Of a DNA stretch of 64,000 nt, positions 1 to 64,000 are shown in pieces (position 1 is the first letter of the stretch; every line of letters starts with the position of its first letter). Source of the DNA: Patiria pectinifera (taxonomy: Eukaryota > Echinodermata > Asteroidea > Valvatida > Asterinidae); the NCBI GenBank assembly GCA_029964075.1, contig CM057136.1, positions 15,736,381-15,800,380 on the forward strand, given 5' to 3'. The notes under the pieces were generated by a model that did no database searches, was not told where the DNA came from, and was given only the letters and a program-made list of their open reading frames with translations. The position numbers were made by a program, and so were the translations under genes.

Positions 1-1
1 C

Positions 2-479
2 CATCGTACTCCCGAGCTCTGACACGCGGCGCCGCTCCGGTACGTTCCACGTCAGCGTGCTGGCCAACCGCATGAGCAGCACTGGATCCGCTAGCAGCGG
101 TGTCAGTGTGCACTGCTGTGTGCCTGCCCGCATGACGAGGCTCGCAACCGCTGCGTGCCCCGGTAGGACTCTTCGGGGATCGACGGCAACTAACGTCAGG
201 GCGGTGCTCACCTTCGCTGTCCGACTCGCTGCACGCCGCCCGCCACTGTGCCTGAAGATCACCCACTACACTGCACGACTTTCTCCGCCTACCGGTATCG
301 TCCCTAGTCGATAGGTTCGGCGTCACTGGCACAACATGCCAAGGCTGATGTCCGGTCGTGGACCCGGTCGTATTTTTGCGTAAACTGTCCAGCAGGGATC
401 GCTGCAGCCGATCGATTTCCCTGGAAATGTCGCCGATGGCTTCAGTGATACTCCGTGCCGACTCCGTGTAGCTTGCCAT
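2..479 (-). CDS. Partial ORF of an LTR retrotransposon, probably gag N-terminus
   Basis: An open frame starts at an ATG (479-477) and runs off the left edge of the window with no stop, at least 159 codons. The first 40 or so residues are polar with a heptad-like pattern (start MASYTESARSITEAIGDI), then the frame becomes Arg/Ser/Pro-rich. It begins about 30 bp downstream of a primer-binding site and LTR on the same strand, the place expected for gag. I do not recognise a capsid or zinc-knuckle motif in the visible part, so the gag call rests on position and on the uninterrupted frame. The open frame suggests a fairly young insertion. Confidence 0.6.
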   Translation of the reverse strand, partial: MASYTESARSITEAIGDISREIDRLQRSLLDSLRKNTTGSTTGHQPWHVVPVTPNLSTRDDTGRRRKSCSVVGDLQAQWRAACSESDSEGEHRPDVSCRRSPKSPTGARSGCEPRHAGRHTAVHTDTAASGSSAAHAVGQHADVERTGAAPRVRAREYD

Positions 480-507
480 TTCTCTTCCCCGAAAATCCTG
501 TAGAAAA

Positions 508-524
508 TCCCGACGCTGCCACCA
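508..524 (-). other. Retrotransposon primer-binding site (tRNA-Leu type)
   Basis: Two bases inside the LTR edge the minus strand reads TGGTGGCAGCGTCGGGA. Its first 11 bases match the complement of the 3' end of animal tRNA-Leu (…CGCTGCCACCA). This places the element's internal region to the left. Confidence 0.65.
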
Positions 525-526
525 AT

Positions 527-948
527 TGTAACGGGACCTTTTTGGGTTCTTGTCCTCCGAGTCCGGCCAAACGCAAGAAAAGGGGACAAACACACAGGAT
601 TTCCAACTTCTGAAGAAACTCTTATTTATTAGGCACAACAACTCTGTGGCCAACCTGCCACACTGCTACCAGTACCACGACTGCTCATTCCCAGCATAGA
701 AATACACACAGTCTGAACGAATGTATACAAATGTAACAACTTGCAATGACCCCGGCATTTTGCCAAACCTTTCCCGCGTCCCCCAACAAAAGAAACCCAC
801 TTAAGCAACCTATTTCCGGAGCCTATTTCCGGAGCGCGCGCCAGCCAGACCCAAAACCAGGTCAGGTGCGCGCCGCCGGAGCCCCTCCGCCGGAGCACCA
901 GCGCTAGAAAGCAATGACAACAAAAATGTGCATAGACTGTCCGTTACA
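527..948 (-). mobile_element. 5' LTR of an LTR retrotransposon
   Basis: A 422-bp segment is bounded by perfect 8-bp inverted termini (TGTAACGG / CCGTTACA), beginning TG and ending CA as LTRs do, and is followed by a primer-binding site. A polyadenylation hexamer AATAAA lies inside it on the minus strand (630-625). The element is transcribed toward the left edge, so only the LTR and the start of the internal region are in view. The flank at 949-953 (ATAAT) could be half of the target duplication; the partner is outside the window. The superfamily (Gypsy, Copia or Bel) cannot be decided here. Confidence 0.75.
625..630 (-). promoter_or_regulatory. Polyadenylation hexamer in LTR
   Basis: AATAAA on the minus strand within the LTR, consistent with an R/U5 polyadenylation signal. 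Confidence 0.4.
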
Positions 949-2389
949 ATAATAATTTGAAATATGAATACCTTTGTCTAAGTGCTAACCAACGTCTTGG
1001 TAAAAGGTGCAATTTCGATTACATACCGGTAATAGATTTTGATGCGCCTATGGGCCTATACGTTCCCGCTATTGTAAGCTATAGGCCAGCTTATGTAATT
1101 TTCAAACTGCTGATGATGTCTCAAATTATAATTGTCCTTAAGCCTGTGGATGGATGCTAATTTAATTAAGTAAGTACGTCCGTTTCGTAATTATAAGTAA
1201 ACATGAAGTGCACGCCCCTCGACTGTTTTTTCTCCCGGCCCCCCCCCCCTCCCCCCGAATGCAGTCACACGAGCGATACAAGATCGGCAGAGCTAGAGTA
1301 CGGTAGTGACACTGAAATATGTGCACATATTTCATTCAGCGAAACGAATATTCTTTGACATTAGAAAATAATCATGTCCTATATCTTCTTAATGAAACAG
1401 TCCAGTGATTCTAGAAGAGTTGAAAATAGCCGGGAAATGAATTGTTCAACCTAAGAAATCGTGAGATTTTCAGTTTTCCGAAGAGCTAGCGTACATGATC
1501 GCTAAGCCTATTATTTTCCAGTTTGTATGTTTTTGGAAAGCAATAATTAGTTGCCGATGTCGGTCTTTTCTGTCGTCTGTAATATTAAGATATTTGACAA
1601 AACATGACGAACGCATTTGGTACGCCACATGCACAAAAGGTAAAGCTTATGACCGCATTTTCTGCCTCAAGGAACCTGTTCTGTTTTTGTTGTTGCTGAC
1701 GAGTGAGGATGTAGTTCGTGGGGTTTAAATGGCTGTGAATGGTACCAGGAGAAAAATAGAATGTGACAAACCATTTTCTTGGGGGAAGATTCTTATCAAC
1801 TTAAGTGCAATTTCTTCGCTATACCACCGAGGCTCACTCACTATGGATACCCCGAGGATGTGCACGTATATATTGCAGCGCATGTGAAAGTAGGGCCCTG
1901 GGATTGGTGTACGTGCATTCCGTCACGAACACACGACCGTCTCTATTGTTGGTAAATCGATATATTTAGCTTCAGCGGTTGTAATAAAGTAGCCTTATTG
2001 CTTCGTAGGAACTGAGCCTTTATACGGAAATAAAGAAATGCTTTCACTTGCTTTCACTCTTTACAGAATTCTATTTTCAATTCCTTTTGCTTTGTTAGGC
2101 TTGTAGTAATTGATTTTATACTTATAAATAGCATAAATTAAAGGTTCATTTGGCAGGAGGTTCTCAAAAGCCACAACTATTATGACGCAAGTAAAATGCC
2201 ATCTAAAAAATTAAGTAAAACAGCGTGAACGTAAGTTGATTTTTTTAATGTGGTAGCTATAGACCTTTGGCCTCATGCGTAGCGGTCATCTTTTGTTATT
2301 TAAATTCAGTAACAATGAATGCACTAAAGGCTCGCTCATGCATATCCCAGCAAAACAAAGACATTGCCCTCTAAGATGGCTGCTCAGTG
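949..2389. other. Non-coding stretch, no gene recognised
   Basis: AT-rich sequence with a C-rich tract at about 1237-1256. No ORF here resembles a known protein and no splice-consistent exon series was seen. Confidence 0.5.
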
Positions 2390-2764
2390 CCCATAAGGCC
2401 AAAAAAAAGGCTCCGGTTTCTGGTATGGAGCTTGCCCAAAAAGTGGTGCGGCGACGCGGCTTTTTTTTTTTACCTGATTTTTTTGCTTCAAATTTCATCT
2501 GATGACTGCAAATGGTGCCCGACTAAACTTAGTGCAAATATATGGGAGTCCAGGAAGGCCACATAAAGCTTATTCTCGACCATAACCCAATCTAAAAACA
2601 CGTTAAAATTGTGCAGCAGCAGGATTCCAGTCAAACCAGTGAGTTTGGCGGTTTTGAGACATCATCTTTCATTGAAAAAAAAACTTTTTCATTTTGCCGA
2701 CGCGCATGGCTACGGCGACGCGCGCGCATACCAGAAACCGGAGACTTTTTTTTTTGGCCTAATG
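2390..2764. mobile_element. Fold-back/MITE-like element A
   Basis: Inverted repeat arms: 2394-2428 reads roughly TAAGGCC-A(8)-GGCTCCGGTTTCTGGTATG and 2722-2763 is its reverse complement with small indels. The interior is G+C-rich with GCGACGCG motifs. The ends resemble those of the adjacent element B. No ORF, so probably a non-autonomous DNA transposon. Confidence 0.6.
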
Positions 2765-2767
2765 TCT

Positions 2768-3136
2768 ATTAGGCCAAAAAATAAATAAATAAGTCGGTCT
2801 CTGGTCAGCGCGCGCGTCGATTTTAATCATGCGCGTCGATTTTTTCCCCCAAATGTTCCGCGGTAGCTCCAACAGCGCCCTCTATTTCCGCACCTCTTCA
2901 TTTTTTTTTACCAAAGAGCACCAAGGAATGGGAAATTGCACCAAGGCAAATGATCGAAAGCACCAAGGCAAATTATGGAGGACACCAATGTACATGAAGA
3001 CACCAAAAAAGCAAAATAGTACCCCACCTTGTCTGTACAATCTAAGCTTGAAGAAAGAAAAAAAAGCCGCGTGGCCGCGTCAATTCCGGAACTTTGGTCT
3101 GACCAGAGACCGAATATTTTTTGTTGGCCTTATGGG
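2768..3136. mobile_element. Fold-back/MITE-like element B
   Basis: Arms at 2769-2808 (TTAGGCCAAAAAATA…GTCGGTCTCTGGTCAG) and 3097-3134 are reverse complements with a few mismatches. The outermost sequences CCCATAAGGCC (2390-2400) and GGCCTTATGGG (3126-3136) are also inverted, so A and B may form one compound or nested unit. Confidence 0.6.
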
Positions 3137-3157
3137 ACAGATACAGTGTTATAGGAC

Positions 3158-3305
3158 TCAATTCCAGGACTCAGACTCGAGTCGGACTCGAGTCACATTT
3201 TTCGTGACTCGGACTCGAGTCGAGTCACATTGGAAAATTACTTGCAGTCGGACTCGACCATGATGACTCGAACTCGAGCTTGGTGACTGGTGACTCGAGT
3301 CACGT
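3158..3305. repeat. GACTCGAGTC palindromic simple repeat
   Basis: Imperfect tandem copies of the self-complementary decamer GACTCGAGTC, with spacers CACATTTTTCGT and CACATTGG. Confidence 0.7.
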
Positions 3306-3673
3306 ATTTCCATCAGAAGAAACGTATCATTCTTTATTACTCAAAAACACGGCGCCGCGGCAAATCGTACCGTACCCAGGGGCCGCACACGGGGTACGGA
3401 TGGGAAAGGATCATTGAGGAATAATGTTTGGATGATAAAACATGGAGGGAAGGGATGGAGGAGGGTTTTTAAGAAATGGGAATCAAAAGGAAAACACATT
3501 TTGGTTGTAAACAACATGTACACCCACAAGGAAAACTATAAACACTGGGATTTACTTAAAAGACAATGGATGATTGAAAATAATTTTGAATTTCTAGATC
3601 TGCTGGTGGTCAATACAGCAGCTACGACCGGCGCGGATCCAGAGGGGGGTCTTTCCCAAAAACCCCAAATGAT

Positions 3674-6600
3674 CAAGGCAGAAATTCATCTGGATGCGAG
3701 ATTAACATCAATCAATAGTCTAATACGCAGAATTTTGAAGATTTCGGCAAAAATCATCCATTTTGGGGGGAAAAGAAATTAAAATTTTGAGTGATTTTAC
3801 CTTAAATTGTCGACGGAATTTCCCCTTCAATAGCACAATTGTGCAGAAATTTGGAATGTGTTCTAGGGCCCTTTAGGCATCTTTCTAGCAACTTTCCAGC
3901 AATTTAATTGTTTGGCCAAAATTGGAAAAAATGCGAGGGGTTAGCCTTACATTTTTAGTCAAAATTGGCCAAAAATTGAGTTTTTTCAAAACAAGGCAGA
4001 AATTCATCTGGATGCAAGATGAACATCAATCAATACTCTAATACGCAGAATTTGGAAGATGTGGGCAAAAATCATCCATTTTTGGAGAAAAAGAAATTAA
4101 TATTTTGAGTGCTTTTACCTGAAATTTTCGACGGAATTTCCCCTTTAATTGCACAATTGTCCAGAAATCGATTGGAAAAGTGTTCTAGAGCCCTTTCGGC
4201 ATCTTTCTAGCAACCTTCAAGCAATTTCATTTTTTGGCCAAAGTTGAAAAAAATGCAAGGGGTTAACCTTACATTTTTAGTCAAAATTGGCCAAAAATTG
4301 AGTTTTTTTTCAAACCAAGGCAGAAATTCATCTGGATGCAAGATGGACATCAATCAATACTCTAATACGCAGAATTTGGAAGATTTGGGCAAAAATCATC
4401 AATTTTTGGAGAAAAAGAAATTAATATTTTGAGTAATTTTACCTGAAATTTTCGACGGAATTTCCCCTTTAATAGCACAATTGTCCAGAAATCGATTTGA
4501 AAAGTGTTCTAGAGCCCTTAAGGCATCTTTCTAGCAACTTTCCAGCAATTTCATTTTTTGGCCAAAATTGAAAAAAATGCAAGGCGTTAACCTTACATTT
4601 GTAGTCAAAATTGGCCAAAAATTGAGTTTCTCAAAACAAGGCAGAAATTCATGTGGATGCAAGAGGAACATCAATCAATACTCTAATACGCAGAATTTGG
4701 AAGATTTGGGCAAAAATCATCCATTTTTGGAGTAAAAGAAATTAATATTCTGAGTGCTTTTACCTGAAATTTTCGACGGAACTTCCCCTTTAATAGCACA
4801 ATTGTCCAGAAATCGATTTGAAAAGTGTTCTAGAGCCCTTAAGGCATCTTTCTAGCAACTTTCCAGCAATTTCATTTTTTGGCCAAAATTGAAAAAAATG
4901 CAAGGGGTTAACCTTACATTTTATGTCAAAATTGGCCAAAAATTGAGTTTTTTTCAAAACAAGGCAGAAATTCATGTGGATGCAAGATGAACATCAATCA
5001 ATACTCTAATACGCAGAATTTGGAAGATGTGGGCAAAAATCATCCATTTCTGGAGAAAAAGAAATTAATATTTTGAGTGCTTTTACCTTAAATTTTCGAC
5101 GGAATTTCCCCTTTAATTGCACAATTGTCCAGAAATCGATTTGAAAAGTGTTCTAGAGCCCTTAAGGCATCTTTCTAGCAACTTTCAAGCAATTTCATTT
5201 TTTGGCCAAAATTGAAAAAAGTTCAAGGGGTTAACGTTACATTTTTAGTCAAAATTGGCCAAAAATTGAGTTTTTTTCAAAACAAGGCTTAAATTCATCT
5301 GGATGCAAGATGGACATCAATCAATACTCTAATACGCAGAATTTGGAAGATTTGGGCAAAAATCATCCATTTTTGGAGAAAAAGAAATTAATATTTTGAG
5401 TAATTTTACCTGAAATTTTCGACGGAATTTCCCCTTTAATAGCACAATTGTCCAGAAATCGATTTGAAAAGTGTTCTAGAGCCCTTTAGGCATCTTTTTA
5501 GCAACTTTCCAGCAATTTCATTTTTTGGCCAAAATTGAAAAAAGTGCAAGGGGTTAACCTTACATTTTTAGTCAAAATTGGCCAAAAATTGAGTTTTTTT
5601 CAAAACAAGGCTTAAATTCATCTGGATGCAAGATGGACATCAATCAATACTCTAATACGCAGAATTTGGAAGATTTGGGCAAAAATCATCCATTTTTGGA
5701 GAAAAAAAATTAATATTTTGAGTAATTTTACCTGAAATTTTCGACGGAATTTCCCCTTTAATAGCACAATTGTCCAGAAATCGATTTGAAAAGTGTTCTA
5801 GAGCCCTTTAGGCATCTTTTTAGCAACTTTCCAGCAATTTCATTTTTTGGCCAAAATTGAAAAAAATGCAAGGGGTTAACCTTACATTTTTAGTCAAAAT
5901 TGGCCAAAAATTGAGTTTTTTCAAAACAAGGCAGAAATTCATGTGGATGCAAGAGGAACATCAATCAATACTCTAATACGCAGAATTTGGATGATTTGGG
6001 CAAAAATCATCCATTTTTGGAGAAAAATAAATAAATATTTTGAGTGATTTTACCTGAAATTTTCGACGGAATTTCCCCTTTAATAGCACAATTGTCCAGA
6101 AATCGATTTGGAAAGTGTTCTAGAGCCCTTTAGGCATCTTTCTAGCAACTTTCCAGCAATTTCATTTTTTGGCCAAAATTGAAAAAAATGCAAGGGGTTA
6201 ACCTTACATTTTTAGTCAAAATTGGCCAAAAATTGAGTTTTCTCAAAACAAGGCAGAAATTCATGTGGATGCAAGAGGAACATCAATCAATACTCTAATA
6301 CGCAGAATTTGGAAGGTTTGGGCAAAAATCATCCATTTTTGGAGAAAAAGAAATTAATATTCTGAGTGCTTTTACCTGAAATTTTCGACGGAATTTCCCC
6401 TTTAATAGCACAATTGTCCAGAAATCGATTTGAAAAGTGTTCTAGAGCCCTTAAGGCATCTTTCTAGCAACTTTCCAGCAATTTCATTTTTTGGCCAAAA
6501 TTGAAAAAAATGCAAGGGGTTAACCTTACATTTTTAGTCAAAATTGGCCAAAAATTGAGTTTTTTTCAAAACAAGGCTTAAATTCATCTGGATGCAAGAT

Positions 6601-9434
6601 GGACATCAATCAATACTCTAATACGCAGAATTTGGAAGGTTTGGGCAAAAATCATCCATTTTTGGAGAAAAAGACATTAATATTCTGAGTGCTTTTACCT
6701 GAAATTTTCGACGGAATTTCCCCTTTAATAGCACAATTGTCCAGAAATCGATTTGAAAAGTGTTCTAGAGCCCTTAAGGCATCTTTCTAGCAACTTTCCA
6801 GCAATTTCATTTTTTGGCCAAAATTGAAAAAAATGCAAGGGGTTAACCTTACATTTTTAGTCAATATTGGCCAAAAATTGAGTTTTTTTCAAAACAAGGC
6901 TTAAATTCATCTGGATGCAAGATGGACATCAATCAATACTCTAATACGCAGAATTTGGAAGATTTGGGCAAAAATCATCCATTTTTGGAGAAATTTTTTT
7001 AATATTTTGAGTAATTTTACCTGAAATTTTCCACGGAATTTCCCCTTTAATAGCACAATTGTCCAGAAATCGATTTGAAAAGTGTTCAAGAGCCCTTTAG
7101 GCATCTTTTTAGCAACTTTCCAGCAATTTCATTTTTTGGCCAAAATTGAAAAAAGTGCAAGGGGTTAACCTTACATTTTTAGTCAAAATTGGCCAAAAAT
7201 TGAGTTTTTTCAAAACAAGGCAGAAATTCATGTGGATGCAAGAGGAACATCAATCAATACTCTAATACGCAGAATTTGGAAGATTTGGGCAAAAATCATC
7301 CATTTTTGGAGAAAAATAAATAAATATTTTGAGTGATTTTACCTGAAATTTTCGACGGAATTTCCCCTTTAATAGCACAATTGTCCAGAAATCGATTTGG
7401 AAAGTGTTCTAGAGCCCTTTAGGCATCTTTCTAGCAACTGTCCAGCAATTTCATTTTTTGGCCAAAATTGAAAATTAATGCAAGGGGTTAACCTTCCATT
7501 TTTAGTCAAAATTGGCCAAAAATTGAGTTTTTTTCAAAACAAGGCTTAAATTCATCTGGATGCAAGATGGACATCAATCAATACTCTAATACGCACAATT
7601 TGGAAGATTTGGGCAAAAATCATCCATTTTCGGAGAAAAAGAAATTAATATTTTGAGTGATTTTACCTTAAATTTTCGACGGAATTTCCCCTTTAATAGC
7701 ACAATTGTCCAGAAATCGATTCGGAATGTGTTCTAGGGCCCTTTAGGCATCTTTCTAGCAACTTTCCAGCGAATTCATTTTTTGTCCAAAATTGAAAAAA
7801 AATGCAAGGGGTTAACCTTACATTTTTAGTCAAAATTGGCCAAAAATTGAGTTTTCTCAAAACAAGGCAGAAATTCATCTGGATGCAAGAGGAACATCAA
7901 TCAATACTCTAATACGCACAATTTGGAAGATTTGGGCAAAAATCATCCATTTTTGGAGAAAAAGAAATTAATATTCTGAGTGCTTTTACCTGAAATTTTC
8001 GACGGAATTTCCCCTTTAATAGCACAATTGTCCAGAAATCGATTTGAAAAGTGTTCTAGAGCCCTTAAGGCATCTTTCTAGCAACTTTCCAGCAATTTCA
8101 TTTTTTGGCCAAAATTGAAAAAAATGCAAGGGGTTAACCTTACATTTTATGTCAAAATTGGCCAAAAATTGAGTTTTTTTCAAAACAAGGCAGAAATTCA
8201 TGTGGATGCAAGATGAACATCAATCAATACTCTAATACGCAGAATTTGGAAGATGTGGGCAAAAATCATCCATTTCTGGAGAAAAAGAAATTAATATTTT
8301 GAGTGCTTTTACCTTAAATTTTCGACGGAATTTCCCCTTTAATTGCACAATTGTCCAGAAATCGATTTGAAAAGTGTTCTAGAGCCCTTTTGGCATCTTT
8401 CTAGCAACTTTCCAGCAATTTCATTTTTTGGCCAAAATTGAAAAAAGTGCAAGGGGTTAACCTTACATTTTTAGTCAAAATTGGCCAAAAATTGAGTTTT
8501 CTCTAAACAAGGCAGAAATTCATGTGGATGCAAGAGGAACATCAATCAATACTCTAATACGCAGAATTTGGAAGATTTGGGCAAAAATCATCCATTTTTG
8601 GAGAAAAAGAAATTAATATTCTGAGTGCTTTTACCTGAAATTTTCGACGGAATTTCCCCTTTAATAGCACAATTGTCCAGAAATCGATTTGAAAAGTGTT
8701 CTAGAGCCCTTTAGGCATCTTTCTAGCAACTTTCCAGCAATTTCATTTTTTGGCCAAAATTGAAAAAAGTGCAAGGGGTTAACCTTACATTTTTAGTCAA
8801 AATTGGCCAAAAATTGAGTTTTTTTCAAAACAAGGCAGAAATTCATCTGGATGCAAGATGGACATCAATCAATACTCTAATACGCAGAATTTGGAAGACT
8901 TGGGTAAAAATCATCCATTTTTGGAGAAAAAGAAATTAATATTTTGAGTGATTTTACCTGAAATTTTCGACGGAATTTCCTCTTTAATAGCACAATTGTC
9001 CAGAAATCGATTTGAAAAGTGTTCTAGAGCCCTTTAGGCATCTTTTTAGCAACTTTCCAGCAATTTCATTTTTTGGCCAAAATTGAAAAAAGTGCAAGGG
9101 GTTAACCTTACATTTTTAGTCAAAATTGGCCAAAAATTGAGCTTTTTTCAAAACAAGGCAGAAATTCATGTGGATGCAAGAGGAACATCAATCAATACTC
9201 TAATACGCAGAATTTGGAAGATTTGGGCAAAAATCATCCATTTTTGGAGAAAAAGAAATTAATATTTTGAGTGATTTTACCTTAAATTTTCGACGGAATT
9301 TCCCCTTTAATAGCACAATTGTCCAGAAATCGATTTGGAATGTGTTCTAGGGCCCTTCAGGCATCTTTCTAGCAACCTTTGAAGCAATTTTATTTGTTTG
9401 GCCAAAATTGAAAAAAATGCAAGGGGTGAACCTT
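3674..9434. repeat. Tandem satellite, about 17.9 copies of a 322-bp monomer
   Basis: The landmark CAAGGC(A/T)(G/T)AAATTCAT starts monomers at 3674, 3992, 4316, 4637, 4960, 5283, 5606, 5927, 6249, 6572, 6895, 7216, 7540, 7863, 8186, 8508, 8831 and 9154. Spacing is 318-324 bp. The first monomer is the most divergent and the last is cut off near 9434. Each monomer carries two inverted TTGGCCAA motifs flanking a GGGGTTAACCTT centre. Short ORFs recurring in several monomers on the minus strand follow from the repeat itself, not from genes. Confidence 0.97.
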
Positions 9435-10435
9435 CTGGGATGCTGGTTGACAGTCATCATGCATGAAAGACAGTAGGAGACCTCTTAGGGTGCGGGTCTT
9501 GCTGCAACCTGGTTGAAGGGCCTTCCTCACCTGAACGTGCAGTCTGCTGTTGGAATGGGTTTCCACGCTTCAGTGATTATTTCAAGTACTGGCCTCTGTT
9601 GTCCAATATGCGTACATGATTTTTTTCTTCTTCAAGAAGCCACATGATAGTCTAGAGCCTGTGAAAGTTGGATGTTTGATTTGTTTGAATGTTGTTTTGG
9701 AACTTTGCAAACAGCATACACTGTGAGCCGGCAAATAATAATAGGTGAAAAATAAACCAGTAAGTTCTACAGCAACAAAATGTGCAAGTTTGGCTACAAA
9801 AAATCCCTTGATAAGCTCCTGGCCTATGTCTGGCCATACTTTAATTACATCATGCATTAAAAACAGTACATTTAAAGCAGTTATTTTCTAAGCTTTGACA
9901 AGACTTGGTTATCTGAAAATAATGACTTAAAGGTCTTGTCCCAAAAAAGTACTTTATGTACATGTCAATTTTGACCAACATTTCTACAAATTACCTTTCA
10001 TTTAAAATGTGCAATGAACAAAATATAAAAATAATTGAGTTGTTCTAGTAGTAAAAGTGTGTGACATTAGCTTGTACAAAATGGTAGAGGGAAAACACTG
10101 GTTCATCTAGTCTGGTTACAAATGTATTTCAATATTTTAAATATCACACAAAAACAAAAATATCAAGCTTGAAAGTTCGTTTAAAAAAACAAACAAAGTA
10201 AGCTGCAAATTTACAAAAACAATTCTTGAATGGTTTTAGCAGTTACACAAAGTTGTAAAATGCCGCAGCCTTCGTCATGACATCTGAAAAATCTGGAATT
10301 GGATTGACTGAAGAAATTTATGGCATTTTGGTTCTGTCGTTAATCTTTCTGTCAAAATTTGCAGTACAATATCACTGAACTATGCCACAGATGAATACTG
10401 AAATGTTCTGTCACTAGCATTGTAGTCCGGTGTAC
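9435..10435. other. Non-coding stretch between satellite and MITE
   Basis: AT-rich with no convincing ORF. It may be distal 3' flank of the minus-strand cadherin gene. I saw no AATAAA hexamer on the minus strand between 9441 and 11854, only ATTAAA variants (for example near 9838-9843). Confidence 0.4.
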
Positions 10436-10723
10436 CCTGGGCCCGATTTCATAACCTCGCTGCTAAGCACACGATTTTTGCTAACAGATAACAGTCTATT
10501 TCATGTAGACCGTAAGCAGTAAGCACAGCGAAAGGGACCCTTTTAATTACCTCAGAGGAAAAAGTTGCTTAAATCAGTGACGTAACAATAGAAATCTCCA
10601 TGCGCGCAACTGTTAGCCTTCCACGCCATGAAATCGTGCTTACGGTTGGCACAATTTTCTGCGATAGTTAGCGCAACTTTTCTGCTAACTGTTAAGCTAA
10701 GCAGCGCCATGACATTGGGCTCT
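10436..10723. mobile_element. MITE with GGGCCCRATTTCA-type terminal inverted repeats
   Basis: The left end reads TGGGCCCGATTTCATAACC and the right end is the inverted GCGCCATGACATTGGGCTC. Sub-terminal GCTAAGCA/TGCTTAGC motifs are also inverted. About 285 bp with no ORF, so a non-autonomous DNA transposon. The termini match those of the element at 55594-55813. Confidence 0.65.
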
Positions 10724-11854
10724 GGTGAAATGTGGTATCAAGTTGGTTCTGATCACAAATTTTACCGGTTCATAGTCAATGTCATGCAAAATAAATTCTT
10801 ACAAAATCATGCAATATTTTGCACAACTATACATCAAAAATATAAACTATTAATATGAAATTTTACACAAATACGGCATTTAATTGAAACCACTAGCTCA
10901 AAAGCAAGTTACCCCTGCTGCAGTTTAAAAGCAACGTTAAGAACCGAATAAATACATTACAGATATTACTAAAAAATTTATACTGCACTGAACATTTCAA
11001 GTCGTAAAAACTAGACATACCAAATAGTACATTCGTATTTTACAGGAACGTCATATACACAAAGTATGTGCCAACAAAATCCCAAATATACATCTGTTAA
11101 TTCTGTCAAATATCACCCAACACCAAATACAAGTACTTTAAAAGTACTGCAACGTATAAAATAGCTTACTATATATTTATAAATGTAAATACTTTATAGC
11201 TTATAACAATAAACAAAATACAACTTAGGCTTGATAACTAATTCATTATTATGCACCATAATTGTAATCAAAAGAAAAGCAAACACCAACTATTGAACAA
11301 CTGATATTTCTTTCTGGTTATCTCATTAGAAATATTCTATCACGCAGCTAGATATTGAAGCATGTAAAATCTTATTAATCAATGATCAGACAGGTTTTTC
11401 ATTTGGTCACCCCTATCTTGATGATACAATCTGGTAGTTATAAATATTCCACTGCCAGTACCGTGGTCTTTGAAAATACCATGTTGTCAAAATTGCTCAA
11501 ACTTAAAATCCCAGACACTTTGGAACACACACCTGTTACACAAAATGGGCTTGTGGTCATGAATGGTATAGCTCCAACAAAACAAAAAAGTTTGAATAAA
11601 GAAAGGTTTGAGAAGCCTAGGTAACAAAATATTAAATTTTAGGTTTTGGAGTTATGTGACTTTTACACCTTGCAAGACGTGAAAAAGATATTAGAATTTG
11701 GTATTCTATGACTGTGGCTTTTTAGATTTTACCATTGGAACATTACAGTGAAAAGTCATAGCCATTGACAGCAAATCCTGTTTGGAACACGGCTTAAAAT
11801 TAGTTCTGCATGGCATTCTTTGTGATGGCCACAAGGCAGTAAATTGTTAAGATC
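10724..11854 (-). other. Probable 3' untranslated region / downstream flank of the CDH23-like gene
   Basis: Very AT-rich sequence directly after the stop codon at 11855-11857. No ORF or splice-consistent exon on either strand. The transcript end is not resolved; an ATTAAA variant lies near 10876-10881 on the minus strand. Confidence 0.4.
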
Positions 11855-12979
11855 TTACAGGCGTGATTCTTCATCCATGAAGTTGTCGTATCCGCTGTTG
11901 GTGTAGCCCCGTGTTGTTTTCGTGGAGCGTCGGACCTCTCGTTCCTCAATGACCTCATCCGTGTCGTCTCCCTCATGTGAAAAGTTCATGGTGCTGGTCT
12001 CCGCGGCCCTCTTGGGGGCGCTGTGCCCTGACGAGCCACCGGACATGGAGTGAGCGCCCTCACTGCTGTCTCCCATGATGTTGTAGGTGTAGGTCTTACC
12101 GGCTCCCCCCACAGATGACGTCTCGGATTCCTCGTCGTCGATCATATCTGGAGTTTCTTCCGTCAGGGTTACCATTCCGATGCTTGTGGATACCCCAGCT
12201 GGGTAAGACTTGGAGTTGGCTCGGCGCGAGTAGGATGACGATTCGGTTTTGCTTGGGCTCTTGACTGAGCGCGAGTAGCTCTCCTCAATGCTGGTAGAGG
12301 TTGTGAAATTATTCATAGGGTCGGCGTAGTCCTTACTGGGTCGGTCTGTAGTGCGGTTGCGATCCAGACTCCCAAGTGCGGCGTACCTAGCTCCAGATCT
12401 CTCGCTATCCCGAGTCCAGGATGACCACGAGGATGCGGTATCCTCCTCGGTGATCGGACTGAGTTGGTTATCAAACTCCACCTGCTCCCGATAGCTGGCC
12501 CGGGCGGCAGCCAAGGTGTTCTGATCCCTGTACATATCGTCCTCCAGATAGGTCCCAACTCCTTGGTCCTCATCAAGCATCTGGCGGATCTCGTGAGCCT
12601 TCTCGCTCGTCAGCTTCTTGCTGGTTGACGGTCCCCCGCTGAAGCTAGCTGAGGAGTAGCTGTAAGCGGCGCCGGATGCTGAATACCCGCCCTCCTGACC
12701 GGTCAGATTGGCCGAGACTGACCCGTCGCGGTTGATGCGATTGGTCAAGGTACTGACAGACCCATCCATGTTAGCACTGTCCATAATGAGAGGACCTGTG
12801 GATGACACCGTGCGCAGCTGGGCTTTATCTGAGCCAATCCTGCCGCTGCTGACACCGCCGTTGGAGATAGTCTTGGAGCGAGTGGAGGCTGACTGACCAT
12901 CACTGACCATTGCTGTCATGACCAGGGCGTCTCGAGCAATCTCAGGCTGGATGTCTGAGAAGAAATCCATGCTGGCTTC
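11855..12979 (-). CDS. CDH23: Exon 63: cytoplasmic tail and stop
   Basis: Last coding exon, 375 codons including TAA (11857-11855). Acceptor TTTCAG precedes GAA GCC. It begins [13 protein letters not shown], is rich in Ser, Thr and acidic residues with basic RRSTK clusters, and ends [12 protein letters not shown]. The final S-x-L is a class I PDZ-binding pattern. The whole tail is longer than the roughly 270 residues of human CDH23. The long Ser-rich middle shows no recognisable domain. Confidence 0.95.
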   Translation of the reverse strand, partial: EASMDFFSDIQPEIARDALVMTAMVSDGQSASTRSKTISNGGVSSGRIGSDKAQLRTVSSTGPLIMDSANMDGSVSTLTNRINRDGSVSANLTGQEGGYSASGAAYSYSSASFSGGPSTSKKLTSEKAHEIRQMLDEDQGVGTYLEDDMYRDQNTLAAARASYREQVEFDNQLSPITEEDTASSWSSWTRDSERSGARYAALGSLDRNRTTDRPSKDYADPMNNFTTSTSIEESYSRSVKSPSKTESSSYSRRANSKSYPAGVSTSIGMVTLTEETPDMIDDEESETSSVGGAGKTYTYNIMGDSSEGAHSMSGGSSGHSAPKRAAETSTMNFSHEGDDTDEVIEEREVRRSTKTTRGYTNSGYDNFMDEESRL

Positions 12980-15900
12980 CTGAAATTATCAAAATAAGAA
13001 ACATTATTTACAAAAAAATCTACTTGCTTAAAGTATATTGGCCCCTTAGGCCAATATCATATATTTTTCAGTGTAGTCCGTATTTTGGATTCTTAACAAG
13101 CATGTCTTGGAAGTGCAAACTCTCACTCAAATTTCCATCTATTTTTTTTATAAGGTATGGATTTTTAAGGTGTTTTAAGGCAACAACCTCTACACAAAAG
13201 CTTGTGAACTATTAAAAATGAGACTTTGAAATGGTTTGAACTTTGAAGTTTTGCGGTTCTGCAGTTTTAGCTTGTAGCTTGATTGGTTTTGAAAATTTGA
13301 TGGGACATTTTCCGTACCTGTGATTCGTACTCTCTGGCCGCACCGCCTCCTAGAAGGGAAATGCTGTCTGGCCAATCATCAGGGAGACCGCCCTCTGTCT
13401 CCAGCCAAAGTGGGTTGGACCTGGGTAGGGGTATGACAATGGAAATGAAGACAATGAGTTTCAAATCGCAAATTCAATACGTCACACAGTCCACAATTCA
13501 AGGCTTGAGTCAATTAAATAAAGGTGGAGTCAATTATGCAAGGGCGGAGTTACTAATGTGAGGGCGGAGTCAATTATCAATAATGTCAGGGCGGAGTAAA
13601 TAAATGCGAGGGTGGAGTAAAAATGTGAGGGCAGATTCAATAATCTAAGGAGTCATGTGAGGGCGGAGTCAATGATGTGATGGAGGAGTCAATAATGTAA
13701 GGGCTGAGTCAATAATGTCAGGGCGGAGTAAATAAATGCGAGGGTGGAGTAAAAATGTGAGGGCAGATTCAATAATCTAAGGAGTCATGTGAGGGCGGAG
13801 TCAATGATGTGATGGAGGAGTCAATGATGGAGGGAACAGTCAATGTGAGGGCGGAGTCAATAAATGCGAGGGTGGAGTCAAAATGTGAGGGCAGATTCAA
13901 TAATCTAAGGAGTCATGTAAGGGCGGAGTCAATGATGTGCGGGCGGAGTCAATGATGTGAGGGAACAGTCAATGTGGGGGCGGAGTCAATAAATGCGAGG
14001 GTGGAGTCAAATATGTTAGGGCAGATTCAATAATCTAAGGAGTCATGTAAGGGCGGAGTCAATGATGTGAGGGCGGAGTCAATAATGTGAGGGAGGAGTC
14101 AATAATGTGAGGGTGGAATCAACATGAAGACGGAGTCAACATGAGGGTGGTGTCAGTGATTTGAGGGTGGAGTCAATAATGTGAGGGAGGAGTCAATAAT
14201 GTGAGGGTGGAATCAACATGAAGACGGAGTCAACATGAGGGTGGTGTCAGTGATTTGAGGGAGGAGTCAATAATGTTAGGGGGCGGTCTTTACCCTTGAT
14301 ATGTAGCAGTTTCCTTGACGTCAGCATCCGCTCTGGTTGCGTAGATCACAGCGGGGCTGTTCCCATGAATCTTCTTCAATAACCTGTTTATGGAGAGAAA
14401 AGTTCAAAGTTGATTTTTTTTTCAAAGGATAAACTTGTTTACAAGAAATGCAGTGTACCGCTCTCATAACCTTGGGTTATACTCCCATAAAGGCCGGTTC
14501 ACACTTCATGCGAATGCGATGCGAATTGAACGACACAAAGCATTCGCTGTGAAATTCGCCAAAGTTGAAATGTGTTCAACTTCTGCGAATTGGCAGCTCA
14601 AAACCCGCCCTGACGCCACAAATTCGTGTTGGCGTTTGCTTTCGTGCCAAGTGTGAACCGGGCTTTAGGAAGTTCTTTCGAGGTTATAATTGACTAAATA
14701 TCTGTTTTGTTCTGCCGTCTTTAAAATCTGGGGAGATCTACGTCTGCCCCTTCCAGGATCAAGGGGGGGGGGGATATTCCCCTATCCCAAAGCCCCAAGT
14801 GAATGTCCACGTAAATGTACTCACTTCCGTTGCAGACAGCACAAGATGATGATGAAGATGAGAGCTCCTAGGAAGAGCAGTAAGGCAATGGCTAGGAGAG
14901 CGATCTCAATGATGCCAAAGCCCGCCCCGCCTACACCACCCGTCAGAGCCTGAGATGAAGCAAAGAGAGCAAAATTATTCAATAATCATTCTTCTTGGTC
15001 CAAGCGTTTCATCTGCAAAACCTAGTTTCTTGGTCCTTTTTAAAGTGTGGAATTATACTTGAAAATATATCTGTTCAGACTCTTTAAGTCCTGGAAAATC
15101 CTGAAGTTTTTTTAATCCTTAAAATGTGTCAGGCAGAACGTTCTGGGAAATCTTGGAAAATCAATTATGTCCAAAACCAAGATTTCAAATGCAAGGTTGC
15201 CAGAAGGTAATGTTTGTCCGATTTGGACCACAACATTATAAAAAAAAATTCTGGAATTTTTTAGCAGGAGTCCTTGAAGAGGTCTGGATAGGATCTCAAA
15301 TTTTGCCTCTGTACATTTAGAAAAAGCTAAGTACTGGCGACGACACAGTTCTCTTTTCATTTTGTACTTACATAGACATCGACAACGCCATACCGCTGGA
15401 ACAACACTTGAATACTCTGACTATTCTCATCGATCAGCCTGAAAAACAAACAGAAGTATACATTTATAATTGTCTTTCTAGAAAGACACTGAATAATTAA
15501 CTAACCTTTACAACTCAAAACCGAATGAAACACTCTCAAATTTAGCCTAGCGGTGAACCACTACTGAGCGAGTGTTTCACAAGTGAGGGTACTTAGATCT
15601 CCTGAGGCTGAAAACAAAGCCATGGTTTTAGAAACACTTTATGGCACTCACTTTAGCACAATATTGGCATCGACTAGCGAGTTGGTTTCTGGGTCTATGA
15701 CGTGCAGTACGATCATCGTCTTATCCCTGACTGTGTTACCGTTGGCATCGATGTAGTATGTGATTGAATCCACGTTCACTACACCACCCGTGATGTTACT
15801 GATAATCCTGAAGAACAAAACAAAGAAAAATAGCTCACAAGTTTACTGAAATTGATAAAGAAAATTGCAAAATTTGGTACAGTTCATGTTTGATTGGTCA

Positions 15901-18900
15901 CATTTCTGATTATTTTTTAACACAAGAAATTTCACTAAATTCTGTACATCTTCTCGTCAAGATTCAATCATGCATGAGCCTGTAGTCCACATTTCAGCTG
16001 CTACGACCTGAGAACTAGAAAAGGACTAGAAAATAAAGCTATTCTGTGTCTGGTGATAAAAACCCCGCAAGTTTGACTACTTACTGGACAAGTTGGTCCT
16101 GTAGCTGCGTGACGGTGTCTATGTCTGAATCAACAACGACCACAACCTGCTGGTTGTTATCCAACACAAAGATCTGAAAATATCAAACAAACAAAATGCG
16201 CCAAACCCGTTGTTAAATTTACATCGCCATGAATCAGAAGAGTTATTAAAATGTGAATGAGAAATATTGAAGTTTTGCATATTAGGAGACGCCAACAGAT
16301 TAACCATGTATCAAAATCAACATGGGTTCTTTTTTAATTCTTGCAAGATGCAAATCAATAAAAATAGTCACACATCTAGACAGTCAACTGAATGACGTAC
16401 CAAAACAAAGTGCAGAGTACACTTTTTCTACTGCTTATTAAAAAGTAAAAGTGAGAATTTTCCTTGTTGGCTTTTTATCGAGTGCTAAATGATATATGCT
16501 CACCCTAACGAGGGCGGTATCACCCAGCCCAGCGATCTTGTCCGTAGCCGTTACCGTCAGATCAAAGTAGCCCCCGGCCGTGATTCCGTTCAGTAGGTTC
16601 CGGGTTCGAATGCAGCCCGAGTTCTCATCGATGTAGAAGATGTCATTAAAGGCCGTCTGGTCTTGGCCCAGAACGAAGGTAGCTGATTGGATACCGTAGG
16701 TGATAGCGCCCCCACCCCCGAGATCCAGGTCAGTGGCTTTGATGCAGGTGACCTGCGTGTTGATCTCGGCGTCCAGGGGGATGCCTGCAGGGAATTATGG
16801 GTAGGAAAGGGACACAACATTACAATGATATTACGTTAGAGTTTATAACAATCTTCATGTCACACAAATCACAACTGTGATTAATAGAAATGATTCACAG
16901 TACAGAACACATGTATGGTGATGAATATCCTTCTTTGTCTGCGACGTGTCATGGGAAAAAAATCAACTTCAGTAGACTGGGTCAAACAGAATGTTTGTTT
17001 TGCAACAAGAACGCGACTACTTGTATATGCTACAGTGTCAGGAGAAATGCTTTCATAATTTTACTTGACTACCAGTCTGGTCCACGTTTGCTAACATCAA
17101 TGACACGGTCTATAGACTCTGTGCGCAAGTACCCCCTCAACGGTAAGAAAGGGAGAGTTGGAGGACAGCACTGGCAGAGCCTATTTCAATGCATTGGCGA
17201 CGACGCCTGATGCTCACGCCAAGATGCTATGGCTTTGTGTACATTCAGACTAACATTAGTTCAACACAATTTGTGCCACACTCACACAAACCAGTAGGCA
17301 CACACGGTGTGTCCTGGAGCACGTTTTGGCGGCCCTTGAACTGGAACATGTTTCTGACGTTACAGCCGTGACCTGAAACATGTTTCCTGTGCACCGCGAA
17401 AACGACTGACCGGAAAATTGTACATGACGTCATGTTACTGCCTACGTGACTGCACACAACCCAAAAAAAATCATGCGGCGACCGGATATGATTAACAATA
17501 TTCAAAGCAAAAGTGGGAGGTTTTTTTTAAAGCGTTTCCCTAAAGTTCTAAAAAGAGATTGATGGTAAAAAGTAACGTCGTATGCTAAGCTTGTTGACCT
17601 TTCCGCCATCTTGAAACATAAGTGAACCGACCGGAAACCTCGGTTCAACTTTGGTCGAAACAATGACGTCATTTCAGTGTAACCGAAGCGCCAAAACGGC
17701 CGCGAACCAGAAACATGTTTACGGTCACAGCGCCAAAACGTGCCCCTGTTCTCTGGGCTTGCAAAGTGGTCAAAAGCGCCCTCTCTAGTTCGTGCACGGA
17801 GCCTATAGACAAGTCCGTACAGCCTTATAACTCACCAGCCGTGTACAGCACCGTAGTAAACTTTGGCCCGTTATCGTTGATATCCCCAACTGTTATCAGC
17901 ACCTCCTTGAGAGACACATCCTTGGAGATGTCGTAGGTCCCTGTCGGGACATAGCTGGCGTTGTTCGTCGCCTTGATGAGTAGGTTGTGGGTCGCGATGG
18001 TCTCACGGTCCAGATCTCCTAGGATGATGATCTCACCGGTCGTGCTGTTGATTCCAAACAGGCCTTTGTCGTTCCCACCTGTTGGTAAATGTGGCAATAA
18101 AATTTGACGATTATATTTTCACTTTAATTCTTGAAATGCACCTTCATGTAAAATTGACCTGTTGAACTATTTTTTTTTTCAATCTTGCATGTTTTGGGAG
18201 CTTTCCAATTTTTGCTTAAGGGAAATTTAATTTGACAAATTTAGGAGCAAAATGATGATGTCATTGGCAGAGGTGCCAGCTTCACAGTACATGTAGCTTG
18301 AGGGAAAAAATTGAACGAGTTCATTTTTTTATGAGGTCAATCCAGTGAGTTTGTTTTTTCGTGTTCATCCACTGCAATTATTCAGTACATACCAATATTC
18401 AAACAAAATCTGATGATGAGTTTCATTTATACCGAAAATGTTCTAATTTAAAAGAAAGCACCCATCACAGTGCCCCCAAAACTTGTATGAAATCTGAAAA
18501 AAATAAAAAAAATTGGAATTCATAAAGGGTATTTGACTATTTCAAAAAGCGTTAAAAATTTCCTTGACAACAAAAGCAAGGCTACATACCGACGATGTAA
18601 TAGTAGATGACATCATTAGGAGGCAGGTCATGATCTTGAGCTAAAGTTACAATCCCGACTGACACATTGACGTTAGAATGCTCAGTCACATTCAGTTGTT
18701 GTACAATGGCGACGTTATCCTAAATGGCAATGAAACAACAAAAGTATTTAATACTCGATAATTGCATAAGTTATTGAGTAATTTGTTTGAGATATTTTTG
18801 TTATTGTTCTTCAGGTATCATATCAAGACTCCAAGAAACAAAGGAATTGCGTCAGCAAACTTCAATGAAGAAACAAAGAAAGAAACGAGGAAACAAAAAA

Positions 18901-21900
18901 CAAAAGCATAAAGAAAGGAACAAATAAAGAAAAGAATAAACAAAACTCATGGGAATCAGGGAAAAAACAGGAATATAGACAAGTCCAGTCACAAGTAACA
19001 GTGGATGAACAATAACAAAGGAATGCCTTTGTCAAAGCTCATTTGAATAGCTTGTGAGTTGAATTGGGACTGGAGGACTTGTGATGGACTTGTGATGGAC
19101 TTGTGATGGACTTGTGATGGACTTGTGATGGACTTGCAGGGACTTGTGATGGACTTGACTACATGTCTGGGGAAAAAAAATAATTATCTAAGAAAAACCA
19201 ATAAGTGCTTACTACTCTGACGAAGAACGGCTCATTGTCTTGCTTATCCAGGATAACTACAGTCACTTCCAAAGGCGTCTGTAGGGGATTGGGAGTGCCT
19301 CCATCCGTCGCCAGGAGAACAAGCTGGAAGCAAAACATGAAGAGAAGAGTTGAAAAAAAAGTGTCACTCGTTGAGAGAAGAAACAGCTGAATGACACAAG
19401 TCTAGTCAAACCGGACTTGAAATTCTCAGTTTAATGATAAATAATAATAATAAAAACTTATAAGCACTGGTATCTAGATTATATTCACTGCGCTGGGGTC
19501 TGGGACAATTAATGATTAGCTTGAATGAAGAGGTAAGTTTTGAGACAAGATCTGAAAGAGTCATTGTCAGGTTGTGATCTCAGGGCTAGACTGTTCCATA
19601 GACGAGGGGCTGCAACAGAAAAACTTCTGTCTCCGTAAGTCTTTACCCTTGAAGTTGGAGCTACAAGCAAGTGCGCAAGCAAGATGACACCAATGTTTCT
19701 AGCTGTAAAAATTGTTTAAGACAATTTTTACTCAATGATTTTGTCTGGCTGTCTGTCCATCAGTCTGTCAGTCAATGACTCAGTCAGTCAGTCAGAGGAC
19801 CCTTCTAGTCCAACAAAAAAACTCATGCTCTTCTGTGTACTATTACAACAATCTGCTCACATTGTATTGATCTTTGGTCTCACGATCAGCAGAGAAGTTG
19901 GCATACAGGTACGTGGTGTCACCCTCCTGCTGGAAATAGAACAGCCTGGCGCTCTCCTCATTATGGAAGCCGTAGGTCACCTGGCCGTTGGCTCCACTGT
20001 CAATGTCTACGGCTAGGACCGGGGCAATCTGGAATCCTATTGGCTCATTCTGGGAAGGGAAAGAATGTGATTGGTCAAGACGTATACAAGAAGATATAAT
20101 TTAAATCAATTTTTGGTGTGCAGTCTGCAGCAAAGTCTGCTTCAATGAATAATTTCAAATTTGTAATTAAACGTTCCCTAATGTTTAAAGCCAGATTTAA
20201 AAAAAAAATGACGGTAAAATAAGGCTGCATTATGCCTGCATAAGTAGTCTGGCGCCATCCCATTCAACAGTTAACAATAAATGAAATACCTTCAGGGAAC
20301 TCGTAACAAAAGGATGGTAGAAGTATTACCCCTGACCATCAGGCTTATAAATCTCATCCACTCAACATCATCTGCATACCAAGTAATTCAGACTTGGCCT
20401 AACCTTACCTCTGGTAGGAACAAGGTCTGTCCCTGGATCGGCGTGACAAACTGCGGCGCGTTGTCGTTGTAATCGCCCACCACTGCGTTGATGGTGATGT
20501 TACTGTACAGGGACGGGTCACCATTGTCCCTCGCTTCTACCACTAGGGTGAAGGTATAGGTGGGGTTGGTCAAAGTCTGGATCTGCCGAGCTAGGAGGAT
20601 GGCTCCAGTCTGCGGGTCGATGCTGAAAGTATCTAAAATAGTAGAATAGAAAGTCCACCTTGTCAGTAGAAAGAAGGGCACGTACAAGGGTGTAGGTAGT
20701 CCAATTTGTATGGGGTGGGCATGACCAGATATTGCCAACGGACAACAAGTAGTTAGGTTGCAAAAAAATGCGGTTATGATCGTTAAAATATAACAGAGAT
20801 TTTTAAATAGAGAGAGATAGACATTTGAAACTGGGAAGGAAGGGGGGAGCTGGAGGGCTGGACATCATCTGACGCTAGGGAGCGCTCTTCAAGATGGATG
20901 GGACTGGACACTGTGAGATCCAAGGTTGCGCTGTTCACGGAGGCTTTTTTTTTTTTTAGACAATTACATGATTCTCCTGACAGAAACGACAAATTTGCAC
21001 AGAACAACAAATGGGCTTTTGCACAATCCTACAACCCACCCCTACCGATTCTTGAAAAACCATCTAGAAACATCTTCAAGTCTTACTTTCCATGTTCCCA
21101 GAGACAATCGAGTAGGTCACGCGGCCGTTTTCTCCGATGTCATTGTCTTGAGCAGATGGCTGGTAGATGGGGAAATTAATCTCCGAGTTCTCAGGGAAGG
21201 TGCGAGTGATGTTATCACCACCGCTGAAGATCGGGGTGTTGTCGTTCAGGTCTAGGATGGTGATTGTCACCTGAAGCAAAGGATGAAATTATTCCCAATC
21301 ACTCCAATGAGAAATACTTAGCACTCAACTGAGTATTACTCAGATGTGTATTCCCATCAATCAAGAGTATTAGTCATAACTTGGTTCAAATTATTTATGC
21401 CTCACTGGTTGGGTGTTCTACACTCAACCAACCTGTTCTTTTCAGAACCACACTTCTTCCAAGAAGAGATTTCTTTCCACATGGTGTTACCCGCAATCTT
21501 TATAATTTATCTCATCTGCCGTGCAAAGCTTCAGTCATATATACTCACTTTTACTCAGCATTCAACAGAGAATACCATATAAATTACTCACCGGGGTCGA
21601 CAGTTTATAGGTGACATCCTCTCCGCCGGGCACAAAGCGAACGTTTCGCACCTCCACCGTCAGCATATAGCTATCCTGCAGCTCTCTATCCAACACGCCG
21701 CTGCTGGTGATCACTCCCGTGGTTTCATTAATGGCAAACGGCGCATCCGCAGGGACACTGCTCAGTATGTGGTAGGTCAGCTGGGAGTTGGAAGGGTCTG
21801 GGTCCGCATCGACTGCCTCAATAAGACCAATCTCAGTTCCTGCAATTACAAAGAGACCATTGAAAAATTAAAACATGGTGGATTCATCATTGAGGCCTTT

Positions 21901-24900
21901 TGCTCTACGAGGGCCACTTGTACAAGTTATGATTTCATGGTGTTTTTAGCTAGAAACAAATCTCGAAATTTTCTGGAAATAAGATCATCTTGTGACACAA
22001 AGGGGCGCAATTCATAATAATGTCTTTTTACATATTCAGGTACATGGCCATGTTTTACAGCACCTTTCTTGCAAGTCATAGTGTTTATGCTAAATTGAAG
22101 TAACATTAAGGGCTTTTCTTTCTTTTAAGTTTTCTTGGTCTTCCTTTCATTTGGAGGTTACAACCTTGTTCATGGGAAATTTTCAAAGTCTAAATAGGAA
22201 ATGTAATACTTCCTGAGATAGCTACCAGAGTAAAAATATTCCATAACTGATTTACATTATGAACAAAGAGAAAAAAGGTGGGAAAAATCCTGAAAAATTC
22301 ATTCTCTTACCGATATCCACATTCTCGTTGACATCAAACAGGTACGGCTGGCTGAGGAAGACCGGTCCCTGATCGTTAGCATCCATGATACGAATGACTA
22401 CGTACGTGGTACCAGTCCTGCCGTCCTGGTCTGAGACTTGCACTGTCAGGTTGTACATGGTGCGCGTCTCAAAGTCTAACGGTTTGGTGATTAGTATCTC
22501 TCCATTGGTAGCTGAAATAATCACAAGTCAATCGCAAGTCAATCACAAGACAATCACAAGACAATCACAAGTCAATTACAAGTCAATCACAAGTCCACCA
22601 CAAGTCAATCACAAGTCAATGACAAGTCAATCACACAAGTTTATAATGGGTAAAACCTTGCACTAAAGAGATCTCGAAAACCAAACTTACGATTGATAAA
22701 GAACGTCCCGTTCGCGTTGCCATCCACAATACTGTACGTCAGCACTGCATTCTGATCAATGTCCTCCGCTATTACCACGGTAACCTGGTTGCCCACTGGG
22801 GTCGCCTCCGAGGTCGTGAGGTCATAGGGCCCGTTGGGGAACAGCGGGTCATTGTCGTTGGTATCCTGAATGGTGATGATGGTGGTTGTAGTGGTAGTCT
22901 GTGGCGGGTTACCGTTGTCGGAAATCTGTTCAGAAAGAAGGAAATTGTTTTAGAATTTACAGGTATTTTTATTGACAGCACTGATTATTGAGAATATTTC
23001 ATTTAGAATTTTTTTTGGGTAGAACTGACGTCTTCTTGATTTTAAGTATGCCTTACCAATATTGTAATATTGAAGGTGTTTCCGTACGTAGCGTTGTCAG
23101 CGTCAAGGGGCATTGTGGTGAAAATCTCTCCAGTAGTTTGGTTGATGTAAAACAGGACGTCACCATCTACAAGGTCATAAACAAAAAGATATTAATTAAA
23201 ACATGTAGTTGAATTGGTCACGTCTGTACACTCCACAAAGCCACAATCAATTGGGAACAGTTATACAGAACTAGTAGAAAATGAGAGAAAAAATTGTGCC
23301 AAGTATAGCGGAAAAATGTACCAACCTTCAATTTCACAATCTTAAAATGCAACTTCCAGCATTTGTCTAAAAATTTATATTATTGCATTGCAAGTTCAAG
23401 CAGATTCTGTCTCTGGCCAAATAAATTTGAAATTCTGTTTCTCTGGTAGAACAAAACAGCATTAAGGAAGTTTGGCCACCTGGCACAAACATTACGTTTC
23501 TCTAATGACCACAGAAAAGAATGCTTTCTTGCACCGCATTTCACTTGAGAACTTGCCTGGCGGTTCGACGAAGATGAAAGTGAAGTTGAGTTCTTGCATG
23601 GGATCATCAGGGTCCGTAGCGTCTATGACACCGACTAGCGTTCCCCCGGGTTGACCCTCCGGTATGCCAAACGGAAAGTTGGGCTGAGTGATCGGTGGGT
23701 GCTCGTTGACATTACCTACGGTGATTGTCACCTGATGACAAACAAAAATAAAATTGGGTCAAATCAATCAATTTTTCTTTAACCCTTTCACTGCCAAATA
23801 CTTGTCACATTGAAAGCTGCTAAGCAAAGATAATAAGAAGTTGAAACGGTGAACAAAACAGAAAACAATTAATGTGGTGTCGGACGCTGCAAAGCATGGC
23901 TCAACAAATGTAGATGCCAGGAAACTGATGATCTTAAATGTTCATGTGGCAGCGATGAACCACAGACTATGAATCACCTGATGAGATGTTCACAACTGGA
24001 GCACGAATGCACAGCACAGGACTTGGCAGATAACGATGTTACTGACGAATGTGTGCCACTTTGGTTGAACAAAATTTAGCGACAAGAAGACTTAAAGGAA
24101 AATACTAATCCTGTACTTGAAGGTCTATCAACGCTGATAAAGCAAACTTACCGTGGCTGATCCCTGTCTTCGATTAGTCTGTGAGCCACCAGGATTGTCC
24201 ACTGCAATCACCGTCAGTGTGTAGACCGACTTTTCCTCTTGGTCCAATGGTTGCAGTGCGGTGATGACACCCTGTAAATTGGTACGGATAAGGTTAGTCC
24301 TTGGGATGGGGCAAGGGTGGAGTGGGGTGGGGCAGGGTGGGGTAAGGGTGAGGCAGGGTTTTGCTGGCAAAAATGTGTAACTATGGGCAAAAGAGGTCAC
24401 CCTGTACAAACTACATAGTGTCAAATGATTTACAGCCCCCCCCCCCCCAACACCATTCCGATTTTGAAAACTCTAATAGTCAAGGAAATTTCAGGACCAT
24501 AATCTCGGACTCACCGTTGTTGAGTTGATTGTAAACAGTCCCTCCCCGCCAGTCAACGTGTACGTCACCTCTCCGTACTGACCCAAATCCTGGTCTGTCG
24601 CCGTGACAACCGTGACATACGTGACCCCATCGGAATTCTCGGGGACAGTGGCGGTATAGTCCGGCTGGTCAAAGATTGGATTGTGATCGTTGATGTCCAG
24701 GATTTGGATCGTGATTGGGATGGGGGTTGAGAGAGATGGCGTGCCGTCGTCCGTTGCTATGATGGTGAAATTCAGCCAATCGTAGAGCTCCCTGTCTATG
24801 ATCTGGTTGACCGTTATCTGACCTGGGGAGGCAGTCAAATTAAGAAGGTGGTTGAAAATCAGTTGAAATTAAAATCTATACTTGCAAGAAACTTATATCA

Positions 24901-27900
24901 ACTTAAAAAAAAATCAACAATAAAAACTTGAGGAGTTTTATACCTGTGACAGGATGAATAGTGACGTACTCGGAGAGGTTTCCAATGAGCATGTAAGTCA
25001 CTTCGCCATTGATGGGGTTGTCAGGGTCTATCGCCCTCACGTTGGTGATAATGGTTCCCATGCTGGATTCCTCCTGAATGGTCACATAGATGTAGGTGGT
25101 ACCCGGCGGTTGGTAGACCGGTGCGTTGTCGTTAACATCAGTGATTTGGATGGTGACCATAGCTACAGAGATAGGAGTAAACAATATTACCTTAAGTTTC
25201 ATGGGTTTTTTAGGATACAATGTGTGTAAAAATTAGCTCAATGAAATAGCAAGCTCAAGTTATTAGTTCAATCTTGAACTTTTCGTGAAAGTTTTTGGAC
25301 TTTTAAGTCAAAATTTGTCACTAGTTTTGCTTGTAATTTGGCCCAGACTTGACTTCACTACACTGGTTCCCACAACACTTTTTCACACATACCATTGGGA
25401 TCGCTGGTACTCAGCGCAGGATCAAGCGAAGCGCTGTCATTGGCCGATATCTTCAGGATGACTTCAGCGGCCGTTTCTCTGTCCAAACCGTTCTTGACGT
25501 AGACCACGCCGGTGAATGGATCCACGGCAAACCAGCTTTCAATGGCCGAGATGTTGATCAGCGGTTCCCCTTGCAGATTGGTGGCAGTTATGGATACGAT
25601 CCTGTCGGTGATTGAAATTAACAAATGTTACTTCAGGCCTGTTTACGATAGTCTCTTTAGCCAACACAAACATGTTTGTCAACAACAATGAATGAAGGAT
25701 GTCACAGTCAAATATCCTCTGTAGTGACAACCCTCTTCAAACCATACTGTACTCAAGACAAAGTAATTTTTGAATAGGATTGAATTACCTGTAAGTCAGC
25801 ATAGCATCGAGATCCATATCAGTAGCTTCAAATGTTATCACCGTGTGATTCAATGCCACATCTTCGGATACACTGACCACAGCGTTAAGGAAATCATCCG
25901 GGAACGTCGGTTGGTAGTCGTTGACGTCCGTCACGTAGATGTAAACCACGCCGCTGTTTGAGAGCGGCGGGCTACCCTGGTCCGACACGGAGACGGTTAA
26001 GGTGTACACGTCTTGCTCTTCGCGGTCGAGGGGTTGTTGGTCGCAGATATCCCCACGACATGTGACTAGGACAGTGATGACTCCCGTGGTGGGATCGATG
26101 GTGAATTTGTCCTGGGCGCCACGCTCGATGGTGAAGCGGAGCATGGTGTCTGAGTTGTCATCATCAGTGGCGTTGACATGTCCAACAAAGTAGCCTAACA
26201 AACAAAAAGGACTCATCTTTAAAAACAGTTATTTTCCTAAGCCTTTTTTATTATTTTCTGTCTACACTGTTTTTGGTTTCTCCAATGCTTTTGAGGAATC
26301 TTTGGTTTAATCACAAGTCAGAAATCAGAAATGACTTACCATCCCCTGCGTCCTCAGGCACGGTGAAATTGAAGACAAGCTCGTCCAGCTGCGGTGGATG
26401 ATCGTTGATGTTCAGGATGGTCACGTACACCTTACCGCTGGCACTCGTGCCTTGAGAGTCAAGAGCTGAGACATCAAAGACGTGGAGATCTTGGATCTCA
26501 GCATCCAGCAAACCGTTGACGGTTATGACACCTGGAATATAATCATGGAAAATGAAAATGCCAAAATGAGGAAGGGCATTTTGTTGCTCACAGATTGTTT
26601 TCCAAATGCTAAAATAAGCTTCCCAAACTCCAACATTTTTGGAATCAATAGCAACATGTTGGACAAGACATTTCAAAAAATCTAACAAGCCTTGAGCACA
26701 TAAGGCCACATTTTAAACTCAAAAGACAAATTTCTTTGATTGTGCTTACCTGTTGATGGGTCGATAAGGAAGGGACCAGCGTCAGGCCCACTGATGGTGT
26801 ATATCAAATCACCGACGTCGGCTGCATTCTCAACAGAAATGGTCTGCAAAAAGAAGGAAAGAAAACTCACTCAAAAACTGTCAACATATGTGCTTGCTTT
26901 GAATTTCATAAATGATTCACTGGTCTGTGATTGAACTTGCTCTAAGCTCAAGTGCAAGGCTGATCGTTTCTAGGCTGATTAGCCCCCTCTAGAGTTTGCA
27001 CATGGAGTCTGATGCAGATACGCACCATGACAAACGTTCCAACAGTGGAGTGTTCCTGCACGCTGCCCGTGAAGGTTCCATTGTCGGGAAAGATGGGAAC
27101 GATGCTGGTGGAATCGGCAACTAGGATGGTCAGTGTCTCTGTCACCTGGGGAAAAAAAAACCCAAAACAAAGAAAATCAAAATAAAATACCACAAAATGC
27201 ATTTTTAACCTCAACCCGCTCCAAGATACTTGAACATTGCCCTACTCTACCCTACTCGCGGGATGAATGTTACAAGGCAAAATTGAAATAGTGTGATAAA
27301 ACAAACTGCTTTCAGTGATTCAGTATATTTCTTTGACGTCATATCCCTGATGATTAATTCACGGCCATTGAAGCGCTCCCCTGGTTTTTTACAGAACTGA
27401 ATACATGGGTTCTTTCAGGAGTTAGACCTACCTCTCTTGCGTTGGCTGGGTTCTCGGGATTGTCCCGTGCTTTGATCACAAGCACGTACACTCCGTTGGT
27501 CAAAGTTTTGTTGACGTATACATCACCAGTCTAAGGAAAAACAAGGAATAAATGTAAATACTGAAATCTCTTTTCTATTTTTTTTAGTGGGGAAACACAC
27601 AAATGCGATTTGTCAAGGTTTCAACAAGCTCTTTTTTGTCTTCTGTAAATTATAAGGGGACACTGGTTTTGAACCAACAGAATGACAGCATCCAAAATCC
27701 AGATAAACTTACCAGGGGGTCAATTCGGAACACTCCCCCAGTGTTTCCGTTCAAGATACTGTAGGTGATGTTTCCCTCGGGGCCTGAATCATCGTCTGTG
27801 GCCACCACTTTGTACACCCATGTGTCCACCGGTGTGGTGTCGTTGATGCCTGTGCGGTAGGGGGTGTCTTGGAATTTGGGGCTGTTGTCGTTGATGTTTA

Positions 27901-30900
27901 CCACGATGATGCCGACAGTGGTCTGTAGCGTTGAGAAAATATCATGTATGACTGAGATTGGATAGTGTGAACAGCAACTATGGCTTTTTTGAAATCTTGG
28001 CTTTATTTTCCAGCTCTAGATCAATAATCATTCAGAGGCCCTCAATGTATGAACAAAATGAAACTACTAAATGATTTTTAGCAACTGTTTACAAAAACCG
28101 ACAATGATTTCACTTACTGTTCCGTTCAGCGATGGTACCCCAGCGTCTGTGGCCACAATGGTGATATTGAACGCTTGGCTAGTCTCATAATCCAGCTGTG
28201 CGGTTGGTTTCAGGGTCAGAACGCCGGTGGTTGGGTCAATAACGAACAAATCTGCCATGAAAAAGAAAATCGCAGGGGTTTGGTGGTACAGATATGAGTG
28301 CTCAAAAAGGTATGATTGAATCATCTATTCATTCATACCAAATGCAACGTGTACGCCTGAACTTTCAAATAACTTGTAAAAACTGGCCTGAAGAAAGACT
28401 TGCAGAAAACTCACCACTATATTCCCCGATGATGGTGTACGTCACTTCGCCCCCGGCACCACTGTCTGAGTCAACGGCAACAAACGTCCCAATGTAGGTC
28501 CCCGGTACGCCCTCAGAGAAGCTGTAAGGGCCAAAGTAATCCGAGGGAAACTGTGGGGGAGTGTCGTTGATATCTTCAACATTGATGACAACCTGGAAGG
28601 GAAGAATTTGAAAATCAATAAAATAGCAGGGTGCAAAACTGGAAAAGCCACATTATATTCTCCAATAATTTGATTCAATTTTTTTTCTAAAAGATGATTC
28701 AACTTACAGTGACGGTTCCTGATCTTCTGTCATTACTGTTCATGGCTTGATCGGTTGCCGTGACGATGAGCTCGTATCTTTGTGTTGTCTCCCAATCCAG
28801 CTCATTGATCACATAGATTGAACCCTGAGAAATGTAACACAAAAAATTACAACCAAATTGCATTCAAACCCTGAGGCAAATCTTGTATCAGAATTCGGAC
28901 TTTGAATTGGATTGAGGATTGAGGACTTACGTTGTTGCTATGGATACCAAAGATGCCCTCCCCGTTGCCCCCGGTGATGGTGTAAACCATCTCGGAGTTA
29001 TTGCCGACGTCTGCGTCATTGGCTGTGACAGTGACAAAGATTTCACCCATGGATGATGGGCCCTCAGTCACGGCAACCGGTGGCTGGTCTGGGAAAATTG
29101 GTGGATTGTCATTCTGGTCTAGGACTGTCACATAGACGTGGGTCGTCTCCTGTGAGGGTCAAAGGGCGAAAGGTCAAGCCACAGTTTACATAATTATTTA
29201 AATCATCGCTCTGGTTAATCATTTAGTTCCTAAAAAGCACTCTAAACAAATGTCTAACATGCTTCACAATTATTACCCCTGTTCATCTGTCAATGAGAAT
29301 AGTTTTATGCAGCATTTCGAATCAGCATAATCTGGTCTCTACCTTCACAGATAACTCTTTGGTGGTGAGGCAATTGTTGTAAAGTGTCTTGCCCAGGAAC
29401 ACAAACACTATGATCCCTTTTGAGGGGTTCAAATTCACACACCTTTGTATATGAGTCAGATATCGTAACCATAGGACAATGGCGCTCAACTAGGTGTAGG
29501 CATACAAACATAAATGCATACCTGTAAAATACGAACGCGAAAAGAAACGTCTTCTTAAAAATAAAAAGTTCACTGAAACCAACCATGAATGAAGGGTCGT
29601 AAGTAGGATCCGTCATCACCACAATGAGATCATAGAAAGCTTGCAGCTCCCGATCCAACTGACTCGTGATCGTGATCTCCCCCTGAGAGTTGATTTGGAA
29701 TATCCCGTTTGGATTGGATGCCGGGTCAATCTGGAACACTATATTGTTGGAGGCAGGGGTGTCCAAGTCGGTGACGAGGACGGTCGTGATTGGCCGGTTG
29801 AGAAGGACATTCTAGTGGGAGAAAAATGAAGAGAGCAATTAGTTTCATCCGAAACAAGTCTTCTAGAAGTGATACACACAAAATGTATTCACAAAAAATG
29901 GGATAAATATAAAATCACTTGGAAAAATTAGAAGTTGACCAACCTCCTCAACTGTTGCATTGTAGCTGGTCTGATTGAAGCCTGGTGGATTGTCGTTCAA
30001 ATCATTTACAACCACGTCGATGACGATGGAGGAATTCATCACTGGAACACCCTGATCTGATGCCGTGATCTATAAAAAAAAAAAAATTGGAAGAAACTTC
30101 AATTTGAATGTATAATGAAGAAGTTTGCCCAATCTCAAGACAATAAAATATATTATGACAATCTAACAGTCAATCATGAGGGACCCGGAACCGGACTACT
30201 TGTCTTCCCTGGTAAACATTCTCAAGTTTAAAAAATGGACATCACAATGTGAACCAGTGAAATGTAAGTGCCTTGTTGCTAGGCAACAAAGCGCCCTCGT
30301 ATGGTCGTGCACAGAGTCAATAAACTCACGGTAAGCATGTAGCTCTCAATGGTCTCCCTGTCCAGTTCGGTCGTAGTGACTATCAACGCCTCTCCGTTGT
30401 TAGCGATGATGTCAAAATGCCCCTCGTCATTCCCTCCAGTGATCTCATAGACAACCTACGAATAAAAAAAAACAGAAAATATTAAAACATGATAAACCAC
30501 AATTTTCTTTGTTTAAATCCTAAAGTGTATCAAAAAGGAATTGAAAAAAGAAGCAAACTGATAAGGTATCCATCACACAAATTCTTACGTTTCCGTTGAG
30601 ACCCGAGTCCACGTCATTGGCTGATACCGTGGCAACCACAAACCCACCAGCCTTGTTTTCATCCACCGTCACCGCACTGGTAGGGTAGTTCACAAAAACT
30701 GGAGCGTTGTCGTTCACGTCTTGGATGTACACCCAGACCTAGTGGAAAGATTACAGATGAAGTGAGCGACTACAGATCTAATGCTTTGAACCTCATGCTT
30801 TGTGTCAACATTTCAAGGCCCTAGTGGGCAGGACACACTACCTGTGAGTACTTGCTCGGGCGTGTAAGCCTGAGCTTTTGATCTGCCATTGACAGATGAT

Positions 30901-33900
30901 GTGTGGTTGCTTTCAAGGGCTACGTGTACGCTGGTTTGCACGCCAATGACAAGAAGTATTCGTGGGTACATTACAACTAAACATGGCCAGACAAATAAGG
31001 CACGTGCCCTGTGCCCCGTAGGTTACACCACTGCACGGGGAGGTTTATACTTACAGCAGCAGATCCAGGCAATGTGCCGTCATTGACTCCTAGCACAGTG
31101 AACGTGTACAGAGGCAGGCCGGTCTCGTAGTCAATGGTTCCTTTAGTCGTCAGCCAACCCTAGAAAAAAACATCAAAACACCAGAGTAAGGAAAGCCCCG
31201 AGTAAGGAAGCTATGTCTATTATCAGCATGTTCCCATGTAGTTGTAATGGGCAATGACCTAAACAATATCCCTATTATGATAATGATCAGAAATGAAATG
31301 TCATTGGCGTCTGGGCCATTTTCAAAATCATGGCTTTTTCTCCAAGCTTTGATCTCATCTCAGGTTTAAAAACTGCTAGAACCAAATGAAAATGCTCCAG
31401 ATATTGGTCTCACCGAAGATCTTTGACTTGGTGTTTCTGAGGCAGAAATGGGAGCTACATTGAGCCAGAGAGTCTAAATGCTGGGTGGGCGTAAAATTAA
31501 GAAGCTCAGAAGCCTGATAACCCAGAAATAACGCCATAGTTTCACAAATCCTACAAATAGGCATTCTTACCGTTATAGGGTCCACGTCAAAGAGTTGGAG
31601 TATAGATGGATTGACGTTCAAATCCAGACTATAGGTGACTATGCTGTTGGGTTTGCCTGGTACTTGGGCCATAACCTGCAAAATGGAATACAATAATGAT
31701 GCTCAGTACATGTAGTACGGATGTGCATGATCGAACGAGGGCGCCAGACCAGCAATGAGGGTGAATCATGGGCGTTTTGTAAAAAACTAGATACATGAGT
31801 GTTTTGGCCATGGGTATCGGTACTTTAGTACTTTGAGATGAACATGAGTATTTTGCAATAGGAACAAGAATCGTACTTTGCAATGAGAATGAATCCGAGT
31901 ATTTGAGTACTTTGCAAATTTGAGTACAAGAATTAGTACTTGAATAATTTGCCAGGAGTACGCGTACTTTGCCATGAGAATGAGTGCTCTACCATGGAAG
32001 ATGAATACATGAGAAAATACTACGAGTACAGTTTTGAGTATTGATTACTTTGCTATGAGTAGGAGTATAAAGGACATTTTCTTGTGAGTATTTCTTGATG
32101 AGAATGAGTACAAAAAGCACTCAAGTATGAGTACAATTAATACAAAATAGATGTATAAGAGTTGACACTCACCTGCAAGAACGGGAACCCTTCTCCGACG
32201 TTCTCCGTCAAGTTGACCTCGTACCGCGTCATCGTGAACTCCGGTGGGTCATCCTGAGCGTCGACCAGAAGGACCATGACTCTAGCCTGGGAGGTATGGA
32301 AAGGCTGGGCCTGGTCCCGCGCCGTGACCGTCAGATTGTAGGTTGATTTGATGCTGTAGTCTGGTAGGGAACCGAGTACCGTGATGACGCCGGTGAAGGA
32401 ATCAATGACAAAATGGTTGCCATCGTTGCCTGGTAATCAAAAAGCAAAACAGCGGGAGTTAAAATTTTATGCGGCAAGAATTTTTGTCACTGGATTTCTA
32501 TCACGCTTGTATAATGACAGGGATTTTACGAAATCTTGGCTAAACATTGGGGTTGGACTTCGTCTTCAGCCCAATATTCATAAGAATCCTACCACGTTCA
32601 AACCCAGTGTAATTACAATTTACAGAATCCATTTACCCCCTAGTACAACACTGTTATAGCGCCCTCAATTGGTCATGAATAAGAGCAGCCACTTACCACC
32701 AGTGATGCTGTACCGGATCTGTCCGCCCTGTCCCAAGTCCGGGTCATTCGCTGACACTGTGGCCACCACGGTACCCGCGTCAGCATTCTCTAGCAGATCA
32801 GGCTTCAGGTAGACATCCTGAGTGAAGCGCGGCACCTCGTCGTTCACGTCGGTGACGGTGATGGTGACAGCCGCTGTGAAGTCAAGATACAGGACGTTAG
32901 ATTCACTGAATTCTTTTTTTTAATTTAAGCAAAGGTACTAAACTACTTTGGTGAACAGGTTTCTAGTGTTTGCACACAGAAAAATGGCAATATTCATTCA
33001 AAAATATAGCCTATTTGGGAGACTCACCAGTATTTCTAGGAGGCAGATCGCCATCATTGTAAGCCTCCACAGTCAGGACGTAGGAATCCTTGGTCTCCCT
33101 GTCCAGTGGTGTGGGGCCTCGTGAGATCATGCCGCTAGTTGCATCGATGATGAAGTTGTTGTCATTGTTGCCTTGGATGATGCGGTACAAGATGATGGCG
33201 TTGTCACCGATGTCTCTGTCGGTGGCTCCAACCTGAAAGGGAGGGAGGATTAAAAAAGACTTCCAGTGAATATTCATTCAGAAGCAATAAAATCGAATTT
33301 GGTGTGCTCTTGGTTCTTGGTTGATTCTTCTCCTAAATACTCCACGTGGGAGTTTATACAGAAGGCCAGAAACACCGGGGCAAACCCCTTCTCTTAGCGA
33401 TAAGTGTTTACAGGGTTCTTTTGCGTGCATTATACAACACAGGGGACCTATGGCTTTACGTCCCACCCGAAGCAATAATGGTTAAGTGCCTTGCTTAAGA
33501 GCACAAGTGTCCGCCGGCGGGCTCGAACCCAGAACATGAGTCCGGTGCTCTTAACCGCTAGGCCATGACACTCCATTTGTCTTGAAAGGGAGTAAATGTA
33601 CATCAAGTTACCAATGGAGCAACTTGTCTAACGGATTAATGTCTACAGACCTGTATAATCTCCTGCCCCTCGGCCGCGTCTTCAGGCACCGTGTCAGCAT
33701 AGTTCTGGAAATCAAACACGGGCCGGTTATCGTTCACGTCCGTCACTGTGACGAGAACGGTGGCCACGGCCTGCAAGCTGCCTGGCCCCCCTTCACGATC
33801 TATCGCATTGACGACCAAAGTGTACGAGTCCTGGGCTTCACGATCAAGGGGGCTGGTAGTCCGCAGTGCACCGGTAACCCGATCCAGTAAGAAGGGACCA

Positions 33901-36900
33901 ATTGGGGTGTTTCCGGACTGATCAAACTGGTAGATGATAGCGCTGTTGGAGCCTGTAAGTTGGAAAAGGAATTTTTGCATTTAAAGTGATCTATTAATAA
34001 TAATACACAGCTCAGTTGAAAAGCGCCCCGACGGTGTTTCAGACGTTACAAGTTCAGGTCTCCTGCTAGTAAATTTCTCTCATTGAACCTGAATATGGTT
34101 TATTTCATGATTAATAAAAAAAAAAATACTTTCTTGTTTTTCAAATCTTACCTAGATCTGTGTCATTAGCCATGAGGTTTAGTATGATCCCGGCTGGCGT
34201 ATTTTCAACGACCGTCACTCGATATATCGCTTGGCTGAACATTGGTTGGTTGTCGTTCACGTCTGTCACCACAATGACGACATCTGCCGTGGCTTCAAAC
34301 GTCCCGTCCGTGACTCGAACTTCGACCTCGTACCGGTCTTGCTGCTCACGGTTTAGCGAGTTGATGGTTGTGATGCGACCACTTGCTGGGTCGATTAGGA
34401 ACTGGGTTTGCGGGGACGTGAAGGTGTAGACCAACGTGCCAATGGTGTCTGGGTCATTGGCTGTCACCTGTCAAAAAAATAATAATGACAAGAAAAAAAT
34501 TCATTTCAAGTTTCTATTTCTGTGAAAACATCTACACACATGTAACTGAGCGCAGTGAACCATTTTTTTTTTACATTTGAGGAACTAAGAAAGTTCAGGG
34601 TAAAGTTCTAGGGAAACCTTTTATCAATTTTAATGAAATGAAAACAGGAAAACTGACCTCTCCTACAAAGGTCAAAGCTGGTTCATTTTCGGCCACCTCA
34701 AACCTGAATGGGGCACCAGTGAACGTGGGCGGTGTGTCATTGATATCCAGCACGGTGACTGTGACTACAGCAAGCTGGCCTGAGGAGCGCGATGGGTTAC
34801 CACCTAAAAAGGAAAAGTGAGCAACAAAAGTAAAAACTCAGAATTTTGGGGTGAAGGAAGCCGATTTTGTTTAATATTCCGTAGCTGGAACTACATATGA
34901 TACGATAAACCTGCCTTCTGAAATATGGAATTTTGTTTCAAGACGGACATTACAATAATTCACAAAGATCCAATGAAATTGTGATTGACTGTAACCGACC
35001 CTGACCTTTCAAACCCTCTGGGAAATTTTGGAGAATTTTGTAGGATTGCGGAAGGTAGAGCCCAGCCCCTATTACTTTACATGGGGCTTGATGCCTTCAA
35101 ACTTGGTAGGTATAAAGAGTGTGCCATTGGGTTCCTGCACAGAGGAGGATTTGCAGGATTCAGGAAGGCTCCAAATCAAAGTGCTCAAGGCATTTGGACT
35201 AATCACGAAAGAAATCTAAATACTACATTCCAAACTTACTGTCTCTGGCTAGGACGTTAACTACAATCGTTTCCGTCTGTTCTCGATCCAGCGGCACCCT
35301 GGTGTAAATCTGCCCCGATGTCTGGTTGATGTATAAGTACTGGCTGGGCACCGCCAACTCGTATCTCAGCAACGCATTCAAGCCAATGTCCGCATCCGTG
35401 GCCATTACCTGCAGGGAACCAGTGTTAGCAGTGTCATAAGTGTCACAACTGGTACTCAAAGATTGTTTAAATCGATTTATAAATTTAGGTATAAATTTCA
35501 TCAACGACAAAAATTTATTTTCGGGAGTTCTACCTGGATGACAAATGTATCAGCCGGTTGTCCTTCGACCACGGACGCTGCGTACTGATTCGTCACCCAC
35601 TGCGGGTCGTTGTCGTTAAAGTCTCGCACCTCGATGACCACGTATGTCGTGGCACTGAGAGGGGGCGCTGCATTGTCCTGAGCCCGGATGGTAATATTGT
35701 AGATTGGGACGGTCTCGCGGTCAAGAGGCTTCAACAGGACAATGTTACCGTTGCCCGGATTCACCGAGAAAGTTCCTGTAATTATGAAAAATAAAAATGA
35801 AAAATTCTCTCAAAATGGTCAAGTTTGAAGACCAATAAGAAAAGAAAGTTAAGTTTTTAGTCTAAATGACGTTAATTATTCAAAGTTTCCTTTCACACAT
35901 CAAAATTCTGTGACATTTTTTATACCGGTGTAAAAACAACCACGATTTTGTACCCTAATCTATGGCCACAGGGGCTCATTTAAAAAAAAACAGCTGTGAT
36001 GTCATAGCTTCATTTCCATGAAATGAATATTCATTTCTACCAATGAATGATAGTGAAAACCCGCCTTCTTTTAAACTTTTTATGTGGTATGCTCAAGCCA
36101 CTGTTATGAAAATGCATCAAAGATTGATGGTTAAGATGTCAGCAATGTCAGCTTACCATCGTCATTGCCACTGAGGATGGTGTAGGTCACCTCACCAGCG
36201 GCTCCAGAGTCCGCATCGTCAGCTATCACACGGCCAATGGTCAGACCGGTATCCGAGAGCTGTGAGGAGGGAAAGGCATGCAGGACTATGTATCAGTCAC
36301 AACAACATGTGGAAACCAGTCTATCTGCTTTGCCTGGTATGCATACATTAAACAAATGATGACGTGTGTGTATGTGAACCAGTGAAGTGCAAGTGTCTTT
36401 CACGTGGGATCTTGTTGCCAAGTTACAGAGTGCCCTCTGCTGTTGAAGCACGGCGTCCATAACATGCACAGTGCATATATAGTCGGTGCTTTTGGTGATG
36501 TTGGTTCACAACTTAATAAAGATGCGCATATTCATATTCTGTTTTGCTCAGACTTGACAAAAAGGGGTGGGGCGTTGACAAAAGGGAGGGGGCATCGATA
36601 TAAAAGGAGAGGCACAAATTGGTGTTTTTAGTATATTTTAAAAACCTGTTACATGTATTTTTTTTTTAATTTACCCTCTCTTTACTGGGTACAGTTTATT
36701 CCTTCATGCGTGCTTCCATGTGGGCCACATAAAAAAGTAATGGTATGTTTTTCACTGTTAACAGTTTAATACATGACAACATTTGTAAATGTCAATGTGT
36801 TAAGGGGATTTTTAAAAAAAACTGGTTCCCACGGGTATTTACTTTCTAAGTTAGTTTAAATAAGTTATTTTAACCAACATATACCACTTTCCCAACACAA

Positions 36901-39900
36901 GTGTACATATGTGTCATGTGAACAAGAACAGGTGTTTTGTGGGTGTTAATGTTGAAGTATTATTGTAAACTTGTTGTGTTACAAAAATTAAATAATTAAC
37001 TGTGGATATACAGGTGATAATTGGTTTGCTCAAATCTTAGGAGGTAGGGGGGCGTGAGGGGTAGGCAAGGATGGGATAAACATGGCGAGGTATAAAATTC
37101 TCAATGACTCTCATCTTACCTCAAACACAAACTGATTTTGTGAGAAATGGAGTAAAAAGAACAGACTTTATAAAAATTTCCATTTTCTCAATTTTTTTTA
37201 CTATTTGTATCAAATTCACCACTCTGTACATTTAATTGAAGTCAGTTTCTCACGGTGTTTTCTTCCATGATAGCGAATAATTTAATATTCCAACCAACAA
37301 CAACAAAAAAATCCACATTTAATTGATTTTGTCTTTTCATTTTAAAACAATCCTCTGATTTTGATGTATTTATATTGGGTCTCACCTCAATGATCTGTAT
37401 CAAGTAGTTTGGCTGTTGGAATACCGGTGGGCTGTCATTGATATCTGTGATGGTCACTACCACAGTGACTTCACTAACACCATCCCTGGAAAAAGAATGG
37501 CCAAAGTGGTTCATGAAAAAAGTTAAAAAAAAACTGTTTTGTAACAATTAGGTGAAAGATGCGTGCGTTGTGCTCTTCAAATTTGTGTCTTTTGATTTTA
37601 CGAGACAAAAACTAAGTTAGTGAATTTTTGACATCTGCAACCCTCTGAAAAAGGTCTTTCATTTTGCACACATAATAATAATTTGGTTTTGTGAATAAAT
37701 AATTTAACATCGGTGGATTTTTTCAGTTCTTTTTCATTCAAAAGTGAATATCTTTTGTAATGCTAGAAAAAATAGCAATTGTAGAAAAGGAATCTATCTT
37801 TCAGGATGAAATTCAGAAATAGCACATGGAACTCAACGTTAAGTCAGTTTTGATTAGACTTACGCTGGGGATACCGCAGGCTGGGTGTTGCGTGCCTGTA
37901 CTGTCAGCGTGTATGTTCTCGCCGAGTTTTCATAGTCGATGCTTGAGGTTGTCGTGACCACGCCAGTGGTTGGGTTAATAGTGAACAATCCCTACGAGAG
38001 AAGATGGTAAATGTGATAAAGTGGCAGTGAAATGAATTAAAGTTGTACAAATATCCTTGTCTCCGACTTCAATGAAACTAATGGAATGCCCTATTTTCTT
38101 CAAATTTTTGTGACAATTGACCATACCTCCTGATTGCCACCAATGATGCTGAACTCAGTCTGTTTATTGATGCCCTCATCTGCATCGGTTACCGTTACCG
38201 TGGTAACCATGGTGTTCATTGGTGCGCCTTCCTCCAAGGCTATCGTCTGGGTGCCTTCAGGAGGAAAACAAATCGCAGGGAAATTTTTATTTTTTTCTTT
38301 AAATTGGCAAAGAATGTTTAAAGGGAGGGTTTTTATTACATGAACAAGACTATCATAGGATTCGGCAATCTCTGTAAATTTTTTTATAAGAAAAGAACAA
38401 ATGCTCAACAAGTCATATACTCACCATGTGTGAAGATGGGGTCGTTGTCATTGGCATCTGTTACCGTGACAACAACTGTAGCTGTACTGGTGGCCGTATC
38501 TTGTGCGTTAATCTGGGAGGTCAAACAAAAGAGTAAAAATCGTCAAATCAACGAAAGCAGGAAACTGGCTAGATACACTTTTGAAAAATAATAGAAGTTA
38601 CACCATTATGCTGAAAAGGATGATGTTGTCTACAACGAATGGAGGGCAGTCTCTCCTCCCCCAACACCGCCCTCTTGCCACGCCCCTACAGTCAACGCTT
38701 CACTTACCACTAGGTCGTAGCTCTTAGTGGTCTCATAGTCCAACGGACGAATCAGAGTCACGGTAACTCTGGTCTGGTCCACTGCTGACGAGGGGGAGAC
38801 CGAAAATGGCACGATGTTGCTGTTTTGGAGGGTGATGCGGAAATTGCCTTGAATCATCTGAAAAACGGACATAAAATCATTAAACTTCAATAGATACAAA
38901 AAATGTGTTTGGAAATTTTATACTGCTTTAAGGTAGTACAGGAATTTTAGTGCTGGTTCATGACTTTTGATGAAATAGTAAATACTCATGTCGTGAAAAT
39001 TTCCATGGAATTCCATCACAATTACATCAAAAAATAATATTCATATATTCATTACGAAATGACACTATGACAAAATGGTTGTTTGTAGAAAATGAGTGCT
39101 TGCCGCCACATTATTAGGATCAAAATCCGGCACTGATAAAAAAAAAGTTGCCAGTATATTTCATTAGCATATAGGATTTGAGTCAACCAAGAAACATGTT
39201 ACTTATTTTGAAACCCCCAGATTTTTTTTTGGTTTATTTGGGTTAATCTTCACAAAAAGCAAAGTGACCCAATACTTACAATTTCACCGTCGCTGACTTC
39301 GATTCCAACTGGCAACACGAAGCCTGGGTTTTCAGCCTCAGAAACGCTGACGGAGTACGTTGATTGGTTGAACAAAGGCGGCTCGTCGTCAATATCGTTA
39401 ATCGTGATGGTGAAATTGTTGATAGCTGATGTGCCGCCATTTGTACCCGTCTCAATGGCCTGTTAAGGAACAACAGTGCAACCCAAACCAGTTTAGATCC
39501 AGCTAAAACTGGTTTCAATCAGTTGGGACCAGTGTCAATTGAACTATTTCTGCTTAGAAAAATTGCTTAGAAAATCATGCCGAGTGCATGAAGAGAAGGA
39601 ACACCAAATAAGTTATTCTGAGCGAATCTAGAGCTTCTTTTTCCTTTTTACCCTGACAATGATGTTCACTGATGATGGCGTGTTGAGATTTTCACTGTCG
39701 ACCTCTCTGACTAATGTGAGTTGCCCACTGGTCTCATCCAAGCTGAAATAGTTGCCTTCGTTTCCTGCGGAAAAACAGAGAGAATTGTACTATTAAAGAC
39801 TACTTCAGTATTGTTTAAAGCCTGATTTTCAAAAGCGAAAGTCAACTGCAAAACAGGTTCATTATTAACAAGCCATCTTCAAGATGTTAACAAATTTAAT

Positions 39901-42900
39901 CCATTACTTCCTGTAGCGCCCCAAACCACCCGAGCACTCTGCAGTTTTATGCATTCTTCTGTGGATAAATACAATGTAATACAATGTATTACACCTGTAA
40001 TACAATGTATTACACCTGTAATACAGGTGTAATACAATGCATGACACCTGTAATACAGGTGTAATACAATGCATTACAACTGTAATACAATGTATTACAA
40101 CTGTAATACAATGTATTACACCTGTAATACAATGTATTACACCTGTAATACAATGTATTACACCTGTAATACAATATATTACACTAATGTATTACAGGTG
40201 TAATACAATGTATTACAGGTGTAATGCAATGTATTACAACTGTAATACAATGTATTACACCTGTAATACAATGTATTACACCTGTAATACAATATATTAC
40301 ACTAATGTATTACACCTGTAATACAGGTGTAATACAATGTATTACAGGTGTAATACAATGTATTACAAGTGCTACATGTTCAGCAGAGCCATGAAATCAG
40401 GTCCCAACTGATAAAATAGTCTGGTTTCTCACCTGAGAGGATTGTATAGGTGATATTATTTGCATTGACGGTATCCTGATCCACCGCTGTCACAGTCACC
40501 ACAACGGTGTTCTATTAAAAGAGAAAACAAGATTCAACAATAAAACTCGTTAGAAATGAATACCGTTCTCAAAATGTAGACTAATCCAGCAAGTCGCAGG
40601 TGTTCCTTTAATCCCTAAATGTTTATTTTCCTCCTCCGTTCTAAATTTGCAATGTATTTTCCAGTTAATCTTTATCTCATTACATTTTATGGTCAATAAG
40701 GGCCTCTTCGGCCAAAGTTTCAATGGGGACCTATGGGCTCCGTGCAAGAGTGCCCCTTCAACAACCAGAAAAGGAGAGCTGGAGAAGACCTAGACTGGTT
40801 CCCAGTCCATCCATTGCGTGCCTTGAATGCATCCATAGTTATCGGGGGACTAGTCTGGGAGACCAGCGAAAGAGAAATTTGAGCGCATTTGCTCGCTGAC
40901 GACGCCCGACATTCACAGGAAGATGTTTTGGCTTAGCTTTGGCACATTCAGGATAAGTAAGTCGTGCACACTTTGCGTGCAAACCAGTACAGCACACACA
41001 CACTGTGTGCCCCTCCACAGGACTCCCAAAAGTGGTAAAGAGGCGCCCTCTTTTGTTGGCGCACAGAGCCAATAGACTCCCCGCACAAGCACCCTTGCAA
41101 CATTGACAAAAAAAGAGTTTATGGTTGACGTCACAGCTGCTGTACGCGCAGTGCTCATGCAAAGACACTATGGCTTGCACACGAAAATTCATCATGTGCA
41201 ATTCGCATCATACACGCAAGAACATATATATACGCGTCGGATGCCGCATTTCTCACATGTGGAGCTCACACGAGAGATCACATAGTGCCATCTACTGTCT
41301 GTAGATGGCAGCCGATGGAGTGAGACTCACCAATGGCGTGCCTTCGTTGATTGTTCTGTCATATGGTGTGTTGATAAAAATCGGTCCCGTGTCTTGCAGG
41401 TCCAGAACTTGTATGGTCAGCCTCATTGTGGTGCTCAGGCTGTTGGTACCCCGGTCCTGTTTAGTACATAGGAAATTGCATGGATGACAAATGGACCCCA
41501 GGGAAAGTGGGATAGCACAGCATCAACATTTCTAGCCAAAAGAGCCAGATTCTTTTTTATTAACTCACGGCTATGAAAACAGAATTACTCTCTGTTAGTA
41601 AGTGTTAAGTCAGACCCCCCCCCCAAAAAAAAAACCCGGACGAACAAAACAGCACTGTGGAGCAAAGTACAAATCTCTGCCAAAAAAACCCCAAATAAAC
41701 AAACGGATATAAATAAAAAAAGTAACCCCCAAAAAAGGATGTTTTAAGGAATTCAGAACAGTTCAATTAAAACCAACAGGACAGTTTTTTGGGTGATTAT
41801 CATTTAAAGGGTATGCGTAACATTTGCAAACATCAAAAACAAAAATACCAAATTATTATGAAATACCTTACTGGACTGTTAGTGAAAGACAGTCTAAAGC
41901 ATCCTGTAAAATCATGGCACCTGGTGTGCTGTCATTTTGAAGTTGAATTTAATTTATATCAGATTTCCAATGATAGTCGGCCGACAATTCAGTGTAACAA
42001 TATTTGCTATGAAATACTAACCCCAAATTCATCCATTTCTGAAAATTACAGTAAAAGCAAATGTTGCATATTCCCTTTAAAACACAGCTACAAACACGGC
42101 AAGCTCGTGATTTGTGTGCACACTTGACAATGATACCAACCTCATGAAATGGTACTTTGTTGTCCTAATAAAGCAGAGTTAAAAGAAAAATTGAATCGTT
42201 TTTAATATTCTCATTAATACATGTATCAAACACTGAAGATGTTTGCAGTTTATAGTCGGTGAAGGGCAAAACCTAATATTGATTTACATCACCCCAACGC
42301 AAATTCATGTAATGAATAGTTTAATTGCGGTACCCGCTGCTACATGTACATCAGATGCCAACCAGCCAACTGAGCTCGGTGGTCGAGTGGTAAGACGTCC
42401 GCACTAGAAAGCAGGTCAACGTGGGTTCGAGTCCCACCTGAGTAATTTTTTCCAACTTTCACTCGGGAGGTGAAACACTGAGTATACAGTGTTTATACGT
42501 CAGTGCAGGGCAAAACATATTTCATCTTATGAACAGTATGTATTCCTTCAACAGCCATCAAAATCAGCAGACTAGTTGTTGGTATTAATTCTGTCTTGAC
42601 TTATGATTTGATTTTTGACTTTTGGCATAAATGCCTCCCATTTTAAAAATCAGGGGTTTACGTTTTTACTAGAAATAAGATACACCACTTTCAAAAATAC
42701 TACAACACAACACAAGAACATGACTTACCGACGCCGTGATGGCCAAATTGTAGACTTGGTCTGTCTCATAGTCAAGAGGACCCGTCACATGGACAATACC
42801 ATTGTATAAGTTGATGGAGAAAGGCGCGTCCATTCCCTGCAAAACATTGCAAATACATCAGTGGTCAAGCGATTAATACATTTGCTTCAATAAAAGAAGG

Positions 42901-45900
42901 TAATCGGTTCAATTCCCACAGTAGTCATTTTTTTCAATCACAAGCTCCGAAATCACTTTGGTGAGGGGCCAAACCTTACCTCGGTAATGGCGTATGTGAC
43001 CAAGCCACTTAGGGATAGATCAGGGTCCGTTGCGTCCACGTCGAATACTTGAAAGCCAACATTAGCGTTCTCGTAGACGGTGGTGACGTTAGGAAGATTA
43101 GTAAATGTCGGTGCGTTGTCGTTAACATCAGACAACAGCAACGTGCCACTGTGAATAACCTGAATAAACAAATGAAATAAAGAGCCAAGAGCATTAAATG
43201 TGCTTTTAAAACCTTCATTTTCATCTTCAAAAGAAACAACAAATCGTCTCATATGAAAATAACACTCTGGACTATTTTCGTTTGGTTCTAATGGTAAACA
43301 ACTTGAAATGATTCTGGTAGGCAGAGCTAGAGGTGATAACGAAGTTTGGTGAACGGCAAAAATTTAGGGGAAATCAATTTGACCAAGTGCAGTTATACAA
43401 TGTAACAGATCATTTCCTGAACAACAGGGGCGCTTGTCAGTTTAGCATTAAGATAAAATGTAAGGTATTTTTAATTTATTCTTATTAGGGAATCACCCTT
43501 ATTTTATTACTGCAACAGAAAACAGACCCTACCTCGTTTCCGCCATCATCGGTGACCGAAACTACAAAAGTGTAGTCGGATTGAACCTAAAATGAAAAAA
43601 GTAAATGTGCACAGCTATGAAAAAGATAGAGAAATCCACCAGACGTGGAAAAATTACTACTGTACTGAAAGTGAGTTTTGTGACAATGTCAACAGTAAAA
43701 TGTCACATCATCAGGAGTTTAGTAAATTCTAATATAACCTTGTAATCTTCTCTTTTTTGGAGTCAGTCTTCAAAAATGAAATAAACAGTTCTGAAAAAAT
43801 AATGAATATAAAAGATAACAAGATTTGGGAGTATATTTTATGTTTCAGTTATTTATCAAGACTTCAGAAAGCAAATATTATATTTCTGTAAATAGTTTAT
43901 CTATTTTTGTTTTGGTTTATGAAAAGCCATCTTGAAAAACACAAACAATTGAAAAAATAAAATAATGCATACCTCTCTATCTAGCGACCCCTTCAGGGTC
44001 AAAAACGCAGACTTGGGGTCGTTTGGGTTTGGAACAATCACAAAGAGCTGCTGGGCTGTGAAGTCGTACAGGCCAAAGGTCAAAGTGTCACTGTCAGGGT
44101 CAGTGGCACGGAGTTCAACAAGAGTGGTTCCTGAAGGTATGAGGACAGTTTTAAAAAGTACGAAAGCTGCAATGGTTTGAATGCCAGGGAGTGTCAACCT
44201 CATTCCCAGGGTCAACCCCACCCTGGGATGGTTCAAGGCTATCTCAACTCTGATTGGTTACTGATGTACCACGTAGTGGATTTTTATCACGTACTTGATG
44301 ATTTTAATTTTCAACGTGTATTTCGTAATGCAGTTCACAAGAAGGACAGTTTCCAAATATATCTTGACTAAACTCACCTGCCACAGTGTCCTCCCGGATT
44401 TCAATCGATATCACTTGATTTACGAAAGATGGCGGATCGTTCGAACTGCTCACCACTGAAACAAAACAAGAACAAAAAACAAACATAAAACAGCCGTTAA
44501 AGAATGGTTTATTATAAAGGTGCAGCCATGGAGCCAACTTTGATAAGGGATGATATTTACGGGCCCCAAAAGAGTACCCTGCAAGTAGGTCTCAGTGAGT
44601 ATTCCCAATTTGTTTTTTTAAAAGTAGATGCTTTATCTTGCACTTTGAGGCATCTTTTCAGAGAATTTAGGGAATTGCTGTGATGTTATAAGTCTAGCTA
44701 GTAACTCAAACATTTTGCTAGACTGGAATTTCCTTTTTCTTAACCAGTGCCAAATTAAAAAGGACCTAAACTTTCGTAGTTTGAATGTTAACCTATACAT
44801 GCAAACGTTTTGCGGTATTCGGAACGGATGACGGATAAACATGCATCGAGCGAGGCCGGAAATATCTGTCTGCGACCTGCTCACAGCGAGCGAGGCTGGA
44901 AATATCAGGGTGTGCTACCCGCTGATGACGACCTGAACCCGTCTGGCATTGAGGTTCGTGAAAACAATCCTGTGACTGGGTCCAGTCAATGTCAACATAA
45001 TCCTATTTTTAAAAATATGTTTTTGTGATAGGTGCCAATCAAGTAATGTATAATAACAGTACATAGGGAAATTAAACTTGCAAAGACTACAATTTTTTTA
45101 TTTTTTTATATTCCACTACCACTTCAAACAGAGCGTTTGACATATTGTTAATATTAATGACCAGTCTTGTGGGAAAAAAAAAAATTAAAACCACTAGTCT
45201 TGTTCGATCAGAGAAAGCACTAGCGATCCAGTGGGATTTTAAGTCCTGTTAAATCAGCTGTGTGACTTTCTTTTCAGTTTTTCAAAATGTTCGAGTTGCG
45301 ATGCACTACAGATAGATTTCATAACCATTACTATACTGTAAAATACAACAGCTTTCAAGAACTGGTGTCGTTACCAAAACCTAATCACTTGGCACTCCAC
45401 TTTTAAGAAACCAATTATGAAGCTAGGGCTTTAGAAGATCTTAGGGGTAACAAAAGACTCTTGTGTAGCAAGAGCAATATATAGATTTCTTGTTTGATCC
45501 TCCATTGTTGCGTGGGCCTTGTGTTTTGAAAGGCAAATTGAGCAGGATGGATGCCTTTCGTGCCGGGCGGTGAAACTGTGAAGAGTTTGTCTTGGCGATT
45601 TTCCGTGTTTAGAAAGCAAACACTTGGAGTACAAAGATTTCAAGATATGAAAAGTCAATTCATGAATATAAATTGGTGTTTGTCGAAGGCTGTGGCCAGT
45701 AGATCAGAGGTTTCTCAATACTGAGATTCTGCTTTTATGAAAGGTTTGTAATTTCATTTTCAAAAAGCACAATGTAACTTTACACGTTAAAGTAAGCGAC
45801 CAAGCTTCTACTCAACGTGCTTAACTCCTTTTGGGATAAAAGCAACAACAAAACATTACAAAAAAACCCCAAAATCCTAGGATAAATTTCTTGGTTTTGC

Positions 45901-48900
45901 TCAACACCGAAATCTGCTGAGCAAAAAACATATTGCATTCCGGTTACCAGCCAAAATGTCATAAAATTTATACACATTGCTAGTGACTGGTACTCGGCAG
46001 AATTTTGCTCACATTATTTTTTCCTTTAATAATATTTTCTGCTTAAGCAGCTCAGGAAATTCAGCTGAGCTATAGGCCTACACCGTCCTGATAACATTGT
46101 TGCCCGTTACTGAAACTCAGCAGGAATGAACAGTTCTATTGATCCATGAACGGCATCATCAGGATTATTGTGACCACACCAAATGCTGTAACTTGTTATC
46201 ATTCAAAAACCTAATTATTGATTAAGCGCATTGGGGGTATAAACCGTCAACAGAATGACAAATATGTGGACAGGGTTACATGAAGTCAATACTTTGCATT
46301 TTGTCATATATATTCTTCAGTTCAAGTATTTTGATTTCTACATACCATGTGCTGGTTGTAAAACTATTAATCATAGCATCGACAATTCTTCAACACAGAT
46401 CCATGTACTCAAAAATCCAGTGTTTTTTCTCTTTCAAAAAGGTCTAATATCCATTTCAGAAATTTATTACATTCTAAACCTAAGCACTTTGAGTTAAAAA
46501 ATATGTTTCCCGTTTATTAGGTTTTTCGGTCTGCAAATGCTAACGGAAATAGCAGAAACAGACTTATATTTAGAAATTATAATTTACATGTAAATAGTTT
46601 TTCAAAATCCAACACTGCCAACTTATTACATCTGTTCTTCACTCCATCCCAAAAGAGGAATTTTTTTCGTCATGTTTCCCGAAACAAGTTTGCTGCTAAA
46701 GAAAAGGTTAGTTTTCATTTTCAGTTTACGTGCCCTTAATTTTTTTTTTATTAAAAGTTCACCTAGCTTGTAATAAACAAGCCTTTTCAGACTTTCCATG
46801 GGTAGGCCCCACAAGCAGAAATCGTGCCATGGACCATTGAATGCCCAGTTTGATGGATAGTCTAGGCCATGTCTATGCCCAGGATTAGTGATTCAATGGT
46901 TAGTTCCTGAATACAGCAACAAGGGCCATAACCCCAAACGTCAGTTCACTAAACCGAAAGCAGTATGAGCTGTCAACAAGATGCCTTACATGTACTTCAA
47001 AAAGAGCTTCTTTTGAACACTGCCTTTAATGGGATAATTGTTGTACACGATTAAACATAATGAAATGCAAGGGATATAGGATTGGGCATTTTTTGCTGAA
47101 TGAAGGAAATATCCAAACTTAAGCTTTACAGCTTTACAATTTTTAATGGGCATAAACTCTGCATGCGTACATTCACTGTACACGCCGTGTCAGATACATG
47201 TTCCTTAAGTTACGCACCTTTAATAGTGCTTGAGCAGACAACAGAAATAGCGCATTTTCCCTTTCAAAACAGAATTCACCATTTCAGTTAGTAGTAAAGG
47301 AAGCATGGAATTTGGCACACAGTCAGAGTATGTCATGAGAAAGATATTTGAATATAGGGCCATCACAGATTTGGCCTTTGAAAAAAATTAGGTAGAATAA
47401 CAAGAAATGGCAGCTATTGTTGAAAATTGCTTGTTATTCTACCTATACTTTTCAAAGGACAAATCTGCAATGGCCCTATAGACAAATATCCTTCTTAAAG
47501 ACATACCTTGTGCCAAATGCCATGCAAAGGCACAATTCCCCCAAATACTTCCCCTATCTGCCCCGCTATTGGTAAACAGTAACCCAATATTTATTTATAT
47601 TGAAGACAGCACGCACACCATAAGCGTTATAAATGTTTAATCACAATCGAACTTATTTAACAAGGTGTGATGACACATACGAGGACAAGGGAGAATTAAA
47701 AATTGATTTCTGGCGAACTTTTCTTTAGCAAAAAACACCGAGGAGGTTTATTAAGGATCCTGTTCTGGTTTTCAAGGATGAAAACTTGAAAAGAGTAATC
47801 AATGCATGTGGGGTAACATGATAATGGTGTGTATGTGCGGCCTTTGTAGGTTGGAGAGGCAGGGTTTAGGTTGTCCAATCAATTTTATGTAGTGTTGAAT
47901 TTCATCAATAGTGTAGAGAGAATTTTTGTCATTGGAGAGCTGTTTTTAACATAAAACTATCTTGTTTTTTTCTGGCTTACCATAGAAAAATTGATTTACA
48001 AAAAAGTTTCGGGGGAGCAGTACCTCAAATGTATGTACAATTGTTTAATGGCCCCAAAGGTTTTTTACAATGATTTTTTTTATACTAGGGACACTAGAAA
48101 GTAATTCATCTATTCTGGTTTTTTTTTTCATTTGAATTGGGATATATATATTCATCATTGGAAACACTTTCTGATTTTTGACATTTTCCTGACCTATCCT
48201 CCAAGTAATGGACATAACCTATCCTCCAAGTAATGGACATATTGTTTCTTGAAATGAAGCCCTGCGCAGTGTGTTTGATAGCAAGTACCGCTAAGATTAT
48301 AATCCCTTGTGCACATCCAACTTTTTAAAAATCAAACATTAATGATGTTAACACATAATGGAGCCGGTACGTTGCATTGTTCGCCTTTACAAAAGGTATG
48401 GGTGCTGAAGTCTGTTTGGGTAAGACACAGACAGTCCACACCTTTGCTAATGACGTAGCAACTTTTTAATGTGTGTGAATAGTCTGGCTTTTTGTTCTGT
48501 TGCCAATTTTCAAAAACAGGTTTTTTGATGTAACTCTTGACTGGGCCTGACAAGAATGAAGATTGAATAAAAAAAATGCTGATGAAATATAAAGTAGACT
48601 TAAAGGCATTTGGCAAGGAACTTTTCAGAATTTTTAATTGACAACTTTTGACGAAGGGCTCTTTGCAAAAATGTCTCTAGAGGTTTGCGGGGAAAAAGAG
48701 CAAATTAAAAGCACCTCAAAAACAACGATTTATCGACTTACACTAGGCTGTTAAAACATAGTACAATAAAGCAATTACTGTCGCAATAGGAAACCGTCAA
48801 GTCACAGCATGCATACAACGTCCTCTATAGACTCAGGCAGATTTCTCAATGAAAACGTCTAGGTATATAGATTTTTCTCGGTAGAGGTTCGATAGGAAAA

Positions 48901-50119
48901 ATCGCCCCGGGGCAAAACACACATGGTTACCCACACAGTGAAAATCCGATTTGAGTTGTGTTGTGGATCTTGGCAATACTTACAAACACTAGAGGAACAA
49001 AAGAAAATGATGACGTTTTGAGTCATGCACAGTGCTGCCATTGGCTATGGTTGATGCTGACGATTGGCTTACGTGTACATACTGTGTTGTCCATAGGCAA
49101 TACTGTTTACAATAACTTCAATTGTTTTTCCCATACCAAGTGTTTACGTTATTTAATAAGGATTTGTTTTATATTCCCAATACATTTTTGGAAGCTGTTT
49201 GGAATAAATGACTGTACCGGATATTACCACAGATTTCTGTTGTCCATAAGCAGTATGCTTTACAACAATTTCAACTCAATACTCTCTTCGCAAATAACTC
49301 AGCTCAAAAGAAGATATGCTATTTGTAAAACTTTTTGTGATTCTTTCCAGAGTACTTCAGAAGTTTTTGCAAGATGTCTGGAGCTTGACTGTGTTTTCAT
49401 CACTGTTATTATTAACAAAAATAAAATAATTTCAAAGTTTTTACTATATCCAATGTGGAGGTTTACGGCATGCAAAGCACCTGCATACAACTATGCATGA
49501 GTTCATGTAGATTGCATATTTAGTAAATTCTGGTCAAAGTTAAGTTTAAATCAGCCGTGAATCTCAATTCAACAAATGAGTATTCTTGACTGTATGCATA
49601 GCTGATCAACCGTAAACTCTGCACTCAAATCACGGAGATGTACCAACCACTGAAAATCTCTATTGTTGATCGATCAAAAGAGAAAATTCTTTAAAAACGA
49701 TTCGAGAAACTTTTACAGATAATATTTCATCAAACAGGAAAGTTTTGGGGAAATAGGTATGCGGAAATTATTTTTTCAGAATTTTTTAAATAACAAGTGT
49801 GGAGTGATCGAAAAACATTTATGCCATGGAAAAAATTTCACACTATTTGTACAATTTTTATTGGCAAAGTGTACCATTATGTACGGATTGTGAAAATAAT
49901 GATTTTATTTATTTACTTAGAGTTTTTATTCTGACACTTACCTTGACTGCATGTTGTTCCGGTCCATCCCTGGGCACAGGTGCAGATGTAGATAGTCCCG
50001 GCGTTTTCACACGTGCCGCCGTTTAGACACGGTGACGAATCGCAGGCTGACGCTACGATCAAAGTAACACACAGGGAATAAATGACACAGAGATGAACAA
50101 ACAGACCGAACGGAGGCAT
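11855..50119 (-). CDS. CDH23: Cadherin-23-like giant protocadherin (63-exon model, N-terminus tentative)
   Basis: Exons joined on the minus strand give an uninterrupted frame of 3,771 codons plus stop. Order: signal-peptide-like segment, one EGF domain, 29 EC repeats recognised by DxNDNxP linkers, LDRE and DxD motifs, a membrane-adjacent domain (exons at 16085, 15652, 15372), a transmembrane helix (14825) and a tail of about 440 residues. The membrane-adjacent domain carries SNITG…VN and LIDEN…LF motifs, and the tail carries NPLWL; both match the pattern of vertebrate CDH23. Many ECs match individual CDH23 repeats in order. In vertebrates CDH23 dimers form the upper tip link in hair cells, Ca2+ rigidifies the EC chain, and the tail binds PDZ scaffolds such as harmonin. 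Ca2+-dependent adhesion at the surface of microvillar or ciliated cells is inferred here. The start is uncertain: upstream EGF/LDLa exons are phase-compatible and might be spliced on. Confidence 0.88.
13318..13420 (-). CDS. CDH23: Exon 62: juxtamembrane tail with NPLWL motif
   Basis: 103 bp, phase 2 to 0. Encodes [20 protein letters not shown] and on. The NPxWL motif followed by acidic LPxxW matches the CDH23 tail pattern. Acceptor CCCAG, donor CAG|GTACGG. Confidence 0.9.
13498..14285. repeat. Minisatellite, GGGCGGAGTCAATAATGTGA-type unit
   Basis: About 40 degenerate copies of an 18-20 bp unit, GTGAGGGCGGAGTCAATAAT, fill the intron between exons 61 and 62. Longer blocks of about 135 bp repeat within it (for example 13585-13700 and 13718-13830). 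It ends about 8 bp from the donor of exon 61. Confidence 0.95.
14294..14383 (-). CDS. CDH23: Exon 61: cytoplasmic juxtamembrane segment
   Basis: 90 bp, phase 2 to 2. Encodes [20 protein letters not shown] and on, continuing the basic stop-transfer sequence after the transmembrane helix. Donor AAGG|GTAAAG. Confidence 0.88.
14825..14949 (-). CDS. CDH23: Exon 60: transmembrane helix
   Basis: 125 bp, phase 0 to 2. A Gly-rich lead ([10 protein letters not shown]) is followed by about 28 hydrophobic residues ending IIILCCLQR, then Lys across the junction. This gives a single-pass type I topology. Confidence 0.95.
15372..15438 (-). CDS. CDH23: Exon 59: end of membrane-adjacent domain
   Basis: 67 bp, phase 2 to 0. 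Encodes [20 protein letters not shown], which matches the MIDENxxxLRxLFxxYxVxD pattern of CDH23. Confidence 0.92.
15652..15807 (-). CDS. CDH23: Exon 58: membrane-adjacent domain core
   Basis: 156 bp, phase 2 to 2. Encodes [20 protein letters not shown] followed by a hydrophobic strand and [19 protein letters not shown]…VN…D is shared with CDH23. Confidence 0.93.
16085..16173 (-). CDS. CDH23: Exon 57: start of membrane-adjacent domain
   Basis: 89 bp, phase 0 to 2. Encodes [20 protein letters not shown] and on, corresponding to the ILRDDQRVKIVI-like strand after the last EC of CDH23. Confidence 0.9.
16504..16784 (-). CDS. CDH23: Exon 56: EC29 body
   Basis: 281 bp, phase 1 to 0. Contains KATDLDLG and [11 protein letters not shown]; the EC lacks a clear LDRE and has two Cys, as expected for a membrane-proximal divergent repeat. 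Confidence 0.92.
16785..17835. repeat. Intron with dispersed repeat (about 17060-17820)
   Basis: Shares patchy similarity with 40720-41110: a GGAGAGTTGGAG-like start, GACGACGCCTGA, CAAGATGCTATGGCTTTG, and a GCGCCCTC…GTGCACGGAGCCTATAGAC tail. Probably fragments of one interspersed repeat family. No exon seen. Confidence 0.45.
17836..18078 (-). CDS. CDH23: Exon 55: EC28 end / EC29 start
   Basis: 243 bp, phase 1 to 1. [23 protein letters not shown] and linker DINDNGPKF. Very close in pattern to CDH23 EC26-EC27, including an insertion before the linker (SKDVSLKEV). Confidence 0.94.
18590..18719 (-). CDS. CDH23: Exon 54: EC28 N-terminal half
   Basis: 130 bp, phase 0 to 1. [14 protein letters not shown] then [15 protein letters not shown]; matches the start of CDH23 EC26 (PEHSPRGT…YYFIAAGN). 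Confidence 0.9.
19077..19158. repeat. ACTTGTGATGG microsatellite
   Basis: Seven or so 11-bp copies of GGACTTGTGAT in the intron between exons 53 and 54. Confidence 0.9.
19213..19323 (-). CDS. CDH23: Exon 53: EC27 end / EC28 linker
   Basis: 111 bp, phase 0 to 0. [13 protein letters not shown] and linker [12 protein letters not shown], which parallels CDH23 DIDDNEPLFVRP. Confidence 0.92.
19861..20049 (-). CDS. CDH23: Exon 52: EC27 body
   Basis: 189 bp, phase 0 to 0. [16 protein letters not shown] and [10 protein letters not shown]. Donor AAT|GTGAGC. Confidence 0.92.
20409..20632 (-). CDS. CDH23: Exon 51: EC26 end / EC27 start
   Basis: 224 bp, phase 1 to 0. [22 protein letters not shown], linker DYNDNAPQF. 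Confidence 0.94.
21087..21270 (-). CDS. CDH23: Exon 50: EC25/EC26 linker and EC26 N-half
   Basis: 184 bp, phase 0 to 1. [36 protein letters not shown]: a canonical Ca2+-binding EC. Confidence 0.95.
21592..21839 (-). CDS. CDH23: Exon 49: EC25 body
   Basis: 248 bp, phase 1 to 0. [48 protein letters not shown]. Confidence 0.94.
22311..22511 (-). CDS. CDH23: Exon 48: EC24 end / EC25 start
   Basis: 201 bp, phase 1 to 1. [17 protein letters not shown], linker [17 protein letters not shown]. Confidence 0.94.
22512..22640. repeat. AATCACAAGTC microsatellite
   Basis: About 12 imperfect 10-11 bp copies of CAATCACAAGT just after the acceptor side of exon 48; the reverse complement GACTTGTGATT is related to the arrays near 19.1 and 58.7 kb. 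Confidence 0.88.
22691..22925 (-). CDS. CDH23: Exon 47: EC23 end / EC24
   Basis: 235 bp, phase 0 to 1. Thr-rich [19 protein letters not shown], linker [26 protein letters not shown]. Confidence 0.94.
23057..23166 (-). CDS. CDH23: Exon 46: EC23 second half
   Basis: 110 bp, phase 1 to 0. [20 protein letters not shown]…FNITIL. The usual LDRE is replaced by LDAD. Confidence 0.9.
23557..23731 (-). CDS. CDH23: Exon 45: EC22/EC23 linker and EC23 N-half
   Basis: 175 bp, phase 0 to 1. Linker [32 protein letters not shown]. The best donor is a GC site, CCAG|GCAAGT. An alternative GT donor 12 bp further (TCAA|GTGAAA, exon start 23545) keeps the same phase but is weaker. Confidence 0.85.
23866..24079 (+). 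pseudogene. Non-LTR retrotransposon ORF2 C-terminal fragment
   Basis: The plus frame from about 23876 encodes [14 protein letters not shown]…[17 protein letters not shown] and ends at TAG (24077-24079). GRC..WL.K and C.CG..EQTM.H…C are the C-terminal signature of LINE (Jockey/CR1-type) reverse transcriptase proteins. Severely 5'-truncated and inside an intron of the cadherin gene, antisense to it. Confidence 0.75.
24152..24271 (-). CDS. CDH23: Exon 44: EC22 second half
   Basis: 120 bp, phase 0 to 0. [33 protein letters not shown]; the DNPG…NRR insertion is shared with CDH23 EC23. Confidence 0.94.
24515..24822 (-). CDS. CDH23: Exon 43: EC21 end / EC22 start
   Basis: 308 bp, phase 1 to 0. [20 protein letters not shown], linker [29 protein letters not shown]. 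Confidence 0.95.
24944..25162 (-). CDS. CDH23: Exon 42: EC20/EC21 linker and EC21 N-half
   Basis: 219 bp, phase 1 to 1. [32 protein letters not shown]. Confidence 0.94.
25393..25601 (-). CDS. CDH23: Exon 41: EC20 second half
   Basis: 209 bp, phase 2 to 1. [33 protein letters not shown]. Confidence 0.92.
25789..26194 (-). CDS. CDH23: Exon 40: EC19 body / EC20 start
   Basis: 406 bp, the largest cadherin exon, phase 1 to 2. [10 protein letters not shown] followed by an insertion with two Cys ([11 protein letters not shown]), LDREEQDVY, linker DVNDYQPTF. The two Cys in the insertion could form a local disulfide. Confidence 0.95.
26340..26531 (-). CDS. CDH23: Exon 39: EC18 end / EC19 start
   Basis: 192 bp, phase 1 to 1. 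[15 protein letters not shown], linker [17 protein letters not shown]. Confidence 0.93.
26750..26843 (-). CDS. CDH23: Exon 38: EC18 middle
   Basis: 94 bp, phase 0 to 1. [20 protein letters not shown] and FLIDPSTG. Confidence 0.9.
27026..27145 (-). CDS. CDH23: Exon 37: EC17/EC18 with non-canonical linker
   Basis: 120 bp, phase 0 to 0. [20 protein letters not shown]: the DxNDNxP motif is absent. [11 protein letters not shown] follows. Donor ATG|GTGCGT. Confidence 0.9.
27432..27530 (-). CDS. CDH23: Exon 36: EC17 second half
   Basis: 99 bp, phase 0 to 0. [20 protein letters not shown] then [13 protein letters not shown]; the DNPENP stretch is shared with CDH23 EC18. Confidence 0.92.
27713..27922 (-). 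CDS. CDH23: Exon 35: EC16/EC17 linker and EC17 N-half
   Basis: 210 bp, phase 0 to 0. [28 protein letters not shown]. Confidence 0.94.
28118..28251 (-). CDS. CDH23: Exon 34: EC16 second half
   Basis: 134 bp, phase 1 to 0. [32 protein letters not shown]. Confidence 0.94.
28415..28592 (-). CDS. CDH23: Exon 33: EC15/EC16 linker and EC16 N-half
   Basis: 178 bp, phase 0 to 1. [20 protein letters not shown]; the FPxDYxGP motif is also found at CDH23 EC17. [15 protein letters not shown]. Confidence 0.95.
28708..28824 (-). CDS. CDH23: Exon 32: EC15 second half
   Basis: 117 bp, phase 0 to 0. [35 protein letters not shown]. Confidence 0.93.
28931..29149 (-). CDS. CDH23: Exon 31: EC14/EC15 linker and EC15 N-half
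   Basis: 219 bp, phase 0 to 0. [36 protein letters not shown]. Confidence 0.95.
29218..29492 (-). mobile_element. tRNA-derived SINE copy
   Basis: On the minus strand: a degenerate tRNA-like head (GGTTACGATATCTGACTC … TTTGAACCCC), then TTCCTGGGCAAGACACTTTA, a segment typical of tRNA-derived SINEs in marine animals, then a tail ending near ATGAACAGGGGTAATAATTG. A second, interrupted copy lies at 55219-55950. Confidence 0.65.
29584..29811 (-). CDS. CDH23: Exon 30: EC14 body
   Basis: 228 bp, phase 0 to 0. [43 protein letters not shown]. Donor ATG|GTTGGT. Confidence 0.92.
29944..30069 (-). CDS. CDH23: Exon 29: EC13 end / EC14 start
   Basis: 126 bp, phase 0 to 0. [14 protein letters not shown], linker DLNDNPPGF. 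Donor GAG|GTTGGT, the same unusual hexamer as exon 30. Confidence 0.93.
30330..30455 (-). CDS. CDH23: Exon 28: EC13 middle
   Basis: 126 bp, phase 0 to 0. [29 protein letters not shown]. Confidence 0.94.
30589..30738 (-). CDS. CDH23: Exon 27: EC12/EC13 linker and EC13 N-half
   Basis: 150 bp, phase 0 to 0. [31 protein letters not shown]. Confidence 0.95.
31055..31159 (-). CDS. CDH23: Exon 26: EC12 second half
   Basis: 105 bp, phase 0 to 0. [20 protein letters not shown] and DGTLPGSAA. Confidence 0.92.
31571..31675 (-). CDS. CDH23: Exon 25: EC12 middle, DxD motif absent
   Basis: 105 bp, phase 0 to 0. [17 protein letters not shown] and FDVDPIT. The AxDxDxG Ca2+ motif is missing, as in CDH23 EC13. 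Confidence 0.9.
31700..32165. repeat. Degenerate GAGTACTTTGCCATGAGAATGA repeat
   Basis: The intron between exons 24 and 25 is largely built of imperfect units containing GAGTA(C/T)TTTGC and ATGAGAATGAGTA, spaced by roughly 20-45 bp. Confidence 0.65.
32173..32429 (-). CDS. CDH23: Exon 24: EC11 end / EC12 start
   Basis: 257 bp, phase 1 to 0. [29 protein letters not shown], linker DAQDDPPEF (reduced Ca2+ motif). Confidence 0.94.
32697..32873 (-). CDS. CDH23: Exon 23: EC10/EC11 linker and EC11 N-half
   Basis: 177 bp, phase 1 to 1. [11 protein letters not shown] (CDH23 has DVNDEAPVFTQ at EC12), [28 protein letters not shown]. Confidence 0.95.
33028..33232 (-). CDS. CDH23: Exon 22: EC10 body
   Basis: 205 bp, phase 0 to 1. 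[44 protein letters not shown]; the RGPxPLDRE and VEAYN motifs are shared with CDH23 EC11. Confidence 0.95.
33295..33574 (-). mobile_element. tRNA-derived SINE, complete copy
   Basis: On the minus strand: tRNA-like head 33574-33507 with A box (TGGCCTAGCGG) and B box (GGTTCGAGCCC), then TTAAGCAAGGCACTTAACC, GGGTGGGACGTAAAGCC, TAATGCACGCAAAAGAACCC and an A-rich CCAAGAACCAAGAG tail. This layout matches tRNA-SINEs of marine invertebrates. Confidence 0.85.
33651..33952 (-). CDS. CDH23: Exon 21: EC9 body / EC10 start
   Basis: 302 bp, phase 1 to 0. [20 protein letters not shown], linker [22 protein letters not shown]. Donor CAG|GTCTGT is weak, but the join to VGATDRDIG is exact. Confidence 0.94.
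34152..34467 (-). CDS. CDH23: Exon 20: EC8 body / EC9 start
   Basis: 316 bp, phase 0 to 1. [42 protein letters not shown], linker DVNDNQPMF. Confidence 0.95.
34658..34803 (-). CDS. CDH23: Exon 19: EC7 end / EC8 start
   Basis: 146 bp, phase 1 to 0. Linker [22 protein letters not shown]. Donor GAG|GTCAGT. Confidence 0.93.
35240..35408 (-). CDS. CDH23: Exon 18: EC7 body
   Basis: 169 bp, phase 0 to 1. [41 protein letters not shown]. Confidence 0.94.
35534..35775 (-). CDS. CDH23: Exon 17: EC6 second half / EC7 start
   Basis: 242 bp, phase 1 to 0. [20 protein letters not shown], linker [19 protein letters not shown]. Confidence 0.95.
36157..36259 (-). CDS. CDH23: Exon 16: EC6 middle
   Basis: 103 bp, phase 0 to 1. 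[20 protein letters not shown]. Confidence 0.93.
36260..37385. other. Intron 15, no feature beyond repeat fragments
   Basis: AT-rich. A short interspersed fragment at 36370-36470 (GTGAACCAGTGAAGTGCAAG … GCCCTCTG) resembles 30248-30330. No exon seen. Confidence 0.4.
37386..37485 (-). CDS. CDH23: Exon 15: EC5/EC6 linker
   Basis: 100 bp, phase 2 to 0. [20 protein letters not shown] then [13 protein letters not shown]. Confidence 0.93.
37864..37991 (-). CDS. CDH23: Exon 14: EC5 second half
   Basis: 128 bp, phase 0 to 2. [30 protein letters not shown]. Confidence 0.93.
38127..38254 (-). CDS. CDH23: Exon 13: EC5 N-half
   Basis: 128 bp, phase 1 to 0. [20 protein letters not shown] then [17 protein letters not shown]. 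Confidence 0.93.
38425..38512 (-). CDS. CDH23: Exon 12: EC4/EC5 linker
   Basis: 88 bp, phase 0 to 1. [18 protein letters not shown]. Confidence 0.93.
38708..38857 (-). CDS. CDH23: Exon 11: EC4 second half
   Basis: 150 bp, phase 0 to 0. [34 protein letters not shown]; the long loop before PLDYET parallels CDH23 EC4. Confidence 0.92.
39280..39459 (-). CDS. CDH23: Exon 10: EC3 end / EC4 start
   Basis: 180 bp, phase 0 to 0. Linker [29 protein letters not shown]; the GFxLP motif is shared with CDH23 EC4. Confidence 0.94.
39652..39764 (-). CDS. CDH23: Exon 9: EC3 second half
   Basis: 113 bp, phase 1 to 0. [20 protein letters not shown] and a divergent EVDSEN in place of LDRE. Confidence 0.92.
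39971..40371. repeat. 21-bp palindromic tandem array
   Basis: About 19 units of CTGTAATACAATGTATTACAC. The 19-mer TGTAATACA-A-TGTATTACA is a perfect inverted repeat, and junctions CACCTG/CAGGTG reverse the phase in places, giving longer palindromes. In the intron between exons 8 and 9. The plus-strand ORF across it is a by-product of the repeat. Confidence 0.97.
40433..40511 (-). CDS. CDH23: Exon 8: EC3 N-half
   Basis: 79 bp, phase 0 to 1. [20 protein letters not shown]; matches ITAVDQDKG…YTIVSGN of CDH23 EC3. Confidence 0.93.
40720..41110. repeat. Dispersed repeat fragment
   Basis: Shares ordered blocks with 17060-17820 (GGAGAGCTGGAG, GACGACGCC, AAGATGTTTTGGCTT, CACACTGTGTG, GCGCCCTC…GCACAGAGCCAATAGAC). 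Confidence 0.5.
41331..41456 (-). CDS. CDH23: Exon 7: EC2 end / EC3 start
   Basis: 126 bp, phase 0 to 0. Linker [14 protein letters not shown], close to DMQDMDPIFINLPY of CDH23, so the non-canonical linker is conserved. INEGTPL. Confidence 0.95.
42372..42443 (+). repeat. tRNA-like sequence, probable SINE head
   Basis: A box TGGTCGAGTGG and perfect B box GGTTCGAGTCC with a 5-bp T stem (GTGGG/CCCAC). The acceptor stem does not pair, so this is not a functional tRNA. A T-rich tail follows. Confidence 0.6.
42729..42836 (-). CDS. CDH23: Exon 6: EC2 second half
   Basis: 108 bp, phase 0 to 0. [20 protein letters not shown] then [10 protein letters not shown]. Confidence 0.93.
42980..43159 (-). CDS. 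CDH23: Exon 5: EC1 end / EC2 start
   Basis: 180 bp, phase 0 to 0. Linker [33 protein letters not shown]; matches CDH23 EC2 (NATDPDLG). Confidence 0.95.
43533..43586 (-). CDS. CDH23: Exon 4: EC1 strand, micro-exon-like
   Basis: 54 bp, phase 0 to 0. [18 protein letters not shown], matching SEFTVEFSVSD in CDH23 EC1. Consensus splice sites both sides. Confidence 0.9.
43973..44130 (-). CDS. CDH23: Exon 3: EC1 body
   Basis: 158 bp, phase 1 to 0. [16 protein letters not shown], a loop [17 protein letters not shown]. Confidence 0.94.
44378..44455 (-). CDS. CDH23: Exon 2: start of EC1
   Basis: 78 bp, phase 1 to 1. [20 protein letters not shown]; the EDTxxG motif matches the first strands of CDH23 EC1. 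Acceptor TTGTTTTGTTTCAG. Confidence 0.93.
44456..49941. other. 5.5-kb intron between EGF exon and EC1
   Basis: The largest intron in the window, mostly unique AT-rich sequence with no recognised exon. It contains a tandem 24-bp duplication at 48190-48238 (CCTATCCTCCAAGTAATGGA twice) and the long hairpin at 47303-47525. Confidence 0.6.
47303..47525. repeat. Long inverted repeat (foldback, about 100-bp arms)
   Basis: Left arm 47303-47404 and right arm 47430-47525 are reverse complements with scattered mismatches, around a 25-nt loop. Matching landmarks: GCATGG…TTTGGCAC, ATATAGGGCCAT, CAGATTTG, CCTTTGAAAA, AGGTAGAATAACAAG. Confidence 0.85.
49942..50119 (-). CDS. CDH23: Exon 1 (tentative): signal-peptide-like segment plus EGF domain
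   Basis: Minus-strand ATG at 50119 opens a frame of 25 residues (MPPFG, a 15-20 residue hydrophobic stretch, VASA) directly before the EGF-like [12 protein letters not shown]…[12 protein letters not shown]. Hydrophobicity and A-x-A before Cys suit signal peptidase cleavage. Alternatively the exon is internal, with acceptor GATCGTAG|CG (exon end 50052) or GCGTCAG|CC (50046); the T-rich frame would then be a polypyrimidine tract. Both readings leave phase 1 at the donor AAG|GTAAGT. The EGF domain itself is secure; the start is about even odds. Confidence 0.75.
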
Positions 50120-52426
50120 GGCTAGCAGAGGACTGTCACCGTCATAAAACCGGTGCCCCACGAGACACTGCAGTTTTGCTCACCATGACGAATGCATGCA
50201 ATGCTTCGCTGGAGTCAAAGTGCGGTACATGTATCGTGCATGCCAACAGCACTACATGTGTTTCTGGTTTAGGTTTAAAAACTTCAGACAAGCGTGCTAC
50301 ACTTCTCGCCAACTAATCAATACAAATTGTATGACTCAGTGTTAAGTCTTTAAACAATTCCGCTCCTCCTCTGATGATACATCCATTACATGATTGTAGT
50401 CTTTGTTTTTTCTTGTTATTCTTCCGAGTATTAACTTTTCATTCAGCGCAGACGGTGGAACCAGTCTCCCGATTCCCACGGTTTCTAGTACAAACACGAG
50501 CCAGAAGGAAAAGTTGATATAACGACACTCAGCCTCAGTCCTTGACAAAACCTTTGATGATTACTGAAGCGCTAAGCTTTTTCATTTCCAAAAGGCGTAC
50601 ATGCACGCACAATCAAAACTTTGCTTGTGTTCCCATCCTTAAAAACACCCCCACCTGGAGAATGTATTGTGCTTAATAGCTCCCCTTTTCTTCATTGAAA
50701 ACTGTATCTTGTAACAAAAGGGGATCATACTATTTGAGTTTTGAAGGGGGGATTGACTCCTGAAACCTAAACTTTAATATGCACCCTCTCCACAGCCTGT
50801 GACCTTTTGATATTTAAATGAGGGATATAATATGGGTTGGAGGCCAGTGAAAGGCAATTGAAAACAGCTCAGTAAACTGAGCTGTATGTAAGCAGTGGAA
50901 CACTAAACTAGCCTTTGAGTAAACTTATCAGTAAAAGTTGATTCATAAGAAGTACGGCTATGTCTCCTGAGGGGGTGCTTCACTTTTTGTGGCTGAGCAG
51001 ATTGAAAGTTAAAAATCAAGTCGCTTCTTTAGAAATGCTCTGCAAATTATTTAAAAGTTTGGGTCAAAATTGGCTTTTTTTGTAGTTAATTAATCAGAAT
51101 TGCACAAGGAAGCTTTTATTTCAAATCACGTTTCTGTCCGGCAATTTTTTAAGGTTTGCGTGTTTCAGTTTTTCCCAAGTTAGAAAGCATTTTAAATTAG
51201 AGAAAAAAGTCTGAAACAAAAACTCCACCAGAAACTAAACAAGAAAGCACCACAAAAATTAAAACTACTTAAAATAAAATCAATTTCAGTAAACTAGTGA
51301 GGTCTTTTTACCAGCTTTGAAAACAAAAATCACAAAAACAGCTGATCTAAATTAACAATTCAAAATGTTTTACAACAACCTAATTTACAGAGTTTAAAGT
51401 TTTAAACAGAAACGATTCCCACGGTCATTATTTGTTTCCCTTGGATCTGCTTGTATTACAACTTTATTCAGTTCCTGCCAAAGGGCAGTAACTTTCAATG
51501 CTTTAAAGAAAATGATTGACTTTTAAAGATTTACTTGTTTTTTTCACCACTGACAAAAATTGCTTCCACATTTTTGTAGATTTGTGGAAGTTTTGAAAGG
51601 ATTATCCACACAGGTTTGACTAGATTGTTTTTCTTAAATAATGACATTGTTTCCTTTGGAAACAATATTGCTGGGGTAAAATTCACTGCTACAAGGACAC
51701 AAATTCACATCATTGTATTGTAAGTGTATTCAATTTGTGTATTTTGATCGATATTAAATTAATACCTCCAAGAAATTTTCTAGAAACCTTAATGAATGTG
51801 GCAAAATCCAACACTGCGATGCAAATGGCATATTCTTTGCACATAGACGCGATTGGGAAATTAAGCCCCTACTACAATAACAACAAGCAGGCGCTCTCTA
51901 TTTTCATAGTTAAAGAAGGCAAAACAATTAATTGAGGGAGACAAATAAGAAATAAATGAACAAATAATGTAAAGCAGGACAGAAAAATGAAATCAGGGGT
52001 TAATCGGAGGGTATGCTGCCCTGCTGAGTTTTAATGCCGTCCAGCGCTAGTTTTGCAGCCAGGTTTAATAGAAATTCTTATCACCCTGCCACGTTTGCTA
52101 ACATCATCCACTTCGCATTTTAGCTGACACAAAAAAAAAATACTTTTCTTCACAGAATCCTGATTGTTGAAATTCAACTAAATTTCTGAACAATACAAAA
52201 AAAATGTCTCTGTGAGTGACAAGGAAAGGCAGGAATCCAATTTCAATGTATTGAAAGACCATTCTTCATGTTCTTGAAAAAAAAAAAAACACACACATGC
52301 TGCGAAAGTCGCTTTTTTAAAAATTATGCCTTAGGCCACCTTGCCACCTGGCCAAACTTCTACAGTATTCCATGAAAAACTTTTCAAGCAAGATTTGAAA
52401 ATGAACAAAGATCGATGAGTACTCAC
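50120..52426. other. Gap between LDLa exon and EGF exon 1
   Basis: Holds either an intron, or the 3' end of an upstream gene plus the promoter of the cadherin gene. An open frame ending at 50342 on the minus strand (up to 50548) could be a terminal exon after an acceptor TTGTACTAG, but resembles nothing I know. Confidence 0.4.
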
Positions 52427-52657
52427 GGCAGTTTTGTTCGTCCAATCCATCCGTGCAATCGTTGATGCCGTTACAAACCAGTTGAATGTTAATACAGGTC
52501 CCACCTGTGCATCGGAACTCCTGATTGGTGCATGGGCGTTGACAGGAAGCCTCGTCTGAACCGTCCTGGCAGTCGGGACTCTGATCGCACTGAAGGGAGC
52601 TTGAAACGCACTCACCGCTCACACAGTGGAAATAGGTGCTGCTAAAACAACCTGGTC
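52427..52657 (-). CDS. Exon U20: two LDL-receptor class A repeats
   Basis: 231 bp, phase 1 to 1. Two six-Cys modules ending [10 protein letters not shown] and [10 protein letters not shown]; the DGSDE/DGLDE acidic cluster is the Ca2+ site of LDLa domains. Donor GCC|GTGAGT. Confidence 0.95.
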
Positions 52658-55600
52658 CTGCAAACAAAACAAAATTGAAGTCTAGAGTTTTACAGTTGCA
52701 AATAACTCTGGCAAGGCAACTATGTGGCTGTTAGTTGATATCATGTGTCGTATTACTATAACTCATACATATTCATGATCGAGAGTTAAATTCTCACTGG
52801 TCCATTCACTGTCACATATCAGCCACTAGTTTTGTGAAGCCACGAGGATTCACGCACAGGATAAATACGCATTCATAGTAGACTATCGCACAGGAAGTAG
52901 TTTGTGAACCTTCAATATCTCGGGGAGCTAGTATTGACTATTCACTCCTAAACCATGTTATATTTGTGTAATATCTCATACCGAATATTAAGGAGCCAAA
53001 CACACTACTTGTAATGGTCTACTAAAGTAATATTCCATGGAAGTGTGACAGATTTATTTCAACAAATTTATTAACTTTTTTTTATCATGCAATAATGAAG
53101 TTAATATGTATGAGTTGTAATAAAAAAAAGTGGCTTATTTGGGGAAAATAGTGCAAAATAACTGGGCCCTTGAAGTTTACTTTGACAAAACCATGTACGT
53201 CACAATAGTACTACAACTATTTTGCCCATGAAGTAGTTTCACTTTTGCTGTAACTATGATCCAACCCTATTTAAGGTTTGATTTCTGGACAGTTTTGCTT
53301 ACCGAACTCGCAGTTAGTACCATCATAGCCGAACATACAGTCGCAGCTGTAGATCGTACCGAGTCTGTCCCTGATACACATGCCGCCGTTCTGACACGGA
53401 TTGGAGCTGCAGGGGTCTGGTGTACGGACAAACGAAAGAATGTTTCATGAAACAAAGAACTGCGTTCTGAGGAAGTAAAACCGGGCTTTTTCTTGAGGTT
53501 TTGTTATGTGAAATTTAGCTGACATGGACAGGGTTGACATGAGTTTGTAGTCATTTCAATTTTTTTGGGGGGGGACTCAAGACAAGTCTATCACACTTGC
53601 CATTGCTGTCACTTAGAAGCAGTTCAAAATGCAATATACAATCAAGAAATGGAAAGACTGTGACACAATGGCTTGGACGTTAGGGCTATTGTTACTATAT
53701 AATTACAATGCTGCCAGTTTTCAACAAGAAGTTAACAGCCTTCTGATATGAGGTCAAGATGAAAAGCCAACTTACCACGTGACATCTTACCTTTGTCAAA
53801 CTTTCCAAAACTACAAATAATGTTTCGTAAAATAGCTGGCTTCATTTTAATGAATGCAATCTACGTATAAAGCTCATTGCGAACGGGAGTTGAAAGTTAG
53901 ATGATATGACCCTTGTTTGTTAATAAGAAGCGGTAGCTGTGTTCTCCGCAACAGGAGAATAATCGCTGCTTTGCCTAATGGTTATCACCGCATGAGGTCA
54001 AATGAGGTCACATGGGGTCAAAGTTCGAGGGTCATATCATCTACAGCCCCTATGGAAGCTCGGACTGAACATTGAGGAAGCAAAACAAACAGTCACAGAT
54101 ATTACCACAATAAAACAAAACAAAAAGATAGGAATGGCTTTAAGCAGACAACACAGAGCCATGGAAAATTAAAATGGAATTTGGTCCACTGACTAATGAC
54201 ATTTCAGACAATTTTACTGAAAAAAAGGAAACTGCCAATGGACCAAAACCATTCTAAATGACCACGGCACATGCTCTATACAGCACCAGCAAGGTGCCTA
54301 GTGACTTACTAAAAACTATTTCACATCTCTCTCCTGAGTGCCCAAATGGGCACGCGCAGCGAAAATCGTTGGCTGCGGGGATGTTGCTACACGTCCCCCC
54401 GTACAGACAGGGGCTAAGGCTGCAAAGGTCTGTCAGAAGTGAATAAAACAGCGGTTAATGTCAACTCTATAACTACATCTATTCATATTGCTGCAGTCAT
54501 CTCGGGCTTGTCACTCGACACAATGGCACAAGGTGACATTACTATGACAAAGGTACCAGACTATTTATCTCACTGAGTTTATTTACGTAAGTACTGCCAT
54601 CTTGGTCTGATTCCTTGAAGACGCTCAACAAAAAGGCACTGGAATGCATAATTTCTGTCATCATGCCAGAGGCACCAGACTATTAACGAGACTGAATCTA
54701 TGAACATTTTCTAATTTGAAGAATACTATCTCATAAAATTCAGCAATAAAATAACACTATATATAAATCTCTAACTTGTTAAATCCATAATAAGCAGCAA
54801 CAAATATCTAACACAAAGATTGTGCTTAAGAAAACTACAAAGCTCAATAAAACTCAAGTTATAAATTGCACTCTTCAAAACTAAATCAAACCAACAACAT
54901 CCGTCTAAGGAGTTTAATACAGGCAAGCGACCTAATCTCAAGTCTCAATTTGTAACTATCTGTGAGACGACTAATAACAGACTAAGTCTCTTAGCTGCCT
55001 AGTTGCGTCTGGATGTGAGTCTACATTACCACGAATTTGGCAGGTATCACCGATGTAGCCGAAGGTACATCGGCAGAAGAAGCCAGTCGGGCCTGTGCTG
55101 TCGTAGCACGTGCCACCGTTAAGGCACGGCAGGCGACCGCAAGGGTCTAAAAAAAGCAGCAAAGAAACCAAACAGGACATAAACATGTAACAAATGCGGT
55201 GCCTATGTCACACTTCACACCAAGTTCTTCACAGTTATTACCCCTGTTCATCAGGCTATGAGACCAGGCAGTGGTATACACCCAAGGGGGGGGGGACTTG
55301 AACCCACCCCCCCCCCCAAGAGGTTGTTAAGTTTTAATTTATTTTGGTAATTATTTTTTTATTTCCACGATTTGACCTCTGTGATATGTATGTGGCCTAT
55401 TTTCGAGTAGTATAATAGGGGTGTAAGTGGCACCACAAAATAGTCTATCCCCCCCCCCAAAAAAAAAACACCCAATTTTTTTCTGTGGCCAAAAATGTTG
55501 GGCAAAATTTTTTGCAACAATTTTAACTTCTAAAAAAAAATTTAAAAAAATTGTGAGCCCCCCAAACCAAATCCTAGGTGTGCCACTGAGACCAGGGCCC

Positions 55601-58600
55601 ATTGCTCTGCAAACCACAGAATTCCACGCTAATGATCACAATTCTGCGCTAACCCTGTAAGCACAGAATCCCTAGTTACAGGACGTATAGTCATGTGCAG
55701 AAGCCAAAAGTCTTCGCTAACCCTTGAAATATGCTTACCATAAGTACATAATTTTCTGCTACACTTAGCAGGGATTTTTCGCCAACAGTAAGCAGAGACC
55801 TGAAATTGGGCCCAGTTTTCTGCGACAGCTCGAGATCAGCACAATCTGGTCTCTACACTCACAGGTACACACAGTCGTTTTTTTGCTATGCTTCCGAGGA
55901 TTGGCTTTGTGTTTTCCTTTGTTCCCTGATCTAAACCTTTCCCATAGACTTAGTGCACAAACAAGCGTTTGAGGACAATAGGCACCGTCATTCGAGGATG
56001 AATGGCCCCTTTGTGCTCCTTTTGTTGTCTGTCCTCGAGCGTAATACAATACAGGAACACACATTCTTGTTCTGTAACTGTGGGGACTACCAATTGGTTG
56101 TCCCATGGTACTATGGGGACCGAAGACGCAGTGGGGACAGCAGAAAGTCCCACAACTGAGTCCTAATTTGCCTAACAATAAAAAATAGGCCACATACATA
56201 TCACCACGGTCAAATAGTGGGACTACAAAAAACGTTGCAACCTACCGCTACTAGTGCAGGTGGTACCAGTATAGCCCGGTACACAGGTGCAAGTGAAACC
56301 GAATGAGGATGGGTTACAGATGCCACCATTCAGACAGGGGTTGGAGCTACAAGCATCTGTAATGGTGAAGAATTCAAAAAAAAATAGGCTATCACTATCT
56401 ATACAAATGACACTACTAGTAATTGATTGGCTTATATGCACTGAGCTAAACGTGCAGCAGGTGTTTTGTTAAACAAGTGCAATTTTGAGAAGAAGTAGTG
56501 CCAAAATCTACTGATCTAGAGGTGTTGTCTGATTTTGACTACCTTCTGACGCGACACGGAGGAACACAGTCATAATCAGCCAACAAGGGGGTTGTTCAGC
56601 AATTTAAAGAAATGTCTCAAATTTATGTGGGGGAGTGTGGCCTATGGTTAGGTTTTGTGATTCATGATCAGAGGGTCAGGGGTTCCAATCCTGCCGCTGG
56701 TCATATGTTGTGTCCTTGGGCAAGCCACTTCACCCCCACTTGCCTCTCTCCACCCAGGAGTATAAATGGGTACAAGCATTAGCTGGGGAGTAACCTGCGA
56801 TGGACTGGCATTCCCCTTCAGGGGGAGTAGAAATATTCTCAGTTGTTTCATGCAACTGAAACCGGAGATAAACACCGGCCTGATGGGCCACATTGGCTCG
56901 TGACAGACTTAACAACTTTACTTCAAATTTGAAATGCGAACTTGTTTGGACTGTTACTTTTCCAGCCCACATGGTTCTCCATTGCTGTATAAGAATACTG
57001 AAAATGTGGTGAAGTTGAAGATGTCTAGACGCTCACCAAGGATCTCACAGTTCATGCCAAAATAATGAGGCGGGCAGGTACATGAGTAGAGCAGACCCTG
57101 GGCTTGATAGGTGCAGACGCCTCCATTAAGACACGGAGTGGAGAGACAAGGATCTGAGATAAAAAAATAAACAACGGGAGAAACTATTCAAAACTGGAGA
57201 GTAGTGTATCTTTCTCACTAACTGGTTGCCGTGATGTTGATTTTAAAGACAATCGCTCACAATTCTGTGTGTTAATCACCAACTTTGTAAAGCTCACTGT
57301 AGCAATTTTAGCATCGTTTCCTCCCGGACTGGCTACTATTTATCATAAACGGACAAGAGGTCATTAAACAAAACAAAAAAAATCAGAATACATTCATCGT
57401 CAAAAAGCAGCTACACCAAACCTTCTATGCATGACATCACTACTTTCTCATGAATAGGTATATTACATTTGCAAAGAAATTTAATAAGCCCCAAAACAGC
57501 AAGCCATTGTTAGACGTGAACAACTTAAACCAAAGAGCATCACAACTTTTTTTTAGGATAAAAAAATTTGGTGACATGGATTTCATATCACGAATGCCTT
57601 ATTGAAGAGAAATACTCACCGAGATTTTGGCAGCGCGGTCCCAAGAACTGCGAAGGGCAGTTACAGAAGAAGGACGTACCTCCGATACCGACTTGGCATG
57701 CACCATTATTCAGACAAGGGTTAGAGGAACAGGGATCTGAGACGGTACAAAAGAACAAGATTATTTTTTCAAAAAAAGCACAAAGGAAAACTGACTGGGT
57801 GTATGATATTATTTTTTTTTCAAAATTGAAGAAAGAAATTGACTGGAGCGGGGTTTGAACCTGCGACCTCCGATTGCCGTTCCGGTGCTCTACCAACTGA
57901 GCTATCCAGCCCTTTGTTGGCGGTTCCCCATTCTATCTATATCTTTGTTCAAGGGGCGTTAGTCAGAAGCCATCCTTTGCCATTTAGCCAGGGATCATAC
58001 CACTAAGTGACCACGCTAGCAACATGAGCAATGCTGCAAATCTATGAAATTTTATTCTTTAAGGTGGTCAACACTTACTTCTGTTCTCGCATCTTTGGCC
58101 TTGGAAGTCAGGCGGACAAACACAGGTATAACTGGTCCCCAGGGGGTGGGGTTCGCAGGTGCCGCTGTTTTGGCAGGGGAAAGAGTAGCACGGATCTGGA
58201 AGAGAAAGGAATGCGATCATGAAAGAGAGAATTCTGGGTGTAAACGTTTGTCCTAATAGACACATTTTAAATTAGCATGAAGACTGACAGCCTCCGGCAA
58301 GTTCGGGCAAGGATCATTAGTCAACAGGAGTGCTTGAGTTGTGACGTAACGCACGCCTACTAATACCAAGGTTGGAATGCCTCTTGTCAAACGATGGTCA
58401 AAATGTTATCACAAAACGTTTCGGTCCTTGCACCGTACCGTGCATTGTGATGCGCGCAGCTATTGGTATTAACCAGTGAAGGAACCGTGCCCCGTGCTAT
58501 GGTTCCAAATAGTAGACAAGAGTAGTCCAAGCATCCTTCATTCGAGTGAGGTTAGTTGAATTATGGTTAACCATACACCTCGCCCGAACTTGCTCCTCAG

Positions 58601-61600
58601 AGCTTAGTCCATTTACATGCCGCTACAAAGTAAATCACACGTTCTTGCAACAGCCCCGTCTCAAGCTTGTGATGGACTTGTGAGGACTTGTGAGGACATA
58701 TGAGGACTTGTGAGGACACGTGAGGACTTGTGATGAATTTGTGAGGACTTGTGGTGATATGATTCTTACTTGGGTATTGGCAGGTGTTTCCCATGTACTG
58801 TTGCTGGCAAATGCAGGCGAAGTTCAGCCCACCGTTGATGGCCGTGCATGTACCGTCGTTAAGACAAGGACGGGTATTACAAGGATCTGAAAAACAGTCG
58901 TCAAAATTCATGTACAAGGCTACAAAAAGAAAATAAATATTTGATGAACGCTATAAATGATTCTAAAACAATTATGACCACATAAGAATCAAGAACTTTT
59001 CAAAATTTCAAAGTTTTTTACCTGGTATTTGGCAGTTTGTCCCAAAGAAACCATTGAGGCAGCTACATTCGTAGCTCAGGCCGCCGTTCACCAGGGAACA
59101 CATGGCCCCATTCTGACACGGATTTGGCAAGCACGGATCTACAAATTAAAAAAACAAAAAATTATGACCACAGACAAGAACATTTTTTGTAAACAAGAAC
59201 TGAAGTAAACATTAAATCTTCTGAACAATTGGTAATAGACATGAACACAAAACCTCACAAAATGCAGTATTTTCTTTTGAAGTGATTCGTACCATGTTTC
59301 CTCTCGCCATTACTTTGCATATTTTCTCCTGCTATACAAGATTATGAACAGAATTCTTACCAAAAAACTGAAAAACAAAGATTCCACATTTGTTATTTAC
59401 CATCGAGTTGGCAGTGGTCGCCGACGTAGCCTGCCAGGCAATTGCATGTGTATCTAGAGCCGATGTTGTCCGTCGCACACTGTCCATTATTGAAGCATGG
59501 ATTCGAGAAACAGGGATCTATGGGAAAATGAAAAGATTTGTGAGGTCTGAGGTTCCCATCTCACCAATATTTTTTTATCAGTGATGAAAATAATGAAGTC
59601 GAGGTTTGAATTCTTCCAAAATATCTATATACTGAGATGCATGTAAACAATCGTGGTCCGAGGTTCGAATCCTATTGAGGTCCATACTTTGAAGAAACAA
59701 TATGTGATAGTATAGGCAGAAGTAAAATGCCATGGAGGTTTGAACAGGCAACTGTTCGAAGGCAACACGCAACTGTTACAAGCATTTTTTTTCTGGTGTT
59801 TATGTACAATTTTCTGGTGTTTTGCAAAATCTACACTCAGTTTTTTTGTTGTCAATGTCAAGATGAGATTCTTTTCTTACTTGAAAATTGGCAGTGAACA
59901 CCGATGAAGCCTGGGTTACAGTTGCAGGTGTAGGAGGAGCCAAGGCTATTTGGTACACATACCCCAGAGTTCTGACAAGGCTGCGAGCTGCAAGGATCTG
60001 GAGTCGTAGAAATAAAATAACCTTGTTCATTTCTGCAACAACTCAAAAACCTGAATGCCTGGTTAACCTGTTAATCGCCCCAAACCGCCCTGCGTGTTAC
60101 TCACTTTTGAAAAGAGGCATCGACCAAAAGATATTCGCCCATGTTGAGTTATTCAATTATTACAAATTTGGAAATACTTGGGGCCTGACAATAATCCAAT
60201 CCTCCCTGGGTAGGCAGGTTCCCACCCCATAATCAATATCAATAGTGTACGTACCGGGAACCAGTCTGCTTGTAAGGTGCCATTTTTTGTGGACAAAATA
60301 CAAACTTTTTTTCAGAGGGTTGCAGATGCCGCAAAAAAAAAAAGAGGAGTTTGGGGTTCAAAACATAGAGGAAAAAAAATCTAACTTGTTGAAGAGTGCA
60401 GGAAATTTTAAGCGGATATTTTCTCCGCTTAGCATATTTTCAATGCTCAGTCAGTCTACCAAGTTGGTCCTTCCTGTGTCTTCTACAGCTCTGTGACTTA
60501 CTTGGATATTGACAGTTGATTCCTTGGAAGTTTGCTAAGCAACTGCAGGTGTAGATGGAGCCTACTTGGTTCGATGAGCATGCTCCACCGTTTTGACATG
60601 GGAAGGACGCGCAAGGATCTACAAAGCACACACACAAATAAAACTAGAAAATAAAAACAGTCAAAGTCACGAATACGGAGAAATTCTATGTCATGGTTTA
60701 CCCTAAAATTATCTAGATACCAACTAACTTTGGCTTAAGGGCCCATCTCAATTAATATCGAGTTTCAGATACTGTATCGGGTATAAGTTGCAAGTTTCTG
60801 AAAAATTTTTCACACAATATTCCCGCAATGAAGGCATCAGTATTGCTGAGTAAAGCAGTTGCTAACGAAAATTTCCCTTGGAACGTGTCCAGGACGAAAT
60901 ACAAATATTAGGTCCATATAAACCAATTGGGGCACCCCGTTACTGTTCCTAGACGGAGGCCCCCTTTAACGGCGTACGCATTGTGCAAGCTATGTTCAGA
61001 TAATCCGTCACAGGGCTGTTGCTGTGTACAATGCTGTCCCCATTGAAGGGGGCGTCTATGAGTGCTCAGTGATTGTGTGTCCAGATTGGTTACAGATGTA
61101 AAAAGAGAAATTTTCTTTCAATTTCTTACCGGGAAATTGGCAGTTTGGTCCTTTGTAGTTGGAGAAACAGCTACAGAAGTATCCCACCCCCTGGTCCAAA
61201 TTGAAACACGTTCCGCCATTCTGGCATGGGCTGGAGAAGCAAGAACCTAACAAGCAAAGATTTCAGGACCAAGTTGAGGCCATTTCTCCCAAGATGTGCC
61301 AATTTTTCCAAACTTCAATATTGTTTTTCCAATCACTTAAATTTCAGTCTTTTAACCAAAAAAAAAAACAGGGAGGGAGGTTGACCAGATGGAAACATAT
61401 TAATAGGTTGAATAAAGAAATTGAGTGGAATCGCGTTTGAAGCTCCAACCTCCGGATTGCCGTTCCGGTGCTCTACCAACTGAGCTATCCAGCCCTATGT
61501 TGACGGTTCCCAAATGTTATCAATATTTTTGTTCAAGGGCACTAATCGGAAACCAAAAGCCAGTATATGCCATACAGCCACGTAAGACTTTTGCAATTTC

Positions 61601-64000
61601 TATGCCCCAGTTCCATTACTATTTTGGTCATTAATAAAATCAAAAAAACAAATGACTGGAAAAACTGACTTACCCAGAGGGGTTTGACAGTTGATACCGG
61701 TATGCGTCGGTGGGCACTGACACACGTAACGGTAGTTAGGAACCTGCCAACTGCATGCCCCTCCATTGACACAAGGGTTACTATCGCACGGATCTTCAAA
61801 CAAAAAGAGGATTATTAATTAGTTATTACATTTAATTTTTTTTTCAATTTGATTTGGAGCATTCTGGTGTATTTCGCCGAACAAAATTTGAAGGCATTAG
61901 AAATTAGAAGGCGTTTTTGAGATGTGGACGATGACAGCCAAGCACGAGAGAGCGCTAGACAGCATCTACATGCGAATGCTCCAGCTCTACGACACCCTGC
62001 CCAGAGTTTCTGCTAAGGTCAGGGAGCGGAGGATGAGGCTGGCAGGCCACTGTGTGCGTTATCCAGAGCTAGCTGCGAGCCCGCTAGTGCTGTGGGCACC
62101 TGTCGATGGAGCTAGCAGCAGGGGCAGGAGGAGACTCTCTTTCGTTGACCAGTTGAAGAGGAATGCAGCACAAGAAGACACCGCTGAGCTGAAGACGCTG
62201 ATGCTGGACCGGGATGCATGGAATGCGACCATCAGAGTCTCCCGAGAAGGCGTCGGTTGAAGACGACCTCTCACATGATGATTTCTGAGGTGGTGCCATG
62301 CTGGCGAGCTAGCCACACATGATCTTAAAGACGAGGCACGTGCGCATTTTGGTAACCTATTGGCGGAATGAGCCTGGAGTGTGTGTATATTACCTGAGTG
62401 TAACTCGCGCGAGTCTGGCGCCCCACAGAAAATGGCTGTGGCCATGTAGTCTAATTGATGATACTTACTCTGAGCTGTGCCACAATTCACTCCCGTGTAT
62501 CCCAAGGCGCACTGGCAGGAGTACGTGAAACTTGTACCAGGCCACTGGCAGAGACCGTTGTTCAGACACGGGTTGCTGTTGCACGGATCTATGAGGAAAG
62601 ATGGTATAAAACGCATAAGGTACTGGTGACAAGTCTAGCGTCTATGCATGGGTGTTGTGCAAAATGCAGAAATGGCGTTCATGAGATAAGATAGCAAAAT
62701 TTAACAAGAAAGAGGGGAACTAGAATTTTACCTTGTATGATTTGGCAGTTGTTGCCGTTGTATCCTTGCAGGCATAAACACTGATAGGTCGACACTTGTC
62801 CAAACCATTGACATGTGCCGCCGTTCTGACATGGGCTAAGAGTACATGGATCTGAACAAAAAGAAAAACAAAAGGACTTGAAATGTGGATACATAATTCT
62901 ATTACAATTAAGAAGGATTGTCGCATTTTTTTTGAGTTACCCTGTTTGCCATTTTCCAGGTTTGCAGCATTGCTACTTTTACTAGTGAATAAAAGGTTTG
63001 CGGAAACACCATGTGCGAATAATTTCTCAACTAAGAGAATGGTTTTGAAAAGAACCAGAGGTATAAACTCTTTTTTACTTTTACTAGCATCAGAACTTTA
63101 CAGGTTTATGGCTTCTGACTAGCGCCCGTTGAACAAAGACATTGACACTCTGATGAACCGCCATCATAGGGTTGATAGCTCAGTTGGTAGAGCATCGGAA
63201 TGGTGATCCGAAGGTCCCAGGTTCAAGCCCCACTCCAGTCAATTTTTGCTCTACTAAAGATGAAGACATTTTCCCTTCCACCAACCACTTCACTAATTAA
63301 CCAGAAATTCCGTACTTACTCTGTACGACTCCGCAGTTTGTGCCGGTGTAGCCTGCTGCACACTGGCAAGTGAAGTCAGTACCGAGTAGCCTGCATGTGG
63401 CTCCATTCAGACACGGGGTACTAACACAGGGATCTGGAAGATTACGAAACAAAATTCAACAAAAAATGAAGAACAATTACAGTCAAATTTTAAACATTTC
63501 TGCTTTTGTCACTTGTTGTTGCTTGTTGAATACGAAACAGGAATCTGACGATGGACTTACTAGTGATTATTTGGCAGTTGTTGCCGCCGTAACCTGGCAG
63601 GCACTGACACTGATAGATTAAGGCTTGACCCTGCCAGCTGCAAAAGCCGCCATTTTGACACGGGTTGTTGTCACACGGGTCTGACAAAGAAAAAAAAAGT
63701 CATCATTTGTTAAAAACATGCACAAGACTCAAATAATGATACAATGAAAATGAATAAAAATCATATGTGAATTTTCAAAGGAATTTTTCTTTAGTCACTT
63801 GTTGTTGCTTGTTTAGTACATAAAAGGAGCCAGACGATTGACGTACTTGTGATTATTTGGCAGTTGTTGCCGCTGTAACCTGTCAGGCACTGACACTGAT
63901 AGATTAAGGCCTGACCCTGCCAGCTGCAAAAGCCGCCATTTTGACATGGGTTGTTGTCGCACGGGTCTGACAAAAATGACAAAATTAAATTTGATGTCAA
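52427..64000 (-). CDS. EGF/LDLa exon array: extension of the cadherin gene or separate gene (partial)
   Basis: Nineteen exons of 111-120 bp each encode one EGF-like domain with the six-Cys pattern PCxxxPCxNGGxC…CxCxxGYxGxxC. A 231-bp exon then encodes two LDL-receptor class A repeats. Every exon starts and ends in phase 1, so domains can be added, lost or skipped without frame change. The EGFs start D/NPC and lack the Ca2+-binding DxxE consensus. The product is presumably extracellular. The true 5' end is beyond 64000. Whether the LDLa exon splices to the EGF exon at 49942 is undecided. Confidence 0.85.
53303..53416 (-). CDS. Exon U19: EGF-like
   Basis: 114 bp, phase 1 to 1. [13 protein letters not shown] … [14 protein letters not shown]. 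Confidence 0.94.
54310..54429 (-). CDS. Exon U18: EGF-like
   Basis: 120 bp, phase 1 to 1. [13 protein letters not shown] … [14 protein letters not shown]. Confidence 0.93.
55030..55146 (-). CDS. Exon U17: EGF-like
   Basis: 117 bp, phase 1 to 1. [13 protein letters not shown] … [14 protein letters not shown]. Confidence 0.94.
55219..55950 (-). mobile_element. Interrupted SINE copy
   Basis: Tail block 55219-55263 (CTTCACAGTTATTACCCCTG) and body block from 55830 (GATCAGCACAATCTGGTCTC) are adjacent in the copy at 29.2-29.5 kb, but here are separated by about 560 bp holding C-tracts and the MITE below. Confidence 0.5.
55594..55813. mobile_element. MITE with GGGCCCA terminal inverted repeats
   Basis: Left AGGGCCCATTGCTCTGC and right GAAATTGGGCCCAG are inverted; the interior has repeated (G/C)CTAAC and TGCTTAC motifs. 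Same termini as the element at 10436. Confidence 0.65.
56246..56356 (-). CDS. Exon U16: EGF-like
   Basis: 111 bp, phase 1 to 1, the shortest of the set. [13 protein letters not shown] … [14 protein letters not shown]. Confidence 0.94.
56631..56910 (+). mobile_element. tRNA-derived SINE
   Basis: tRNA-like head (GTGGCCTATGGTTAGG … GGGTTCCAATCC), then TTGTGTCCTTGGGCAAGCCA, CACCCAGGAGTATAAATGGG, GAGTAACCTGCGATGGACTG and a 3' end GGGCCACATTGGCTCGTGAC. A common SINE layout in marine invertebrates. Confidence 0.8.
57037..57153 (-). CDS. Exon U15: EGF-like
   Basis: 117 bp, phase 1 to 1. [13 protein letters not shown] … [14 protein letters not shown]. Confidence 0.94.
57620..57736 (-). CDS. Exon U14: EGF-like
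   Basis: 117 bp, phase 1 to 1. [13 protein letters not shown] … [14 protein letters not shown]. Confidence 0.94.
57841..57985 (-). mobile_element. SINE with tRNA-like 3' part, copy 1
   Basis: tRNA-like part 57911-57841: GGCTGGA/TCCAGTC acceptor stem pairs, A box TAGCTCAGTTGG, B box GGTTCAAACCC. Preceded by a conserved 5' block (CTTCTGACTAACGCCCCTTG … GAACCGCC) shared with copies near 61.5 and 63.2 kb. The anticodon stem has mismatches, so probably not a functional tRNA. Confidence 0.75.
58079..58195 (-). CDS. Exon U13: EGF-like
   Basis: 117 bp, phase 1 to 1. [13 protein letters not shown] … [14 protein letters not shown]. Confidence 0.94.
58665..58756. repeat. ACTTGTGAGG microsatellite
   Basis: About nine imperfect 10-bp copies of GGACTTGTGA beside the donor of exon U12. 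Confidence 0.85.
58770..58886 (-). CDS. Exon U12: EGF-like
   Basis: 117 bp, phase 1 to 1. [13 protein letters not shown] … [14 protein letters not shown]. Confidence 0.94.
59022..59138 (-). CDS. Exon U11: EGF-like
   Basis: 117 bp, phase 1 to 1. [13 protein letters not shown] … [14 protein letters not shown]. Confidence 0.94.
59401..59517 (-). CDS. Exon U10: EGF-like
   Basis: 117 bp, phase 1 to 1. [13 protein letters not shown] … [14 protein letters not shown]. Confidence 0.94.
59881..59997 (-). CDS. Exon U9: EGF-like
   Basis: 117 bp, phase 1 to 1. [13 protein letters not shown] … [14 protein letters not shown]. Confidence 0.94.
60502..60618 (-). CDS. Exon U8: EGF-like
   Basis: 117 bp, phase 1 to 1. 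[13 protein letters not shown] … [14 protein letters not shown]. Confidence 0.94.
61130..61246 (-). CDS. Exon U7: EGF-like
   Basis: 117 bp, phase 1 to 1. [13 protein letters not shown] … [14 protein letters not shown]. Confidence 0.94.
61423..61560 (-). mobile_element. SINE with tRNA-like 3' part, copy 2
   Basis: tRNA-like part 61494-61423 with an intact 5-bp anticodon stem (CCGGA/TCCGG) but a damaged T arm; the 5' block TTAGTGCCCTTGAACAAAAA is retained. Confidence 0.7.
61674..61793 (-). CDS. Exon U6: EGF-like
   Basis: 120 bp, phase 1 to 1. [18 protein letters not shown] … [14 protein letters not shown]. Confidence 0.94.
61922..62260 (+). pseudogene. Non-LTR retrotransposon reverse transcriptase C-terminal fragment
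   Basis: The frame encodes [20 protein letters not shown], then [32 protein letters not shown] and [12 protein letters not shown], ending TGA. RRxRLAGHCxRxPE and MxDRxxW are the C-terminal signature of endonuclease/reverse-transcriptase LINE proteins. A stretch between RML and LPRVS seems to be missing compared with family members. 5'-truncated, intronic, antisense to the EGF exons. Confidence 0.82.
62469..62588 (-). CDS. Exon U5: EGF-like
   Basis: 120 bp, phase 1 to 1. [18 protein letters not shown] … [14 protein letters not shown]. Confidence 0.94.
62732..62851 (-). CDS. Exon U4: EGF-like
   Basis: 120 bp, phase 1 to 1. [18 protein letters not shown] … [14 protein letters not shown]. Confidence 0.94.
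63105..63250 (+). mobile_element. SINE with tRNA-like 3' part, copy 3
   Basis: Plus strand: CTTCTGACTAGCGCCCGTTG…GAACCGCC block, then tRNA-like 63169-63240 with A box TAGCTCAGTTGG, anticodon stem TCGGA/TCCGA (loop ATGGTGA) and B box GGTTCAAGCCC. The acceptor stem is partly broken. Confidence 0.72.
63320..63433 (-). CDS. Exon U3: EGF-like
   Basis: 114 bp, phase 1 to 1. [13 protein letters not shown] … [14 protein letters not shown]. Confidence 0.94.
63561..63680 (-). CDS. Exon U2: EGF-like, near-identical to U1
   Basis: 120 bp, phase 1 to 1. [18 protein letters not shown] … [14 protein letters not shown]; differs from U1 by two residues. Confidence 0.95.
63847..63966 (-). CDS. Exon U1: EGF-like, most upstream in window
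   Basis: 120 bp, phase 1 to 1. [18 protein letters not shown] … [14 protein letters not shown]. Acceptor TTTTTGTCAG; the previous exon lies beyond the window. Confidence 0.95.

Follow-up and report, generated by a model that had tools for sequence, protein, structure and literature searches.

The window, a 64,000-nucleotide stretch of Patiria pectinifera DNA, very probably contains two tandem genes on one strand: an upstream gene built of EGF and LDLa modules (gene A) and a downstream gene that appears to be the orthologue of the hearing protein cadherin-23 (CDH23). A giant EGF/LDLa-CDH23 fusion, as originally predicted from the arrangement of the modules, is probably wrong. The features on which this reading is based are as follows:

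49942..50119, minus strand: predicted coding part of CDH23 exon 1, with the ATG, a signal peptide (25 aa, ending ...LIVASA) and one EGF; in-frame stop at 50182
11855..44455, minus strand: CDH23 exons 2-63, encoding 29 EC, the membrane-adjacent domain, TM and a cytoplasmic tail ending ...DEESRL; stop-free spliced model with GT-AG introns
15372..16784, minus strand: exons of EC29 and the membrane-adjacent domain, aligning to CDH23 chain 8tri (E 5.3e-29)
14825..14949, minus strand: transmembrane exon in the splice model; 19-residue hydropathy 3.34
11855..12979, minus strand: terminal exon in the spliced model, encoding a 374-aa portion of the cytoplasmic tail with SRL at the C-terminus
50183..52426, minus strand: gap between the two predicted genes, with AATAAA at 51468 and 51120
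52427..52657, minus strand: gene A exon with two LDLa (PF00057, E 4.4e-25, 2 stretches); donor GTGAGT, phase 1
53303..63966, minus strand: 19 EGF exons of gene A, from the splice model and the tree set

The cadherin gene was modeled from sequence alone, without a transcript, by a self-trained splice-aware model with hand correction, and runs on the minus strand from 50119 to 11855 in 63 coding exons that splice, with GT-AG introns, to a stop-free product of 3,775 aa. The domain order is signal peptide, one EGF (PF00008, E 6.2e-7, at aa 26-54), 29 EC (counted from 28 linker motifs and the final EC), membrane-adjacent domain, TM, and tail, and the cadherin of the original prediction, with 29 EC, a membrane-adjacent domain and a tail, was thus recovered with a single TM exon. 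The C-terminal SRL is presumably of class I PDZ-ligand form; with it, the CDH23 trait of a single TM followed by a C-terminal PDZ ligand form appears to be present in the window cadherin (one TM exon, SRL). A minisatellite lies at 13577-14281 within an intron of the tail region, and elsewhere in the window a tandem satellite occupies 3674-9434 (323-bp unit, 17.9 copies, 95% matches).

Sequence comparison supports the window cadherin as an invertebrate CDH23 orthologue, in line with the identity first proposed for it. The membrane-adjacent region matched CDH23 chain 8tri with E 5.3e-29, colinear over 183 residues, versus 7.9e-10 for the best PCDH15 chain, and the CDH23-type membrane-adjacent domain follows the last EC. 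Residues 3-265 of 8tri pair with EC27, EC28, and the beginning of EC29, and EC27-29 with the membrane-adjacent domain align together with residues 3-452; by summed score in the EC27-29 PDB search, multi-repeat chains from other cadherins come first and 8tri is eighth. EC1-2 aligned colinearly with CDH23 chains 3mvs (8.7e-32) and 5w4t (Cadherin 23; 6.9e-39), but multi-repeat chains from other cadherins were higher in sum (e.g., CELSR1 8vy2, 1.7e-73), and this alignment by itself would not decide CDH23 identity; for EC9-11, other cadherins likewise outranked CDH23 in summed score. PCDH15, another long cadherin, has a membrane-adjacent domain too (PF23206), yet the window protein matches it more weakly than CDH23, and PF23206 itself scored 24.0 bits on the window cadherin, under the cut-off of 27.

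Vertebrate CDH23 (PDB 2wcp, 3mvs, 8tri, and others) aligns with the window cadherin in EC1-2 and from EC25 to the membrane (EC numbers taken from background knowledge), and the two have in common the membrane-adjacent domain, TM, and a PDZ-ligand-like C-terminus. They differ at two points. Vertebrate CDH23 has 27 EC repeats, whereas the window cadherin has 29, so the CDH23 repeat order of the original prediction holds for the membrane-proximal end and not for the total; we believe the two-repeat surplus relative to human CDH23 to come from three extra repeats near EC24, offset by one missing from the first half, and the count of 27 is treated as a vertebrate trait, variable rather than defining for CDH23. 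Mature vertebrate CDH23 starts at EC1, a trait not known to define the family, whereas in the window cadherin one EGF separates the signal peptide from EC1.

Searches of the species' own genome covered 613.5 Mb. Among the 106 candidates scored for the N-terminus of CDH23, none pointed to a paralogue or haplotig: identities of 79-96% occurred only at the window's own place on C8, and all others were at ≤54%. A separate PCDH15-like gene was found on C8 as well, about 5.2 Mb away from the window (C8:10553137-10590933), with a membrane-adjacent domain (PF23206 at C8:10556432, E 4.4e-25) and a series of cadherin exons upstream of that match. A scan of viral contigs returned 27 pattern matches and no relative.

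Upstream of the cadherin, 20 EGF and two LDLa modules had been predicted on the same strand and in matching phase. The modules themselves were found, as 19 array EGF exons (18 of them in the splice-aware model, which missed the exon at 54429), one EGF at 50 kb, and two LDLa in one exon, all on that strand; the matching phase, however, carries no information, since every one of the 19 upstream exons in the splice-aware model is phase 1-1. The EGF/LDLa exons in the window are the 3′ part of gene A, which extends beyond the window to a signal-peptide exon ∼40 kb upstream (C8:15826821-15826911; extended coordinates 90441-90531), reading MSVSRLRIPLPWLLAASLLAILGHVTA and in phase with the first EGF exon of gene A. 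In the adjoining 40 kb, the gene A model adds ∼20 more EGF exons, ∼8 copies of a domain of ∼140 aa (X domain), a CUB domain (PF00431, E 2.9e-12), and the signal peptide, for a total of signal peptide, EGF, CUB, ∼8 X domains, ∼39 EGF, and 2 LDLa; these counts are a reading of the model, in which low-scoring small exons are uncertain. No TM exon of gene A was seen on reading the model translations, and, as far as seen, gene A would encode a separate, secreted extracellular protein.

Three copies of the X domain were compared with Pfam and none matched; the domain possibly represents an undescribed extracellular domain family. Its copies lie at extended coordinates 75046-86246 and also on C15, C2, and C675, with 85 matches genome-wide that are mostly clustered. 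Near-identical EGF exons (consensus beginning PC[DN]) occur at 63561-63966 and in the adjoining stretch, including a 201-nt pair at 63498/63784 that is 89% identical, and indicate that exons of gene A have recently been duplicated in tandem. A search for a gene A paralogue by the LDLa pair yielded, after the window itself, a best match of E 1.8e-13 at 44% identity and partial matches of up to 59%. Among the matches listed, the only other place with X domain and LDLa within about 100 kb was C13:18.81-18.91 Mb, where a motif scan over 120 kb picked up a single short X-like string and nothing of EGF, LDLa, or cadherin type. The 10 kb downstream of three X-domain clusters contained no EGF, LDLa, or TM match (open frames of at least 30 aa, hydropathy cut 2.6). 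LDLa-type matches were also present at C11:13975826-13979839, mostly in one 1281-aa open frame that is apparently intronless. Within the EGF array, a 57-nt tRNA-like repeat at 57872-57928 and 61455-61511 (96% identical) is likely a tRNA-derived SINE or tRNA copies; ARAGORN called a tRNA-Ala at 57840-57911.

The main gap in the two-gene case is the last exon of gene A, for which nothing convincing was found in the 2.2 kb between the genes or in CDH23 intron 1. Between 50180 and 52426, 20 acceptors scored at least 2, with no coding-like terminal exon among them, and in CDH23 intron 1 the acceptors scoring at least 4 gave nothing coding-like. A terminal exon at 52020 (acceptor 3.0; 49 aa, hydrophobic stretch 2.36) was judged unlikely at a coding score of -50.1, and the reading in which gene A ends by running on past the 52427 donor was rejected at -21.1.

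This missing exon is one of the points in favor of alternative first exons or two promoters, under which a short CDH23 would start from 50119, and a long isoform would splice 52427 to 44455, skipping the signal-peptide/EGF exon and joining the gene A ectodomain (CUB, ∼8 X, ∼39 EGF, 2 LDLa) to EC1 in place of the free cadherin tip. That junction is in frame at phase 1, with ordinary to good sites (donor 3.73, acceptor 5.42), but phase-1 modules would match in phase in any case, and several acceptors in the gap (e.g., 52123, 52185, and 51474) do offer very short terminal exons. Fused models also recur in the annotation of several echinoderm species (PMC10734073); in that study, however, all echinoderm CDH23 models but that of Lytechinus were judged incorrect fusions with a non-cadherin locus. 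The Lytechinus CDH23 mRNA is described there as having a 5′UTR with stops plus a signal peptide, and the fused Strongylocentrotus purpuratus (S. purpuratus) model carries a signal peptide internally, as expected of an annotation artefact (PMC10734073). We consider the long isoform unlikely, and return to the two-gene reading, with which the published picture of falsely fused models fits: the echinoderm CDH23 loci share with the window a non-cadherin locus upstream and a signal peptide where the cadherin part begins, the difference being that the upstream gene is described here domain by domain (PMC10734073). Among the titles listed in literature searches, no further paper dealt with CDH23 fusion or N-terminal EGF in invertebrates, and in the available main text on anemone CDH23 the word EGF is absent (PMC3899209).

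The 50-kb exon could be the first coding exon of CDH23 or an internal EGF exon. ATG 50119 opens a hydrophobic stretch that ends in ASA directly before the EGF, with an upstream in-frame stop at 50182. As originally predicted, 52427 would instead be spliced to 50052 or 50046, making the 50-kb EGF one more EGF of a giant protein; the phase fits, AG dinucleotides are present at both positions, and the EGF resembles those of the array: a small tree joins it to the one at 56356 (support 0.81), which would fit a common origin of the modules. Both acceptors, however, sit inside the signal-peptide reading, so these junctions would cut through it, and both score under all 81 model acceptors. In leave-one-out scoring, 50052 reached 1.96 and 50046 -0.28 against a model minimum of 2.29 (0/81 as low), and with a generic matrix 3.36 and 2.47 against 3.59; the acceptor test leans, since 50052 falls short by little and acceptor score helped to select the model exons.

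The sequence upstream of these acceptors is also coding-like, holding an open signal peptide. Its 72 nt had a coding score of +1.4. The equivalent 72-nt flanks of 80 other exons averaged -24.2 (sd 8.3), and 0/80 of them, as well as 0/21 of the stop-free ones, reached that value; with other training sets the score was -0.6 (without controls) and +0.97 (reached by 0/82 controls). The score is no clean test for a signal peptide because that of gene A, used as calibration, scores just -6.7, a value reached by 2/82 controls. Signal-peptide-like readings also arise by chance from polypyrimidine tracts, with 5/81 control exons passing a loose rule, so the hydrophobic stretch counts for little by itself. 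The calibration and the 52020 candidate add caution about single tests, not about their sum; taken together, the acceptor, coding-score, and chance-reading tests suggest that the 50-kb exon is most likely the first coding exon of CDH23, and the junctions from 52427 to 50052 or 50046 are highly improbable. The junction from 49942 to 44455, also part of the original prediction, proved good, being in phase with a generic donor score of 8.17 and acceptor score of 5.42. It is this strong in-phase junction, together with the nature of the ∼10 hydrophobic residues available there (the acceptor pyrimidine tract, too short for a usual signal peptide), that makes it equally implausible that the 50-kb exon lies outside CDH23 and that the cadherin starts at EC1 from ATG 44486, to which the exon at 44455 does stay open upstream.

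In the two-gene reading, transcription of the downstream gene would give a CDH23 whose signal peptide and single EGF come from the first coding exon and precede 29 EC, membrane-adjacent domain, TM, and tail. The protein would act in adhesion or as a tether, as a long cadherin made rigid by Ca2+, with the single EGF at its outer tip, ahead of EC1, and the product of the PCDH15-like gene is a possible binding partner. An N-terminal extension ahead of EC1 is therefore retained from the original prediction as one EGF and not as a large EGF/LDLa array, as the cadherin and gene A each have their own signal peptide. Given these two signal peptides, that of gene A lying ∼40 kb upstream, and the published judgment on fused models in other echinoderms, the giant fusion is unsupported (PMC10734073).

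The idea of a giant N-terminal extension on a tip-link-type cadherin is accordingly set aside and tied to the CDH23 annotation problem reported for echinoderms (PMC10734073). The remaining finding is modest: an invertebrate CDH23 that would carry one EGF in front of EC1, with a PCDH15-like gene present in the same genome. In light of the EC1-2 handshake of vertebrate CDH23, it raises the question of whether that handshake may tolerate, or even use, an EGF cap.
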